A program made the position numbers and the translations under genes. Of a DNA stretch of 51,972 nucleotides, positions 1 to 51,972 are shown piece after piece; the first letter of the stretch is position 1; every line of letters starts with the position of its first letter. The notes beneath the pieces are model-generated. The model worked only from the letters and a program-made list of their open reading frames with translations, had not been told where the DNA came from and did no database searches. The DNA is from Verrucomicrobiota bacterium (GTDB lineage: Bacteria > Pseudomonadota > Gammaproteobacteria > Nevskiales > Nevskiaceae): NCBI GenBank assembly GCA_903970595.1, contig CAJCJI010000046.1, forward strand, positions 1 through 51,972. Direction: 5' to 3'.

Positions 1-456
1 AACCCGGCCCACCCCAACTGGGAACACACCACCCACGGCGGCCCCAAGGGCAGGACCTTCTGGGACACCGAAGTCGAACTGGTGCCGGAAGCCATCATGG
101 TCGAAGCCGAGCCGGTCAAATTTCCGCGCGCCCCGGTGAGCAAGAAGCGGGTCTGGTTCGACGCCCGCACCGGCCTGCCCATCGCCATGGTCTCCTACGA
201 CCGCCGCGGCGAGCCCTACCGCTCCTTCGACGGCGCCTATGCCCTGTACGAGTCCAAGGGCGCCTCGTTCATGGACGGCGCCCACCCCTACTGGTCCTGG
301 GGCCATGTGCACTGCTTCGACAGCCAGACCGGCCGCATGACCCGCCTGCAGCAGGTGCGCGGCATCTCCGGCGGGCATCAGACCACGGTCAACGATCCGG
401 GCATGTATGAGCGTTATCTCACCAATGCCGCGCTGATGCGGCTGGGCAGCGCCTGA
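1..456 (+). CDS. DUF1329 family protein, C-terminal part
   Basis: The reading frame is open from the first base, so the 5' end lies outside the window; 151 codons remain. The visible part has the repeated beta-strand pattern of DUF1329 proteins: a KKRVWFDARTGLPI strand where the product is described as interconverting surface features, then a Trp/His-rich turn and a GHQTTVNDP loop near the C-terminus. DUF1329 proteins are periplasmic and LolA/LolB-like in fold, often found beside hydrocarbon, steroid or terpenoid catabolic genes. The exact substrate is unknown. The family call rests on remembered sequence style, not on a search. No downstream co-directional gene follows; the next gene is convergent. 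Confidence 0.7.
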   Translation, partial: NPAHPNWEHTTHGGPKGRTFWDTEVELVPEAIMVEAEPVKFPRAPVSKKRVWFDARTGLPIAMVSYDRRGEPYRSFDGAYALYESKGASFMDGAHPYWSWGHVHCFDSQTGRMTRLQQVRGISGGHQTTVNDPGMYERYLTNAALMRLGSA

Positions 457-470
457 GCGCTCCATATTGT

Positions 471-498
471 CCCCTCTCCCTGCGCAGCGGGGAGAGGG
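471..498. repeat. REP-like hairpin between convergent genes
   Basis: The arms ccctctccc (472-480) and gggagaggg (490-498) pair perfectly around an 8-9 base loop and are followed by the tail ttagggtgaggg. This is the form of a widespread REP-like element of Gamma- and Betaproteobacteria. It lies between the DUF1329 gene and the convergent aldo/keto reductase gene, so it could also act as a bidirectional terminator, although no T-run follows. Confidence 0.65.
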
Positions 499-564
499 TT
501 AGGGTGAGGGGCGCCGGCGAAGACGGCTGACACTATTTGAATCAGGTGCCGCCCTCAGCGACGT

Positions 565-1428
565 TCAGCCCGCGCTGGCCCGCGCCAGCTCCTCGAACTC
601 CCCGTCGGACAGCATCACCCCGGCGGCGGCCACGTTCTCCTCCAGGTGCTTCACGCTGCCGGTGCCCGGAATCGGCAGCATCGCCTTCGAGCGCTTGAGC
701 AGCCAGGCCAGGGCCACTTGGCCGGTGGTGGCGCCGTGCGCCTTGGCGATGCGGTCGGCGAGGCCGCCCGGCTTGGCCAGGCTGCCTGCGGCGAGCGGGA
801 ACCAGGGAATGAAGCCGATGCCCTCAGCGGTGCAGTAATCGAGCACCGCCTCGCTCTTGCGGTTGCCCAGGTTGTAGAGGTTCTGTACCGTGGCCACCGG
901 GAAGAATTTCCGCGCCGCTTTGACCTGCTCCACGTTCACCTCGCTCAGGCCCGCATGCTGGATCAAGCCTTCCTTGAGCAGTTCGGCGATGAGGCCGAAC
1001 TGCTCCTCGCGCGGCACCTTCGGGTCGATACGGTGCAGCTGCCACAAGCCGATGCGCTCCACTTTCAGCCGGCGCAGGCTCATCAGCACGCATTGGCGCA
1101 GATATTCCGGCCGGCCCACCGGCTGCCAGATGTCCGGCCCATGCCGGGTCAGCCCGCCCTTGGTGGCGATCAGCAAGCCCTTGTAGGGGTGCAGCGCCTC
1201 CGCGATCAGGTCCTCGCTGATGGTTGGTCCGTAGCTGTCCGCGGTATCGATGAAATTCACGCCCAGCTCCGGCAGGCGCCGCAGCACCCGGATCGCCTCC
1301 GCGCGGTCGCGCGGCTCGCCCCAGATGCCGGGGCCGGTGATCCGCATGGCGCCGTAGCCCAGCCGGGTGACGGCGAGTTCGCCGAGGATCTTGAACTGTC
1401 CGGAAGCTCCGGCATTCGCTGCGCTCAT
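565..1428 (-). CDS. Aldo/keto reductase
   Basis: A 287-residue NADPH-dependent oxidoreductase with a TIM-barrel fold that reduces aldehydes or ketones. The catalytic tetrad is visible: Asp61 and Tyr66 in IDTADSYG, Lys90 in IATKGG and His132 in LWQLHR. The C-terminal [13 protein letters not shown] segment is the usual cofactor-phosphate binding region. The length is normal for the family. The start is well supported by AGGAGG about 8 bases upstream of the ATG. It is the last gene of the minus-strand string that begins with the AveC-like gene at 7249, lying 70 bases after the NorQ-like gene, so it may be co-transcribed. The substrate cannot be told from the sequence. Confidence 0.9.
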
Positions 1429-1498
1429 GGGGTGTTCCTCCTGGATCGGAAAGGGGCGGGCCAGAAAGCCGGCGCCGGTTCTGCCGCCATCTTAGCGA

Positions 1499-2323
1499 TT
1501 AATGCGCAGCGGCTTCGCCGCCCAGGTAAACCTCGATCATCTTGATCAGTCCGCCGGCGACCTCGGCATCGTCCGTCAGCGGCCCGGCGATGGCGGTGCG
1601 TGCGGCCTCCGCGGGCGCCAGGCCTTCCAGCATGAGCCGGCCGGCCGCGATCAGCACCCGGGTCGATGCCACTTCCCGCAGGCCCCCCGAACCCAGCCGG
1701 CGGATGGCCTGCCCCAGGCGGACCAGCTTCGCGGCCTGTTCGATGCCGATCCCCGCCTCGCTCGCCACGATCTTCTCCTCGATTTCCGCGGAGGGAAAGC
1801 CGAACTCGATCGCCACCATGCGCTGGCGCGTGGAATCCTTGAGGTCCTTGAGCACGCTCTGATAGCCGGGATTGAAGGACACGACCAGGCAAAAGCCCGG
1901 CGCGGCATCCAGGGTTTCGCCCAGCCGCTCGAGCGGCAGCTGGCGCCGGTGATCCGCCAGCGGGTGGAGCACCACCGTCGTGTCCTGCCTGGCTTCGACC
2001 ACTTCGTCGAGGTAGCAGATCGCGCCCTCGCGTACCGCCCGGGTCAGCGGTCCGTCCACCCACCGGGTTTCGCCGCCATGCAGCAGGAAGCGTCCCACCA
2101 GGTCGGCGGTGGTGAGGTCATCATGGCAGGCCACCGTGATCAGCGGCCGGCCCAGATCGTGTGCCATGGCCTGGACAAACCGGGTCTTGCCGCAACCGGT
2201 CGGCCCCTTGAGCAGGATTGAAAGCCCCTGGCGAAACGCCGCCTTGAACACCTGCTCTTCGTTCGCCACCGCAAGGTAGTAGGGCCGGGCTTCGCGATTC
2301 ATGCTCAAGATGCTTGTATCCAT
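1499..2323 (-). CDS. NorQ/CbbQ/NirQ-type AAA+ ATPase (MoxR group), copy 1
   Basis: A 274-residue AAA+ ATPase. Walker A is GPTGCGKT (40-47), Walker B is ICYLDE (102-107), sensor 1 lies in SFNP (149-152), and arginines in STRQR (about 166-168) suit an arginine finger. The CHDD motif at 67-70 and the DHRRQL segment are typical of CbbQ/NorQ. Such ATPases form hexamers that work with a VWA partner to activate metalloenzymes such as RuBisCO or nitric oxide reductase. Here the partner is the NorD-like gene 9 bases upstream, but no NOR or RuBisCO genes are present. A second start seven codons in (2302) is possible; neither has a strong ribosome site. The paralogue at 18568 has the same length. Confidence 0.9.
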   Translation of the reverse strand: MDTSILSMNREARPYYLAVANEEQVFKAAFRQGLSILLKGPTGCGKTRFVQAMAHDLGRPLITVACHDDLTTADLVGRFLLHGGETRWVDGPLTRAVREGAICYLDEVVEARQDTTVVLHPLADHRRQLPLERLGETLDAAPGFCLVVSFNPGYQSVLKDLKDSTRQRMVAIEFGFPSAEIEEKIVASEAGIGIEQAAKLVRLGQAIRRLGSGGLREVASTRVLIAAGRLMLEGLAPAEAARTAIAGPLTDDAEVAGGLIKMIEVYLGGEAAAH

Positions 2324-2332
2324 CCTGCCGGC

Positions 2333-4006
2333 TCAAGCAGCCCGGCGCCTGACTTCGGCGTTGCGCAGGGCCGAACGGAACAGCGGGCCGACACGCTCGC
2401 CAAGCTGGCTGGCGGCGGCAAAGCTGGCGTGCGCGGCGCTGCCGAAAACTCTCCTCAAGGATACGGCATCGGTGCTTGCGCCGATGCTCAGGCACAGGCA
2501 CCCGACGCCGTCCCGGCGCGCCTCCGCCAGGGCCTGCCGGGCATCGGCCGCGCCATACGCGGGCTCGTAGCCATGGTCGTAGGCCAGGCCGTCGGAAAGC
2601 ACCAGCAGCAGGCGCCTCGAGGTCCCGCCGCGCTCGATCAGCAAGCTGGCGCCATGACGGATGGCCGCGCCCAGCCTCGAATACGCGCCGGGGACCAGGC
2701 TGTGGAGCCCGCGCATGACCCGGCTGTCCAGCCCCTGGTCGAAGCGCTTGACCGGCACCAGGTGCACGGCCGACCGTCCCTGCGAATGGAATGCATATAA
2801 AGCGACACGATCGCCAATGTCGTGCAGCACGGTGCAGAGCCCGGCCGCGGCCTGCCGTTGCTGCGCGTGCACGCTGCCGCCCGCGGGACTGGCCTGGGTG
2901 ACCGATCCCGATACGTCCAGCAGGACCAGCACCGACAGGTCGCGCCGGCGCCGCAGACCCGCGACATAGGTGTTTTCGCCCGGCATGCCGCCGGACCAGC
3001 GCTCCACCTGCGCCTCGATTGCCGCGTCGATGTCGATGTCCTCGCCCCCAGCCTGGCGATGAACGCGGTCCAGGCCCATGCCCAGGCGCGCGAGCGGACG
3101 CCGCAAGCCGTGCCCGTCCAGCCATTCCACCGAGGCGTGCAGTTCCGCCGGCGGTTCGACTTCCTGCACCGTGCACCAGTCGGGCCGGTAGGCCTGCCGA
3201 TGAATGTCCCATTCCGGATAGAGGATTCCACGGCCGACGCCGAATGCACCGGCGATGGTTTCGGCGGCCGTGGTGGAGAGCAGGAAAGACGCGCCGATCC
3301 GGGGCCGCGACCAGTGCGTCGGCGCATCGGCGCCGGGCGCCGCGCCCTGCTTGATCTTGCGCACCGCCTCTAGCGCTTTCTGCAGCCAGCGGCCGAGCCA
3401 TCCGCCGCCGCCGGCCGGGCTGCTGGCAAAGTCCTCGAAGTCCTCTTCTTCTGTTGCATCATCGGCCAGTTCGGCAAGCGGCTTGTCTAGCTGCCGATAG
3501 GGGGCGTGCCGGCCGCCTGAATCGGTCGCTGCGGCACGCGCTAGGGCAGCCAGCAGTTCGCGTACCCGGATCGAACCGAAAAAAGGCGGGGGATCTTCGA
3601 TGGGTTCTTCGCTCAGGGCGACGATCAGCGACGCCGATGGTGATACCGAGCGGGACGCGATGCCGTGATCGATCGTGTCCCGCATCGATGGCGGCAAGAT
3701 GCCTTCCAGCGCCGCCAGTGCGCGATGCCCTTCAACAGCCAGGTAACGCCTGGCCAGTCCCGGCCGCCGCGCCAGCCGGCCTACCAGCTCGCGCTCCAGG
3801 CTGCCGGCTGCGAGCAGAGCGCTCTGCACGCACAGTTCCTTCAGCTGCGTCTGCAGGCTGGCGCCGCCATCGACGAAGATCACCGTTCCGCTGGTCCACG
3901 CCGGTACGGCGGGTTCGGTGTGATCGACGCAGACATCCCGCCGGGATAGCGCCGAGGCCAGCAGGCCCAGCGCAGAGAGCTTGTTGCCGTGCGGGATGGG
4001 ATTCAC
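2333..4006 (-). CDS. NorD/CbbO-like VWA-domain protein, copy 1
   Basis: A 557-residue protein with a variable helical N-terminal half, an acidic linker (about 180-195) and a C-terminal von Willebrand A domain. The metal-ion (MIDAS) motif is D364-x-S366-x-S368 in LLDVSGS, with D472 in LSDGL. The usual MIDAS threonine is replaced by Ser443 in AYSRLGAA. The YPEW motif at 263-266 is shared with the second copy and is characteristic of NorD proteins. The start is GTG with a weak ribosome site, 14 bases after the SDR stop. It probably forms a chaperone complex with the adjacent NorQ-like ATPase. The target enzyme is unknown; the linked AveC-like protein, SDR or P450 are candidates by position only. 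Confidence 0.87.
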   Translation of the reverse strand: MNPIPHGNKLSALGLLASALSRRDVCVDHTEPAVPAWTSGTVIFVDGGASLQTQLKELCVQSALLAAGSLERELVGRLARRPGLARRYLAVEGHRALAALEGILPPSMRDTIDHGIASRSVSPSASLIVALSEEPIEDPPPFFGSIRVRELLAALARAAATDSGGRHAPYRQLDKPLAELADDATEEEDFEDFASSPAGGGGWLGRWLQKALEAVRKIKQGAAPGADAPTHWSRPRIGASFLLSTTAAETIAGAFGVGRGILYPEWDIHRQAYRPDWCTVQEVEPPAELHASVEWLDGHGLRRPLARLGMGLDRVHRQAGGEDIDIDAAIEAQVERWSGGMPGENTYVAGLRRRRDLSVLVLLDVSGSVTQASPAGGSVHAQQRQAAAGLCTVLHDIGDRVALYAFHSQGRSAVHLVPVKRFDQGLDSRVMRGLHSLVPGAYSRLGAAIRHGASLLIERGGTSRRLLLVLSDGLAYDHGYEPAYGAADARQALAEARRDGVGCLCLSIGASTDAVSLRRVFGSAAHASFAAASQLGERVGPLFRSALRNAEVRRRAA

Positions 4007-4020
4007 TGCAAGGCAGCGAG

Positions 4021-6144
4021 CTACAGCTTCTGCAGGTCGTCGACGATGGTCTGCAGCCGCTCGGGCGGCATCTTCGCCTGCGGAAAAGCGGAAATCTGCT
4101 TGAGCGTCAGCCCGCGTCCCATGCGCAGGAGCGGGCCTGCGGACGCCATCTCGGGATAGTGCTTCGCCATGACGGCCGTGGCCTGCGGGTCGTCCAGGAT
4201 GGTGCCCAGCCTGGTTTCGGCGGTGAATCGCGTATGGCCCTCCTTGCCGGGTGCGGCGCCCGTGTTCACGCCGCGCCGCAAGCTGATTTGCATCACCTCG
4301 TCGACGATCGAGGAGGGGACGGTGAAGGGCTGGGTTGCCGACACCTGGCCCAGATTGGCCGCGATATCTTCGGCCGTCGGCACGCTGCCGGGTGGCGCGA
4401 GCCAGCCTTCGCCGAGCCCGGCGAAGACGCGGGCGTAACGTCCCGCTCCCGCCGAATAGTTGTGATGGCTCAATTCACAGGCGCGGCTGGCCAGGAAGAC
4501 GGCCATCGGCACGACCAGCCTGGGGTCGATCAGCTGCAGAAAGGGAATCTGCGCGGCGGCATCGTCACCGCCCACGGTCTCGGTCACCATGCGCGAATAT
4601 CCGAACGGCAGGATGCTGTTCGCCTTGATGCCGCAGGCCTCACCCTCGATGGCGATGACATTCGACAATCCGACGATCCCCGCCTTGGCAGCGGCGTAGT
4701 GCGCTTCCTGCGGTTGACCGAACAGGCCCGCCGACGACGAAGTGAAAACGAACCGGCCGTAGCCCTGCGATTTCATGACGCGAAACGCAGGCTGGCTCAA
4801 GAAGAATGCGCCGTCTAGGTGAACATTCAGCATGCGCCGCCACGCGTCGGCCGTCAGATTTTCAAAGTCGATGGAGCTGAAAATGCCGGCATTGCTGACC
4901 ACGGCGTCGAGGCGGCCAAATGCCTGCAAGGCGGTGCGAACGATGGCCTCTCCGCCCTCGGGGCTGGCCACCGAGTCGTGCGAGGCCACGGCCCTGCCGC
5001 CGCCGCGCCTGATCTCCTCGACAACCTGGTCGGCCACGCTGGTGTCCGCGCCGTCGCCCTGCATGGAGCCGCCAAGATCGTTGACGACGACCGCCGCGCC
5101 GCGCTGTGCAAACTCGAGTGCATACAGCCGGCCAAGGCCGCGGCCGGCGCCGGTGACAATCACCACCTGGTCCGCGAAATCGATCTTCTGCCCAGGCGTG
5201 CGAACTTGAACCGATCGACCGTGATCCGCATCCTGCTTCCGCTGATTCCCGACCGGCGCAGCCACGATGTTCTGCGGCGCTGCGCGCAGCGCGCCGCGGC
5301 GCGGAATGCGCATGGCCATCCGGATGATCTGGTGCACCCAGCGGCCCGGCAGCAGGCGCGCCATCAAGGCGAGCGCCGCCGCGTCGGCACCGACGATGCG
5401 CCGCCTGATCGGGGCCTCGTCGTCCAATGCCGCGGCCAGGGCGCGGGCAAACAGCGCGGGCGGGCTGGCCTTGCTCACCGCCGCTTTGCCGGTGGTGTGA
5501 ATGCCCTGGTACAACACCCCATACGGGCCCTGGTGATTGCCGTAGTCGGGCGTCTGCTCCGTCAGGATGTCGGTGTTGAACGATCCGGTGACCAGGATGG
5601 TGACGCCGAGCCCGAACGGCGCGATTTCCTGCGACAGGGCTTCGGCCCAGCGCTCCAGCGCGCCCTTGGAGGCCGAATAGGCGCTGATTCCCGGCATGCC
5701 GCGGATCGCGCCCGCGCTGGATATCGCGACAATGCGGCCGCGCCCTTTTGCGCGCATCGCCGGCAGCAAGGCCTTGGTCAGCGCGACCGGCCCGAACAGG
5801 TTGGTGGCGAACATTTGCTGCCAGACTTCGCCCGGCATTTCTTCCACGCCGGCAAACGCGGCGATGCCCGCGTTGTGGACGATCACATCGGGGGCACCCA
5901 CGGCGTCCTCGATGGCCCGGGCCGCCGCCGGTATCGAGGCCGCATCGGTCAGGTCGAGCTTGACCCCGACCAGGCGCGGATCGTTCGCGGAGGCTCCGGT
6001 TGCTGCACGCAGGCGCGCGAGGCCTGCGTCAACCGAGCGCATGGCCCCCACCACCCGCCAGCCATCCCGATACAGTTGCACGGCGGACGCCAGGCCCAGC
6101 CCCCGGGACGCGCCGGTGATGACCACGCTGCGCAACTCAGCCAT
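4021..6144 (-). CDS. Tandem short-chain dehydrogenase (two SDR domains fused)
   Basis: A 707-residue protein with two complete SDR domains. Domain 1 (about 1-285) has TGASRGLG at 10-17 and the catalytic pair Tyr156/Lys160 in YSASKG. Domain 2 (about 320-600) has TGAGRGLG at 331-338 and Tyr483/Lys487 in HYAAAK. Domain 2 resembles the 3-hydroxyacyl-CoA dehydrogenase part of multifunctional enzyme 2 (VVVNDLGG, SVADQVVEEIRR). A C-terminal tail of about 100 residues includes ILDDPQATAVMAKHYPEM. The chosen ATG (6144) overlaps the end of the AveC-like gene by 8 bases, suggesting coupling. A longer frame upstream lies wholly within that gene and is not used. Two successive oxidations of a lipid-like or terpenoid substrate are plausible but not shown. 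Confidence 0.85.
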   Translation of the reverse strand: MAELRSVVITGASRGLGLASAVQLYRDGWRVVGAMRSVDAGLARLRAATGASANDPRLVGVKLDLTDAASIPAAARAIEDAVGAPDVIVHNAGIAAFAGVEEMPGEVWQQMFATNLFGPVALTKALLPAMRAKGRGRIVAISSAGAIRGMPGISAYSASKGALERWAEALSQEIAPFGLGVTILVTGSFNTDILTEQTPDYGNHQGPYGVLYQGIHTTGKAAVSKASPPALFARALAAALDDEAPIRRRIVGADAAALALMARLLPGRWVHQIIRMAMRIPRRGALRAAPQNIVAAPVGNQRKQDADHGRSVQVRTPGQKIDFADQVVIVTGAGRGLGRLYALEFAQRGAAVVVNDLGGSMQGDGADTSVADQVVEEIRRGGGRAVASHDSVASPEGGEAIVRTALQAFGRLDAVVSNAGIFSSIDFENLTADAWRRMLNVHLDGAFFLSQPAFRVMKSQGYGRFVFTSSSAGLFGQPQEAHYAAAKAGIVGLSNVIAIEGEACGIKANSILPFGYSRMVTETVGGDDAAAQIPFLQLIDPRLVVPMAVFLASRACELSHHNYSAGAGRYARVFAGLGEGWLAPPGSVPTAEDIAANLGQVSATQPFTVPSSIVDEVMQISLRRGVNTGAAPGKEGHTRFTAETRLGTILDDPQATAVMAKHYPEMASAGPLLRMGRGLTLKQISAFPQAKMPPERLQTIVDDLQKL

Positions 6145-7249
6145 GACCGGCCCCGCAACGTCCAGCCGGCACGGGCGCATTGAGCGCCGGACGCCCGTCC
6201 GCTTGGCCGCTCGCCCAGGTGCTCCACTCCCCCGCGAAGAATGGCCCGACCTGGCCATCCCTTTCGTAATAGCCCTGGGGGTCATACACCTTGGCTTCCG
6301 GATACGGCCAGGGGCAGGCGACGGAAGTCGAGAAATGCCCGGCCTTCATGAGCGCGAAGGCGCCGCCGTACATGAAATAAGCGAGGTTGAGGATCGCGAA
6401 CATCACCAGGAAGGTCGCCAGCGCCGGGCGGGCGCGGAACAGGCGCAGGCGCTGGGCCAGTTTCTCGGCCTGGGACCGGCCGGTATCGTCCCGGTAGCAG
6501 AGGATGCCCGCGGGAATCATCACCAGCGTGACCAGGGAGGATTCCCAGATCAGCGGGAACTGGAAAGGCGTGCCGACAAAGATGGAGCCGAACGGCACGA
6601 CCTGCGAGTAGATGTACAACCCGGTCCAGATCATCGTTACCTCAAGCATGACGTCGATGAGAAACCCGAACAGGAAAATGAGGGCGGCCAGGCTCAGCAG
6701 AGGGTGGCGCCAGACGAACGAGTCCATGGGACGACCCGCCTGCAGGCGGCGCAGGGTCCAATTGGCCGGGAAGAAGGGGCCGAAATAGAAGGTCGCGTAC
6801 CCGATCACCACGAAGGGCTCGACCGTGGGCGAAAGGTTCGCCAGGGGCCAGTCTTCGGGCCAATGCCAAAGGCGGGGATCGTACACGGCGTAGGGCGACC
6901 AGTTCATGATCGGGTCCTGCCAGACGATCGCGGTCGCCGCGATCACCATCAGCACGTAGGGATGGCCGGGCCGGCGCTGCCAGGCCCTCATGCAGGCGAT
7001 GGTCAGGGCCAGCATCATCACCACCGTCATGATCTGGTTGAACTGGAACCAGTGCGTCCAGCCCAGCAGGTACTCCACCGGGCGCGGGGCGCCGCTCACC
7101 GCCGCATTGGCGATGCGCGGAGAGACGGCGCCGGTGCGCGCGAACCACGCAATCACGCCGATCAGCGCAAGACAAATCCAGAACCAGGCCGAGACAAAAG
7201 GCGAACCCTTCTCGGGCGTCACCGTATGGGCTGCATTGTTAGCGGACAT
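6137..7249 (-). CDS. AveC-like (spirocyclase AveC family) membrane protein, copy 1
   Basis: A 370-residue polytopic membrane protein with about seven hydrophobic segments (roughly 21-37, 72-88, 98-110, 145-160, 185-202, 235-251 and 278-297). Two family signatures as I recall them are visible: WQDPIMNW (110-117) and GTPFQFPL (226-233). AveC shapes the spiroketal of avermectin; relatives in actinobacteria and proteobacteria mostly have no known function. AGGGAG about 9 bases before the ATG supports this start, which trims 45 codons from the longest frame. It is the first gene of the minus-strand string and shares the divergent promoter region with the P450. The copy at 20883 has the equivalent motifs at nearly the same spacing. 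Confidence 0.78.
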   Translation of the reverse strand: MSANNAAHTVTPEKGSPFVSAWFWICLALIGVIAWFARTGAVSPRIANAAVSGAPRPVEYLLGWTHWFQFNQIMTVVMMLALTIACMRAWQRRPGHPYVLMVIAATAIVWQDPIMNWSPYAVYDPRLWHWPEDWPLANLSPTVEPFVVIGYATFYFGPFFPANWTLRRLQAGRPMDSFVWRHPLLSLAALIFLFGFLIDVMLEVTMIWTGLYIYSQVVPFGSIFVGTPFQFPLIWESSLVTLVMIPAGILCYRDDTGRSQAEKLAQRLRLFRARPALATFLVMFAILNLAYFMYGGAFALMKAGHFSTSVACPWPYPEAKVYDPQGYYERDGQVGPFFAGEWSTWASGQADGRPALNAPVPAGRCGAGHG

Positions 7250-7432
7250 CGTTGCTCGCTCCCTGGACCGCCAAGAACAGCGGGACTGTGTGAACCGGCA
7301 ACTCACGACAGCGGCAGCGGTAATGCCTGACCGTGTCTCGCGGCCCCGACCGGCTCGCGATTGAATGCGACCGAATCGATTCACTGCGGCTTCTTGCGGT
7401 CTGAACGCCTGGCAATTGCCGCTATGGTCAGA

Positions 7433-7461
7433 ATATTACTTACTAGATAGTTGAAAAGCAA
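7433..7461 (-). promoter_or_regulatory. Candidate sigma70 promoter for the AveC-like string
   Basis: On the minus strand TTGCTT (plus coordinates 7456-7461) is followed after exactly 17 bases by TAATAT (7433-7438). It points towards the AveC-like gene, whose start is about 185 bases downstream. It overlaps the opposite promoter and the inverted repeat, so the two directions probably compete or are co-regulated. Confidence 0.5.
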
Positions 7462-7475
7462 CTTTCTAGTACGTA
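7437..7475. promoter_or_regulatory. Long inverted repeat, probable operator of the divergent promoters
   Basis: The left arm 7437-7453 (tacttactagatagttg) pairs with 7459-7475 with two mismatches over 17 bases, around a 5-base loop (aaaag). The inner 13 bases have one mismatch. The repeat covers the -35 and spacer of both divergent promoters, which is where a repressor would bind. The TetR gene at 15977 is a candidate regulator, because part of the right arm recurs upstream of it. Confidence 0.6.
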
Positions 7476-7479
7476 GAAT
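7451..7479 (+). promoter_or_regulatory. Candidate sigma70 promoter for the P450 string
   Basis: TTGAAA (7451-7456) and TAGAAT (7474-7479) are separated by 17 bases, close to the sigma70 consensus. The P450 start is about 100 bases downstream. The same TTGAAA-17-TAGAAT arrangement precedes the second cluster at 16757. Confidence 0.6.
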
Positions 7480-7581
7480 TCATCGCACGCTCAAAACGGG
7501 CCGGGCTGCGCGGTCGGCGCCAGCGCCGCTGCGGATTTTCCGTTGGACCAGAACGATGATTGCCTGCTCGAGGGGAGATCG

Positions 7582-8832
7582 ATGACCAGTGCCGACATGA
7601 CCAACAAAGTGAAGCGGCCCGCCCACGTGCCGGCTTCCCTGGTCTATGACTTCGACTACAACAGCGATCCGGAGTACTGCAGGGACCCGCATGCCCGCGC
7701 GGCCGACCTGGCCAGGAACGCGCCGCCGATGTTCTGGACGCCCTACAACGGCGGCCACTGGATGTTCCAGTCTTACGAGGCGGTATCCGAAGCGCTGCGC
7801 GACTACGCGGCTTTTTCCAGCGAGCATTTTTCCCCCGAAGCCTTTGCCGCGATGATGGCGGAAATTCCGGAGGAAGAGCGCATCCCCGCGCCGGTGCCCA
7901 TCTGCATCGATCCGCCGCTGCACGCCAAGCTGCGCGGTCCCTTGTATTCGACGTTTTCCCCCAAGTCGGTGCTGGCCAGGGAGAGCGGAATCCGCGCGCT
8001 GGCCGAGCGCCTCATCGACGGCATCGCGGGCAAGGGCCGCTGCGAATTCCAGCATGACGTGTCCGACATCTACCCGGTGGAGATCTTCCTGGGGATGTTC
8101 GGGCTGCCGGTGGAAAAAGAGCGCGAGTACCGGGAAATGGCAAAGAGGCATTTGTCGGTGATCTCGCCGGACCTCGCCGAAAACATGATCATGATGAAGA
8201 ACATCGCCTCGGTCATGCGCGACACCATCGTCGAGCGCCGGGACAACCTCAAGGACGACATCATCAGCCTGCTGTGGTCGCTGGAACTCGAGGGCGAGCC
8301 GATGAACCTCGATCTGATGCTCAGCTACTGCGTCATCCTGTTCATCGCCGGGCTCGACACCGTGGTCAACGCGCTGGGATTCGGTGTGCGCCACCTGGCG
8401 ACCGACCTCGCCCTGCAAAGGGAGCTGCGCGCCAAGCCGCAGCTGATTCCCGACGCCTCGGAAGAACTGCTGCGCCGCTACTCCTTCGTTGCCCCGATCC
8501 GCATCATGAAGAAGGACAGCACATTCCGCGGCGTGCAGCTGCTGCAGGGCGAGCGGGTCATGATGTTCATTCCGAGCGCCAGCGTGGACCCGAAGACCTA
8601 CCGCGATCCGACCGTGTTCGACATGCGGCGCGAGCGGCTCTCGCACATGGCCTTTGGAGCCGGGCCGCACGTCTGTCTGGGTTCCCACCTGGCCCGCCTG
8701 GAACTGAACGTCATGTACCAGACCATCCTGCTCCGGCTGCCTGAGTTTCGCCTGGACCCGGAGCGGCCGCCGCAGTTTCACGGCAGCATCATCGCGGGAC
8801 CGACCAGTATCCACCTGGTCTGGGGCGGGTAG
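7582..8832 (+). CDS. Cytochrome P450
   Basis: A 416-residue soluble bacterial P450 monooxygenase. The heme-binding loop is FGAGPHVCLG with the thiolate Cys365. The I-helix oxygen-activation motif is AGLDT (256-260), and the K-helix ExxR is Glu295/Arg298. No membrane anchor is present, so electrons would come from a ferredoxin or flavodoxin encoded elsewhere. The ATG at 7582 is preceded by GAGGGGAG at good spacing, so 13 upstream codons are dropped. It is the first gene of the plus-strand string with the small protein, TonB receptor and MFS pump. The substrate is not identifiable; the neighbouring SDR, AKR and AveC-like genes suggest tailoring or breakdown of a hydrophobic compound. Confidence 0.93.
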   Translation: MTSADMTNKVKRPAHVPASLVYDFDYNSDPEYCRDPHARAADLARNAPPMFWTPYNGGHWMFQSYEAVSEALRDYAAFSSEHFSPEAFAAMMAEIPEEERIPAPVPICIDPPLHAKLRGPLYSTFSPKSVLARESGIRALAERLIDGIAGKGRCEFQHDVSDIYPVEIFLGMFGLPVEKEREYREMAKRHLSVISPDLAENMIMMKNIASVMRDTIVERRDNLKDDIISLLWSLELEGEPMNLDLMLSYCVILFIAGLDTVVNALGFGVRHLATDLALQRELRAKPQLIPDASEELLRRYSFVAPIRIMKKDSTFRGVQLLQGERVMMFIPSASVDPKTYRDPTVFDMRRERLSHMAFGAGPHVCLGSHLARLELNVMYQTILLRLPEFRLDPERPPQFHGSIIAGPTSIHLVWGG

Positions 8833-8858
8833 CACTCACCAATCGACGGGGGAAGGAC

Positions 8859-9212
8859 ATGACGGATGACAAGGCTGGCAGCGCGGCGGCAGCAGGCTCC
8901 GCATCGGCTGCGTCGCTGGAAGGGAGCTGGAAGGTCACCATCCATGGCCCGACCGGGCCCCAGGAAACGAGCCTGGATCTGAACAGAGATGACGGTGCCC
9001 TGGGCGGCACCCAGTCCGCCATGGGCCAGGTCGAAAAACTCGTCGAGATCGGCTATGACAGCGCCAGCGGCGAGTTGACTTGGGTCAACAAGATCAAAAA
9101 GCCCCTGCCGCTGACGCTGCGGTTCCAGGGGACCGTGGAGGGCAACACCATGAGCGGCAAGGTCAGCACCGGCCTCATGGGCTCTTTTCCGTTTACCGCG
9201 GTAAAGCGTTAG
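8859..9212 (+). CDS. Small beta-rich protein of unknown function
   Basis: 117 residues. After a low-complexity Ala/Ser/Gly start (about 1-20) comes a single beta-rich domain with the alternating pattern GSWKVTIHGPTGPQ, GTQSAMGQ, ELTWVNKIKKP and TMSGKVSTGLMGSFPF. The same type of domain occurs alone or appended to secreted hydrolases and looks like a lipocalin-like half barrel, possibly binding a hydrophobic ligand. There is no signal peptide. GGGGGAAGG precedes the ATG, and the gene begins 26 bases after the P450 stop, so they are likely co-transcribed. Its function is unknown; a carrier for the P450 substrate or product is only a guess. Confidence 0.75.
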   Translation: MTDDKAGSAAAAGSASAASLEGSWKVTIHGPTGPQETSLDLNRDDGALGGTQSAMGQVEKLVEIGYDSASGELTWVNKIKKPLPLTLRFQGTVEGNTMSGKVSTGLMGSFPFTAVKR

Positions 9213-9318
9213 TCCGGCGCGGGCGGACCGGAACAGGGTGGAACACTGCCCTGGAGGCGCACAGCCGGCAGCACCAGGCTCGGCGCACTCGAAAAGCATG
9301 AAGAGGAGGAGGGAAGAC

Positions 9319-11913
9319 GTGGACAGGATTTCGCTTGGGACTTTAGTGGCTGCGGGCATCTTTGCCGGCCTGGGCCTGGGGCTCGCCTTTCCCTTGAGCG
9401 CTGCCGCGCAAAACGCGGACAACTCCGCCGCAGCGGCGGCGGGGCCTGGACCGGATGCGACTCCGGCGTCCGGCACGCCTGAAGCGCCGGCGGCGCCGGC
9501 GGCGCCGGCGGCAGCGTCCAATGCGCAGGTCATCCCGGTTGCGCCGCAGGCCGCGCAAGCGGCCTCGCCGGAAATGCCGGGCCTTGAAACAGTCATCGTC
9601 ACGGCGCGGCGCACCGCGGAGAACATCCAGGACGTGCCCGTCGCCATCTCGGCGATGAGCAACGCGGACCTCAAGCGGGAGCAGATCAACACCCCGCAGG
9701 ATCTCCAGGGGCGCGTGCCATCGCTGGTGATCGCCCCCAATGGCCAGATGCGCAACACGGAGTCCCCCGCGATCCGCGGCCAGGGCGCCCAGTTCGGGAC
9801 CAGTCCGGGCGTGGTCATTTACTATGACGAAGTGCCGTTTCCCTCCGATCCCATCGCCAACAACCAGGGTGGCCCCGGCAAATTCTTCGATCTGGCCAAC
9901 GTGCAGATTCTCAAGGGCTCGCAGGGCACCCTGTTTGGCCGCAATACTACGGGCGGCGCGCTGCTGCTCGAGCCCTTCAGGCCGGATGAGCATCTCTCGG
10001 CCTCGCTGAAAGCCGCGGGCACCACCTATGACGGCATCAACGGCGTCAGCTACGAGGGCGCGGTCAATGTTCCGCTGTTCGATAAGACGCTGCTGCTGCG
10101 CGTGGGGGACCAGTACTACGAGCGCGGCGGATTCACCCAGGACGTGGCCACCGGAGTGGACTACGACAACAAGCACTACTGGACCTCGCGCCTGGGGCTG
10201 ATCTGGCGGCCAACCGACCTGATCGACAACTACCTGCAAGGGTATTACACCAACAGCAACGACAACGGCACCGGCACGGTGATCCAGAATATCAACCGGA
10301 CCGGGCTCAACCAGGCGATCCCCGCCGCGATCGGGCTCGGCGTGCTGTCCCACATCGCGGGCCTGGATCTGACCCAGACGGCCAACCTCGGCTGCGAGCT
10401 CCTGGACCTCTATGGCGATTCCACCAATTGCGGCCAGGACGTCCTCGATCAACAGCAGGCGCGCGGTCCCCGCAAGGTGCAGCTCAGCGCCCATCCCGAC
10501 GACCTGCTCAGGACCGGCGGAGCCATCGACAAAATCAACGTCCGCGTGGCCGAAGAGCTGACCCTGCGCAATATCGCCAGCTACTCCTCGTTCCGGCATC
10601 ACTACCGCTGGGACAACGATGGCTCGCGCCTGACCGACAACGATTTCAACAACGGCGACGATGTCGACGAATCCGACCTGCACACCTACACCGAGGAGCT
10701 GCAGCTACAGGGCAAGGCCTTCGACGGCTGGCCCTCGTTCGTGGTCGGCGGTTACTACGAGTATACGAAGTCCGGCGGCACCATCACGGCCACGGAACTG
10801 TTCATCGAGGACGTGCTGCAGCAGTACTCGGAGAGCAAGCGGTCCTATGCTCCATTCGCCCAGGCCACCTACGATTTCGGCGGTCTGTACGACGCGCTAT
10901 CCGGCCTGAGCCTGACCTTGGGCGGACGTTACACCTCGGACAGCACATCCGGATCGGCAAGACTGCTGGAAAGTGCCCTGGGACTTTACGATACGGTCAA
11001 TCTCACCCATCCCGCCGCGGTCAAGGATTCGGCGCCGACGTACACCGTCGGCCTGGACTACAAGTTCGGCGCCAACCTGGTGTACGGCAAGCTCAGCCGC
11101 GGCTACAAGGCCGGCGGCATCTCGGTCATCGCCGTCAGCCCCGATCACTACACCTTCAAGCCGGAGTACGTCACCAACTACGAGCTTGGCCAGAAGTCCG
11201 ATTTCGAGATCGGCACCATGCCGGCCCGCATCAATACGGCGGTCTATTACACCAGCTACACCGACCTGCAGAAGGAAGGTACCGATAGTTACGCTCCGCC
11301 GGATTCGGTCAACCTGCTGCCGGAATTGGGCGAGGCAACCTTCAATGTCGGCAAGGCCTGGGTCGCCGGCTTCGAGTTCGAGGGGACCATCGAACCCTTG
11401 CGCGGCCTGACCCTGGTCTCGACCTATGGTTACACCGTGGCCGCGTATACCCAGTTCACCCTGCTCTATGGCGGCGCCACGGAGCAGCTTGATTGCACCG
11501 GCCAGCAAAAATACAGCGGCAGCACCCTGCAGCTCAGTTGCGTGCCCTACCAGGGTGCGCCGCGCGATCAATTCAGCGTGTCCGGGCGCTACCTGTTACC
11601 GCTTGATCCCTCGATCGGCGACGTGGAGGGCTCGGCGACGTACACCTGGACCGATCACACCTACAGCGGCAACACCACCTTGCCGCAGGACGAGCCGGGT
11701 GCCATGCTTCCTTCCTATGGGCTGCTCAATGCCAGCCTGAGCTGGAGCAAGATCTGGGGCTCGGACTTCGACCTGCGGTTCTTCGGCACCAACCTCACCA
11801 ACAGGCTCTACCGCATCGAAAACAGCAACGACTGGCATCTGACGTATTTCCAGAGCTCGATCTTTTCGGAGCCGCGCTTCATCGGCTTGCAACTCGGCTT
11901 CCACTGGGATTGA
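9319..11913 (+). CDS. TonB-dependent outer-membrane receptor
   Basis: An 864-residue outer-membrane active transporter. It has a signal peptide ending near AAAQ, an Ala/Pro-rich linker, a TonB-box-like start (ETVIVTARR, near 90), a plug domain (about 95-220, with IRGQGAQFGTSPGVVIYYDEV and FGRNTTGGA) and a 22-strand-type barrel ending in a terminal aromatic/Asp pattern (LGFHWD). The GTG at 9319 is chosen because AGGAGG lies 6 bases upstream; an in-frame ATG at 9298 has no such site. The style matches the iron-complex receptor subgroup that is abundant in sphingomonads and Nevskiales and that often imports hydrophobic or plant-derived compounds. The position after the P450 suggests uptake of the P450 substrate. 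Confidence 0.92.
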   Translation: MDRISLGTLVAAGIFAGLGLGLAFPLSAAAQNADNSAAAAAGPGPDATPASGTPEAPAAPAAPAAASNAQVIPVAPQAAQAASPEMPGLETVIVTARRTAENIQDVPVAISAMSNADLKREQINTPQDLQGRVPSLVIAPNGQMRNTESPAIRGQGAQFGTSPGVVIYYDEVPFPSDPIANNQGGPGKFFDLANVQILKGSQGTLFGRNTTGGALLLEPFRPDEHLSASLKAAGTTYDGINGVSYEGAVNVPLFDKTLLLRVGDQYYERGGFTQDVATGVDYDNKHYWTSRLGLIWRPTDLIDNYLQGYYTNSNDNGTGTVIQNINRTGLNQAIPAAIGLGVLSHIAGLDLTQTANLGCELLDLYGDSTNCGQDVLDQQQARGPRKVQLSAHPDDLLRTGGAIDKINVRVAEELTLRNIASYSSFRHHYRWDNDGSRLTDNDFNNGDDVDESDLHTYTEELQLQGKAFDGWPSFVVGGYYEYTKSGGTITATELFIEDVLQQYSESKRSYAPFAQATYDFGGLYDALSGLSLTLGGRYTSDSTSGSARLLESALGLYDTVNLTHPAAVKDSAPTYTVGLDYKFGANLVYGKLSRGYKAGGISVIAVSPDHYTFKPEYVTNYELGQKSDFEIGTMPARINTAVYYTSYTDLQKEGTDSYAPPDSVNLLPELGEATFNVGKAWVAGFEFEGTIEPLRGLTLVSTYGYTVAAYTQFTLLYGGATEQLDCTGQQKYSGSTLQLSCVPYQGAPRDQFSVSGRYLLPLDPSIGDVEGSATYTWTDHTYSGNTTLPQDEPGAMLPSYGLLNASLSWSKIWGSDFDLRFFGTNLTNRLYRIENSNDWHLTYFQSSIFSEPRFIGLQLGFHWD

Positions 11914-12041
11914 GCGAATGAACGGCCAGGTGCAGTCCGGCCGCAAGGAAACGGGATGCGCATGATCGATGTTGCAGACCGGGCAGCGAGCCGGGCCTTG
12001 CAGCGGATGAGCGCCAGGCCACAGCGGCGCGCGTCCGGCGC

Positions 12042-13625
12042 ATGAGCGAGGGTACGCTCACGCCGCCCATCGCGGCCGCGCCAGACGCCGCCCGCCGCAG
12101 GCGCGACTGGATCGCTTTCATGGCGATCACCGTGGGCAGCTTCGTGGCCATTCTCGACGTCCAGATCGTCGCCAGTTCGATCGACCAGATCCGCGCCGGC
12201 CTGTCCGCCTCGGTCGATGAAATCCAGTGGGTGCAGACCTCTTACCTGATCGCCGAGATCATCGCCATCCCGCTCTCCGGCTACCTGGCGCCGATGATGT
12301 CCACCCGCGTGTTCTTCACCATCGCCGCGGTGGGATTCACCCTGTCCAGCCTGGCTTGCGGCTTCGCCTGGAACCTGGCGTCGATGATCGTGTTCCGCGC
12401 CTTGCAGGGTTTTCTGGGCGGCGGCCTGATTCCGGCCCTATTCGCCACGCTGTTCCTGCTGTTCACCAACCAGAGGGACCGCACCCTGTCCCAGGTGGTG
12501 GCCGGCATGACCACCCTGCTGGCGCCGGCGATCGGGCCGACCTTCGGCGGCTGGATCACTGATGCGCTGTCCTGGCGCTGGCTTTTCCTGATCAACTTCG
12601 TTCCCGGCATCGGCTGCGCGCTGGTGGTCTGGGCCATGCTGGACATCGACAAGCCCAACCCGAAGATGCTGAAGAATCTCGACATCTACGGCGCGCTGTT
12701 CCTGGCGATGTTTCTCGGCGGACTGGAATACACGCTGGACGACGGTCCGCGCCACGACTGGTTCGACGACGGCGCGGTGACGGCCAGCGCCTTGCTGGCC
12801 GTGGTCGGCGGCACGCTGTTTTTCTGGCGGGCCTTCGCGGCCCGGCAACCGATCGTCGACCTGCGCACCTTCAAGGACCGGAATTTCGCCGTCACCTCCC
12901 TGGTCTCGGCCCTGCTCGGCATTTCGGTGTTCACCCTGAACTACATCACTCCGGTGTTCCTGGCCGAGGTCGGAGGGTACAACGCGCAACAGATCGGCAG
13001 CGTGATGATGGTGTCCGGGCTCATCATGATCCTGGTCTCGCCGCTGGTGATCCAGCTGGAGAAATTCCTGGATCCGCGCGTGACCATCGCCATCGGCGTT
13101 TTGCTGGTCGCTGCCGGGTCCTACGCCAATACCGCCCTCACCGAGGACTGGGGCGGCGCGCAGTTCCTGCTGCCGCAGGCGCTGCGCGGCGCCGGCATGA
13201 TCTTCTCCTTCGTGCCGATGACCAACCTGGCGCTGGGCCCCCTGCCGCCGCAGGAGCTCAACAACGCCAGCGGCCTTTATGCGGTAACCCGGAACCTGGG
13301 CGGGGCCATCGGCCTGGCGATGGTGGCGACGCTGGTCAATCAGCGCAGCTGGAGTCACTGGCAGGCGCTGGCGGAGCAGACACGCATGTCGCGGCCGGCG
13401 GTGCATGACTGGGTGGCGGCCACCAGCGCTGCCCTGCACCCGCAGCTTGGCCGGGCCAGCGAAGCGGGCGCCCTGGCCTTGCTGGCGCAGCAGGCGACGC
13501 GGCAGGTCGCGACCATGACCTACAGCGACATGTACCTGCTGCTCACCGCCGCCACCCTGCTGGCGGCCGTTCTCATCCCCCTGCTGCGCAAGCCGGTGCT
13601 CCAAGCAGGGTCTGCGGGTCACTAA
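12042..13625 (+). CDS. DHA2-family MFS efflux transporter (EmrB/QacA type)
   Basis: A 527-residue inner-membrane drug/H+ antiporter with about 14 hydrophobic segments. Motif A-like and motif C-like regions are visible (SSIDQIRAGLSASVDEIQWV at the first loop, and LAPAIGPTFGGWITD near residue 165). DHA2 members usually work with an HlyD-type adaptor, but none is next to this gene. A 29-codon frame (11956-12045) with AAGGAAACGGG upstream ends by an ATGA overlap with this start; it may be a leader or chance. The gene follows the TonB receptor by about 130 bases in the same direction. Probable role: export of a product or toxic intermediate of the P450 pathway. Confidence 0.9.
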   Translation: MSEGTLTPPIAAAPDAARRRRDWIAFMAITVGSFVAILDVQIVASSIDQIRAGLSASVDEIQWVQTSYLIAEIIAIPLSGYLAPMMSTRVFFTIAAVGFTLSSLACGFAWNLASMIVFRALQGFLGGGLIPALFATLFLLFTNQRDRTLSQVVAGMTTLLAPAIGPTFGGWITDALSWRWLFLINFVPGIGCALVVWAMLDIDKPNPKMLKNLDIYGALFLAMFLGGLEYTLDDGPRHDWFDDGAVTASALLAVVGGTLFFWRAFAARQPIVDLRTFKDRNFAVTSLVSALLGISVFTLNYITPVFLAEVGGYNAQQIGSVMMVSGLIMILVSPLVIQLEKFLDPRVTIAIGVLLVAAGSYANTALTEDWGGAQFLLPQALRGAGMIFSFVPMTNLALGPLPPQELNNASGLYAVTRNLGGAIGLAMVATLVNQRSWSHWQALAEQTRMSRPAVHDWVAATSAALHPQLGRASEAGALALLAQQATRQVATMTYSDMYLLLTAATLLAAVLIPLLRKPVLQAGSAGH

Positions 13626-13650
13626 ACCATAAGGCTGGCGTGGAGGAGCG

Positions 13651-15177
13651 ATGTCCGAGTTCAGTCGTGAAAAGCAATGCATCCACCTGGCCGCCGTTCT
13701 TACCTCGGCTGTAGCGGCCAGCACCACCGCGCTCGCGCTCACTGCGTGCGGAAGCTCCGTTGCGCCATTCGGCGGAAATGTGCCATCCCAAGTTGCTCCG
13801 GCAGTTTGCGGAGCCAACTCCCTGCCCGAAGGATCTGTTCAGGGTGAGGTTCCGTTGAGCGATAGGACCGGCGGCAGAAGCAAGCAGGGGTATCGCTGTA
13901 ATCTGGAACTGATAGGGCAGTACCAGGGAGAAGGCGCGAGCTGGGTTGACCCTTCCACCGGCAATTGCGCATATATGGCGACCAGCTTTTACGGCACGCT
14001 TGCTAAGAAGTCTCCCGGTGTGCAGGTCGTCGATGTTTCGAATACCGCACGTCCGGTGCTGTCGACCACGCTCACCAGTCCGGCCATGTTGGTCGGCCCG
14101 TGGGAATCGCTCAAAGTCAACGAGCCGCGGCAGTTGCTCGGTGCCGTGGCCGGCGGCCCCCTGGTCGCGGCAGGATTCTTCGATGTTTACGACCTGAGCG
14201 CAGACTGCACCCATCCCCAACACCTGAACGGATTGGCCGGCCAGGCTCTGGAATTACCGGACGACCTGCTGGGGCACGAGGGAAACTGGTCTCCGGATGG
14301 CCGCACATACTGGTCGAGTGGTTTGATCGGCGGCTCCCTGACCGCCATCGACGTCAGCAATCCGCAGTCTTCTGCCATTGTTTGGACTGGCATCGAAAGC
14401 TTCCCGGTAAACCACGGCGTCGAACTGAGCGACGACGGCAACACGCTGTACCTCGCCACCGTATTCCCGGGTGGAGTATTGATCCTCGACGTCAGCGACA
14501 TCCAGCAGCGCAAAGCCTCGCCGACCGTGCGCACCATCGGCAGCGTAAGCTGGGACAACGAGAGCGTGGCGCAGCATGCCATTCCGGTGAGCTACAACGG
14601 TAAACCGTATCTGATCGCAGCCGACGAATTCAATGCGGAAGGCGTACACATCATCGACATTTCCAATCCGGCGGCTCCGGTGGTGGCCGCGCACCTGCAG
14701 TTGCAAATCCAGCTCCCTCAATATGCCGCCGCACGCGCGGCCGATACCGCGGGAGACGGGCTGTTCGGCTACGAAGCTCACTACTGCGCAGTGGACCGCG
14801 CTACCAATCCGACGGCGTTGGCCTGCGCATTCTTCGAGTCGGGAATCCGTGTGTTCGACGTCACCGACCTGCTCAATCCGCGGGAGATCGCCTACTTCAA
14901 TCCGCCGGCCCAGACCGGCCGCTTTCTGCAGCTGCCGGGTTCCGAGCATGCAGCCGGTCTTGCCCTGGTGCCCGCGGTGTCCAATTTGAGCGGAGACGTT
15001 CTGATCGGAGCTGGCGACTATGCCCTCAATCTTCTGCAAGGCAACGATGCCAACCTGAGCGCGGACTGGTGCAGTTCGCCGCCCCGTTTTGTAGCTCCGG
15101 ATCAGCTGTGGGTGACCTGCCAGGACAATGGCTTCATGGTCCTGCGCTTCACCAACGGCGTTTACCCCATCCAATGA
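13651..15177 (+). CDS. LVIVD-repeat beta-propeller lipoprotein
   Basis: 508 residues. The N-terminus has a hydrophobic segment and a lipobox-like ALTAC with Cys33, so it is likely a lipoprotein. The body contains repeated blades of the LVIVD type: GVQVVDVSNTARPV, SLTAIDVSNPQ, GVLILDVSD, GVHIIDISNPAAPV and GIRVFDVTD. These form a beta-propeller usually found on the cell surface or in the periplasm. The ribosome site GGAGGAG stands close to the ATG. The stop overlaps the start of the DUF305 gene by ATGA, so the two are translationally coupled and probably act together. Ligands of the family are mostly unknown. The gene starts 25 bases after the MFS stop. Confidence 0.85.
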   Translation: MSEFSREKQCIHLAAVLTSAVAASTTALALTACGSSVAPFGGNVPSQVAPAVCGANSLPEGSVQGEVPLSDRTGGRSKQGYRCNLELIGQYQGEGASWVDPSTGNCAYMATSFYGTLAKKSPGVQVVDVSNTARPVLSTTLTSPAMLVGPWESLKVNEPRQLLGAVAGGPLVAAGFFDVYDLSADCTHPQHLNGLAGQALELPDDLLGHEGNWSPDGRTYWSSGLIGGSLTAIDVSNPQSSAIVWTGIESFPVNHGVELSDDGNTLYLATVFPGGVLILDVSDIQQRKASPTVRTIGSVSWDNESVAQHAIPVSYNGKPYLIAADEFNAEGVHIIDISNPAAPVVAAHLQLQIQLPQYAAARAADTAGDGLFGYEAHYCAVDRATNPTALACAFFESGIRVFDVTDLLNPREIAYFNPPAQTGRFLQLPGSEHAAGLALVPAVSNLSGDVLIGAGDYALNLLQGNDANLSADWCSSPPRFVAPDQLWVTCQDNGFMVLRFTNGVYPIQ

Positions 15178-15839
15178 AGCGCTTGACCGGGCTCGCGCTC
15201 GTGGCGGGTCTCAGCGCGGCATGCATCGCCGCCGGGCTTTATCAGCCCTTCCGACGGCATTCTCCTGGGCCAGCCCCGGACTCGGCTGAATGGTCCATCG
15301 CCCCGGGGCCTGTCGATGTGGGATTCTCGCAGAGCATGGCCGCGCACCACGATCAAGCGGTGCTGATGTCCTCGCTCTTGTTGCAGCGCGGGCAAAGCCG
15401 AATCGCCGGCGTGGCGCGAGCTATCGAAGCCGCCCAGCTCGTAGAGGTGGGACAAATGCGCGGCTGGCTCGCGCTATGGGGTCAGCCCTCATTTCCAGCC
15501 GCCAAGGGTATGATTTGGATGCTGCTGGGCCCCGGCCAACCCGGAGGGGAGCTGATCCGCTACGTTGCCGCCTGCGGAACGACCGGAAGCACACCTGGCA
15601 TGGCCTCGGTGGACGAGCTCAATCAACTGCGCGAACTCGACGGCACCGCACGCGACCGGCTGTTTCTGCAATTGATGATCAGACATCATCAGGGCTCGCT
15701 GCCCATGGCACGCTTTGCGGCACTCGCCGCGGAACATTCGGCAGTGCGCGCCCTAGCGGGAAGAATCGCCTGGGATCAGGCGGCGGAAATTTCTCGTCTT
15801 GCCGGACTATTTCGGGAACTCGGCGGCGGCGACGGGTAA
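15174..15839 (+). CDS. DUF305 family exported or membrane-anchored protein
   Basis: 221 residues with an N-terminal hydrophobic segment (about 4-24) acting as signal or anchor. The two DUF305 halves each carry the family signature: SQSMAAHHDQAV and LMIRHHQGSLPMA, with paired histidines and nearby Met residues that resemble a metal-binding ferritin-like four-helix fold. DUF305 proteins are often linked to copper or other metal handling. The ATG overlaps the TGA of the LVIVD lipoprotein (ATGA), which fixes this start; the long upstream extension of the frame is inside the previous gene and is discarded. Confidence 0.87.
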   Translation: MKRLTGLALVAGLSAACIAAGLYQPFRRHSPGPAPDSAEWSIAPGPVDVGFSQSMAAHHDQAVLMSSLLLQRGQSRIAGVARAIEAAQLVEVGQMRGWLALWGQPSFPAAKGMIWMLLGPGQPGGELIRYVAACGTTGSTPGMASVDELNQLRELDGTARDRLFLQLMIRHHQGSLPMARFAALAAEHSAVRALAGRIAWDQAAEISRLAGLFRELGGGDG

Positions 15840-15867
15840 CTGCTATTTTGCGACGCGAAGATTTATA

Positions 15868-15887
15868 AACTTTCGATATAGTAGAAT
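15868..15887 (+). promoter_or_regulatory. Spaced motif shared with the P450 promoter
   Basis: AACTTTC (15868-15874), six bases, then GTAGAAT (15881-15887). The same pair with the same six-base gap occurs at 7460-7479, within the operator/promoter of the P450. TAGAAT could serve as the -10 of the TetR promoter; the corresponding -35 is poor. A regulator binding both places, most simply the downstream TetR protein, would explain the match. Confidence 0.4.
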
Positions 15888-15976
15888 TTGCGCAAAGATG
15901 CGCTCACCTTGTTTCTCGTTTTGGGCGACGCACTCACTTCCGGCGATAACCCCAGCCACCAAAGTCCATTGTGATC

Positions 15977-16636
15977 ATGCGACGCGCAGTGAAGAACTCC
16001 ATTGAACCCAGCAGTGCGCGGGCCGAGCGTACCCGCGCGGCCATTCTTGCGGCGGCGGAGGACCTGTTTGCGCGGGGCGGTTATGCCTCCACGCGCCTGG
16101 AAGACGTGGCCGACTCCGTGCACATGACCCGCGCGGCGCTGTTCTATTACTTCCGCGACAAGCAGTCCCTGTTCGACGCGGTGCTGAGCTACTCGTTCGG
16201 CGGGCTGGGCGGGAAGCTGGAAAAAATACTCGCCGCCAAGCGCGGCAGCACCGTCGAGCGCATCGAAAAGGCCACGGCGGCCTGGCTGGATTCCATCATC
16301 GAGCGGCCCGCGCGCGCGCGCCTGATCCTGCGCCTGGTTGCCGACAACACCGGGACGCTGTCGCACGGCGTGTTCTCGGACAACAACCGCATTGCCGAGA
16401 GGTTCTGGGCCCTGTTCGAGCAGGGGCGCCAGACGGGTGAACTGAAACCCTTGCACGACGATGTCTTTCACCTCACCAGCGCGGTAGTCGGCACCGCGGT
16501 CTTCTACGTTGCGGCCTTATCCGTCCTGCTGCCGCAGGGCGGCTTCAAGCCCCTGGCCCCGGAACATGCGGCCGCGCACAAGCAGGAAGCTTTGCTCATG
16601 CTGCGGCTCTTGCTCGGCATCAAGAACGAGGCATAG
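15977..16636 (+). CDS. TetR/AcrR family transcriptional regulator
   Basis: About 219 residues. The N-terminal helix-turn-helix is typical of TetR: RAAILAAAEDLFARGGYAST, then VADSVHMTRAALFYYFRDKQ. The C-terminal ligand-binding helices are diverse. The start is uncertain: GTG at 15971 and ATG at 15977 are in frame and neither has a clear ribosome site. It stands between the P450 string and the second AveC/NorQD cluster, both in the same orientation. It probably represses one or both and responds to a small hydrophobic ligand; the shared motif upstream supports this. The ligand is unknown. Confidence 0.88.
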   Translation: MRRAVKNSIEPSSARAERTRAAILAAAEDLFARGGYASTRLEDVADSVHMTRAALFYYFRDKQSLFDAVLSYSFGGLGGKLEKILAAKRGSTVERIEKATAAWLDSIIERPARARLILRLVADNTGTLSHGVFSDNNRIAERFWALFEQGRQTGELKPLHDDVFHLTSAVVGTAVFYVAALSVLLPQGGFKPLAPEHAAAHKQEALLMLRLLLGIKNEA

Positions 16637-16756
16637 CACACGCCTTAAGCCGCAAGGACTGCGGTCGCACACAAGCGGGGCAGGGAGCCTCGCTCTATCG
16701 GCAAGCGGCATCACTCTCGCGGGGTGGCGTGCCGTTAAAATCTACTAGCGCGATCG

Positions 16757-16785
16757 TTGAAAATTTATCTGCGGATCAGTAGAAT
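16757..16785 (+). promoter_or_regulatory. Candidate sigma70 promoter of the second AveC/NorQD cluster
   Basis: TTGAAA (16757-16762), a 17-base spacer, then TAGAAT (16780-16785), about 105 bases before the first small gene. TCTACT at 16741-16746 and AGTAGA at 16778-16783 form a widely spaced inverted pair around it. This matches the promoter at 7451 in both hexamers and the spacer length. Confidence 0.62.
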
Positions 16786-16889
16786 ACTTGAAATCCGGCG
16801 GCGCCCTGCACACAGGGGTGGCGAGCCGATAAAAAGAGGCCCTGCAGCGCCCTTGCCGATGTCCACGTGCCAAATGAGGAGACGCGCAG

Positions 16890-16997
16890 ATGGAATTCTG
16901 GCTGCTTGAGATAGGTCGCCTCACGGTCGCCTTCGGGCTCACCGCGCTGATCGTCTGGTTCTGGTACTGGCTGATGGATTCGATCGGAACGTTCTGA
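16890..16997 (+). CDS. 35-residue single-span membrane protein
   Basis: A very short gene encoding one hydrophobic span (about residues 11-29) rich in Trp and aromatics (IVWFWYWLM). AGGAG sits about 8 bases before the ATG, and the gene lies between a good promoter and the NorD-like gene, 18 bases downstream. I do not recognise a family. Small one-span subunits are common in respiratory and other membrane complexes, and two more (44 and 38 aa) occur in this same cluster. It could be an assembly or structural subunit of the same complex. Its reality rests on ribosome site, position and membrane character. Confidence 0.6.
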   Translation: MEFWLLEIGRLTVAFGLTALIVWFWYWLMDSIGTF

Positions 16998-17015
16998 GAT
17001 TTTGGGGAATCGCCC

Positions 17016-18545
17016 ATGTCGCAGGGGATCGGGCAGGCCTTGGGAGTGGAGCGTAGCTGCGCGATCGTTGCATCGGCGTTTTCGGAGGGCCGCTGCGAAG
17101 ACCTCCGGCTGGTGTCGGGCGAGCGGCGCGCCTTCAGCATGAATACGGCGCGCACGGCGCTGAACGTGCCGTACCCCGCGCTGACGCCGGATTGGACCCT
17201 GCGCACCTGGGTGAGCGGAATCGCCTTGCAGTGCTCGCCGTCGAAGGAGCGCATCGCGCGCTATGCGCTGTCCACGCTGACGCCGCGGCAGACCGCCGCG
17301 CTGGCCGTCGTCGAAGGCGGCGTTTCGCTGGGCTGGCTGGCCTTGCGCTGGCCCGGCCTGGTGCCCGAGGTGCGCCGCTTCCTTCCCGAACTCGAGTTGC
17401 GTGAGCCCACGCTAAGCGGCGAGCAGATCCTGGAGACCGCGGCCGCGCTGGCTCGGTCCGGGCGCGACTTCCAGGTCCATCCCTTGCTGGGCGAACTGCC
17501 CATCGGCGCCCCGGCCAGGAATGGCTTGCTGGAAAGGCTGCGCCGGGCGCAGGGGCGCATGCCCTGGTCGTCGAATAGCTACCTGTCGCCCTGGCTGGAC
17601 ACCATTCCGGCCGGCGGCGAAAGCGGCATCAAGAGCTCGCGCCTGCCGCCGCCAAGCAGGCCGGAAGACGACGAGCCGGAAATCCGCGCCGACCAGCGCG
17701 CGGGCGTGCCCTATCCGGAATGGAACCTGTGGACCAGGCGGTTCCTGCCCAACCATGTCGCGGTGCTCGAACGCAAGCTGCCTGCGGGCAAGGCCAGCGC
17801 GCGCCCGGCTTCCGCCGACCTGCGCCGCTGGTTCGAGGAACATACCCATCGGGTCATGCACAGGCGTCTCGAAGACGGCTCCGACCTGGACATCGACCAG
17901 TACATCGAATTCCACGTCGACCGTCTCACCGGAAAGGCCTCGGAGGCCAGAGTCTTCCGCGATCTTCTGCCCGGGCTGCGTGATGTCACCACCGCGCTGC
18001 TGCTCGACGGCAGCGCTTCGCTGGGTTCCGGCAACGGCCGCACCTTCCAGCTCGAGCTGGCCTGCGCCGATGCGCTATGCCGCGCCATGTCCATCGCCCG
18101 TGAGCGCCACGGGCTGTTCGTGTTCAACGGCAAGACGCGGCACCGGGTCGACGTCACCTGCCTGCGGGACTTCAAGGATTCCTATTCGGTGGTGCCCAGC
18201 GAAATGGGCCTGAAGACTGGCGGCTACACCCGGCTCGGCGCGGCGCTGCGGCATCTGACCAGCCGCTTGCTGGAGCAGCCCTCGGAACGGCGCCTGCTCA
18301 TCGTGATCGGCGACGGCCTGCTGTCCGACGAGGGCTACGAGGGCCGCTATGCCTGGGCCGACGCGGCGCATGCGGTGGAGGAAGCCGGCGATGCGGCCGT
18401 CTTCGTCTACTACATCGGCGTCGGCCAAGCCAAGGTCGATCCGCTTCCGGATGTGTTCGGTCCGCGTTGCTCGACGCGGATCAAGAGGACCGATGAACTC
18501 CCGCGCGTGCTGGCGCAGGTGCACCGCGAACTGGTCGCCGCCTGA
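17016..18545 (+). CDS. NorD/CbbO-like VWA-domain protein, copy 2
   Basis: 509 residues with a helical N-terminal region and a C-terminal VWA domain. The MIDAS motif is complete: D331-x-S333-x-S335 in LLDGSAS, Thr405 in GGYTRLGAA and D433 in IGDGL. YPEW is at 233-236, as in copy 1. GGGGAA lies about 8 bases before the ATG. The NorQ-like gene follows 22 bases later. NorD-type proteins bridge the AAA+ hexamer to the client metalloenzyme. Overall similarity to copy 1 is limited outside the motifs, so the pairs probably diverged long ago or serve different clients. Confidence 0.88.
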   Translation: MSQGIGQALGVERSCAIVASAFSEGRCEDLRLVSGERRAFSMNTARTALNVPYPALTPDWTLRTWVSGIALQCSPSKERIARYALSTLTPRQTAALAVVEGGVSLGWLALRWPGLVPEVRRFLPELELREPTLSGEQILETAAALARSGRDFQVHPLLGELPIGAPARNGLLERLRRAQGRMPWSSNSYLSPWLDTIPAGGESGIKSSRLPPPSRPEDDEPEIRADQRAGVPYPEWNLWTRRFLPNHVAVLERKLPAGKASARPASADLRRWFEEHTHRVMHRRLEDGSDLDIDQYIEFHVDRLTGKASEARVFRDLLPGLRDVTTALLLDGSASLGSGNGRTFQLELACADALCRAMSIARERHGLFVFNGKTRHRVDVTCLRDFKDSYSVVPSEMGLKTGGYTRLGAALRHLTSRLLEQPSERRLLIVIGDGLLSDEGYEGRYAWADAAHAVEEAGDAAVFVYYIGVGQAKVDPLPDVFGPRCSTRIKRTDELPRVLAQVHRELVAA

Positions 18546-18567
18546 GCCTACAACGACACCACAGCCA

Positions 18568-19392
18568 ATGACCGATCACTATTACCAAAGCAGCGGCAGC
18601 GAAGTGCAGCTGTTCAAGCGCGCCGCGCAGCAGCGCGTGCCGCTCATGCTCACCGGGCCAACCGGCTGCGGCAAGACCCGCCTGGTCGAGCACATGGGGG
18701 GCGTGCTGGGCCGCGAGGTGGTCACTATCAGCTGCCATGACGACCTCACCAGCTCCGATCTGGTCGGCCGCTTCATGGTCACCGGCGGCGACGTGGTGTG
18801 GAACGACGGCCCGCTGACGCGGGCGGTGAAGGCGGGCGCGATCTGCTACATGGACGAAGTCGTCGAAGCGCGTCACGATTCGCTCGCCGTGCTGCACTCG
18901 CTCACCGACCATCGCCGCACGCTCTACCTGGACCGCGCCGGCCAGACGGTCAAGGCGCCGGACAGCTTCATGCTGGTCTGTTCCTACAACCCCGCCTACC
19001 GCAGCTCGCTCAAGGAGCTGAAGCCCTCGTTCCGCCAGCGCTTCGTGACCGTGGCCATGCGTTATCTTCCGGCCGAGCGCGAAGCCGAAGTGCTGGTGGC
19101 CGAAGCCGGTGTTGATGCGGCGGTGGCCAGGCGCCTGGTCAACTGCGCCATCGGCATCCGCAAGGCCGACGACATCTTCCATTTCGAGCCGCCCTCCACC
19201 CGCGTGCTGGTGACCGCCGCGCGGCTGGTCGCCGCCGGCGCCACCGAGATGGAAGCGGCGGAGGCCTGTATCCTGGCGCCGCTCAGCAACGACGGCGCCA
19301 TCGCCGACGGTCTGCGCGAACTGGCCGCGGCAAGTCTGCTGGACGCTTCAACCCCGACACCACGCAGCACTGCAGGAGGAATCAAGCCATGA
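18568..19392 (+). CDS. NorQ/CbbQ/NirQ-type AAA+ ATPase (MoxR group), copy 2
   Basis: 274 residues, the same length as copy 1. Walker A is GPTGCGKT (30-37), Walker B is ICYMDE (92-97), sensor 1 lies in SYNP (139-142), and the arginine-finger region is PSFRQR (153-158). The shared CHDD, VGRF, DGPLTRAV and EVVEAR segments show close kinship to copy 1. The ATG at 18568 gives a start just after the NorD stop; a longer frame upstream overlaps NorD and is discarded. The stop overlaps the next small gene by ATGA. It is expected to remodel or activate a metal-containing client in or at the membrane, with NorD as adaptor. The client is unknown. Confidence 0.92.
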   Translation: MTDHYYQSSGSEVQLFKRAAQQRVPLMLTGPTGCGKTRLVEHMGGVLGREVVTISCHDDLTSSDLVGRFMVTGGDVVWNDGPLTRAVKAGAICYMDEVVEARHDSLAVLHSLTDHRRTLYLDRAGQTVKAPDSFMLVCSYNPAYRSSLKELKPSFRQRFVTVAMRYLPAEREAEVLVAEAGVDAAVARRLVNCAIGIRKADDIFHFEPPSTRVLVTAARLVAAGATEMEAAEACILAPLSNDGAIADGLRELAAASLLDASTPTPRSTAGGIKP

Positions 19393-19523
19393 GCGACAAG
19401 TCCGTTTCCCAGCAGGACCGGCGGCGCAAGCGGGCGCTGATCGTGTTCCAGGTGCTGCTCTACAGCTACCTCCTCGGGCTGTTCCTGGTGCAGCTGCACA
19501 TGTCCCACGAACGCGGCTGGTAG
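19389..19523 (+). CDS. 44-residue single-span membrane protein
   Basis: The N-terminal 14 residues are polar and basic (QQDRRRKR), followed by one hydrophobic span (about 16-36) and a short tail with two histidines (LHMSHERGW). The basic N-terminus predicts a cytoplasmic N-end. The start overlaps the NorQ stop by ATGA, so translation is coupled; GCAGGAGGAA lies upstream within the end of NorQ. The next gene begins 7 bases later. The family is not recognised. The coupling to NorQ is strong evidence that it is a real gene and that it works with the cluster. Confidence 0.68.
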   Translation: MSDKSVSQQDRRRKRALIVFQVLLYSYLLGLFLVQLHMSHERGW

Positions 19524-19530
19524 ACCGATC

Positions 19531-20232
19531 ATGTCGACCCTCGCTCAAAAACCCCCAGGCTCCTTCGGCGGCTACGACGCGCACCAGGACCACAGCGCCC
19601 AGGCGCAGAAGCGCGCCGACAAATGGATGATCCCGGGCACGCTGCTGATGGGCACCGGCATCCTCGGCATCATCGGCTTTCCATTGTTTCTATGGGGCCT
19701 CAGGCTTCAGGTGAACGCCGCCAAGGCCGGCCTTTCCGTGCGCCCGGTCATCGTCACGCTGATCGGCTACCTGGTGATCATCGACTCCACCCTGAACAGC
19801 GCGGGCTGGATGATGGACCTCGTCGCCAACCACACCCTGATCAACCGCCTCATCACCGCCGGCTGGGGCGCCGTCTTCGATGGCGGCTACTTCTGGCACT
19901 ACAACGAAATCTGGGTCGGCGGCACCGGCGCGCCCGGCGAAAAGGCCTGGCAGATCTCGCTGATCATGGTGGTGTTCTGCGGCCGCATGGCGGCGGGCAT
20001 CGGCCTGCTGCAGATGAAGCGCTGGGGCCAGCAGTGGCTGATCGTGTTCTGCTGGATGGGGCTGATCGTCTGGATCGGCTACAACCTCAACATGACGTTC
20101 TACGGCGACGTCCGCTACGCCAACATCACCTTCCCGGTCTGGGGCTGGTGGATATACGACATCTTCTACATCACGCCGTTTCTCGCCATCCCCTATCTGC
20201 ATACGGTCAACCGCGAAATCTTCTCGGACTGA
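19531..20232 (+). CDS. Polytopic membrane protein of unknown family
   Basis: 233 residues with about five or six hydrophobic segments (36-58, 71-88, perhaps 104-120, 141-161, 168-186 and 206-224). A loop near 118-131 is aromatic and contains GGYFWHYNEIWVGG, with His123 and Glu126 as possible metal ligands. The N-terminal 30 residues are polar and hold two more histidines. I do not recognise the family. It is not NorB or a heme-copper oxidase, because the usual histidine pattern is absent. Its place between a NorQ-linked small protein and an AveC-like protein makes it a candidate core subunit of the complex. The ribosome site is weak. Confidence 0.75.
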   Translation: MSTLAQKPPGSFGGYDAHQDHSAQAQKRADKWMIPGTLLMGTGILGIIGFPLFLWGLRLQVNAAKAGLSVRPVIVTLIGYLVIIDSTLNSAGWMMDLVANHTLINRLITAGWGAVFDGGYFWHYNEIWVGGTGAPGEKAWQISLIMVVFCGRMAAGIGLLQMKRWGQQWLIVFCWMGLIVWIGYNLNMTFYGDVRYANITFPVWGWWIYDIFYITPFLAIPYLHTVNREIFSD

Positions 20233-20251
20233 GCCTTCACAGGACTCCACC

Positions 20252-20713
20252 ATGAACACATCCACCGCAGAGAGTCTGCCGCTCGGTACCACCGCGCACT
20301 ACGCCACCATGCACAAGTGGCTTCAGCGCGCCCTGCTCGTTTGCCTGACCGTCCTGGTGCTGGAAGCCTCGTTCACGCTCCCCGGACTGCTCATCTGGTT
20401 CGGCTGGCCGACACTGTCTCTGGTGCAGGTCTGCGACGAGCTGATGAAGGTCCGTTATTCGGACGACAACGCCCAATGCCTGGTGCCGCAGCCCCTGTTC
20501 ATCGCTTCCGAAGGCCAGGCCTACAAGAAGTCGGCCCAGGACGATTGGGGGATACAACCGAGGCCGCGCTACAAACGCATTGGCTACCGCGACCTGGTCA
20601 GGTTCCGCGATGAAAGGCTGGCGCGGGAAGCCGCGGCTGCGCAGCATCGCGGCCAGCTCGTGCCAGCATCCGCGGACACCACACCGGCGGAACCCGCCAG
20701 TCCAACACATTAA
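20252..20713 (+). CDS. Single-span membrane-anchored protein, unknown family
   Basis: 153 residues: a short polar N-terminus, one strong hydrophobic segment (about 26-50) and a polar domain of about 100 residues ending in a disordered Ala/Pro/Thr tail. Two cysteines (in VCDEL and QCLVP) lie after the span and could form a disulfide if the domain faces the periplasm. ACAGGACTCC precedes the ATG. It starts 19 bases after the 233-aa protein. No family is recognised. A periplasmic or accessory subunit of the same complex is a reasonable inference. Confidence 0.7.
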   Translation: MNTSTAESLPLGTTAHYATMHKWLQRALLVCLTVLVLEASFTLPGLLIWFGWPTLSLVQVCDELMKVRYSDDNAQCLVPQPLFIASEGQAYKKSAQDDWGIQPRPRYKRIGYRDLVRFRDERLAREAAAAQHRGQLVPASADTTPAEPASPTH

Positions 20714-20766
20714 AGGCCGCAAGCCGCTGGAAGCGGCTCGGCTGCCGATAGCCCGGAGAACATAAC

Positions 20767-20883
20767 GTGGGCGCGTTCATCATGTTGGGGACCCTGACCG
20801 GGCTGATGGTCCTGATCGTCGCCATCGTGCTTCGCTACGACCCCGAGGCACGCTCCCGGCCGGCGGGGAAGGGCGGCCGCTGA
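20767..20883 (+). CDS. 38-residue single-span membrane protein (GTG start)
   Basis: One hydrophobic span (about 3-22) followed by a basic, Gly/Pro-rich tail (RYDPEARSRPAGKGGR), so the tail should be cytoplasmic. Start GTG at 20767 with CCGGAG about 8 bases upstream; ATG at 20782 would cut into the span. The stop overlaps the start of the AveC-like gene (TGATG), which argues for translation coupling and a real gene. No family is recognised. It is the third tiny membrane protein of the cluster. Confidence 0.62.
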   Translation: MGAFIMLGTLTGLMVLIVAIVLRYDPEARSRPAGKGGR

Positions 20884-21665
20884 TGTCCGATCCGGTATCG
20901 GTAAGCGGAGCCGGCGTCGCCTTCGCCTACATCGGCGCCGTGTTTTTTGTCGCCCTGGGCGTGTACCTGAGCTATCGCCGGGGCCGGCTGCACCCGCTGT
21001 TGCTGTTGTGCGTATCGGCCATCTCCATCTCGTGGATCGAGGCGCCCTACGACTGGGCCATGTACGCGCAGTTTCCACCCGACCTGCCGCGCATACCGTC
21101 CTGGTGGCCCGTCAACATGGCCTGGCACGGTCTCCCGGCATCGGTGCCACCGGGGTACATTCCCTATTTCGTTCTCCCCGCGGTGATCGCCGTCTCCCTG
21201 GGGCGCTGGCTCAGCGCGAGATTTCAATGGCGCGCGCCGCAGACCTTGCTGGCCGCCGGCCTTCTGGTCGGCTGCCTGTGGGCCTTCCTGTTCAACGCGG
21301 GGCTGGGCGCCCGGCTTGGCCTGTTCTATTACGGCCGCGTCATCGAGGGCCTGGCCCTGTGGCCGGGCACCAGGCACCAGTATCCACTCTACGATACCCT
21401 GGCCATGGGCATACAGATGATGCTCTTCACCTACCTGCTCGGCCGCCTCGACGCGCAGGGGCGCTCGCTCATCGAGATCTGGGCCGATTCGAAGTCGAAC
21501 AACCGGATCAAATCCGGCCTCCTGTCGATCGCGGCGATCATCCTCATCGGTCACGCCGCCTACCTCGGCGTCTTTGCGCCGCACCTCGCCACCAAGATGT
21601 TGGGCCTGGTGACCATCGGCCCGACGGAGCAGTTGTTCGAGGGTGTGCCGAACCAGCCGCTCTGA
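20883..21665 (+). CDS. AveC-like (spirocyclase AveC family) membrane protein, copy 2
   Basis: 260 residues with about seven hydrophobic segments. WIEAPYDW (51-58) corresponds to WQDPIMNW of copy 1, and GTRHQYPL (162-169) to GTPFQFPL. The distance between the two motifs is 111 residues here and 116 in copy 1, which supports a shared fold. The WPGTxHQ(F/Y)PL form is what I remember from mycobacterial proteins annotated as spirocyclase AveC family. The ATG shares its A with the stop of the 38-aa gene. It is the last gene of the cluster; the next gene is convergent. The chemical activity is unknown and the name does not prove a cyclase function. Confidence 0.78.
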   Translation: MSDPVSVSGAGVAFAYIGAVFFVALGVYLSYRRGRLHPLLLLCVSAISISWIEAPYDWAMYAQFPPDLPRIPSWWPVNMAWHGLPASVPPGYIPYFVLPAVIAVSLGRWLSARFQWRAPQTLLAAGLLVGCLWAFLFNAGLGARLGLFYYGRVIEGLALWPGTRHQYPLYDTLAMGIQMMLFTYLLGRLDAQGRSLIEIWADSKSNNRIKSGLLSIAAIILIGHAAYLGVFAPHLATKMLGLVTIGPTEQLFEGVPNQPL

Positions 21666-21769
21666 GAGCCGGCGCTGACTGGATGCCTTAGGGAAGCTCA
21701 GATTAAATCGTCATGGTTCCGGGCATCAGCGCGAGAAAATAGCCGCGCGCCGCAACGGCACCTGGCGCT

Positions 21770-22096
21770 TCACCCAAGGGGTGAGTTGCCGCCATGGAAG
21801 CGTCCAAAGTGGCGCGCCGCGAACAGGCCCATTACAAGAAAGCCCAATCCCAGGACCGCCGCGTGAGCCGTGGAGTGCAAGCTGAACTCTCCGACCCGGC
21901 AGATCAGGGCATAAGCAACGACGAGGTTGAAAGCCCCCCAGAGGACGTTTACGGTCGAGGAAGACAGTCCCTCGCCCGGCGGCTTGGCAAAGGGGCTCTG
22001 GAAAGGACGCCCCATCGCCCCGCTCACGAAGTGTGGAATCGCGTTGCAGAGAAACGCGCCGCCGAAGAAATATGCAATCAAGTTCAACCAGTCCAT
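21770..22096 (-). CDS. Small four-span membrane protein
   Basis: 108 residues with about three or four hydrophobic segments. The conserved-looking stretch FLCNAIPHFVSGAMGRPFQS is followed by PFAKPPGEGLSS and VNVLWGAFNLVVAY. I recall many short bacterial proteins with this pattern, all of unknown function. An overlapping frame of 125 codons on the same strand (to 22103) lacks this pattern and is rejected. The gene is transcribed alone and converges with the AveC-like gene. Confidence 0.72.
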   Translation of the reverse strand: MDWLNLIAYFFGGAFLCNAIPHFVSGAMGRPFQSPFAKPPGEGLSSSTVNVLWGAFNLVVAYALICRVGEFSLHSTAHAAVLGLGFLVMGLFAARHFGRFHGGNSPLG

Positions 22097-22256
22097 CGTT
22101 CACCTGTCTTTCCGTTCAAGGGTGTATGTCATTCGATGATGGGGTGCGATTTGGCCCGAGTGCGGCGCCGGAGGCCGAAGAACTGCCTGGTCATGCCGGT
22201 CTCGCCCGAGCATGGGAAGATTCTCCACTAAAAGAGGTGCCCGGTCAGCAAGCAAG

Positions 22257-22331
22257 GGCGCAATAGGCGCAGCGCATTGCGCCGAATGAAGGCTATCCTA
22301 GTCCGGCGCAATGCGCCGCGCTGATTGCGCC
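22257..22331. repeat. REP/BIME-like inverted pair
   Basis: A 28-base unit (22257-22284, beginning ggcgcaataggcgcagcg) is repeated in inverted orientation at 22304-22331 with about 25 of 28 bases matching, around a 19-base centre. The ggcgcaat...attgcgcc core is a common dispersed REP form in Proteobacteria. It fills most of the otherwise empty 280 bases between the small membrane protein and the NAD(P)-binding gene. I see nothing else in this gap. Confidence 0.7.
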
Positions 22332-22376
22332 CTACAGTTCCTTAATCTGGCGCCATCATTCGGAGGAAAGCAGAAC

Positions 22377-23045
22377 ATGGGTTTTCGCATATTGGTCGTC
22401 GGCGGCACCGGGCAGGTCGGCTCGGCACTGGTGCGGGCCTTGCTCGCCGCCAGCGCCTGCACGGAAGTGGTGATGATCAATCGCCGATCGGCTCCTCTTG
22501 CAGCCGATGCGCGTCTGCGCCAGGTGGTCATGGATACCGGTGCGGCAAATTTTTCCAGTGAGATCGCCGGGCTTGCCAGCGCCCGCCTCGCGCAAGGTGA
22601 ACCGGTCTATGCCGCATCCTGCATCGGCATCGGCAAGGGTAGCGCACAGTGGAGCGATGAGGACATCAGGAAGCTGGAAGTCGGCGTGGTCGGCGCGTTC
22701 GCGCAGGGCTGCCTGGCGGCGGGAGTCGAACGGTTCGGGCTGCTTTCGGCAGCCGGGAGCAGCAGCGGGAGCCGGATTCGCTATGCCCGCATCATGGGCG
22801 AAAAGGAAGACGCGGTGCGCAGCCTCGGCTTCAAACGCCTGGCAATCTTCCGCCCCGGCATCATCGCGGGCAATGCGCACACCCCGGGATTTCTTGCTGC
22901 GCTCGGGCGTTTCGTTCCAGGTTCGTTCGGGACCATTGATCAGGACGACATCGGCCGGGCCTTTGTTGCCGAATTTCTCCACGGGCAGGACGGCACGATG
23001 ATCCTGGAAAATGCCGCGATGAAGCAACGCGCGCGGTCAGCTTAG
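22377..23045 (+). CDS. NAD(P)-binding, atypical SDR-like protein
   Basis: 222 residues. An N-terminal Rossmann motif GGTGQVGSALVRALL (from residue 9) binds a dinucleotide. The fold resembles NmrA-like or HTATIP2-type atypical SDR proteins: the later segments GVERFGLLSAAGSSS, YARIMGEKEDAVRSLG and LAIFRPGIIAGN are typical. The catalytic Tyr-x-x-x-Lys is represented by YARIMGEKE, with spacing that differs from classical SDRs. CGGAGGAAAG lies upstream of the ATG. It may be an oxidoreductase or a redox-sensing binding protein; no partner gene is evident. Confidence 0.82.
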   Translation: MGFRILVVGGTGQVGSALVRALLAASACTEVVMINRRSAPLAADARLRQVVMDTGAANFSSEIAGLASARLAQGEPVYAASCIGIGKGSAQWSDEDIRKLEVGVVGAFAQGCLAAGVERFGLLSAAGSSSGSRIRYARIMGEKEDAVRSLGFKRLAIFRPGIIAGNAHTPGFLAALGRFVPGSFGTIDQDDIGRAFVAEFLHGQDGTMILENAAMKQRARSA

Positions 23046-23170
23046 AGATGAAAACGTGCTGGAATGCTGAATGCAAATGGACTTGCCCGGTCGCCGTCAC
23101 CGGAGCGCTTTCCGGCTGGCTTCCGAAGTGCAACCGTACTAACGTGTAGGCCTCTGCTCAGAACATCGCC

Positions 23171-25102
23171 ATGAAAAATCCGCTCATCCTCGCTTGCCTG
23201 ACGGCCCTGTCCTCCGTGGTGGCCGTCTCGCCAGCGTACCCGGACGCCGCGCCGCAGAGCACAACCCTCACCCCGATGACTCCCGACGTGCTGGCCGGCT
23301 ACGACCCGGTCCGTCCGGAAGCGAATTTCCTCAAGCGCACGGTGATGATCCCGATGCGCGATGGCGTGAAGCTGTACACCGTCATCGTCATGAAAAAGGG
23401 CGTCTCCAACAGCCCCATCCTCCTGTCGCGAACGCCGTACGACGCCAAAAAGGCGACTTCGCGGACCAAGAGCCAGTCCATCACCGAGATCCTGGATGCC
23501 ATGGATGCCGAGTTCGCGGAGGATGGCTATATCCGCGTCTATCAGGACATCCGCGGACTGCACCACTCCGAGGGCGAGTTCGTCATGAATCGCCCCGTCA
23601 TCGGGCCTTTGAACAGCACCACGGTCGATGAATCGACCGACGCCTACGACACCATCGACTGGCTGGTCAAGAACCTGCCCGAAAGCAACGGCAAGGTCGG
23701 CATCGTCGGCAGCAGCTATCTCGGCTTCACCGCGCTCATGGCGGAGATCAACCCGCATCCGGCCTTGAAGGCAGCGGTGCCGGAGAGCCCCATGGTCGAC
23801 GGCTGGATGGGTGACGACTGGTTTCACAACGGCGCCTTCCGCAACCCGTCCTTGGACTATGCGGTCGAGCAAAGTACCGGCAAAGGCGAGGGCGACGGGC
23901 TGGCCGTCGGCGTCGGCGACGACTACACCCGCTACCTGGAGGCGGGGTCCAGCGGCGACTATGCCCGCCGCTGGGGCATCGACCAGATTCCATTCGTGCA
24001 GAAACTGATGCGCAATCCCGCCTATACCAGCTTCTGGTCGCTGCAGGCCGTGGACCAATGGATGGCGGCGCGGCCGCTCACGGTGCCGACCCTGCTGGTG
24101 GTGGGGCAATGGGACCAGGAAGACTCCCACGGCGCTCCCGCCGTCTACCAGGCGCTCGCGGCGAAGGGGAAGAACCGCGACCTCGTGTCGCTGGTCATCG
24201 GGCCCTGGCGCCATTCCGGCGTCAACCACTACGGCTACGACCTCGGCCCGCTGACCTTCACCGGCGATACCGCGGACGAATTCCGGGTCCGGTACATGAA
24301 GCCGTTCTTCGACCATTACCTCAAGGGCGCGCCAGACCCGCATATACCGCGCGTCCTCACCTACGCCACCGGCGTCAACCACTGGGAACAGTCCAACCAA
24401 TGGCCGGCGGGAACGCCCACGCCGCTCTACCTGGACGAACGCTCCACCGCCAGCTTCACCGCCCCCGCCGCCGCCGGCCATGACGACTACCTCTCCGATC
24501 CGTCCAAACCCGTACCGTTCGTTCCGCGTCCCATCGATATGAACGACCCCACGCAATGGAAGCCCTGGCTGGTGCACGATCAGCGCTTCGTCTCGGACCG
24601 TCCGGACGTGCTGGTCTATCGGACCGCGACACTCGACCACCCTGTGCACATCATGGGCGCGCCGCAGGTCGACCTGTTCGCCGCCACCTCGGGCTCGGAC
24701 AGCGACTGGGTGGTCAAGCTGGTGGACGTGTACCCCAACACCTCACCGGAGCCGGCTTACCAGGGCTCCAAGCCCGGAATGGCGGGCTTCGAGCTGCCGA
24801 TCGGCATTGAAATCTTCAGGGGGCGCTATGTCCACGGTTTCGACCAGCCGGCGCCGCTGACCCCCGGCAAAGTAGAGGAATACCGCTTCGCCCTGCCCAA
24901 CGTCGATCACGTCTTCCTGCCCGGCCACCAGATCATGGTGCAGGTGCAGTCGAGCCTGTTCCCGCTCTACGACCGCAATCCGCAAACCTTTGTCGACAAC
25001 ATTTTTGACGCCAAACCGGGGGACTACAAAGCGGCGAATGAAAGCGTTTATCGCGGATCGGCGACCGCCAGCCGGGTGCTCTTGCCTATCGCGGACCGCT
25101 AA
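23171..25102 (+). CDS. Alpha-amino acid ester hydrolase-like (CocE/NonD family) exported enzyme
   Basis: 643 residues with a signal peptide (about 1-25). An alpha/beta-hydrolase domain carries Ser182 in GSSYLG, Asp315 in GQWDQED and His348 in GPWRHSG, followed by a C-terminal jelly-roll domain. The sequence closely follows my memory of the Xanthomonas alpha-amino acid ester hydrolase, including PESPMVDGWMGDDWFH. The carboxylate cluster that binds the substrate ammonium appears as Asp216, Glu317 and Asp318, each offset by eight from the Xanthomonas numbering. Such enzymes hydrolyse alpha-amino acid esters and transfer the acyl group to beta-lactam nuclei. It would act in the periplasm. It appears to be a single gene with no operon partner. 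Confidence 0.88.
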   Translation: MKNPLILACLTALSSVVAVSPAYPDAAPQSTTLTPMTPDVLAGYDPVRPEANFLKRTVMIPMRDGVKLYTVIVMKKGVSNSPILLSRTPYDAKKATSRTKSQSITEILDAMDAEFAEDGYIRVYQDIRGLHHSEGEFVMNRPVIGPLNSTTVDESTDAYDTIDWLVKNLPESNGKVGIVGSSYLGFTALMAEINPHPALKAAVPESPMVDGWMGDDWFHNGAFRNPSLDYAVEQSTGKGEGDGLAVGVGDDYTRYLEAGSSGDYARRWGIDQIPFVQKLMRNPAYTSFWSLQAVDQWMAARPLTVPTLLVVGQWDQEDSHGAPAVYQALAAKGKNRDLVSLVIGPWRHSGVNHYGYDLGPLTFTGDTADEFRVRYMKPFFDHYLKGAPDPHIPRVLTYATGVNHWEQSNQWPAGTPTPLYLDERSTASFTAPAAAGHDDYLSDPSKPVPFVPRPIDMNDPTQWKPWLVHDQRFVSDRPDVLVYRTATLDHPVHIMGAPQVDLFAATSGSDSDWVVKLVDVYPNTSPEPAYQGSKPGMAGFELPIGIEIFRGRYVHGFDQPAPLTPGKVEEYRFALPNVDHVFLPGHQIMVQVQSSLFPLYDRNPQTFVDNIFDAKPGDYKAANESVYRGSATASRVLLPIADR

Positions 25103-25373
25103 GGTAGGCGGTTGGCGTAATGATGGGGAGTCGGTCGAACGAGCGCCCGCTCTTCGGAGGCGATTTTTGAACGTCCAGGGGAATGCCAAAGGGGCCTGAC
25201 TCGCAGCGTTTTAAGTCGTGCTTGGTCCCTTAAAACTGTACGATTCATACATGTTTCGGCCTTAGAAGAGCTTATTTGCGCTGCTCAGAGTGAAAAGCTT
25301 ATCCTAACTCTTGGCAACACAGGTTTTTATGTGTAGATTCCCATTAAATTCTGTGCGATCGGAGCTGCAAGGC

Positions 25374-25661
25374 GTGATCTATAGCGAGTTCCAGCTTGAA
25401 CTTCGGAAGGCGCGCCTCAACAACCGAGCTTTCGCCAGCCTCGTGGGCATGCACTACAACTCCGTGTCGAATTATGCAGGGGGCGATGTTCCGCAGCATC
25501 TGGCCGTCATTGCTGTGCTATTGGCGGAGTTGGCGGCGTCCGGTGTCGATTACCAAACAGCTCTCGGCCGAGTCGGCATCGTGCCAAAAAAGGCCCGCGG
25601 AGGTAGCAAGCCGGGACGATTTGGCGGCGACCCTCAGGCAGGGCTGGAGTTTGAGTCGTGA
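25374..25661 (+). CDS. XRE-like helix-turn-helix regulator of the modification operon
   Basis: About 95 residues. The segment FQLELRKARLNNRAFASLVG, then MHYNSVSNYAGGDVPQHLAV, fits an XRE-type helix-turn-helix. GTG at 25374 is preferred because GGAG lies 9 bases upstream and it removes a non-matching N-terminus; ATG at 25329 is the alternative. The stop overlaps the methyltransferase start (GTGA), so the two are co-translated. It may control the operon like a restriction-modification C protein, although it is fused to no enzyme. The 270 bases before it look richer in A+T than the preceding genes and contain a 7-bp hairpin (25209-25235); no other gene is seen there. Confidence 0.75.
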   Translation: MIYSEFQLELRKARLNNRAFASLVGMHYNSVSNYAGGDVPQHLAVIAVLLAELAASGVDYQTALGRVGIVPKKARGGSKPGRFGGDPQAGLEFES

Positions 25662-28600
25662 ATACCGAAACGATCTCACTTCAGAGCGCGCATACCACTT
25701 TGGGGTGGCCATCACCGGCCAAGATTCTTCGGCCGCCCGGCGGTGTAGCGAGTGTTTTCGCCCGATTAGTCGAAGACAAGATCGGAAGATTTCTTTCCCG
25801 CATGGAGGTCGGGGCCAGCACAAAGGCTGGTGTCTTAATGCCGGATGCTGATTCGGAGCGCACTGAGCCACCTATAGCCATTGCGGTTGAATTCAGCCGA
25901 CCTGCAAGCGAGCAAACACTGCGGGAGCTTCAGCGCCTTGCCTGGAACTTTTCGCACGTTCCAGTTCTGATTACTTTGGAGCCTGAGCTACTGCGGGTGT
26001 GGAATTGTTGCGAACCACCCGATTCCCATCGGGCGTTGGGACAGTTCGTCGTCCATCAGCAGGATGCACTTCCGGCCGGCGCCTCTCACCAAGAGGTTGC
26101 AGCCGAAGCATTGCATTGGATTAATTTAGTGTCAGGTTCGTTCTTTAGTGAACGAGCTGAGCGTTTTGACCGCAATGGTCGCGCCGATCAAATGCTCCTC
26201 GGAAATTTGCGTTACATCCGCTACCGTCTCGCAGAGGAGGGTCTAACGGACGATGACATTTGCCACGATCTCTTGGCGCGTACCATCTTTGTCCAATTCC
26301 TTTTCGACCGAAAGGATTCTGATGGCGTCGCGGCGCTGAATCGCAACAAGCTGCACCGGCTCCATGCTGAGGGCATTCTTAGCAGCGCCTACGATGATTT
26401 GTCCAGCATTCTGTCGAACTACGCCGACACCTATCGTCTATTCGATTGGCTCAATGTGCGTTTCAATGGCGATCTATTCCCTGGCAAGGGCGACACAGCA
26501 GCCGCACGTGAAGTCGGCTGGCGAAATGAAAAGCGAATTGTCACCAAGCAGCATCTTCAAATTTTGTCGGACTTCATCCACGGCACACTCGATATGCCGT
26601 CGGGTCAAGTCTGTCTTTGGCCACAGTATTCCTTCGATGTTATTCCGCTGGAATTCATCAGTAGCATCTACGAAACGTTCGTAACTGAGCGCGCAGCCCG
26701 AAACGGCATCTTCTACACACCACCGCACTTGGTCGACTTCGTGCTGGATCGGGTTCTGCCCTGGAACGGGCCAGATTGGGATCTGAAGATCTTAGATCCA
26801 GCTTGTGGATCGGGCATCTTCTTGGTGAAGGCTTTTCAACGATTGGTTCATCGCTGGAAGCGCTTGAATCCAGACCAAGCGATTCGCACCGAAGTCCTCA
26901 AGCGATTGCTTGAGCGCAATCTATTCGGCGTCGATAAGGATCCGCATGCAGTCCGGGTCGCATGCTTCAGCTTGTATCTAGCAATGTGCGACGAAGTCGA
27001 GCCTCGGCATTACTGGACCAAAATTGTATTTCCGACCATGCGAGATCGGCGCCTAGTGTGCTCAGACTACTTCTCGGAGGGCGTTGCCGGGTTTGACTCA
27101 CAGACTGACGCAGGATCGTACGATTTGATCGTGGGTAATGCCCCTTGGGGAGACAGCATTGTTACCCCGGATGCACTTGCCTGGGCCAGCAAATCATGGC
27201 CAGTCGCCAACAAGGATATTGGCGGCCTATTCCTGGTTAAAGCAGCACAGCTCGTCAAGGAAAATGGCCAAATCGCGATGATCCAGTCGGCCAATTCCCT
27301 GCTGTTCAACAGCAGCAGCAAAGCATGCAAGTTTCGCAGCAAGCTCTTTCTGACACATCGCGTAGAAGAGGTCTACAACCTGTCGGTATTGCGGTTCAAG
27401 GTTTTCTCTGGAAAGGCCCACACAACGAAGACCTCGGTAGCGCCGGCATGCGTTGTGGTCATGCGGTCTAGCAAACCGAGTCCAGAGGATCGCATTTCAT
27501 ACGTGACGCCAAAGCATTTGAAGCCGTTGGTTGATGAGTTCACCATCGTAATAGAACCGATGGATCGCAAATGGGTCACCGTACGCGAGGCTGTGGACGC
27601 TGCTGTCTGGAAGCATCTGATGTGGGGTGGACCGCGCGATTGCGAACTGCTACAGCGGCTGAAGGGTTCTGACTCTCTGGAGACCTTTGTCACAACAGGT
27701 AAGATAAAAAAGCGCGAAGGGATCATCTTCGGCGACAGAACGAAGCGCATTAAGTCGCTAAAGGGACGGCGCCTGCTCGATTCTTCAAATTTCCCCCAAG
27801 ACTCTCTTCTCAAGTTATCCGCCGACACGCTCCCGCTGGTGGGTGATGATTTAATGATTCACGGACGTGATTCAACGGATTTCGATGCTTTTGCCTATCC
27901 ACAGATGCTCATCAAGCAGAGCTGGCAGAAGGCAGCCGGTCGATTCAGCGCGCGGCTCATCGAATCATCAGAAAGCAAAGGTATCCTATGCAATCAGAGT
28001 TTTATTACGGTGAATGGGCCGTACGCTTTGTTGGAAGCTGCATGCTTCGCATACAACAGCCTGCTGGCTGTGTATTTTCTCCAATTAACTAGCGGCCGTA
28101 TCGCAGCCTATCGTCCCGAGGCTCAGGTTAGTGATCTCCTGAGGGTTCCAATCCCGAAGCTAACAAAAGGGCTCACGAAGGAGATTAACTCGCTCGAAGC
28201 TGTCGATCGTCGTGTGTACGACGCGTTCGAGCTAAAGGACGCAGAACGTGTGTTAGTTGAGGACATGATTGACTATACGCTGGCGGATTTTCGCGGCGAC
28301 GCAGATTCTCGCGGCCGATGCCTGACCACAGGGTCAATGACCGATCAAAGAGACGAGGCGCTTCTGATTGCCTATTGCGTTTACTTCACGCGGGTGCTGG
28401 CTGCGGGATTCGGCGCGGATCGGCCAGTGACCGCACGGATTTTCCACCAAGCGTCTGGTAGGCGGCTGCCATATCGACTTGTTGCATTCGAGCTCGGTGG
28501 GCGCGATCAAAGCATCAAGGTGGAATCGATCGAAAGTGGGGCTCTGTTGCAACGGCTTGAACGCCTCGACTACGACAATCAGGAAAGCGGCCGCCGGCGC

Positions 28601-28789
28601 GGGATTTATCACGAACGCGTGGCCCGCATTTACAATAACGGAAGCGGCACTCCAACGATTTATATCCTCAAGCCAGATCGAGCGCGTTATTGGACGCGCA
28701 GCCAGGGTCTACACGATGCCGATGAAGTAGCCCTCGACATTTTCCAATGGCTGCAACGCACTCGCCCGAAAAAAGCGGCAGTTGGATGA
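25658..28789 (+). CDS. Large N6-adenine DNA methyltransferase (Eco57I/type IIG-like)
   Basis: 1043 residues, GTG start overlapping the XRE stop. The SAM-binding motif I is DPACGSG (380-386), preceded by the family segment RNGIFYTPPHLVDF. The catalytic motif IV is NAPW (494-497) instead of the usual NPPY/W. The N-terminal third (about 70-130) looks like a nuclease-type fold (IAIAVEFSRPAS), but I see no full PD-(D/E)XK set there. The C-terminal half should hold target recognition. The base composition looks less GC-rich than the flanking metabolic genes, suggesting transfer. With the nuclease-like gene behind it, the unit is best read as a restriction-modification or anti-phage system. The specificity is unknown. 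Confidence 0.88.
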   Translation: MNTETISLQSAHTTLGWPSPAKILRPPGGVASVFARLVEDKIGRFLSRMEVGASTKAGVLMPDADSERTEPPIAIAVEFSRPASEQTLRELQRLAWNFSHVPVLITLEPELLRVWNCCEPPDSHRALGQFVVHQQDALPAGASHQEVAAEALHWINLVSGSFFSERAERFDRNGRADQMLLGNLRYIRYRLAEEGLTDDDICHDLLARTIFVQFLFDRKDSDGVAALNRNKLHRLHAEGILSSAYDDLSSILSNYADTYRLFDWLNVRFNGDLFPGKGDTAAAREVGWRNEKRIVTKQHLQILSDFIHGTLDMPSGQVCLWPQYSFDVIPLEFISSIYETFVTERAARNGIFYTPPHLVDFVLDRVLPWNGPDWDLKILDPACGSGIFLVKAFQRLVHRWKRLNPDQAIRTEVLKRLLERNLFGVDKDPHAVRVACFSLYLAMCDEVEPRHYWTKIVFPTMRDRRLVCSDYFSEGVAGFDSQTDAGSYDLIVGNAPWGDSIVTPDALAWASKSWPVANKDIGGLFLVKAAQLVKENGQIAMIQSANSLLFNSSSKACKFRSKLFLTHRVEEVYNLSVLRFKVFSGKAHTTKTSVAPACVVVMRSSKPSPEDRISYVTPKHLKPLVDEFTIVIEPMDRKWVTVREAVDAAVWKHLMWGGPRDCELLQRLKGSDSLETFVTTGKIKKREGIIFGDRTKRIKSLKGRRLLDSSNFPQDSLLKLSADTLPLVGDDLMIHGRDSTDFDAFAYPQMLIKQSWQKAAGRFSARLIESSESKGILCNQSFITVNGPYALLEAACFAYNSLLAVYFLQLTSGRIAAYRPEAQVSDLLRVPIPKLTKGLTKEINSLEAVDRRVYDAFELKDAERVLVEDMIDYTLADFRGDADSRGRCLTTGSMTDQRDEALLIAYCVYFTRVLAAGFGADRPVTARIFHQASGRRLPYRLVAFELGGRDQSIKVESIESGALLQRLERLDYDNQESGRRRGIYHERVARIYNNGSGTPTIYILKPDRARYWTRSQGLHDADEVALDIFQWLQRTRPKKAAVG

Positions 28790-29469
28790 GGACAAACTTG
28801 GGGTCCGCAGGCGGCGAGACCGATCCAGCGTTTATCGACTCGGCATGCGCGTGGGTGCGCGACCCTGCACCCATGCTGCTGAGTTTCGTCTGGAAAGGAT
28901 TCGACGCGATGAAAGCCGCTTGCCCCCTTATCGAGACGAAAGATTTGGAGCGCAGCATCACGCAACTCTTGGAGCCCCGCGTGCGCGATGTCATGAGTGG
29001 CTATGAGCCGTTCTACGTGCAGAAAGAATGCTACGAGCACGAAACCATGGCGGCACCCCCGGCGCAACCTCCCGCGTATGATCTGGCTTTCGTGCTGCGC
29101 GCGGACGAGCGGATCAAATGGCCATTGGAGGCGAAGGTGATTGAGACGCCTGGCACGCTTGCGGACTACGTCAATGACATATGCCGGGAATACCTAACGT
29201 GCCGCTACGCGCCCTTCTCAGGTTCAGGAGCTATGCTAGCCTATCTGCTGTCAGGAACTGCAGCGGACACCTTTGACAACATCGCCAATCGCCTGCGGTG
29301 CGCGCTTGAAGAGACAAGCGAATTTAGTGATCGCCCTCACCGTACGTCCAATCATCGGCGCACTGTTCCTCCAGGTAAGTCCTATCCGATTGAGTTCACC
29401 TGCCACCACATGGTATTGGAATTCATCGGTTTGGAGCGGGCGCGAACGTCCAATCCCGATAAGACTTAG
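28786..29469 (+). CDS. Putative PD-(D/E)XK nuclease partner
   Basis: 227 residues. A possible nuclease core lies around 98-118: Asp99 in YDLAF and Glu115-Ala-Lys117 in LEAKV, with the spacing of a PD-(D/E)XK site. A Glu in the preceding helix (50-56) could complete it. The ATG at 28786 overlaps the methyltransferase stop (ATGA) and is preferred to an ATG 39 bases earlier. Both junctions of the three-gene operon therefore have 4-base overlaps. It is probably the restriction or effector enzyme paired with the methyltransferase. The family is not one I can name. Confidence 0.7.
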   Translation: MRTNLGSAGGETDPAFIDSACAWVRDPAPMLLSFVWKGFDAMKAACPLIETKDLERSITQLLEPRVRDVMSGYEPFYVQKECYEHETMAAPPAQPPAYDLAFVLRADERIKWPLEAKVIETPGTLADYVNDICREYLTCRYAPFSGSGAMLAYLLSGTAADTFDNIANRLRCALEETSEFSDRPHRTSNHRRTVPPGKSYPIEFTCHHMVLEFIGLERARTSNPDKT

Positions 29470-29485
29470 TTGCTTTTTGTAAAGA

Positions 29486-29518
29486 GATAAGGGTCTGAAG
29501 ATAAGGGGTCGGAGTGAG
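29486..29518. repeat. Left copy of an inverted repeat around the TetR-epimerase pair
   Basis: This 33-base stretch (from gataagggtctgaag to gtcggagtgag) is, read in reverse complement, about 80 percent identical to 31301-31333. The shared core is actccgacccc...gacccttatc. The two copies bracket the TetR and epimerase genes. They resemble REP-type ends. The rest of the 29470-29679 gap shows nothing I can name. Confidence 0.55.
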
Positions 29519-29679
29519 CTACCATCTCAGGCATTCGATGCTGGGATTCGCTTTTTTTGTGCCATTGAAGAACGCGCCAGGCTACAAGGAAGTCAGCCTC
29601 GACGGCAAAAATAGTTAGGCAAGTCAGTGGGGACGGTACTCTGCACGCCGCCCTATCGGCGATACCTGCACCGTTGCGG

Positions 29680-29717
29680 TATAGCGGTGCTATACAAACC
29701 GATATAGCGGTGCTATA
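29680..29717. promoter_or_regulatory. Tandem TetR-type operators
   Basis: The 15-base sequence TATAGCGGTGCTATA occurs twice, at 29680-29694 and 29703-29717. Each is a perfect 6-bp inverted repeat around GGT. The centres are 23 bp apart, and the second copy ends 8 bases before the ATG of the TetR gene. This is the layout of an autoregulatory repressor site that would also block ribosome access or the promoter. Confidence 0.72.
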
Positions 29718-29725
29718 TTGGGCTC

Positions 29726-30292
29726 ATGGATACACGCGCCACCTTGCTCGCTGCGGCTCTGCGGGTTCTTGAGGATGAGGGCGAGGCTCAGTTCTCGACG
29801 CGGGCTGTTTGCGCACTGGCACACGTCACCGCCCCCACGCTCTACCACCACTACGGCAGCGCTGATGGCCTGCTGAGTGCCGCCATGACAGAGGCGTTCG
29901 CGCAATTTCTCGCGAGCAAGAAAGCGGCGGTACAGTCCTCCGACCCGGTAACTGCGCTGCGAGAGGGCTGGGACGACTACGTGCGTTTCGCCGCGGCGCG
30001 GCCGCGACTTTATGCAGCGATGATGGGCCGTGTCCTCCAGGGCGCCCAGATACCCGCGGCTCAACAAGCCTTCGCACTCCTGATCGAACGTATTGCAGCC
30101 ATCGGCGCGCAGGGGTGGCTCGATCCTACGGTCGAGGCGGCCGCGGACCTGATGTGGGCGTCGGCGAACGCTGCGTCTCTGCTCTACGTAACGGCACAGC
30201 TTCGCAACACCGTACCGCCCATGCCTGCCGTTCTTGAAGACATTCGTGAGAACGCTATCCGAACCATCTTGACCGAGGAATCGAAAGGCTGA
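29726..30292 (+). CDS. TetR/AcrR family regulator, autoregulated
   Basis: 188 residues. The N-terminal helix-turn-helix is RATLLAAALRVLEDEGE, then VCALAHVTAPTLYHHYGSADG. The C-terminal region has the TetR_C_33-like layout with a WDDYVRFAAARPRLY helix. Two identical palindromic operators lie directly upstream. The epimerase gene begins 5 bases after the stop, so both are on one transcript and the regulator probably controls that enzyme. The inducer is unknown. Confidence 0.9.
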   Translation: MDTRATLLAAALRVLEDEGEAQFSTRAVCALAHVTAPTLYHHYGSADGLLSAAMTEAFAQFLASKKAAVQSSDPVTALREGWDDYVRFAAARPRLYAAMMGRVLQGAQIPAAQQAFALLIERIAAIGAQGWLDPTVEAAADLMWASANAASLLYVTAQLRNTVPPMPAVLEDIRENAIRTILTEESKG

Positions 30293-30297
30293 TCGTC

Positions 30298-31344
30298 ATG
30301 AAAATTCTCGTCACCGGAGGTACCGGCCTTCTCGGAGGCCGTCTGATCCCGAAGCTCTCAGGGAATGGCCATCAAGTGTTTGCCCTCACGCGCTCGGCAT
30401 CGTCCCACGCGAAGCTTCGGGCGTTGGGAGCGTCCCCCGTCGACGGCGATCTGGAAAGTAGTTCCCCGCTATCGTTGCCTGCGGTCGATGCCGTCGTGCA
30501 CGCGGCGGCGTTGTTCCGGTTCTCCGGGCCACGCGAGCCGTTCTTCCGCACCAATGTCGATGGTACCGCCAGGCTTCTGGCTTCGAGCGAAAAAGCCGGG
30601 GCGAGGACTTTCGTCCATATCAGCGCGGCGGGAGTCATCATGGACGATACAGGTACGCCCATCCGCGATGCAGACGAGCGCGCACCGATGTTCCCGAACC
30701 ACTTTTCCGCCTACCTGGCGAGCAAGGCCCGGGCCGAGACGATCGTGCTGGCGGCCAACAAGCCGGGCTTGCGCACCATCGCGCTTCGCCCGCCGGCACT
30801 CTGGGGCCCTGGCGACCCGTTCAGCCGGGCGCTTCCACAGGCAATCAACTCGGGGCAGTTCGCCTTCATCGACCGTGGCGCCTATGCCTTTGCCACCTGC
30901 CATGTGGACAATGTCGCCGAAGCCGTCCAATGCGCCTTGGAGCGTGGCGAAGGCGGTCGCGCCTTCTTCATTGCCGATCGGGAAAAGCTGACATTTCGCG
31001 AATTTGTTGCTGCGCTCGCGAGCGTTCAGGGCTTGTCCATCGAGAAACTGCGTTCGATGCCCTTCTGGCTAGCAGTGACTCTGGGCCGGTTGATGGACGC
31101 GGTCTGGGCCGTCACTCGCAAGGAAGGCGACCCGCCGATTTCCCGTTCGATGATGCGCATGATCGGGCGTGAATTCAGCGTCAATGACGCTGCCGCGCGC
31201 CGTGAACTGGGCTATGTCGGAAGAACTTCGCGCATCGATGGCTTGCGCGGTTATGGCGAAGTGCTTCCGTCAACGGCTTCGCCTGTGAGGGCTGGGGCTA
31301 TTTACTCCGACCCCTCATCCCCGACCCTTATCCGCCGCTGCTGA
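30298..31344 (+). CDS. NAD-dependent epimerase/dehydratase-type extended SDR
   Basis: 348 residues. The Rossmann motif is GGTGLLG (7-13), and the catalytic pair is Tyr139 and Lys143 in AYLASK. RPPALWGPGDP (near 158) and the CHVDNVAEA segment are typical of extended SDRs acting on sugar nucleotides, sterols or similar substrates (3-beta-HSD-like). The last 14 codons (from 31301) run into the right inverted-repeat element, so the natural C-terminus may have been replaced when that repeat arrived. It is transcribed with the preceding TetR gene. Confidence 0.87.
   Translation: MKILVTGGTGLLGGRLIPKLSGNGHQVFALTRSASSHAKLRALGASPVDGDLESSSPLSLPAVDAVVHAAALFRFSGPREPFFRTNVDGTARLLASSEKAGARTFVHISAAGVIMDDTGTPIRDADERAPMFPNHFSAYLASKARAETIVLAANKPGLRTIALRPPALWGPGDPFSRALPQAINSGQFAFIDRGAYAFATCHVDNVAEAVQCALERGEGGRAFFIADREKLTFREFVAALASVQGLSIEKLRSMPFWLAVTLGRLMDAVWAVTRKEGDPPISRSMMRMIGREFSVNDAAARRELGYVGRTSRIDGLRGYGEVLPSTASPVRAGAIYSDPSSPTLIRRC
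31301..31333. repeat. Right copy of the inverted repeat, inside the epimerase 3' end
   Basis: tttactccgacccctcatcc (31301-31320) followed by ccgacccttatcc pairs in inverted orientation with 29486-29518. It lies inside the last codons of the epimerase. A related, more degenerate set of gacc/ttatcc units is seen near 37385-37480. Confidence 0.55.
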
Positions 31345-31383
31345 AAGTCGTTCCATTCGCATCGAACTGAATTAGCCCACCGC

Positions 31384-31944
31384 TTAGCGCTCTTTTGTGC
31401 CGACCGCCTCGTTCACCAGCGTCCAATGCGCGCCCTTGTCGATTGATATTTCGAGCCGCGCCAGATGTTTGTCGGGGGGAACGAAGGTATAGATGTCGCG
31501 GGCATCGGCTACTCCGCCGCTCCGTCTTGGAATCTCAAACTGCCTGGTCCAGACATTTCCATCGACATGGAAGACGTCTTCGCGCGGCCCGCCTTCCGGG
31601 GCCAGGTTTGTATATTTGAAGGTCTTGTCGGCGTCGCTGTAATAGACGAGGGCGACGTCGTTGATGATGTGGCCTGTATCGGGATCGGGCTGCAGGCTCA
31701 AATACTCGCAGGCCATAAAGGCGCCGTGGGGGAGAAAGGAACATTTCGCGTCGTAGTCCTGCGTTCCGGCGTGGCCAAACTGCGTTTCTTTGGTCTCGAT
31801 GCGTATTTTCCAATGTCCGGCCCAGAGCGCGAGCTGGTCGCGCGGCGACGACGAATCCTGAGCCGTCGCGGCGGCAGGCAAAGCGAACAGGAACGCTGCA
31901 CCCAGCGCGCCCGCCCTGCCTAAGAAGGTTTTCGACACGCACAT
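31384..31944 (-). CDS. Exported DUF1579-like protein
   Basis: 186 residues with a signal peptide (about 1-28, cleavage near ATAQD). The mature part is one beta-rich domain: LWAGHWKIRIET at its start, YDAKCSFLPHGAFMACEY in the middle and IYTFVPPDKHLARLEISID near the end, as in DUF1579-type proteins. CTGGAG lies 9 bases upstream of this ATG, and the longer frame upstream lacks support. It follows the DUF4440-like gene in the same direction after a gap of about 165 bases. The function is unknown; a ligand-binding role in the periplasm is possible. Confidence 0.72.
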   Translation of the reverse strand: MCVSKTFLGRAGALGAAFLFALPAAATAQDSSSPRDQLALWAGHWKIRIETKETQFGHAGTQDYDAKCSFLPHGAFMACEYLSLQPDPDTGHIINDVALVYYSDADKTFKYTNLAPEGGPREDVFHVDGNVWTRQFEIPRRSGGVADARDIYTFVPPDKHLARLEISIDKGAHWTLVNEAVGTKER

Positions 31945-32110
31945 CAGTTTGTCTCCAGCTCGAGTGGCGGTGCCAATGTGGTTTGAAGTGCGGCCGCCCG
32001 GCCAGCTGCGGCCGATAAAGCGGCACGGCAGCGCCGATTCCATCGCACCGAGCAGGGCCATGTGTTGCGCCGTGCGGCTGGCCTGATCCTCCTTCACCCG
32101 ACTCTCCGTC

Positions 32111-32638
32111 TCAGCCCTGCTTGTTTGCCGATTCGATCTTGGTCTCATGGGTGAGAACGGACTTCCAGGCGCCGTGGTCCCATTGCAGGATATCGGTCTG
32201 GCGCTCGGTCACGGCGAAGGGCTTGCCTTGAAGCACGCCCGAGGTTTTTACCTTTGTCGTGACTACGGCGATATTGCCGTAGAGCCGCACCCTGGGTTCG
32301 GAGATTTCGAAAGTGTTTCGCGTCAGGTAGCCGGACTTGATGCCTTCGGGAAAAATCGACTTGCCCTCGCCCATGCCGCCGGTGGTGGCAACGACCGCCC
32401 AGTCATCGGCCAGTGCGCGCCCGATCCCGTCCGCATCGTTGGCTTGTATCGCGCGGGCGATTTCCACTTCGGCCGCCCATGCATTTTCCGCCGTGGGTCC
32501 GGCCGCGCCTTTTGCATCGCCGGGAGTCTTGGCGAGCGCCATGGAAGCCACGCCAAAAACCGCCGGCAAGGCCAGCGCCAGGAAGGAAAATGACCTGACA
32601 CAGCTCGTCGGCATCGCCCTGCGGCCTTGCATACCCAT
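32111..32638 (-). CDS. Exported DUF4440/SnoaL-like protein
   Basis: 175 residues. It starts with a basic segment and a hydrophobic signal (about 17-36, ending near ALAKT). The mature domain has the NTF2/SnoaL-like pattern of DUF4440: EIARAIQANDADGIGRALADD, then VRLYGNIAVVTTKV and TDILQWDHGAWKSVLTH. GGGAG about 8 bases before the ATG supports the start. It is divergent from the LytS-type kinase gene, with a 164-base shared upstream region in which I see no clear operator. The ligand or activity is unknown. Confidence 0.8.
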   Translation of the reverse strand: MGMQGRRAMPTSCVRSFSFLALALPAVFGVASMALAKTPGDAKGAAGPTAENAWAAEVEIARAIQANDADGIGRALADDWAVVATTGGMGEGKSIFPEGIKSGYLTRNTFEISEPRVRLYGNIAVVTTKVKTSGVLQGKPFAVTERQTDILQWDHGAWKSVLTHETKIESANKQG

Positions 32639-32802
32639 TGCATAGTCTCCCGGTGGAATCGAATGTTCGAGCTTGAAATTAACACCGGGGCGAGCCGGCG
32701 GATGATGCAATTCGCCGGTGTGAGGCAAGTGTGCGACGAACCGCTGCTTTGGCGCGGCGAACTGAAGCAATCCACGGCAATGCCTGCGCTAGAATGCGGG
32801 GC

Positions 32803-33855
32803 ATGACGGATGACAGTCGCCCGCGCTTTCCCTCGTTCTGGCAGGTACAGGTTTTAGGCTGGGTCAGTTTTTATACGGTCAGTATGGCTGGATCGATTCC
32901 GCGCTTGCTGAGCCGGCCCGCCCAGATCATCGACAGCACTGTCAACTTCACAATTCTGTTCCTCGGCAGCTGTGTGCTGCGTCTTGCTTGCCGCGCCTTA
33001 TTGCGGCGCTCTCAGGCCTGGCTGGCATTCGAGCTGCGGGCCGCCGCCTGGTCCCTGGCAATGGGAGCAGTCTGCGCGCTGCTTACGGGATTGATACTGC
33101 TGGGCCCCGCCAAAATGAATTGGGCCAGCCAGCTGGGAAATTCCGTGCAGTTCGGATTTGTCTGCTTCATGTGGTGCAGCCTTTACTTCAGCATCAAGCA
33201 ATGGCAGCGCTCCGCCCAGGAACGGGAGCGCCTGCTCCAGGCGGAAACCGAGGCTCGCGATGCCCGCTTGCGCGCCTTGCGTTACCAATTGAATCCCCAC
33301 TTCCTGTTCAATTCCTTGAATGCCGTGTCCACCCTGATTCTGGACGGGGAGGCTACCGCGGCCAACCGCATGCTTGGGCAGATCGCCGACCTGCTGCGCA
33401 CCAGCCTGGATGACCAGACGCTGCCGGAGGTCGCGCTCTCGCGGGAACTCGCGTTCACGCAGCAATATATCGCCATCGAGCAGACCAGATTGGGCGACCG
33501 TTTGCAGATCGAAATGTCCATTGCCCCTGAAACCCTCGATGCACTGGTGCCCAGCATGCTGCTGCAGCCCCTGCTGGAGAACGCGGTGCGTCATGGCATC
33601 GCGCCGCTGGTGGAGGGCGGGGCGATCGGCATCGAGAGCGCCGCTCACGGAGACCGCCTGCGGCTGGTGGTGCGAAACTCGGGACGGCGCGTGACCGATG
33701 GACTTGCGGGCGGCAGGAGTGGAATCGGTCAAAGCAATATCGAGGAGCGCTTGAAGACGCTGTACGGAACCAATCACCGTTTCACGCTGGCCTGGCCGGA
33801 AGCAGGGGGCTGTGAAGCGACCGTGGAGCTGCCCTTTCGCACCGGCGCAAGCTGA
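32803..33855 (+). CDS. LytS/YehU-type sensor histidine kinase
   Basis: About 350 residues. The N-terminal half has roughly four membrane segments (15-35, 45-65, 82-101 and 112-131). A His_kinase domain follows, with the phospho-acceptor His166 in LNPHFLFNSLN, then an HATPase region with the N-box LLENAVRHG and the glycine box in GIGQSNIEERL. ATG at 32803 is chosen; another ATG lies nine bases upstream. The LytTR response regulator starts 14 bases after the stop, so they form a two-component pair. The signal is unknown. Confidence 0.92.
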   Translation: MTDDSRPRFPSFWQVQVLGWVSFYTVSMAGSIPRLLSRPAQIIDSTVNFTILFLGSCVLRLACRALLRRSQAWLAFELRAAAWSLAMGAVCALLTGLILLGPAKMNWASQLGNSVQFGFVCFMWCSLYFSIKQWQRSAQERERLLQAETEARDARLRALRYQLNPHFLFNSLNAVSTLILDGEATAANRMLGQIADLLRTSLDDQTLPEVALSRELAFTQQYIAIEQTRLGDRLQIEMSIAPETLDALVPSMLLQPLLENAVRHGIAPLVEGGAIGIESAAHGDRLRLVVRNSGRRVTDGLAGGRSGIGQSNIEERLKTLYGTNHRFTLAWPEAGGCEATVELPFRTGAS

Positions 33856-33869
33856 CAGGTGATTGCTCC

Positions 33870-34628
33870 GTGCGCGTCTTGATCGTTGACGACGAACCGC
33901 CTGCCAGGCGCGGCGTGGTCCTGCGGCTGCGAAAGTTCAGGGATGTGGAGATCGCCGGCGAATGCGGCGATGGCGCGTCCGCGGTGAAGAAGATTTTGCA
34001 GCTTGCGCCCGATGTGGTGTTTCTCGACATCCAGATGCCCGGCATGGACGGATTCGAGGTGCTCCGGGCAGTGCCGCCGGAGCAGTTGCCCGGCGTGATA
34101 TTTCTTACGGCGTTCGAGCAACATGCGCTGCGGGCGTTTGAATTCCATGCGCTGGACTACCTGCTCAAGCCGGTGAGCGACGAGCGCTTCGAGGCCGCGA
34201 TCGGCCGCGCCCGCAAGCTCATGGACCGCAGGACGAGGATGGCCATGGCCGAGCGCGTGCTACAAATGCTCGGCCAGACTCCGGAAAAATACGCATCCCG
34301 CTTCACCGTGCAAACCGGCGCCAGAATCCAGATTGTGCAGGCCGAAGATGTCGGATGGATTGCCGCGGCCGGGGACTATGTGGAATTGCACGTAGCGGGG
34401 CGCTCATACCTGATGCGCGAAACGATGGCTTCCCTGGAACAAAGGCTGGACCCGGCAAAGTTTCTGCGCATCCATCGTTCCCGCATCGTGCAGTCGCAAT
34501 GCATCGTGGAGCTCAAATCCATCGAGAATCGTGAATTTGCGCTCAAGCTCATCGACGGTTCCCAGCACCGCTCCAGCCGCACTTACGCGGACCGCCTTGA
34601 ACACTGGTTGTCGTCGGGAGGAACCTGA
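33870..34628 (+). CDS. LytTR-family response regulator
   Basis: 252 residues, GTG start. The receiver domain has Asp7/Asp8, phospho-acceptor Asp53 in FLDIQMPGMDG, Thr80 and Lys100 in YLLKPV. A C-terminal LytTR DNA-binding domain (about 145-245) contains VGWIAAAGDYVELH and FLRIHRSRIVQ. It is the partner of the adjacent LytS-type kinase. The AlgR/YehT group to which this layout belongs controls envelope, motility or polysaccharide genes; the targets here are unknown, though the divergent DUF4440/DUF1579 genes are close. Confidence 0.94.
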   Translation: MRVLIVDDEPPARRGVVLRLRKFRDVEIAGECGDGASAVKKILQLAPDVVFLDIQMPGMDGFEVLRAVPPEQLPGVIFLTAFEQHALRAFEFHALDYLLKPVSDERFEAAIGRARKLMDRRTRMAMAERVLQMLGQTPEKYASRFTVQTGARIQIVQAEDVGWIAAAGDYVELHVAGRSYLMRETMASLEQRLDPAKFLRIHRSRIVQSQCIVELKSIENREFALKLIDGSQHRSSRTYADRLEHWLSSGGT

Positions 34629-34690
34629 GCCGGGCAAGGCAAGGGGCCGATACTTGCCGACAGCGAAGGACTACAAGACAAGGCCGGCTT

Positions 34691-34789
34691 TATCCATTTC
34701 ATGGGATTTTCTTGTTCTATCCTCTACATTGGATAAAATGACTTTATCCAAAATAAGGGATATATTATATTTATCCCCTATAGGAGATA
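34691..34789. promoter_or_regulatory. Four HipB-type operators at exact 27-bp intervals
   Basis: The E. coli HipB operator form TATCC-N8-GGATA is found at 34718-34735 and 34745-34762 exactly. One-base variants lie at 34691-34708 (GGATT) and 34772-34789 (AGATA). The starts are 27 bases apart each time. The last site overlaps the AGGAG ribosome site of hipB, and a possible promoter (ATGACT 34738, TATATT 34761) overlaps the second and third. Repression by HipB, strengthened by HipA, is expected. Confidence 0.85.
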
Positions 34790-34793
34790 AATC

Positions 34794-35039
34794 ATGGACT
34801 ATGTCGCCAGCACCCCCGAACAACTGGGACAGATCCTGAAAAATTGCCGCAAGCAGCTCAAGCTGACCCAAAGCGCCGTTGGCGCGAAGGTCGGCCTGAA
34901 ACAGAGCACCATCTCCGCGATCGAAGTTCACGGTGCAAATGCCACCGTCGAAACGCTCTACAAGGCGCTCTCCGCTTTGGGTCTGCAGCTGGTTATCCGC
35001 GACAAATCGTCGGCAGGTATCACTCAGCGGGAGTGGTAA
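34794..35039 (+). CDS. hipB: HipB-like antitoxin, XRE family
   Basis: 81 residues with a helix-turn-helix: LGQILKNCRKQLKLTQSAVG, then VGLKQSTISAIEVHG. The tail KALSALGLQLVIRDK ends in a Trp, as in E. coli HipB, whose C-terminal Trp is important for stability. AGGAG lies 7 bases before the ATG. It binds the operators upstream and neutralises the HipA kinase. The stop is 3 bases before hipA, so the pair is one operon. Confidence 0.92.
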   Translation: MDYVASTPEQLGQILKNCRKQLKLTQSAVGAKVGLKQSTISAIEVHGANATVETLYKALSALGLQLVIRDKSSAGITQREW

Positions 35040-35042
35040 GCC

Positions 35043-36371
35043 ATGGCGCGACCATCCAAGACTCAGGCACTCTCCGTGTGGATGAATGGAGAGCGTGTCG
35101 GAACCTGGCTCACCGCGGCGAACCATGCCCAGGAATTTCGTTACGCCGACGAATGGCTTGTCTCTCCCGAAACTCGCCCGATTTCGCTTTCAATGCCCGT
35201 GGGCCCGCCAGGCACCACTTATAAGGGCGCAGTCGTCGAACGGTTCTTCGAGAACCTGCTGCCCGACAGCAAGGGAATTCGAGACCGTATTCGGCAGCGC
35301 TTCCAGGCAAAGTCGACTCACGCATTCGATTTGCTCACCGAAATCGGCCGGGACTGCATTGGCGCTATCCAGTTGATGCCGGCAGATCAGGCGCCGCCGA
35401 ACATTCGGAAGATAAAAGGCGATCCGCTCACGGAAAAGGAAATCGTACAGCTGCTGAGCAACAACCTGGCTGCCCCGACCTTGGGGCGCACCGACCATGA
35501 CGAGAATTTTAGAGTCTCTTTGGCCGGCGCGCAGGAAAAGACGGCGCTATTGCGCCACGCAGGCCAGTGGATGCGTCCACATGGCCCCACACCGACCACC
35601 CACATCTTCAAACTGCCGATCGGGGAGGGTACCCAGGGCATTGACCTGCGCACATCGGTCGAAAACGAATGGTTATGCGCGCAGATTCTTCGCGCCTACG
35701 GGGTCGATACGGCCGACTGCTGGATGGATCAGTTCGGGCCGTACAAAGTGCTGGTGGTGGAGCGTTTCGACCGGCGGCTTGCCAGGAATGAACGCTGGTT
35801 CGTGCGGCTGCCGCAGGAGGACCTGTGCCAGGCAACGGGCACCGACCGCGATCACAAGTACGAAGCCGACGGCGGTCCCGGCATTCGGAAAACCATGAAT
35901 CTGCTGCTGGGCTCGGCGCGCGCGGATCATGACCGTGTGGACTTCTTTCGCACACAGATCCTGTTTTGGATGCTTTGTGCGATCGACGGCCACGCCAAGA
36001 ATTTCAGCTTGTTCCTCGAAGCCGGCGGCCAGTTCCGATTGACCCCGCGCTACGACGCCCTGTCCGCCTTCCCGGTTTTGGGAAATCGCGCCGGCCAGCT
36101 GTCGCCTCACAAGGTAAAGATGGCCATGGCGGTTCAGGGTGAGGGCAGGCGCCACTACAACTGGCATTCAATCCAGCCCAGGCATTGGGTGGAGATGGCA
36201 AAACGGTGTGGTTTGGCCACGCAAATTAATTCGCTGATGGAAGACCTGGCGGCTCAGACGCCCAAGGTCGTCGATACCGTCGCATCTCAATTACCCAGGA
36301 AATTCCCGCCATCCGTGGCAGACCCTATTCTGGACGGAATTCGTCAGGCTGCCGCGAAGTTGGCGCACTGA
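35043..36371 (+). CDS. hipA: HipA-type serine/threonine kinase toxin
   Basis: 442 residues, the normal length for HipA. The N-terminal domain has the HipA N1 pattern (PVGPPGTTYKG, FFENLLPDS). The flexible activation loop VSLAGAQEKTALL contains Ser159, matching the autophosphorylated Ser150 of E. coli. Lys190 in HIFKLP binds ATP, the catalytic Asp315 and Asn320 lie in AIDGHAKNFS, and the metal-binding Asp338 is in YDALSA. In E. coli the toxin phosphorylates glutamyl-tRNA synthetase, which induces persistence. All key residues are present, so it is probably active. It sits at the left edge of an accessory stretch. Confidence 0.94.
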   Translation: MARPSKTQALSVWMNGERVGTWLTAANHAQEFRYADEWLVSPETRPISLSMPVGPPGTTYKGAVVERFFENLLPDSKGIRDRIRQRFQAKSTHAFDLLTEIGRDCIGAIQLMPADQAPPNIRKIKGDPLTEKEIVQLLSNNLAAPTLGRTDHDENFRVSLAGAQEKTALLRHAGQWMRPHGPTPTTHIFKLPIGEGTQGIDLRTSVENEWLCAQILRAYGVDTADCWMDQFGPYKVLVVERFDRRLARNERWFVRLPQEDLCQATGTDRDHKYEADGGPGIRKTMNLLLGSARADHDRVDFFRTQILFWMLCAIDGHAKNFSLFLEAGGQFRLTPRYDALSAFPVLGNRAGQLSPHKVKMAMAVQGEGRRHYNWHSIQPRHWVEMAKRCGLATQINSLMEDLAAQTPKVVDTVASQLPRKFPPSVADPILDGIRQAAAKLAH

Positions 36372-36440
36372 ATACGCTAAGGTAATCAAGGGCCGGCTCT
36401 ACACTACCGACGAAACATCGATCGTGGTCCACTTGATCAT

Positions 36441-36518
36441 TCAATCGTGTCTGACCCTATCGATTCTGTATTTCAAGAAATCGATAGGGTCAAAAGCGAT
36501 AGGATCAGACACGATTGA
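36441..36518. repeat. Nested inverted repeats after hipA
   Basis: The outer arms 36441-36462 and 36497-36518 pair over 22 bases with one mismatch (core tcgtgtctgaccctatcg). An inner perfect 13-bp pair, gaccctatcgatt (36453-36465) with 36479-36491, uses the same half-site, so three half-sites compete for pairing. No T-run follows. It may be a REP or mobile-end element, a terminator for hipBA, or a protein-binding site. The rest of the 36372-36544 gap is featureless. Confidence 0.7.
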
Positions 36519-36544
36519 TTCATGCAGAGCATCGTCGCGGTCTT

Positions 36545-37375
36545 CTACGTCCCGTTAAACGTCGCGTGCGCCCAAAGCTTACGATCAAGACTGCCATCGG
36601 CTTTGATGAAATGTGAGCGGCGCCCGCGGATCAGCTCAAATCCTTCAATCGACATATTAGGGTCTAGGTTTGTGTTTGGACCTTGGATCACGACACCTGC
36701 AAACAGCCAACAAATAATTCCGCTTTGGCGTACTCCTCTTGCGAACATCGCGGCTCCGCTAATCCCGCCAAAGTTGAAATTCTCTGGCGGCACTCCGCGC
36801 CCTATGACCCCTGCGATTTTGTCGCGCTCGATTTGGCAAAGCACGTCTCTATCATTCAGGCTGGTAATCGTCATGCCCTGAGACGCCGACGAAAATACAA
36901 GTCCCTTACCGTCTATATAGGTTTCTGCGCCCGGATAGCCAGAGAAGCCAATACCCTGTCCGCGCTCCAATGGCGGGGGAGGCCAGCCCGCTTGTCCACC
37001 GTACACAACGCTTCTGCCCAATACGCGGACCTCTTCATCCGCAATCGAAAACGTAGCAAGATCCATTTCGCGATCTTCGTCAATGATTCTGTCCTCAAAG
37101 TCGGCTAGCACCACTGCACGATCTATGCCCGCGAGATACGCATTTTGTGCTCCTGCGTTGGAGCGGCCTACCCTCCATCCTTCGAGTACATGAGCTGCTG
37201 TAACAGCGAAAGTGCGCACGCCCAAATTAAGGAACGACGCTGAGCCATTACGCGGCTTAATAGGTGCTTGCTCGGTCCAGAAAAGCGCAGACGAAGTAGT
37301 ATTGATAAATTCCAAATCCGCTTTTGAGGCTAGAGGATTGAAGTCTATCCATATTCCGATTTCAGAATCGTTCAT
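36545..37375 (-). CDS. Trypsin-like serine protease, probably cytoplasmic
   Basis: 276 residues without a signal peptide. A chymotrypsin-fold triad is visible: His62 in FAVTAAHVLEG, Asp105 in REMDLATFSI and Ser207 in FGGISGAAMF. The usual GNSGG around the serine is GISGA, so activity may be weak or specialised. The ATG at 37375 begins at a natural N-terminus; an upstream extension runs into repeat-like sequence and is dropped. Cytoplasmic trypsin-like proteases are found in several bacterial defence systems. The neighbour at 37524 is on the same strand, but a repeat lies between them, so a link is uncertain. Confidence 0.72.
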   Translation of the reverse strand: MNDSEIGIWIDFNPLASKADLEFINTTSSALFWTEQAPIKPRNGSASFLNLGVRTFAVTAAHVLEGWRVGRSNAGAQNAYLAGIDRAVVLADFEDRIIDEDREMDLATFSIADEEVRVLGRSVVYGGQAGWPPPPLERGQGIGFSGYPGAETYIDGKGLVFSSASQGMTITSLNDRDVLCQIERDKIAGVIGRGVPPENFNFGGISGAAMFARGVRQSGIICWLFAGVVIQGPNTNLDPNMSIEGFELIRGRRSHFIKADGSLDRKLWAHATFNGT

Positions 37376-37384
37376 GTGTCTGCC

Positions 37385-37480
37385 CTCCGGATACGGGGTC
37401 GGAACCGTTATCCCTATCCCGGACCTCTTATCCCGACCCACTATCCGCCGTTATCCGACCCTTTGTCCGGACCCTGGCAT
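37385..37480. repeat. Degenerate ttatcc/gacc repeat cluster
   Basis: The stretch contains several spaced copies of (t)tatcc with gacc, for example ttatcccgacc and actatccgccg and ttatccgaccc, and a ggggtcggaa element. The same words make up the inverted repeats at 29486 and 31301. It lies between the protease gene and the DUF4145 gene. It is probably a remnant of the same REP-like family. Confidence 0.45.
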
Positions 37481-37523
37481 CTGCGAGAAGGGTTGAATCA
37501 AGCGCAGCGCTGTACTGCACGAT

Positions 37524-38243
37524 TTAGGCTGGTGGAGCACGGCGCTTGTCCCTCCGTTCCTTGGCTAGCTCTAGACGTCTCGGCTCGGAATACAAGCGAT
37601 CTAATAGTACTGTTGCAAAATCCAATAAATCTTCGCCGTCCTCGGCTGTCAGCGTGCCTTGATGCGCCCCGTCGTTGCCGTCTTCCTTAATGCAGTGGGA
37701 TAGTTCCCTTAGACCTTCGGGCAACATACCCGTATCGAACAACCAAGGTAGTCTCAATCCGAGATCTCGGCGGACTTTGCGATTTAACCCTCCGACATCT
37801 TCTTGCCCAGCCGCCGGCTCTGCGGGTAGCATTCCACGCGTCGCCATATCGATGCAAAGGCGGAACATAGTCGCCGCCGCATTTGGACACTTTACTGCCA
37901 GGCAGGTTGCGCCTTCGTTAAAGGCATTGAGGATCCCCGGAGGTAGATGTTCTGGGGCCGAGACCGCAGACATATCCTTTAGACTGACAAAACCATCTAC
38001 GGAAATAAAAGGCATTAGCGAGCCTGCAATCTTCGTCATTCCGCCCTGATTAGATAATTGACTTCCTAAGTTTGGATTTCTTACGGTCACGACAAATGTG
38101 GTGCCCAACCCGCATTGTCGACACTGGCAAAAAGCCTCGTTGCATTCCAGCCCATTTTTGTTTGCAATTCTATTAGCTCCGATAAGCATAAACGTAGTGT
38201 GCTTGGTCCGACAACGTGGGCAATCGCTAACAATCTCAGGCAC
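37524..38243 (-). CDS. DUF4145 protein with N-terminal zinc ribbon
   Basis: 239 residues. Two Cys pairs (CPRC near residue 8 and CRQC near 41) form a probable zinc ribbon. The helical C-terminal part, with ATMFRLCIDMATRGML and CIKEDGNDGAHQG, then LLDFATVLLDRLYSEP, matches DUF4145. Members appear in prophages and restriction or defence loci and are thought to act as accessory or nucleic-acid-associated proteins. It is in the same direction as the protease gene. No specific partner can be assigned. Confidence 0.82.
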   Translation of the reverse strand: MPEIVSDCPRCRTKHTTFMLIGANRIANKNGLECNEAFCQCRQCGLGTTFVVTVRNPNLGSQLSNQGGMTKIAGSLMPFISVDGFVSLKDMSAVSAPEHLPPGILNAFNEGATCLAVKCPNAAATMFRLCIDMATRGMLPAEPAAGQEDVGGLNRKVRRDLGLRLPWLFDTGMLPEGLRELSHCIKEDGNDGAHQGTLTAEDGEDLLDFATVLLDRLYSEPRRLELAKERRDKRRAPPA

Positions 38244-39128
38244 TGAAATTTCTCCCGCAAATTCGTCGTTGACTGAAAATATTGAACGACGACGATTTCC
38301 AGATTACAGCCTCTATGTAACCTGTTGATTCCCTGGTGCTAAGGAGGGACCCAAACTGTTTATCTATCACATTGAATAAAAACAACTATATCAAATTTAA
38401 ATATTCAGGTACCCCCAAAGATACCCCCGTATAAGCATCAGTGGAACGCGAGTACATGCCTGCAATACGCCTTCGGTCCAGGGCAACGAGCTTGCGGCTC
38501 AGAACGGCAAGCATATGCCATGCTCAGGCACCCCGGCTTTCTACTCGATTTGCGCTTTCCTAGACTACGCCCGCCAGCGCGTTGAGGGTAGCAAGCAATC
38601 TTAGGCGGCATTCGGACGAACGGTCGAGCAGAGAACAACTGCATCGGTGCCAATGCCGCAGCCGGAAACTTGATCCGCAGCTTTTGCAGGCCGCCCGAGA
38701 CGAGATCATCCGCTGGTAGATCAGTGCATCCAGCAGCACTCAGCCTAACTTGCAAAAACCTCTGAGCGATAAGTGTTCAAGGCGAAGTCTCAGTCCATAG
38801 CCCACGGCCTCACTTTTTTTTGCGTAACTTGACAAACATGTCGCCTTCAGCAATTTTATTAGCGTCGCTGCGGGCCTAGAAGGTCGCGGCGCAATTCGCC
38901 GCTGTTAGGCAGTCAACACCCGGGCATCGGTTTTCGGTTTGGTCAGAACGCAATGTGACTGACCTGTTGCAGGAACCGCCGCTCGGCTCAAGTTGTCGGT
39001 TCGCAGTAGGGTCTCTGAGGGCTTGCTGTCCTCCTAGACCTTCTTCAGGAACTCCCCCAGTCAAGAATCGGCCCGCCGCGCGGCCTCCGCTGCGCGAGGT
39101 TTATTATTTGTTTTAAGGATATTTCACC
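38244..39128. other. 885-base gap without a convincing gene
   Basis: No frame here has a recognisable protein pattern. Near 38410-38432 two TACCCCC words lie close together (gtacccccaaagataccccc), a form seen near phage integrase ends; an inverted gggggtac is at 41109-41116. A T-run follows a pyrimidine-rich stretch near 38810. A 105-codon minus-strand frame (38438-38755) looks random. The region may be decayed mobile DNA or carry an unseen RNA. Confidence 0.4.
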
Positions 39129-39869
39129 ATGAATCATTTACTACTGGATGAGGACGTCGAATTCCTGCGCACGAAGTACAGCAGCTCCCACTGGCCTATT
39201 CTCGAATACATCCCGAAGAAGCCGCCTCCAAACATCGAAGCCTACCTCGGCAAGTCACATGCCTGCCTCGCAGTTGCTTATATCAACGGCGTGCAGCCGA
39301 GTACCGGTGTCCCATTCGAAGAATTTTGGACCACGCAGGCACGACAACTGTATGCCTATAGCGCTTCACTGACCGCGCGCCTAACTGCCATATGCAAAGC
39401 GACGAGCGATCGCCCGGCTGAGCGCAAGGTAGCGCACGCGACCGTGTACTGGATCGAAGCCGCTTGTGCTCAAGAGTTCGCACTAAATTCAGAGCGGGCT
39501 TGGTCAGCGTTAGCGATGTGTCAATATTGGCTTGGCCGTGCGGAGGAGCTCAATTCGTGGGCATGGCCTAAAGCCCTCAGCGTTCAGACTGAGCCGCTCA
39601 ATTACCGTCCCTCCGAGGATGTCGACAAGGTTATTTCCGATCTGGATGGACTGGCATCTTACTGCGCGCGATCTGACAGAACCGGAAGGGCGCTATTTGT
39701 CGAATTGTTCCCGTACATTTCGAACGCAGTTGATAACGGTGCAGCTAGGTGGGCAATCATCGACGTGTTGGCGAATCACGGTTGCACAATCGGCCATTCC
39801 ACGTTCCGCCGGTGGTTCAAGAATGAAGCAGCACGCTTGACAGAAGAGCGCGCTGTTAAGCCGAGGTAG
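39129..39869 (+). CDS. Unknown protein, paralogue A
   Basis: 246 residues, mostly helical and soluble. It shares with the next gene the word TGVP(F/L)(D/E)EFW and a segment ERAWSALAMCQYWLGRAEEL (here near 120-140), so the two are diverged paralogues. The C-terminus, GCTIGHSTFRRWFKNEAARL, looks like a small DNA-binding helix pair and is absent from the paralogue. The start is preceded by AAGGATATTTCACC. I do not recognise the family. It sits in the phage-like stretch with the Gp2-type gene. Confidence 0.68.
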   Translation: MNHLLLDEDVEFLRTKYSSSHWPILEYIPKKPPPNIEAYLGKSHACLAVAYINGVQPSTGVPFEEFWTTQARQLYAYSASLTARLTAICKATSDRPAERKVAHATVYWIEAACAQEFALNSERAWSALAMCQYWLGRAEELNSWAWPKALSVQTEPLNYRPSEDVDKVISDLDGLASYCARSDRTGRALFVELFPYISNAVDNGAARWAIIDVLANHGCTIGHSTFRRWFKNEAARLTEERAVKPR

Positions 39870-40000
39870 GTCACCATCCAGACTGCGCCAGCCGCCTAGC
39901 TGGCGCAGTCTTTATACCGCGTTCAACTTTCCACCCCTCCGGCGATGTCGCCTAAGACGAGTTCAATTACATCCGGGACCGACAGGCCCATACGATCACG

Positions 40001-40798
40001 ATGAACAATAAATCATCCAAACCAGCAAATCATCCCTTTCCGCCGCTTCGGTATTCGTCGCTGGTATATACCACTGATGGCCCGTCGCTGCCTTTGTTAA
40101 GCTGCCTGGAAGTGGCGGGCAATCAGATCAAACAGCACTACAAGACGCACGTCGAGGCCAGAACTGGTGTGCCGCTCGACGAGTTTTGGCAGGATGTACG
40201 TGAAATCAAATACCAAGCTTGGCCTGACAATAGCGCGACAATGCTTGCGGCCAGGATTTGCGAATCGGCACCGTCCGGGCCGGTAGCATTTGCCCCCCTC
40301 TATGTTGCCGGCGCGTTTTATTGGGAGGCATTTTTAGCGCTCCGCGAAGATCAGGGCGATAGAAGTTGGGCGGCACTGCTCCAGTGCTTTCGCTTTCTCG
40401 GAGTGGCCGAGGGGCAAGAGTTATCGGCAGAGCACGGGCGAAAAGGTGGCAAAGCGCATAGTGAGGCGTTCGATCAATTCTGCCTGGACTTGCGACCAAA
40501 GCTTCTAGGTTGGCTGGGGGAGCTCCCCGAAAGCAGTTACAGCTCCGTTACCCAGGTGATCGCCGCAGTGAAGCCCAAAGCAAAAGCGTTCACGGACGAA
40601 TGGTCGCTGCGAGCGCCGTTATTTGGGCGCGGGCGCACCAACGATGTTGCTCAATTGATATGGGGATGGAGCGGCACCAACCCTGACAAAGCCGATCCAG
40701 AGGTGAGGGCCGCCATGGAACGACTCGTGAACGGCGGTATTAGAAGAGGGCGGAGAGGAATAGGGAACACGGGCGCAGCAGGTCAGCTCCGGCGGTGA
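40001..40798 (+). CDS. Unknown protein, paralogue B
   Basis: 265 residues, helical, soluble. TGVPLDEFW and DRSWAALLQCFRFLGVAEGQ correspond to the equivalent segments of the gene at 39129. The C-terminal third differs, is basic and contains RRGRRG, so it may contact nucleic acid. It lies 131 bases after paralogue A in the same direction and is followed by a strong hairpin. The family is unknown. A shared or competing function of the two is likely. Confidence 0.68.
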   Translation: MNNKSSKPANHPFPPLRYSSLVYTTDGPSLPLLSCLEVAGNQIKQHYKTHVEARTGVPLDEFWQDVREIKYQAWPDNSATMLAARICESAPSGPVAFAPLYVAGAFYWEAFLALREDQGDRSWAALLQCFRFLGVAEGQELSAEHGRKGGKAHSEAFDQFCLDLRPKLLGWLGELPESSYSSVTQVIAAVKPKAKAFTDEWSLRAPLFGRGRTNDVAQLIWGWSGTNPDKADPEVRAAMERLVNGGIRRGRRGIGNTGAAGQLRR

Positions 40799-40880
40799 TC
40801 GGAGGTGAGATGATGTGCAGCGGACATCAGAAGTGCCCACGCGCTCCGAATAGCTAATCTCAATAAAGTCGCAGCAGACA

Positions 40881-40912
40881 ACGACAACACCGGCTCTGGC
40901 CGGTGTTGTCGT
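40881..40912 (+). terminator. Strong hairpin, probable terminator
   Basis: A perfect 14-bp stem acgacaacaccggc / gccggtgttgtcgt with a 4-base loop, followed by ttgtgg. It lies 83 bases after paralogue B. The weak T-run makes it a poor classic intrinsic terminator, but the stem is very stable. Between it and 41157 I see two direct copies of gggaagttagttc (40953-40965 and 41000-41012) and no gene. Confidence 0.6.
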
Positions 40913-41156
40913 TTGTGGCACCAGGAATCCACTCAATTGAAGCCGCTACTTGGGGAAGTTAGTTCCTGGACATTCGGCAGGGTTGGTTCCCGAGTTGCCG
41001 GGAAGTTAGTTCACCGCTCTGATAATACGAGCATTTTTTATCAGTCTCGGATTTTACATGTCATCCCCTCCCTCTTTTGTTTTTGGAGGCCTTAAATACA
41101 TTTTTTCCCGGGGGTACGGGCGGTAAGGTTATGCCTCAATCGCCGTCGGTGCACCT

Positions 41157-41384
41157 ATGAAACCACTTAGGCTGGATGACCTCCCAGACTACACCTTCCT
41201 TCCCCTGCCTATTTGCTCGGAGATATCAGGAACGTGTATCGCACAAATCTTAGAGGACTCGCAGCGCGGCACATTTCCCCCAATAGAACAACTCGGACGC
41301 AGCCATATTATTGGCTGCCGCGTCGGCGAACTTCGCCGCTACCGCGCCAACCCGACCGCCTACCGGAGCCATCGCCCAAACTGA
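41157..41384 (+). CDS. AlpA-like small DNA-binding protein
   Basis: 75 residues. LPLPICSEISGTCIAQILED, then RGTFPPIEQLGRSHIIGCRVGELRRY, follows the AlpA/excisionase pattern of a winged helix-turn-helix in which an F-P pair is followed by a Gly-rich turn and a Trp/Cys. Such proteins regulate prophage or satellite integrases and replication genes. It is two genes upstream-adjacent to the Gp2-type gene, as in satellite-phage modules. The similarity is modest. Confidence 0.5.
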   Translation: MKPLRLDDLPDYTFLPLPICSEISGTCIAQILEDSQRGTFPPIEQLGRSHIIGCRVGELRRYRANPTAYRSHRPN

Positions 41385-41545
41385 TTGCCAACGCGTCGAA
41401 GTTAGTTTGCATTCAATGTGTGGATTCTGACGGTAACGTTCCCAAGCCAGACATTCCGAACATAAGGTAGGTCTCTTTATTCGCGATACGAGCCCCTTGG
41501 GATAAAACGGACAGCGTGGCCTACACCTTTTTTGGGAGTAATTAC

Positions 41546-41584
41546 TTTCAGATTTCAGTTCAGATTTCAGATTGTTTCAGATTG
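41546..41584. repeat. Iterated TTTCAG repeats before the Gp2-type gene
   Basis: Five close copies of (A)TTTCAG or TTCAG run from 41546 to 41584, the last two as attg-tttcag-attg. They end about 90 bases before the Gp2-type gene. The 41385-41672 gap is otherwise empty and looks A+T-rich. Short iterated repeats next to a replication protein suggest iterons or an origin, but a regulatory site is also possible. Confidence 0.5.
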
Positions 41585-41672
41585 TAGTTAGCTTATGTTT
41601 GATAGATGCGTAGGCAATAAAAGACATTTGTAGTAGACGTACTCACAATTCACTTTTTAGCAAGGGTAATGT

Positions 41673-42755
41673 ATGAAAGAGCCGTCGTTTCTTCGACAGT
41701 GGCAGGTAGCCTCAGTGATACGCGACATGGATGGCTTCACCATCGGTGAAGGCGTCGATGTCGCGTATCTCGTTCTGGAGGCGGACTACGTTGTGCGGAA
41801 GGTCCTTCGAGATCGAGGGAAGTTGTTTAGATACGAATACAGCCAATCAACTGGAAGGTGGCGGAATCAGAATACGGAATTGGGCAAGCGCTTACTACAA
41901 TGCCTGAGGGCGAACTTTCGGTTGGCGGAAACCACGTACCCAAGACACTGCTTCAGCCCGTACTTTGAACTGCTCGCCAAAGAGCTGAGCAGGACCACCA
42001 AGTTATATTTCCTCACTTGTGGCCCAGATACGTATTTCCACTTCAACGAATTTGTGGAGCAGTTGCGCGCTGCAGCGAGAGCCACAGGCTTCAAGAAGGT
42101 CATGGCTTCGCAAAAGCGGATGGTACGCGAGAATCTCAAGAGCCTGCAGAGGTACATTGACGACCTGTTCGATCAATATTCCAAGCTGCTCGTTGTGCGC
42201 GTGGATCTGAGGTATTCGAAAGAATACAGAGAATCATGCGAGGGTCATGAAGTTTCTCCAGAACATGTCAGGAAGTGCTTCAATGACTTTATGCATCATT
42301 TCGAGCGACAATTTCCTGCAAAGGTTGGCTATGCGTGGAAACTCGAATACGGCCCCATCTTAGGTTATCACTACCATTTCCTTGTGTTCTTCAACGGGCA
42401 TGAGGTTCGAGAGGATGAGACCCTCGGGCACATGGTTGGTCAACGCTGGGCTGAGAAAGCCGAGGGCGGCAGTTTTTGGAATTGCAACATCGACAAGGAG
42501 CGGTACACCAAGCAGGGCTCGCTCGGGATCGGCATGGTGCGATACAACGATGATGAACTCCGCCGGAACCTGGAGCGGGCGGCGAGCTACCTTGTGAAGA
42601 TCGATGACTACGTCAGGCTGAAGCTCCCTGAAGGATGGAAAGCCTTTTCACACGGAGTCCATCGGACATCAGAACAGAAACGCGGACGGCCCCGGTCATT
42701 CAAGCAAGAACTAGCCTTTCGCGTGAACCGGCTCAAGAAGCCTTCGCTCGGTTAG
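41673..42755 (+). CDS. Inovirus Gp2 / YagK-YfjJ domain protein, probable replication initiator
   Basis: 360 residues. The middle part, around 225-245, contains GPILGYHYHFLVFFNGHEV, a His-x-His arrangement as in HUH endonucleases, with conserved tyrosines nearby (YIDDLF). The C-terminal YLVKIDDYVRLKLP and RTSEQKRGRPRSF segments match the YfjJ family seen in inovirus and satellite elements. It is expected to start rolling-circle replication of a filamentous phage or related element. No coat or Zot-type genes are seen, so the element is a fragment or satellite. Confidence 0.82.
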   Translation: MKEPSFLRQWQVASVIRDMDGFTIGEGVDVAYLVLEADYVVRKVLRDRGKLFRYEYSQSTGRWRNQNTELGKRLLQCLRANFRLAETTYPRHCFSPYFELLAKELSRTTKLYFLTCGPDTYFHFNEFVEQLRAAARATGFKKVMASQKRMVRENLKSLQRYIDDLFDQYSKLLVVRVDLRYSKEYRESCEGHEVSPEHVRKCFNDFMHHFERQFPAKVGYAWKLEYGPILGYHYHFLVFFNGHEVREDETLGHMVGQRWAEKAEGGSFWNCNIDKERYTKQGSLGIGMVRYNDDELRRNLERAASYLVKIDDYVRLKLPEGWKAFSHGVHRTSEQKRGRPRSFKQELAFRVNRLKKPSLG

Positions 42756-42928
42756 ACTTGTGGTGTCGCCATGCAGCACATCGGCGCTCGTCATGCGGCC
42801 TAGCCCATTCGTCCAGAATCGCGTCGAGAGCTGCCTGGTCGCGGGTAAATTTGTAGGCCATGTTCGTCAATGAAGCGGTTGGTTGTTAATCAGATGGAGT
42901 TGGCGTAAAACCGGCATCATGCAGCGAG

Positions 42929-43340
42929 TCAATGTTCATAGTAGGGCCGATCGCGGTCGTCGAGGATCGCGTATAGCGCCGCCAATTTGCCCTGATTGGG
43001 ACGTAGCCAGGCATCGACGTGCTCGGGCTTGATGGGGACAATGCAACGGTCATGACCTGCAGCTGCCACCTCTGGTGGAGGCTCGTCGGTGATGGCGGCG
43101 AAGGACCATAGATCAGGCTGCCCTGGTGATTGCCAATGGGACTATAGGCAGGCCACGAGCATGTCGTGGTCCGGCTGTGGCGCAAACTCCAGCACCAAAT
43201 TTTGATCCTTCTCACCAGGTGCCAGGTCGCGCCCTTCCATACGGTGCCGGCTTACGTTCTCATAAAGGCGGTTCACGACGATGATGCCGTGGTGTGGCCG
43301 AATTGGTTTATCCAAAACCCTTCCGGGTAGTCTCGGCGGG
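42929..43340 (-). pseudogene. SRAP/YedK (DUF159) fragment with an internal stop
   Basis: The minus-strand translation gives the SRAP C-terminal half: HHGIIVVNRLYENVSRHRME, then FAPQPDHDMLVACL, a TAG stop at 43142-43144, and then in the same frame WSFAAITDEPPPEV, CIVPIKPEHVDAW and LDDRDRPYYEH. The TAG replaces what is normally a Trp codon. The N-terminal part with the catalytic Cys2 is not found, so the gene is doubly broken. SRAP proteins shield abasic sites in single-stranded DNA. It is a decayed remnant in the phage-like stretch. Confidence 0.75.
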
Positions 43341-43693
43341 CGTTGTTTGGGAGCCCTAGAACAGTTAGGAAACAAATCTCCCCAAATCAAAGCCTTGGTC
43401 GGGGGGCAAGACGGCTGCGCCACTACTGATGCGTGTATTCTTGCGGCTATTGGACAGGCGCCAGCCAGCCCGGGGCGGCGGGCCGAGGTGAGAACCTTCG
43501 GAGTTAAGAGTGACGGCCAAGGCCAGCTGTTATGAAATCGCCCGCATGTCTCTGACTGGCCATAAGCGGTCGCTCTGACAAGAATATTTGTCGCACGAGA
43601 GCTGACGCTCAATTGAGACGCCTTTATTACGATCTCAATGCCAGCCCGTGCGGCTTGCCGGGAACACGCAGCGACGCTTACAGTTACCCCTTG
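43341..43693. other. Gap with no recognisable gene
   Basis: 353 bases between the SRAP remnant and the porin gene. The frames here show no family pattern, and the expected SRAP N-terminus is missing. It probably holds DNA left by the insertion that truncated the SRAP gene. No repeat or RNA is evident. Confidence 0.4.
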
Positions 43694-45145
43694 TCAGAAA
43701 TTGAATGTTGCCCAAAGTCCAGTCCATGTAACGTCCTTGCCGCCAGCATTGCTCAGGAACCCGTCCGTGAAAAAGCGCACCAGTGCTGCGTTGACATCGA
43801 GGTTCGGGGTTGCCTGCCACTCACCTTGCAGATTGAGAGCCTCACCCAGAAATCTGTTGGTGTTGACATCACCGGGAACCACCGGGATGCCAGGCGGCTG
43901 ATATAAGCTGTCGTGTATGTTTTGCCGCCACAACACATCGACGCCGCTTATGAATGCGAGATTCCGACGCGGCTGGATCTGCGCGTAGGGATAGAGATCC
44001 ATGTAGTTCATGGGCGTCTGGAGGTTCGATTCGTTGAAATAGTTGTTTTTCGGAAACAATGGATAGAACGTGCCGAGCGTTCCCATGCCGCGACTGTCGC
44101 CGCCGCTCACCACATCGGCCTTTAGAGCCAGGCGCGGTCGCCATGCTGTCGATACAAGCGTGTAGCCGGAGTCGGAGAACAGCGCGAAGGCTCTTACATG
44201 GCGGAAGCCAAATTCACCAAACTGATAGGTCCCTTCGAAGTTGTAGTCGAAAGCTCCACCTGTCCCAAACCATCGGGTTCCCACCGAATGGCGCCGATCA
44301 TCGGCGACCCCTGCATCAAGCAGGGCACCGTTGCGGTCAAGCTCAAGGTAGTAAACATCGGCGGAAAGGCCTGGCACTGCTTTTACCGGCGTAGTGGCGT
44401 ATACGCCGAAGAATTTCTGGGTCGGGTCGGCGTGGTCATCGAACCAACCCTGCCGGTTGAACACCGGGCGAGTCCAAAAGGCATCGATCCGCAGGTTGCC
44501 GCGAGTGGCCCAGGCACGCACGCCGTCGAAGCTTTGCCGGATGTTCGGGCCCTCCCGGATGTCGACCAGCCGGTTTGAGCCAAACATCATCTCCTGGCGT
44601 CCAGCCCGCAGATTCACGGTGGCATCCGTACCGGCCGGTAGATTGATTTCGAAGAACCCCTGCGCCAGATTGCCGCGGTCGATGTCGGTGGGCTGTGGTC
44701 CGGGCTGGCGTCCTGCTTCCAGCTCGTCGCCAAGTTGCAGAAACGTGCGCAGCAGAGTGCCGAAGTGGAAGTCTCCGCTCAGCAGCAACCGGTGCATGAT
44801 GTAGCTCTCGCCGGATACTCCGCCGGTGTCGCCGAAATCGAAAGCCGAATTGGAGAAGCTCTCGCATCGCTCCCGCAGGCTGCCTCCAAGATTGAGAAGC
44901 CACCCGGCGCTGTCGTCCAAGGGAATGTTCTTGAGTCCCTCCGAAACTCCTATCGGGGTTGACGACCGAATAAAGGTGTTGTCATAAACCAACGGACCGA
45001 AGGGCGTCGGTGGATCGCGTAGCACCTGCGCTGCAGCGGAATGGCTAAAACACGCAATTGCGCTGCCGAACAAGCCTCGTTTGAGCCATCCACGAATAGC
45101 CAACAATCGGCGATGACCAACACGTTGCACGCTCACATGAAACAC
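43694..45145 (-). CDS. Alginate-export-family outer-membrane porin
   Basis: 483 residues, GTG start, signal peptide ending near AAAQ. Repeated amphipathic strands and a C-terminal aromatic residue (TWTGLWATFNF) mark an outer-membrane beta-barrel. The segments NLRAGRQEMMFGSNRLVDIREGPN, split here as NLRAGRQEMMFG and SNRLVDIREGPN, and RQSFDGVRAW are characteristic of the Alginate_exp family. These porins pass small solutes or polysaccharide; many are not alginate-specific. It is the last gene of the efflux-oxidase operon; its start overlaps the DUF2474 gene by 13 bases. Confidence 0.85.
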   Translation of the reverse strand: MFHVSVQRVGHRRLLAIRGWLKRGLFGSAIACFSHSAAAQVLRDPPTPFGPLVYDNTFIRSSTPIGVSEGLKNIPLDDSAGWLLNLGGSLRERCESFSNSAFDFGDTGGVSGESYIMHRLLLSGDFHFGTLLRTFLQLGDELEAGRQPGPQPTDIDRGNLAQGFFEINLPAGTDATVNLRAGRQEMMFGSNRLVDIREGPNIRQSFDGVRAWATRGNLRIDAFWTRPVFNRQGWFDDHADPTQKFFGVYATTPVKAVPGLSADVYYLELDRNGALLDAGVADDRRHSVGTRWFGTGGAFDYNFEGTYQFGEFGFRHVRAFALFSDSGYTLVSTAWRPRLALKADVVSGGDSRGMGTLGTFYPLFPKNNYFNESNLQTPMNYMDLYPYAQIQPRRNLAFISGVDVLWRQNIHDSLYQPPGIPVVPGDVNTNRFLGEALNLQGEWQATPNLDVNAALVRFFTDGFLSNAGGKDVTWTGLWATFNF

Positions 45146-45246
45146 CTAAGTGCGGCCTCGGCAAGTAGTGTCATCAGCGCGAAGGCGGCAATCGAAGCGA
45201 TATAGAGGCCGGCAAACCACTTCCATCTGCGGGATTGAGTGTTCAT
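45133..45246 (-). CDS. DUF2474 small membrane protein of a bd oxidase operon
   Basis: 37 residues: a short basic start, one hydrophobic span (about 9-30) and a C-terminal LRCFM, as in DUF2474 peptides that follow cydAB. By analogy with CydX it may stabilise the oxidase. It begins 34 bases after cydB and overlaps the porin start. The longer in-frame extension upstream has no support. Confidence 0.75.
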   Translation of the reverse strand: MNTQSRRWKWFAGLYIASIAAFALMTLLAEAALRCFM

Positions 45247-45280
45247 GCCGGGCCTACCTGCTTTTGGTCTGCCGCCACAG

Positions 45281-46273
45281 TCATATTTCCCACCCTTGCT
45301 CGGGTGTCTTGCCCCTGAAAACGTAGTATGCAAACGCGGAATAGCTCAGCACGATCGGCGTGACGATCGCGGCCCCGAGCAGGACGAAGACCTGGCTCTG
45401 ACTAGATGAGGCGGCGTCCCAAAGGCTTAAACGGTACGGCACGATGTCCGGAAAGACCGCCACGCCCAGGCCGGCAATGCCCAGTACGAACAAGGCCAGC
45501 CCCAGGAATAGCGGCCGGCCGTCGGAACGCCCTCCTATGGCGCGCCAGAGCGTTATCGCGAGCAGGAGGAACAGGAGGGCAATGGCGCTCAGCAACGTCA
45601 TGTGCGCGGACCATGCCGCCAGCATCTGCGGCTGGACCAAGGTGGCTGCCGCGGTGCTGACTGAAGCCAAGCCAAGATAGGCAGGAACAGCAGTGTGCAG
45701 GATGCGTTCCGCAAAAGCGCGCAGCGCAGCCGTTCCCTTGAGATGGAGCCAGCCGGCGCCAAGTACGACGTAACCGGACAGCACGGCGAGCGACACCAGC
45801 AGGCAGAACGGTCTGAACACGTCGAACACGCTGCCGCCGAAGTGCTCGCCATCGACCGCGATGCCCTGGATCAGGCCACCGACGATCAAGCCCTGCATTA
45901 GCGCGGCGACAATCGAACCCAGGCTGAACGCGATGTCCCAGGCGCGTCGCATACGCTCGGTCTGCATTCGGAACTCGAACGACACTCCGCGCAAACCCAG
46001 CGCCAGCAGCATCACGATCAGCGGCAGGTAAAACGCCGGCAGCAGAATGCCGTAGGCAACCGGGAATGCGGCCAGCAGGGTCACGCCGGCCATGATCAGC
46101 CAGGTCTCATTGCCGTCCCAGATCGGCACCACGGAATCGACCATGCGATCGCGCACGCGCTCGTCGGAGGGCAGTAGCAGCAAGGCGCCGACGCCGAGGT
46201 CAAATCCGTCCAGCACAACGTAGAGCAACAACGCGAAGGCGGCAAACAAGGCGGAGAGCAGAGGAAGATCCAT
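45281..46273 (-). CDS. cydB: Cytochrome bd-type quinol oxidase subunit II, cyanide-insensitive type
   Basis: 330 residues with about eight or nine membrane segments. LDGFDLGVGALLLL and VVPIWDGNETWLIMAG near the N-terminus are diagnostic of CydB/CioB. ATG at 46273 is preferred, as GGAG lies 8 bases upstream; an ATG six bases earlier overlaps the cydA stop by one base (TAATG). It forms a heterodimer with subunit I and has no heme ligand of its own in the usual scheme. The sequence form is nearer to the CioB group than to E. coli CydB. Confidence 0.94.
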   Translation of the reverse strand: MDLPLLSALFAAFALLLYVVLDGFDLGVGALLLLPSDERVRDRMVDSVVPIWDGNETWLIMAGVTLLAAFPVAYGILLPAFYLPLIVMLLALGLRGVSFEFRMQTERMRRAWDIAFSLGSIVAALMQGLIVGGLIQGIAVDGEHFGGSVFDVFRPFCLLVSLAVLSGYVVLGAGWLHLKGTAALRAFAERILHTAVPAYLGLASVSTAAATLVQPQMLAAWSAHMTLLSAIALLFLLLAITLWRAIGGRSDGRPLFLGLALFVLGIAGLGVAVFPDIVPYRLSLWDAASSSQSQVFVLLGAAIVTPIVLSYSAFAYYVFRGKTPEQGWEI

Positions 46274-46278
46274 GGTCA

Positions 46279-47688
46279 TTACTCCGTAACCGCGGCATTG
46301 CGAGTTGCCCCGTTGGCCATACCCGGTTTGAGCGCGGGTTTGAGTGAGCCCGATGCTTCGGCGTAGGCCGGCGCGTCCTTCGGTCCACGCTTGATCATGC
46401 GGCCGGCGAATATAAGGAAGGCCGCCATGAACAGAGCGTAGACGCATACGAAGGCAATCAAGGTCGACAGCAGCACCCCGGCCGGCACCGGCGACACGGC
46501 ATCGGCGGTGCGCAGGATGTTGTAGATCACCCAAGGCTGCCGGCCGGTCTCCGCCACGTACCATCCCCCCAGCGTCGCCAGCACTCCCGAAGGAGTCATC
46601 ACCACCAGGATGCGCAGAAACCAGCGCGTGCTGAACAGGCGCCCGCGCCAGCGTAGCCAGAGCGAGGCCACGGCAAGCGAAAACATCAGGATGGCGATCC
46701 CGTACATGATGCGAAAGCCGTAGAAGACGATTCCCATCTGCGGCTGCAGATCCGGCGGCGTGTTGCCGAGCCCTTCGACCCGGCCGTGCAGACTATGCGT
46801 CAGCCAGATACTGCCGAGGTAAGGCGTGCCGAGCGCGAAGCGGTTGCGCTGGCTCTTCTGGTCGGGGACGATGATCCAGTAGTAGGGCGCCGGTGACTCC
46901 GACTGCTTGTCCCAGAAGCCTTCGGCGGCTTGCATCTTGGCCGGCTGATACTTCAGCATCGTGCCGTACAGGATGTCGCCGAGAAATACCTGCAAGGCAA
47001 TCAGCACCGTCGCGAAGCCCATGCCCATCGAAACCGTGCGCTTGCCGAACTCGATGTGTTCCCCTCGCAGCAGATACCAGGCGCCCACCCCCGAAACCAG
47101 GAACGAACCGGTGATATAGGCCGCCGCCAGCATATGCGGCAGGCGGTAGAGCCAGGACGGATTGACGATCACCTTGAGCCAATCGGTCACCACCAGGTGG
47201 CCGTTCTGCACCGCAACGCCGTCCGGCGTCTGCATCCAGCTATTGGCGGAAAGAATCCAGGAGGCTGAGAACAGAGTGCCGAGCGCCACCATGCAGGTGG
47301 CGAAGAAGTGCAGCCTTGGCCCGACGCGGTTCAGGCCGAACAGCATGATGCCGAGGAATCCCGCTTCGAGGAAGAACGAAGTGAGAACCTCAAGCGCGAT
47401 CATTGGACCTATGGCAGGTCCGGCCATTTGGCCGAACTTGGCGAACCCAAGCCCGAACTCGAATGACAGCACGATGCCGGTGACAACACCAACCCCGAAG
47501 GCCATGGCGAAGATGCCCAGCCAGAAGCGATAAATCTGGAAGTAGAGTGGATCCCGGGTCTTCAGCCACAGGCCTTCAACGATGGCCAGGAACATCGCTA
47601 GGCCGATTGAAATGGTGGGAAAGATGATGTGGAAGCTGACCGTGAAAGCGAACTGGACCCTGGCCAGGATCGCGGGATCGAAGCTCAT
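46279..47688 (-). CDS. cydA: Cytochrome bd-type quinol oxidase subunit I, cyanide-insensitive type
   Basis: 469 residues. The heme ligands are visible: His20 in FTVSFHIIFP, His185 in YRLPHM and Met328 in FRIMYG. Glu100 and Glu108 lie in the proton channel segment. The quinol loop is short (IVPDQKSQRN), as in the CIO group, so the enzyme should tolerate cyanide. It transfers electrons from quinol to oxygen at the inner membrane. The start overlaps the preceding small gene by ATGA. CydDX-type assembly genes are not nearby. Confidence 0.95.
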   Translation of the reverse strand: MSFDPAILARVQFAFTVSFHIIFPTISIGLAMFLAIVEGLWLKTRDPLYFQIYRFWLGIFAMAFGVGVVTGIVLSFEFGLGFAKFGQMAGPAIGPMIALEVLTSFFLEAGFLGIMLFGLNRVGPRLHFFATCMVALGTLFSASWILSANSWMQTPDGVAVQNGHLVVTDWLKVIVNPSWLYRLPHMLAAAYITGSFLVSGVGAWYLLRGEHIEFGKRTVSMGMGFATVLIALQVFLGDILYGTMLKYQPAKMQAAEGFWDKQSESPAPYYWIIVPDQKSQRNRFALGTPYLGSIWLTHSLHGRVEGLGNTPPDLQPQMGIVFYGFRIMYGIAILMFSLAVASLWLRWRGRLFSTRWFLRILVVMTPSGVLATLGGWYVAETGRQPWVIYNILRTADAVSPVPAGVLLSTLIAFVCVYALFMAAFLIFAGRMIKRGPKDAPAYAEASGSLKPALKPGMANGATRNAAVTE

Positions 47689-47879
47689 GGCCGTGCTCCT
47701 GCGGAGGAGGTGCGGCGCAGCACCACCAGCGTGAACGCGATAAACAGCAGCAGCGCAGCGATGGAAGCCGTCTGACCGAACACACCGATGATGACGAAAA
47801 AGAAGGCGATACCCAGCACGGCCACTAAGCCCGCTCCGATCACCCCGCCCGCCGTGATTGATGCCCTGTCCATGCTCAT
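47685..47879 (-). CDS. 64-residue two-span membrane protein
   Basis: Two hydrophobic segments (about 9-34 and 39-54) and a short basic tail. Its start overlaps the NodT stop (ATGA) and its stop overlaps cydA (ATGA), so it is translated from the same message. No family is recognised. It may link or adjust the two halves of the operon; GGGAG lies just upstream of the start. Confidence 0.65.
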   Translation of the reverse strand: MSMDRASITAGGVIGAGLVAVLGIAFFFVIIGVFGQTASIAALLLFIAFTLVVLRRTSSAGARP

Positions 47880-49321
47880 CTCCCTGTTCCTGACCCAGCA
47901 TCACTCGTCGTTGTCCAGCCACCACCCAGCGCCTTGTACAAGGCGACCAGGGCCAGGGCCGCGTCGCGGTCGTTCTGTGCCTGCTGGTCCTGCGCGGCAT
48001 CGAGCGAACGCTCCGCATCCAGCACCGACAGGAAGTCGCTCAGGCCCTTGGCGTACAGCTGCGTCGCCACCTCGACCGCCTGGCGGTCGGCATCCACCTC
48101 CGCCGCCAACTCGCCGCTGCGTTCGCTGTTGCGGGCGCAGGCGAGCAGCGCGGTTTCAACATCGCGCAGCGCGCCCAAGACGGTGCGCTGGTAGGCGGCT
48201 GTGGCCTGGTCGGTCCGGGCTTGCTCGGCGCTGATCTGGAAACGCACCTTGCCGGCGTCGAAAATCAGCCAGCTGACGCTGGGGCCGACCGCGAAATAGC
48301 TGCTGGAAGCGTTGGGAAACGACTTGGCGCTGAGGCTTTCCAGGCCAGCGATGCCGGTCAGCGAAAAATGCGGGTAAAGATCGGCAGTGGCGACGCCGAT
48401 ACGGGCGTTGGCGGTGGCGATGCGGCGCTCGGCGGCGCGGATGTCGGGCCGGCGCAGCAGCAGATCGGAGGGCAGGCCGGGCGGCACTTGCGGCAGCGCC
48501 GGTGGAATCGGTTGCGGCGCATCGAGCCGGCCGACCAGTTCTTCCGGGGCGCGGCCGACCAGGGCGCCGATGCGGTAGATACTGGCGCGCGCGTCGGCCT
48601 CGAAGGCGGGAATCGAGGCTCCGGTGTCCGCCACCTGCGCCTGCGCCCGCAGCAGGTCCAGGCGCGGCGCCAGGCCCGCGCCAAACTGCGCTTGCGTGAT
48701 GTGCAGGGCGTCCTGCTGGATGGCGAGATTTTCCTGGGCCACCGCGAGCTGCCGCTGGGCGCCGCGCAGCTCCATGTAGTTGCGCGCCACCTCGGCCAGC
48801 AGCGATAGCTCGACGTCGGCACGATCGGCGACGGCGGCCTCGTAAGCGGCGTCGGCGGATTCGACTGCGCGGCGCCGGCCGCCGAACAGGTCGACCTCCC
48901 AGGAGGCGTCGAACCCGGCCTGCCACAGATTGCCGTATTCGCCTGGCCCGAGGCCGCCCGGCGGCACGCCGATCGGCACGTTGGCGCTGCCGCGGGTGTG
49001 GTCGTAGCCAGCTCCAGCGTCAGCTGTCGGATATTCGGCCGACACCGCGATGCCCTGCAGCGCACGCACCTCGCGTAGGCGCGCCCTGGCTTCGGCGAGC
49101 GCGGGCGCGGACTGCTGGGCCTCAGCCATCAACTGGTCCAGCGTGGCATCGCCGAAAGCCTTCCACCAGGCATTGGCAGGCATGGGAGCGCCGTCTGGCC
49201 CGGCGGTTTCGGTAAAGCCCGATGGCAGCGCGGCCGTGGGCGCGACGTAGTCCGGTCCCACCGTGCAGCCGGCCAGGACGCCGGCCAGGGCGGCGAGTGT
49301 CGCTTTCAATGACCGGGCCAT
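47876..49321 (-). CDS. NodT-family outer-membrane efflux lipoprotein
   Basis: 481 residues with a lipobox LAGC at Cys19. Two repeats of the TolC-type helical barrel are present, with VDLFGGRRRAVESADA and LLRRPDIRAAERRIATANARIG as typical words. It forms the outer-membrane channel for the HlyD/MFS pump encoded upstream. The start overlaps the HlyD stop by 16 bases and its end overlaps the small gene by ATGA. Confidence 0.94.
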   Translation of the reverse strand: MARSLKATLAALAGVLAGCTVGPDYVAPTAALPSGFTETAGPDGAPMPANAWWKAFGDATLDQLMAEAQQSAPALAEARARLREVRALQGIAVSAEYPTADAGAGYDHTRGSANVPIGVPPGGLGPGEYGNLWQAGFDASWEVDLFGGRRRAVESADAAYEAAVADRADVELSLLAEVARNYMELRGAQRQLAVAQENLAIQQDALHITQAQFGAGLAPRLDLLRAQAQVADTGASIPAFEADARASIYRIGALVGRAPEELVGRLDAPQPIPPALPQVPPGLPSDLLLRRPDIRAAERRIATANARIGVATADLYPHFSLTGIAGLESLSAKSFPNASSSYFAVGPSVSWLIFDAGKVRFQISAEQARTDQATAAYQRTVLGALRDVETALLACARNSERSGELAAEVDADRQAVEVATQLYAKGLSDFLSVLDAERSLDAAQDQQAQNDRDAALALVALYKALGGGWTTTSDAGSGTGR

Positions 49322-50403
49322 GGCAGCCTACTGGAGACGAAGATCTCGGCTTCCACAGACATGCCGGGCGAGATCCAGCGCAGCGCTTCCTCCGGCTGGT
49401 CGAACACGATCTTGACCGGCACGCGCTGCACCACCTTAACGAAATTGCCGGTGGCGTTCTCCGGCGGCAGCAGGGCGAAGCGCGAGCCGGTGCCGCGCTG
49501 GATGCTGTCGACATGGCCCTTCAGCCGTAGGTCCGGAAAGGAATCGACGAAGATCGTCGCCGGCTGGCCCGGACGGATGCGGCTGAGCTGGGTCTCCTTG
49601 TAGTTGGCGATGACGTAGAGCGTGTCCGGCACTACCGATAGCAGCATCTGTCCCGGCTGCACAAAGTTGCCGGCTTCGACCGTCTTGCTGGCGACGCTGC
49701 CGCTCTCGGTGGCATAGAGCTTGGTGTAGGACAGGTTCAATTCGGCCTGGTCCAGCGCCACCCGAGCCTGGTCCAGCGCGGCTTTAGCGGTGGCAACCTG
49801 GGAGCGTGTCAACTGCGCCTGCGCCTCGGCGGAAGCGACCTTGACCTGCGCCGCCGTCACCGTCGCCTGCGTGCTATCGGCCGCGGCCTGGGCCTCGTCA
49901 ACGCGCTCGGCCGACACCGCCCGCACGTCGGAAACCGACTTCACCCGCCCAAGACTGGACCGCGCCAGCACGGCGTTGGCCTGCGTCACCTGCAGCTCGG
50001 CCCTGGCCTGGCGGATGCTGGCCTCGGCCACCGTCACCTGGTCATTGGCTTCCTGCAGCCTGCCCTCGGCGGCGGCCAGGTTGGCCTTGGCCGCGTTCAC
50101 CTGTTCCGCGTAGTCGCGCGGATCCAGTTCGATCAGCAGTTGTCCGGCCGCGACCTTGCTGTTGTCGTCGACGTGCAGCGTCTGCACATAGGCGGGTACC
50201 TTGGGGATGATGGACTCCAGGTGCGCGTCGACGTAGGCGTCGTCCGTCTCCTCCTGGTACAGGCCCGGCACCAGGAAGTACGCCGCCAAACCCAGGAACA
50301 CGAGGATCAGCAGAATGCCGTAGAGCCTGGGATGCTGCATCCAGGATTTGCCGGAGGAAGCCTGGGCAGGCGGCGGAAGCGTTGGCGATGGGTCGGCGTT
50401 CAC
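49306..50403 (-). CDS. HlyD/EmrA-type membrane-fusion adaptor
   Basis: 365 residues, GTG start overlapping the MFS stop (GTGA). One N-terminal membrane span (about 27-46), a lipoyl half near 60-90 (TDDAYVDAHLESIIPKV), a long coiled coil (about 95-220) and a beta-barrel with IANYKETQLSRIRPGQPA. It joins the inner-membrane pump to the NodT channel. The longer frame upstream lies within the MFS gene and is rejected. Confidence 0.94.
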   Translation of the reverse strand: MNADPSPTLPPPAQASSGKSWMQHPRLYGILLILVFLGLAAYFLVPGLYQEETDDAYVDAHLESIIPKVPAYVQTLHVDDNSKVAAGQLLIELDPRDYAEQVNAAKANLAAAEGRLQEANDQVTVAEASIRQARAELQVTQANAVLARSSLGRVKSVSDVRAVSAERVDEAQAAADSTQATVTAAQVKVASAEAQAQLTRSQVATAKAALDQARVALDQAELNLSYTKLYATESGSVASKTVEAGNFVQPGQMLLSVVPDTLYVIANYKETQLSRIRPGQPATIFVDSFPDLRLKGHVDSIQRGTGSRFALLPPENATGNFVKVVQRVPVKIVFDQPEEALRWISPGMSVEAEIFVSSRLPWPGH

Positions 50404-51972
50404 TTTTTGGCGGGAGGTGTTGGCGGAATGATAGGGACGCAGCACAGGGCGATCACGCCGACCACCGCCATGAAGGCGAAAGCGTCGGCATTGCTGAGGG
50501 TGATGGCCTGGCGGGCGCCGGCTTCGGCCAGCAGCCGCGTAGCCTTGAGGCCTGCATCGCCGGCCGGGATGCCGCCACGCGCAACGATGGCGTTGCCGGC
50601 GCTGGACAACCAGTGCTCCAGCAGCGGATTGCCGCGGTGCAGGTGTTCGAACAGGCGCGAGGAATGAAAGGTTTCGCGGTGCTCGATCAGGATGGTCAGC
50701 AGCGCTACGCCGAGCGAGGCGCCGAACTGACGGAAGGTCATATATAAGGAAACCCCATCCAACAGCTGGTTCTGCTCGATCTTCGCCACTGTGCCGCTGC
50801 CAACCGAGGGCAGCAGGGTGGTGAGGCAGAAGCCGTAAAGGATCAAGGGCAGCACGTAGTAGCCATCTGCCGTGCCGGCGGTCAGGAAGCGGTTGAACAG
50901 CGCCATCGAGGCGATCAGCGCAGTGAGCGACAGCATGATGGTCTTGCGCTGGCCGATGCGGGCGATCAGTTCGACCACCCAGCGACGCAGTACCGCAGCG
51001 GTGATGGCATAGATGCACACTATGCGGCCGGCCTGGGCGGCACTGTGGCTCTGCTCCGCCGTATTGCGTAGATATTCCGGCAGCACGAACAGGCTGCCCG
51101 ACAGGATCATGCCGGTGAAGATGCCGATCAGCGCCGAGGCCAGCACGTAGCGGTTGCTGAACAGCGTCAGACGCAGTAGCGGCGTCCGGTTGAGCGGGCT
51201 GAGCTGCCACCATATGAACATCAGCATCGCCCCGGCACTGGTCCAGGCCAGCATCCGGATGTGCAGGGAGCCGAACCAGTCATCGATCTCGCCGCGGCTG
51301 AGTATCACCTGCAGGGAGATCAGCGCCATCGCCAGCAGGCCGATGCCCGGCCAGTCGGCGGCGATCAGCCGCTGCGACGAGGGTCGCGGCAGCTTCGGGA
51401 AGTACCGCGCCAGCAGCCACACCGCGCCGCCGGCATAGAGCAGGTCGGGCAGGAAGATCAGGCGCCAGTGGTAGTGGTCGGTGATCCAGCCGCTGGCCAG
51501 CAGGCCGGCGGCGCTGGACAGGAACAGCACGGTCGAAACCCGCATCAGCGTCACGCTGCGCTGCGCCTTGGGCATCAGGATGTAGAGGCTGGCGCGCCAC
51601 CACACCGTCAGTCCGGACCCAGCCAGGCCCTGGACCGCCCGCCAGGCCAGCATCGACTGCAGGTTAGGCGAAACGGCGCACCCCATCGAAGCGACGGCGA
51701 ACAGGATGACGCTAGCGATCAGGAAACGCTTGTAACCAAAGTGTCCGGCGGTCCAGATCGATACCGGCACGCCGAGAAACAGAGTGGAACTGTAAATCGT
51801 AAGGATCCAACTGGCTTCGTCGGCCGAGACGCCGAGGGTGCCGGTCAGGTCCGTCAGCACCAGATTCATGCTGTCGAAGGTGTAGAACTCCATGCCGGTG
51901 GCCAGGGCCAGCCCCAGCAGCAGCAGGCGCAGCTGGGTCTGCGACAGGGTGCTGCCGACGAAGGCGCCCGCC
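50400..51972 (-). CDS. DHA2-family MFS efflux transporter, 5' end cut by the window
   Basis: At least 523 codons, open to the window edge. An internal ATG at 51893 would remove the first membrane segment (RLLLLGLALATGMEFYTFDS), so the true start is outside. About 14 hydrophobic segments, with the WILTIYSSTLFLGVPVS region of the second span and the final PPTPPAKK tail. It is the pump of an EmrAB-NodT-like system. The operon reads MFS, HlyD, NodT, small protein, cydA, cydB, DUF2474, porin. The exported compound is unknown. Confidence 0.93.
   Translation of the reverse strand, partial: AGAFVGSTLSQTQLRLLLLGLALATGMEFYTFDSMNLVLTDLTGTLGVSADEASWILTIYSSTLFLGVPVSIWTAGHFGYKRFLIASVILFAVASMGCAVSPNLQSMLAWRAVQGLAGSGLTVWWRASLYILMPKAQRSVTLMRVSTVLFLSSAAGLLASGWITDHYHWRLIFLPDLLYAGGAVWLLARYFPKLPRPSSQRLIAADWPGIGLLAMALISLQVILSRGEIDDWFGSLHIRMLAWTSAGAMLMFIWWQLSPLNRTPLLRLTLFSNRYVLASALIGIFTGMILSGSLFVLPEYLRNTAEQSHSAAQAGRIVCIYAITAAVLRRWVVELIARIGQRKTIMLSLTALIASMALFNRFLTAGTADGYYVLPLILYGFCLTTLLPSVGSGTVAKIEQNQLLDGVSLYMTFRQFGASLGVALLTILIEHRETFHSSRLFEHLHRGNPLLEHWLSSAGNAIVARGGIPAGDAGLKATRLLAEAGARQAITLSNADAFAFMAVVGVIALCCVPIIPPTPPAKK

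Follow-up and report, generated by a model that had tools for sequence, protein, structure and literature searches.

The question raised by this locus is which proteins its two NorQ–NorD chaperone pairs serve. The few clients named for MoxR/VWA pairs in PMC9976466 are the cytochrome c nitric oxide reductase (cNOR), RuBisCO and fumarate reductase. Within the window – the whole stretch of DNA analysed, 51,972 nucleotides – the 40 ORFs scanned (those at the window ends lay outside the scan) gave no Pfam match to NO reductase, RuBisCO or gas-vesicle families, as the original prediction had said, nor to the COX1 family (NorB/NorC client). That prediction had each pair act on an AveC-like membrane protein, or a membrane enzyme near it, and the NorQ, NorD and AveC-like genes, two of each, are indeed present where it placed them (Pfam: AAA_5/CbbQ_C, VWA and PF17198). 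AveC and CbbQ_C are each matched exactly twice in the genome assembly (534 contigs, about 87% complete), and every match falls in the window. The features are as follows.

1499..2323, minus strand: NorQ1, a MoxR-class AAA+ ATPase (AAA_5 E 2.4e-33, CbbQ_C E 8.4e-25), clade I of the NorQ tree
2333..4006, minus strand: NorD1, VWA partner of NorQ1 (VWA_2 E 4.9e-8)
4021..6285, minus strand: double short-chain dehydrogenase, SDR (adh_short, two stretches; best solved match 2et6, E 5.8e-92)
6137..7384, minus strand: AveC1, a multi-pass AveC-like protein and proposed NorQD1 client (PF17198 E 3.8e-64)
7543..8832, plus strand: cytochrome P450, CYP101-like (PF00067 E 3.2e-22; best solved match CYP101J2, 5kyo, E 5e-66)
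9238..11913, plus strand: TonB-dependent receptor (Plug domain E 3.5e-13)
15971..16636, plus strand: TetR-family regulator (TetR_N E 8.8e-15)
17016..18545, plus strand: NorD2, VWA partner of NorQ2 (VWA E 2.8e-8)
18568..19392, plus strand: NorQ2, an AAA+ ATPase (AAA_5 and CbbQ_C, scanned as ORF 18349-19392)
19531..20232, plus strand: U, an undescribed multi-pass membrane protein and proposed NorQD2 client
20252..20713, plus strand: u, an undescribed protein with one hydrophobic segment (by hydropathy), partner of U
20883..21665, plus strand: AveC2, an AveC-like protein of a separate branch (PF17198 E 3e-68)

We consider it fairly probable that the island comprises two separate, client-specific MoxR-AAA+/VWA maturation systems, NorQD1 acting on AveC1 and NorQD2 on U and u. 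Gene content, clade-specific linkage, the specificity of the NorD N-terminal part and residue patterns are directly seen; contact, remodelling, metal and substrate are inferred. Both ATPases exceed the Pfam cut-off for AAA_5 plus CbbQ_C and retain an intact Walker A (GPTGCGKT in each) and Walker B (CYLDEV in NorQ1, CYMDEV in NorQ2). The MIDAS consensus of VWA domains is DxSxS-T-D (PMC13036017): the MIDAS-like motifs of NorD2 (DGSAS, GGYTRLG, GDG) fit it, and those of NorD1, a gene 9 bp from NorQ1, are DVSGS, GAYSRLG and SDG, with the serine of GAYSRLG at the consensus threonine position.

The NorQD pair of cNOR (Paracoccus denitrificans) belongs to the same AAA+ and VWA families, with Walker and MIDAS-like motifs, and there too a partner membrane protein is encoded beside NorQ and NorD. 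It differs in the occupant of the partner slot – AveC or U–u here, with no NOR in the scanned window ORFs – and in NorD, the N-terminal part of which is here unmatched by BLASTP to three NOR-type NorDs; NorQ1 and NorQ2 sit in two clades outside the NOR-linked branches of the tree. The RuBisCO activase CbbQ–CbbO likewise joins a CbbQ_C-domain ATPase to a VWA partner (no proven CbbO was in the comparison), but here the scanned ORFs hold no RuBisCO and the partner is a membrane protein. RavA–ViaA belongs to a different MoxR group. It is likened here by description, not by sequence: a MoxR ATPase with a VWA protein, whose reported sites of action are fumarate reductase and the membrane (PMC9976466).

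Evidence that NorQD1 is tied to AveC came from the distribution of NorQ genes and their neighbours. In a NorQ tree of 152 rows (155 matches before identical sequences were merged; built by a quick method, SH-aLRT being the sole support measure), AveC is on the stretch read in 62 of the 65 rows of the NorQ1 clade, in 59 of these within 6.5 kb, and in 0 of the 58 rows of the canonical NorQ branches. The rows lacking AveC are L078 (ended by the contig end), L052 and L190; left uncalled were L204 (NorQ place G518:C22, a 114-residue open frame) and, at the threshold used, L197 and L198. The co-occurrence in other genomes that the original prediction called for exists. Tight linkage between AveC-like genes and this one NorQD clade is seen in the window's own order, in Mycobacteriaceae and Nocardia, in a Deltaproteobacteria-titled MAG and in two gammaproteobacterial MAGs; in a plasmid search with NorQ1, the top identity was 61.2% among the best 30 of 3353 records. 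A sub-clade of 13 rows shows the bare order AveC–NorQ–NorD, which parallels norB–norQ–norD: in five control loci a COX1-family protein (NorB) occupies the slot before NorQ–NorD, and six canonical-branch loci have a COX1-family neighbour. In the window, NorD1 and the SDR gene separate NorQ1 from AveC1.

In BLASTP comparisons the whole of NorD1 could be aligned to four NorDs from AveC-linked loci, but only its VWA half to NorD2, three NOR-type NorDs and one VWA protein of a further canonical-branch locus; NorD2 matches NorD1 and NOR-type NorD over the C-terminal half only. Among the NorDs compared, the N-terminal part of NorD1 is common only to those of AveC-linked loci, and it is this part of NorD that has been suggested to confer target specificity (PMC9976466).

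Both membrane proteins are AveC relatives by profile, with PF17198 scores of 216.8 bits (AveC1) and 230.2 bits (AveC2) against a curated cut-off of 26.6, and the shared motifs singled out earlier, W-x-[DE]-x4-W and GT-x-x-Q-[FY]-PL, are real, at the spacings then given (116 and 111 residues). The first 45 listed codons of AveC1 may be untranslated, an ATG near 7249 being the likelier start. An AF2 model of residues 46-415 (pLDDT 79, pTM 0.80) had no fold relative at E 0.001 or better among PDB and viral structures. A profile match of AveC to the solved chain FD15 covered 34 positions, in four stretches. The spirocyclase/dehydratase AveC of avermectin is akin to AveC1 and AveC2 through their membership of PF17198 by profile, the Streptomyces sequence itself lying outside the comparison; unlike it, the present genes have a catabolic-looking neighbourhood, linked NorQD and no polyketide synthase among the scanned window ORFs. 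The genes listed for the avermectin cluster in PMC13303154 include no NorQD.

Five residues – D157, N161, E189, D244 and E248 – are conserved in AveC1. The set, which was picked after viewing mostly NorQ-linked sequences, is complete in 51 of 60 NorQ-adjacent AveC proteins, 13 of 23 other AveC rows, 0 of 5 AveC of NorQ-free genomes and 0 of 22 of AveC2 type (the AveC tree took only segments of at least 150 residues; for rows from genome-search loci the label "not adjacent" covers a flank of about 1.5 kb only). Weighing against AveC1 as a client, many AveC proteins do without an adjacent NorQD. In a 246-genome class sample AveC occurs in 22 genomes. A strong NorQ match was seen in 18 of the 246 (three weak matches, G451, G564 and G607, were excluded from this count), and every one of these 18 carries an AveC gene no more than 10 kb from a NorQ; of the 22 genomes with AveC, 4 lack a NorQ match, as do 2 of 14 in the order sample. 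Among the 51 AveC matches of the class sample, 22 have no NorQ at that distance. The Fisher test in the order sample used stricter thresholds: E < 1e-30 for AveC, leaving 14 genomes out of the 19 of 85 that match at E 0.001, and E < 1e-10 for NorQ, leaving 17 of 18. In the class of the Deltaproteobacteria-titled MAG, AveC exceeds the cut-off in 2 of 90 genomes.

How might such a system work? NorQ1 would form the ATPase ring and NorD1 the VWA adaptor, the two together acting on the membrane protein AveC1. NorD1 could dock on AveC1 by way of the MIDAS site together with the N-terminal part peculiar to its system; ATP hydrolysis by NorQ1 would then twist the adaptor and open AveC1, permitting folding or cofactor uptake. 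The cofactor would most likely be a metal, held by D157/N161, E189 and D244/E248. NorQ2 and NorD2 are envisaged as doing the same for the adjacent U–u membrane proteins.

The case for U and u, which lie between NorQ2 and AveC2 and were overlooked in the original prediction, again rests on the company that a NorQ clade keeps. NorQ2 falls in clade II (support 98), separate from the clade of NorQ1, and there both are constant partners: U lies beside NorQ, and u is present, in every one of the 28 rows. Only 6 of these have AveC within 5 kb, and in 21 it is absent from the stretch read. The proposed link between NorQD and AveC is supported for pair 1 but not for pair 2, the constant partners of which are U and u. 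Each of the 14 genomes of the class sample that encode U has NorQ, and wherever that sample shows a U-linked NorQ locus (12 genomes), a system-I locus is present as well. Across 38 sequences of U, D85, N89 and D117 are invariant and D96, H101, H123 and E126 nearly so; u, which begins 19 bp after U, has invariant C61 and C76 (26 sequences). U had no Pfam (38 members scanned), NCBIfam or meaningful PDB match, and the same Pfam and PDB profile searches, rather than a direct AmoC alignment, gave no match to the copper membrane monooxygenases (AmoC/PmoC). The idea that U is a remote AveC relative was rejected (profile-profile probability 1.3%), and an AF2 model of U from 7 sequences (pLDDT 41) was too poor for a fold search and was not used. 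A match of u to a Halomonas locus was dropped, being weak and within a 744-residue frame, which we take to be a GGDEF/EAL-like signalling protein.

What, then, of AveC2? It comes next after NorQ2–U–u, 169 bp beyond u and in the same orientation, and this order, together with the six NorQ2-type rows with AveC nearby, would suit the notion that each NorQD pair serves the AveC of its own gene string. We regard that notion as highly improbable: the 21 NorQ2-type rows without AveC on the stretch read do have U and u, only 3 of 22 AveC2-type genes have a NorQ within 3 kb, and one comes from a genome, G480, that yielded no NorQ match. The NorQ2-type loci elsewhere led us to reject AveC2 as a client of NorQD2. 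AveC2 has its own long branch in the AveC tree, and AveC2-type rows read EDLAN at the five positions (22/22); it is probably not a NorQD client, and would be a pathway neighbour without the five-residue set. With AveC2 as query, plasmids gave no AveC and viral contigs no confirmed relative.

For NorQD1, a different client is conceivable. Were it the P450, the SDR or an aldehyde dehydrogenase, AveC would be a mere pathway neighbour, and SDR and P450 genes are frequent within 5 kb of system-I NorQ (40/59 and 32/59 rows, AveC being partly built into the definition of these 59, though the NorQ clade taken whole gives 62/65). But none of the three is constant, 12 of the 13 bare AveC–NorQ–NorD rows have no P450 found within 5 kb, and one such row (L074) is flanked by DNA ligase and MlaE/Mce genes; we judge this reading distinctly unlikely, and the P450, SDR and TonB receptor, included in the system by the original prediction, emerge as variable neighbours. 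Slightly easier to entertain, though still unlikely, is that AveC1 is a membrane anchor or adaptor of a NorQD machine whose target would be some third protein or else the membrane, as suggested for RavA–ViaA at the inner membrane (PMC9489729). The constancy of AveC is equally expected under this reading, and NorQD-linked AveC has no known activity; yet Streptomyces AveC is described as an enzyme (PMC13303154), AveC also occurs in NorQ-free genomes, and the acidic residue set is retained in NorQ-adjacent AveC. Finally, AveC and NorQD could be linked because a lipid-catabolism island has moved horizontally as a unit, its proteins having no functional contact. Its patchy spread (of 274 genomes sampled from the window's class, the window's own is the one with AveC) and the same island in distant taxa fit this account, to which we nonetheless give little credence: the partner family is kept per NorQ clade even as the other neighbours change, and each system has a NorD N-terminal part of its own.

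The reading of two dedicated maturation systems could be taken further. It is possible, though we put it forward tentatively, that NorQD-linked AveC and U–u are both unrecognised metalloenzymes in one terpenoid/sterol oxidation pathway, a single pathway being suggested because all 12 genomes with U-linked NorQ also have a system-I locus. NorQD1 would then load the AveC metal at D157/N161, E189 and D244/E248, a site lost by the AveC2 branch, and U–u would make up a membrane metallo-oxidase of a new kind, to which NorQD2 is dedicated.

The clade-wide, cross-phylum linkage adds two candidate client classes to those of MoxR/VWA pairs: AveC-like proteins, and a U-type membrane family without database matches. 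By titles and abstracts, we found no description of an AveC–NorQD link in the open-access literature. AveC is said to be without structural data, difficult heterologous expression being blamed (PMC13303154); our analysis predicts that some AveC relatives require a dedicated chaperone for activity, and the residue pattern offers concrete candidate positions for metal binding.

With a P450, a double SDR and a TonB receptor close by, the island may serve to take up and oxidise a lipid, putatively terpenoid- or sterol-like. The double SDR resembles the (3R)-hydroxyacyl-CoA dehydrogenase part of multifunctional enzyme 2; its ORF runs into the 3′ end of AveC1, which makes it likely that translation starts downstream of the listed ORF start. 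The P450 gene is divergent from AveC1, and relatives of the TetR regulator adjoin AveC1 or NorD2 in related islands. Elsewhere in the window, a cytochrome bd oxidase is encoded at 45281-48018.

Two NorQ–NorD pairs, each accompanied by an AveC-like membrane protein, had been placed in the window by the original prediction, and Pfam agrees on all six genes. Two further membrane-protein genes, here called U and u, lie between NorQ2 and AveC2.

1499-2323, minus strand, NorQ1 (Pfam)
2333-4006, minus strand, NorD1 (Pfam)
6137-7384, minus strand, AveC1 (Pfam)
7543-8832, plus strand, P450, CYP101-like (ORF)
17016-18545, plus strand, NorD2 (Pfam)
18568-19392, plus strand, NorQ2 (Pfam)
19531-20232, plus strand, U
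20252-20713, plus strand, u
20883-21665, plus strand, AveC2 (Pfam)

The motifs common to AveC1 and AveC2 have the spacings first described, and the supposed absence of NOR, RuBisCO and gas-vesicle families held, with no match among the 40 window ORFs scanned. The genome (a 534-contig assembly, ~87% complete) has two AveC and two CbbQ_C matches in total, all in the window.

The two pairs differ in their partners. In a NorQ tree of 152 rows – built by a quick method, with SH-aLRT support only – NorQ1 falls in a clade of 65 rows (support 96) and NorQ2 in one of 28 (support 98). AveC is on the stretch in 62 of the 65 NorQ1-clade rows, those without it being L078 (at a contig end), L052 and L190. 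All 28 NorQ2-clade rows have U and u, 15 of them with a second U upstream, and AveC is on the stretch in seven, every one an island-type locus; a divergent row beside this clade, L192, also has U ~1.5 kb away. Partner labels (AveC within 6.5 kb, U within 1.5 kb, to profile-matched edges) are strongly clustered on the tree, none of 200 shuffles being as low, a result to which relatedness alone can contribute. The analysis shows which domains the proteins have, how linkage follows NorQ clade, how the operons are ordered, how the adaptors differ and which residues are kept; from this we infer that the NorQD systems physically contact and remodel these clade-specific partners, and that a metal and a substrate may be involved. 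In L190 (G454:C2) NorQ lies inside an 884-residue open frame, possibly a fusion or a long upstream frame.

The linkage recurs in wider surveys. Named genomes were scanned with a NorQ profile; of 386 stretches confirmed, the best 80 were analysed, and 26 of these have at least 65% identity to NorQ1. Their hosts are mainly Mycobacteriaceae and Nocardia, with two MAGs from gammaproteobacteria and a third titled Deltaproteobacteria. The locus has an AveC profile match in 25 of these 26 – the sole exception is L078, where the contig ends 84 bases past NorQ – and in none of the remaining 54 of the best 80, some of which span only a few kb. An even sample of 246 genomes was taken from the class to which a Nocardia genome belongs: AveC passed the cut-off in 22 and a strong NorQ (E < 1e-15) occurred in 18; all 18 carry AveC (Fisher p 8e-24), at least one copy within 10 kb of a NorQ. 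A NorQ lies no more than 10 kb away from 29 of the 51 AveC matches; the other 22 have none at that distance. The neighbouring genes were read at each of the 37 strong NorQ places: AveC is on the stretch in 23 (one ~7 kb off), U in 12, and neither at L190 and L204, the latter a NorQ frame too short for calling. A separate search found U in 14 of the 246 genomes, all among the 18: twelve are those with a U-linked NorQ locus (one being L192), every one of which also has a system-I (NorQ1-type) locus, and two, G382 and G438, have a divergent U located elsewhere. One mycobacterial genome (G369, that of L117) has 14 AveC matches, 10 on one contig.

In the window's own order (85 genomes) AveC (E < 1e-30) occurs in 14, NorQ (E < 1e-10) in 17 and both in 12 (Fisher p 4e-9). 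The 26 NorQ matches comprise 14 of the NorQ1 clade, of which 13 have AveC on the sequence read, six of the NorQ2 clade and six others. Six genomes, the window's included, possess an island – TetR, AveC1, SDR, NorD1 and NorQ1, with NorD2, NorQ2, U, u, P450 and AveC2 nearby – whose gene arrangement differs between them. The SDR is double in four of the six; the double SDR of the window has its closest likeness in the (3R)-hydroxyacyl-CoA dehydrogenase of multifunctional enzyme 2. Four relatives (L035, L037, L041, L043) have a TonB-dependent receptor gene between NorD1 and NorQ1; mycobacterial loci such as L057 have a periplasmic-binding-protein-like gene after NorQ.

The operon is barest in a 13-row NorQ sub-clade that includes Nocardia, mycobacteria and two gammaproteobacterial MAGs: AveC lies 234-293 bp from NorQ, with NorD 27-69 bp further on. 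The flanks vary (one locus has DNA ligase and MlaE/Mce genes, others have an aldehyde dehydrogenase or SDR gene), and no P450 was found within 5 kb in 12 of the 13. As a control we scanned 10 proteins near NorQ from nine canonical loci, on branches outside both clades. Six, three of them in loci of the window's order, are COX1-family proteins, which we take to be NorB, and five of these six loci have the order COX1-NorQ-NorD; no known client was seen among the other four (L193, L079, L082). Gene order thus identifies the known client at the majority of control loci, though not at every one.

The NorD adaptors are specific as well. NorD1 aligns over approximately its full length with the NorD of each of four further AveC-linked loci (L057, L074, L077, L048); against NorD2, three NOR-type NorDs and the VWA protein of another canonical-branch locus, only residues ~260-545, the VWA half, align. 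Among the NorDs compared, the sole full-length alignment of NorD2 is to its mycobacterial counterpart, a NorD2. Previous studies suggest that the N-terminal part and MIDAS site contact the target, and propose NorD twisting as the mechanism (PMC9976466; PMC13036017).

AveC proteins are not uniform. In a tree of 110 rows, with deep joins unsure owing to long branches, the 22 rows of AveC2 type form a long branch apart from the AveC1 type and others; three of these 22 genes have a NorQ no more than 3 kb away, and the type is also present in a genome that lacks a NorQ match (G480). D157, N161, E189, D244 and E248 (AveC1 numbering) are all present in 51 of 60 NorQ-adjacent AveC, 13 of 23 others, none of five whose genomes lack a NorQ match and none of 22 AveC2-type, a pattern only suggestive of a tie to NorQ linkage because the positions were chosen from an alignment of mostly NorQ-linked sequences and the rows are related. 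L230, a NorQ-free AveC that groups with the bare-operon branch, differs at just one position, which counts against a strict requirement for NorQD. A further divergent branch (L045, L048, L032) has EDKNE at the five positions; the L032 gene contains an internal stop. The AveC1 model has a good core (pLDDT 79), and no PDB relative of it was found; the AveC profile has a match (E 5.8e-10) to the solved chain FD15, which may be a repetitive helical protein, and this match spans 34 positions split into four stretches. The open-access literature searched yielded no description of an AveC–NorQD link; the statements on mycobacterial AveC found in it are annotation labels (PMC5819568).

U is a multi-pass protein of 233 residues, carrying acidic residues and histidines that are invariant or almost so; u has a single hydrophobic segment and two invariant cysteines. 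Neither has a meaningful match in Pfam, NCBIfam or PDB sequences, and the predicted structure of U was unusable. With a 7-row alignment as query, a 274-genome sample of the window's class yielded U in one genome, the window's own.

Elsewhere in the window, an LVIVD-repeat protein (13651-15177) lies between an MFS transporter and the second operon. GC drops to 0.53-0.59 in or near genes for an N6-methylase/Eco57I-like protein (25658-28789), a HipA-like kinase (35043-36371) and a replication-associated REP/YagK-like protein (41673-42755), possibly a mobile segment. Cytochrome bd oxidase subunits I and II (45281-48018) adjoin an alginate-export-like protein (43694-45145).
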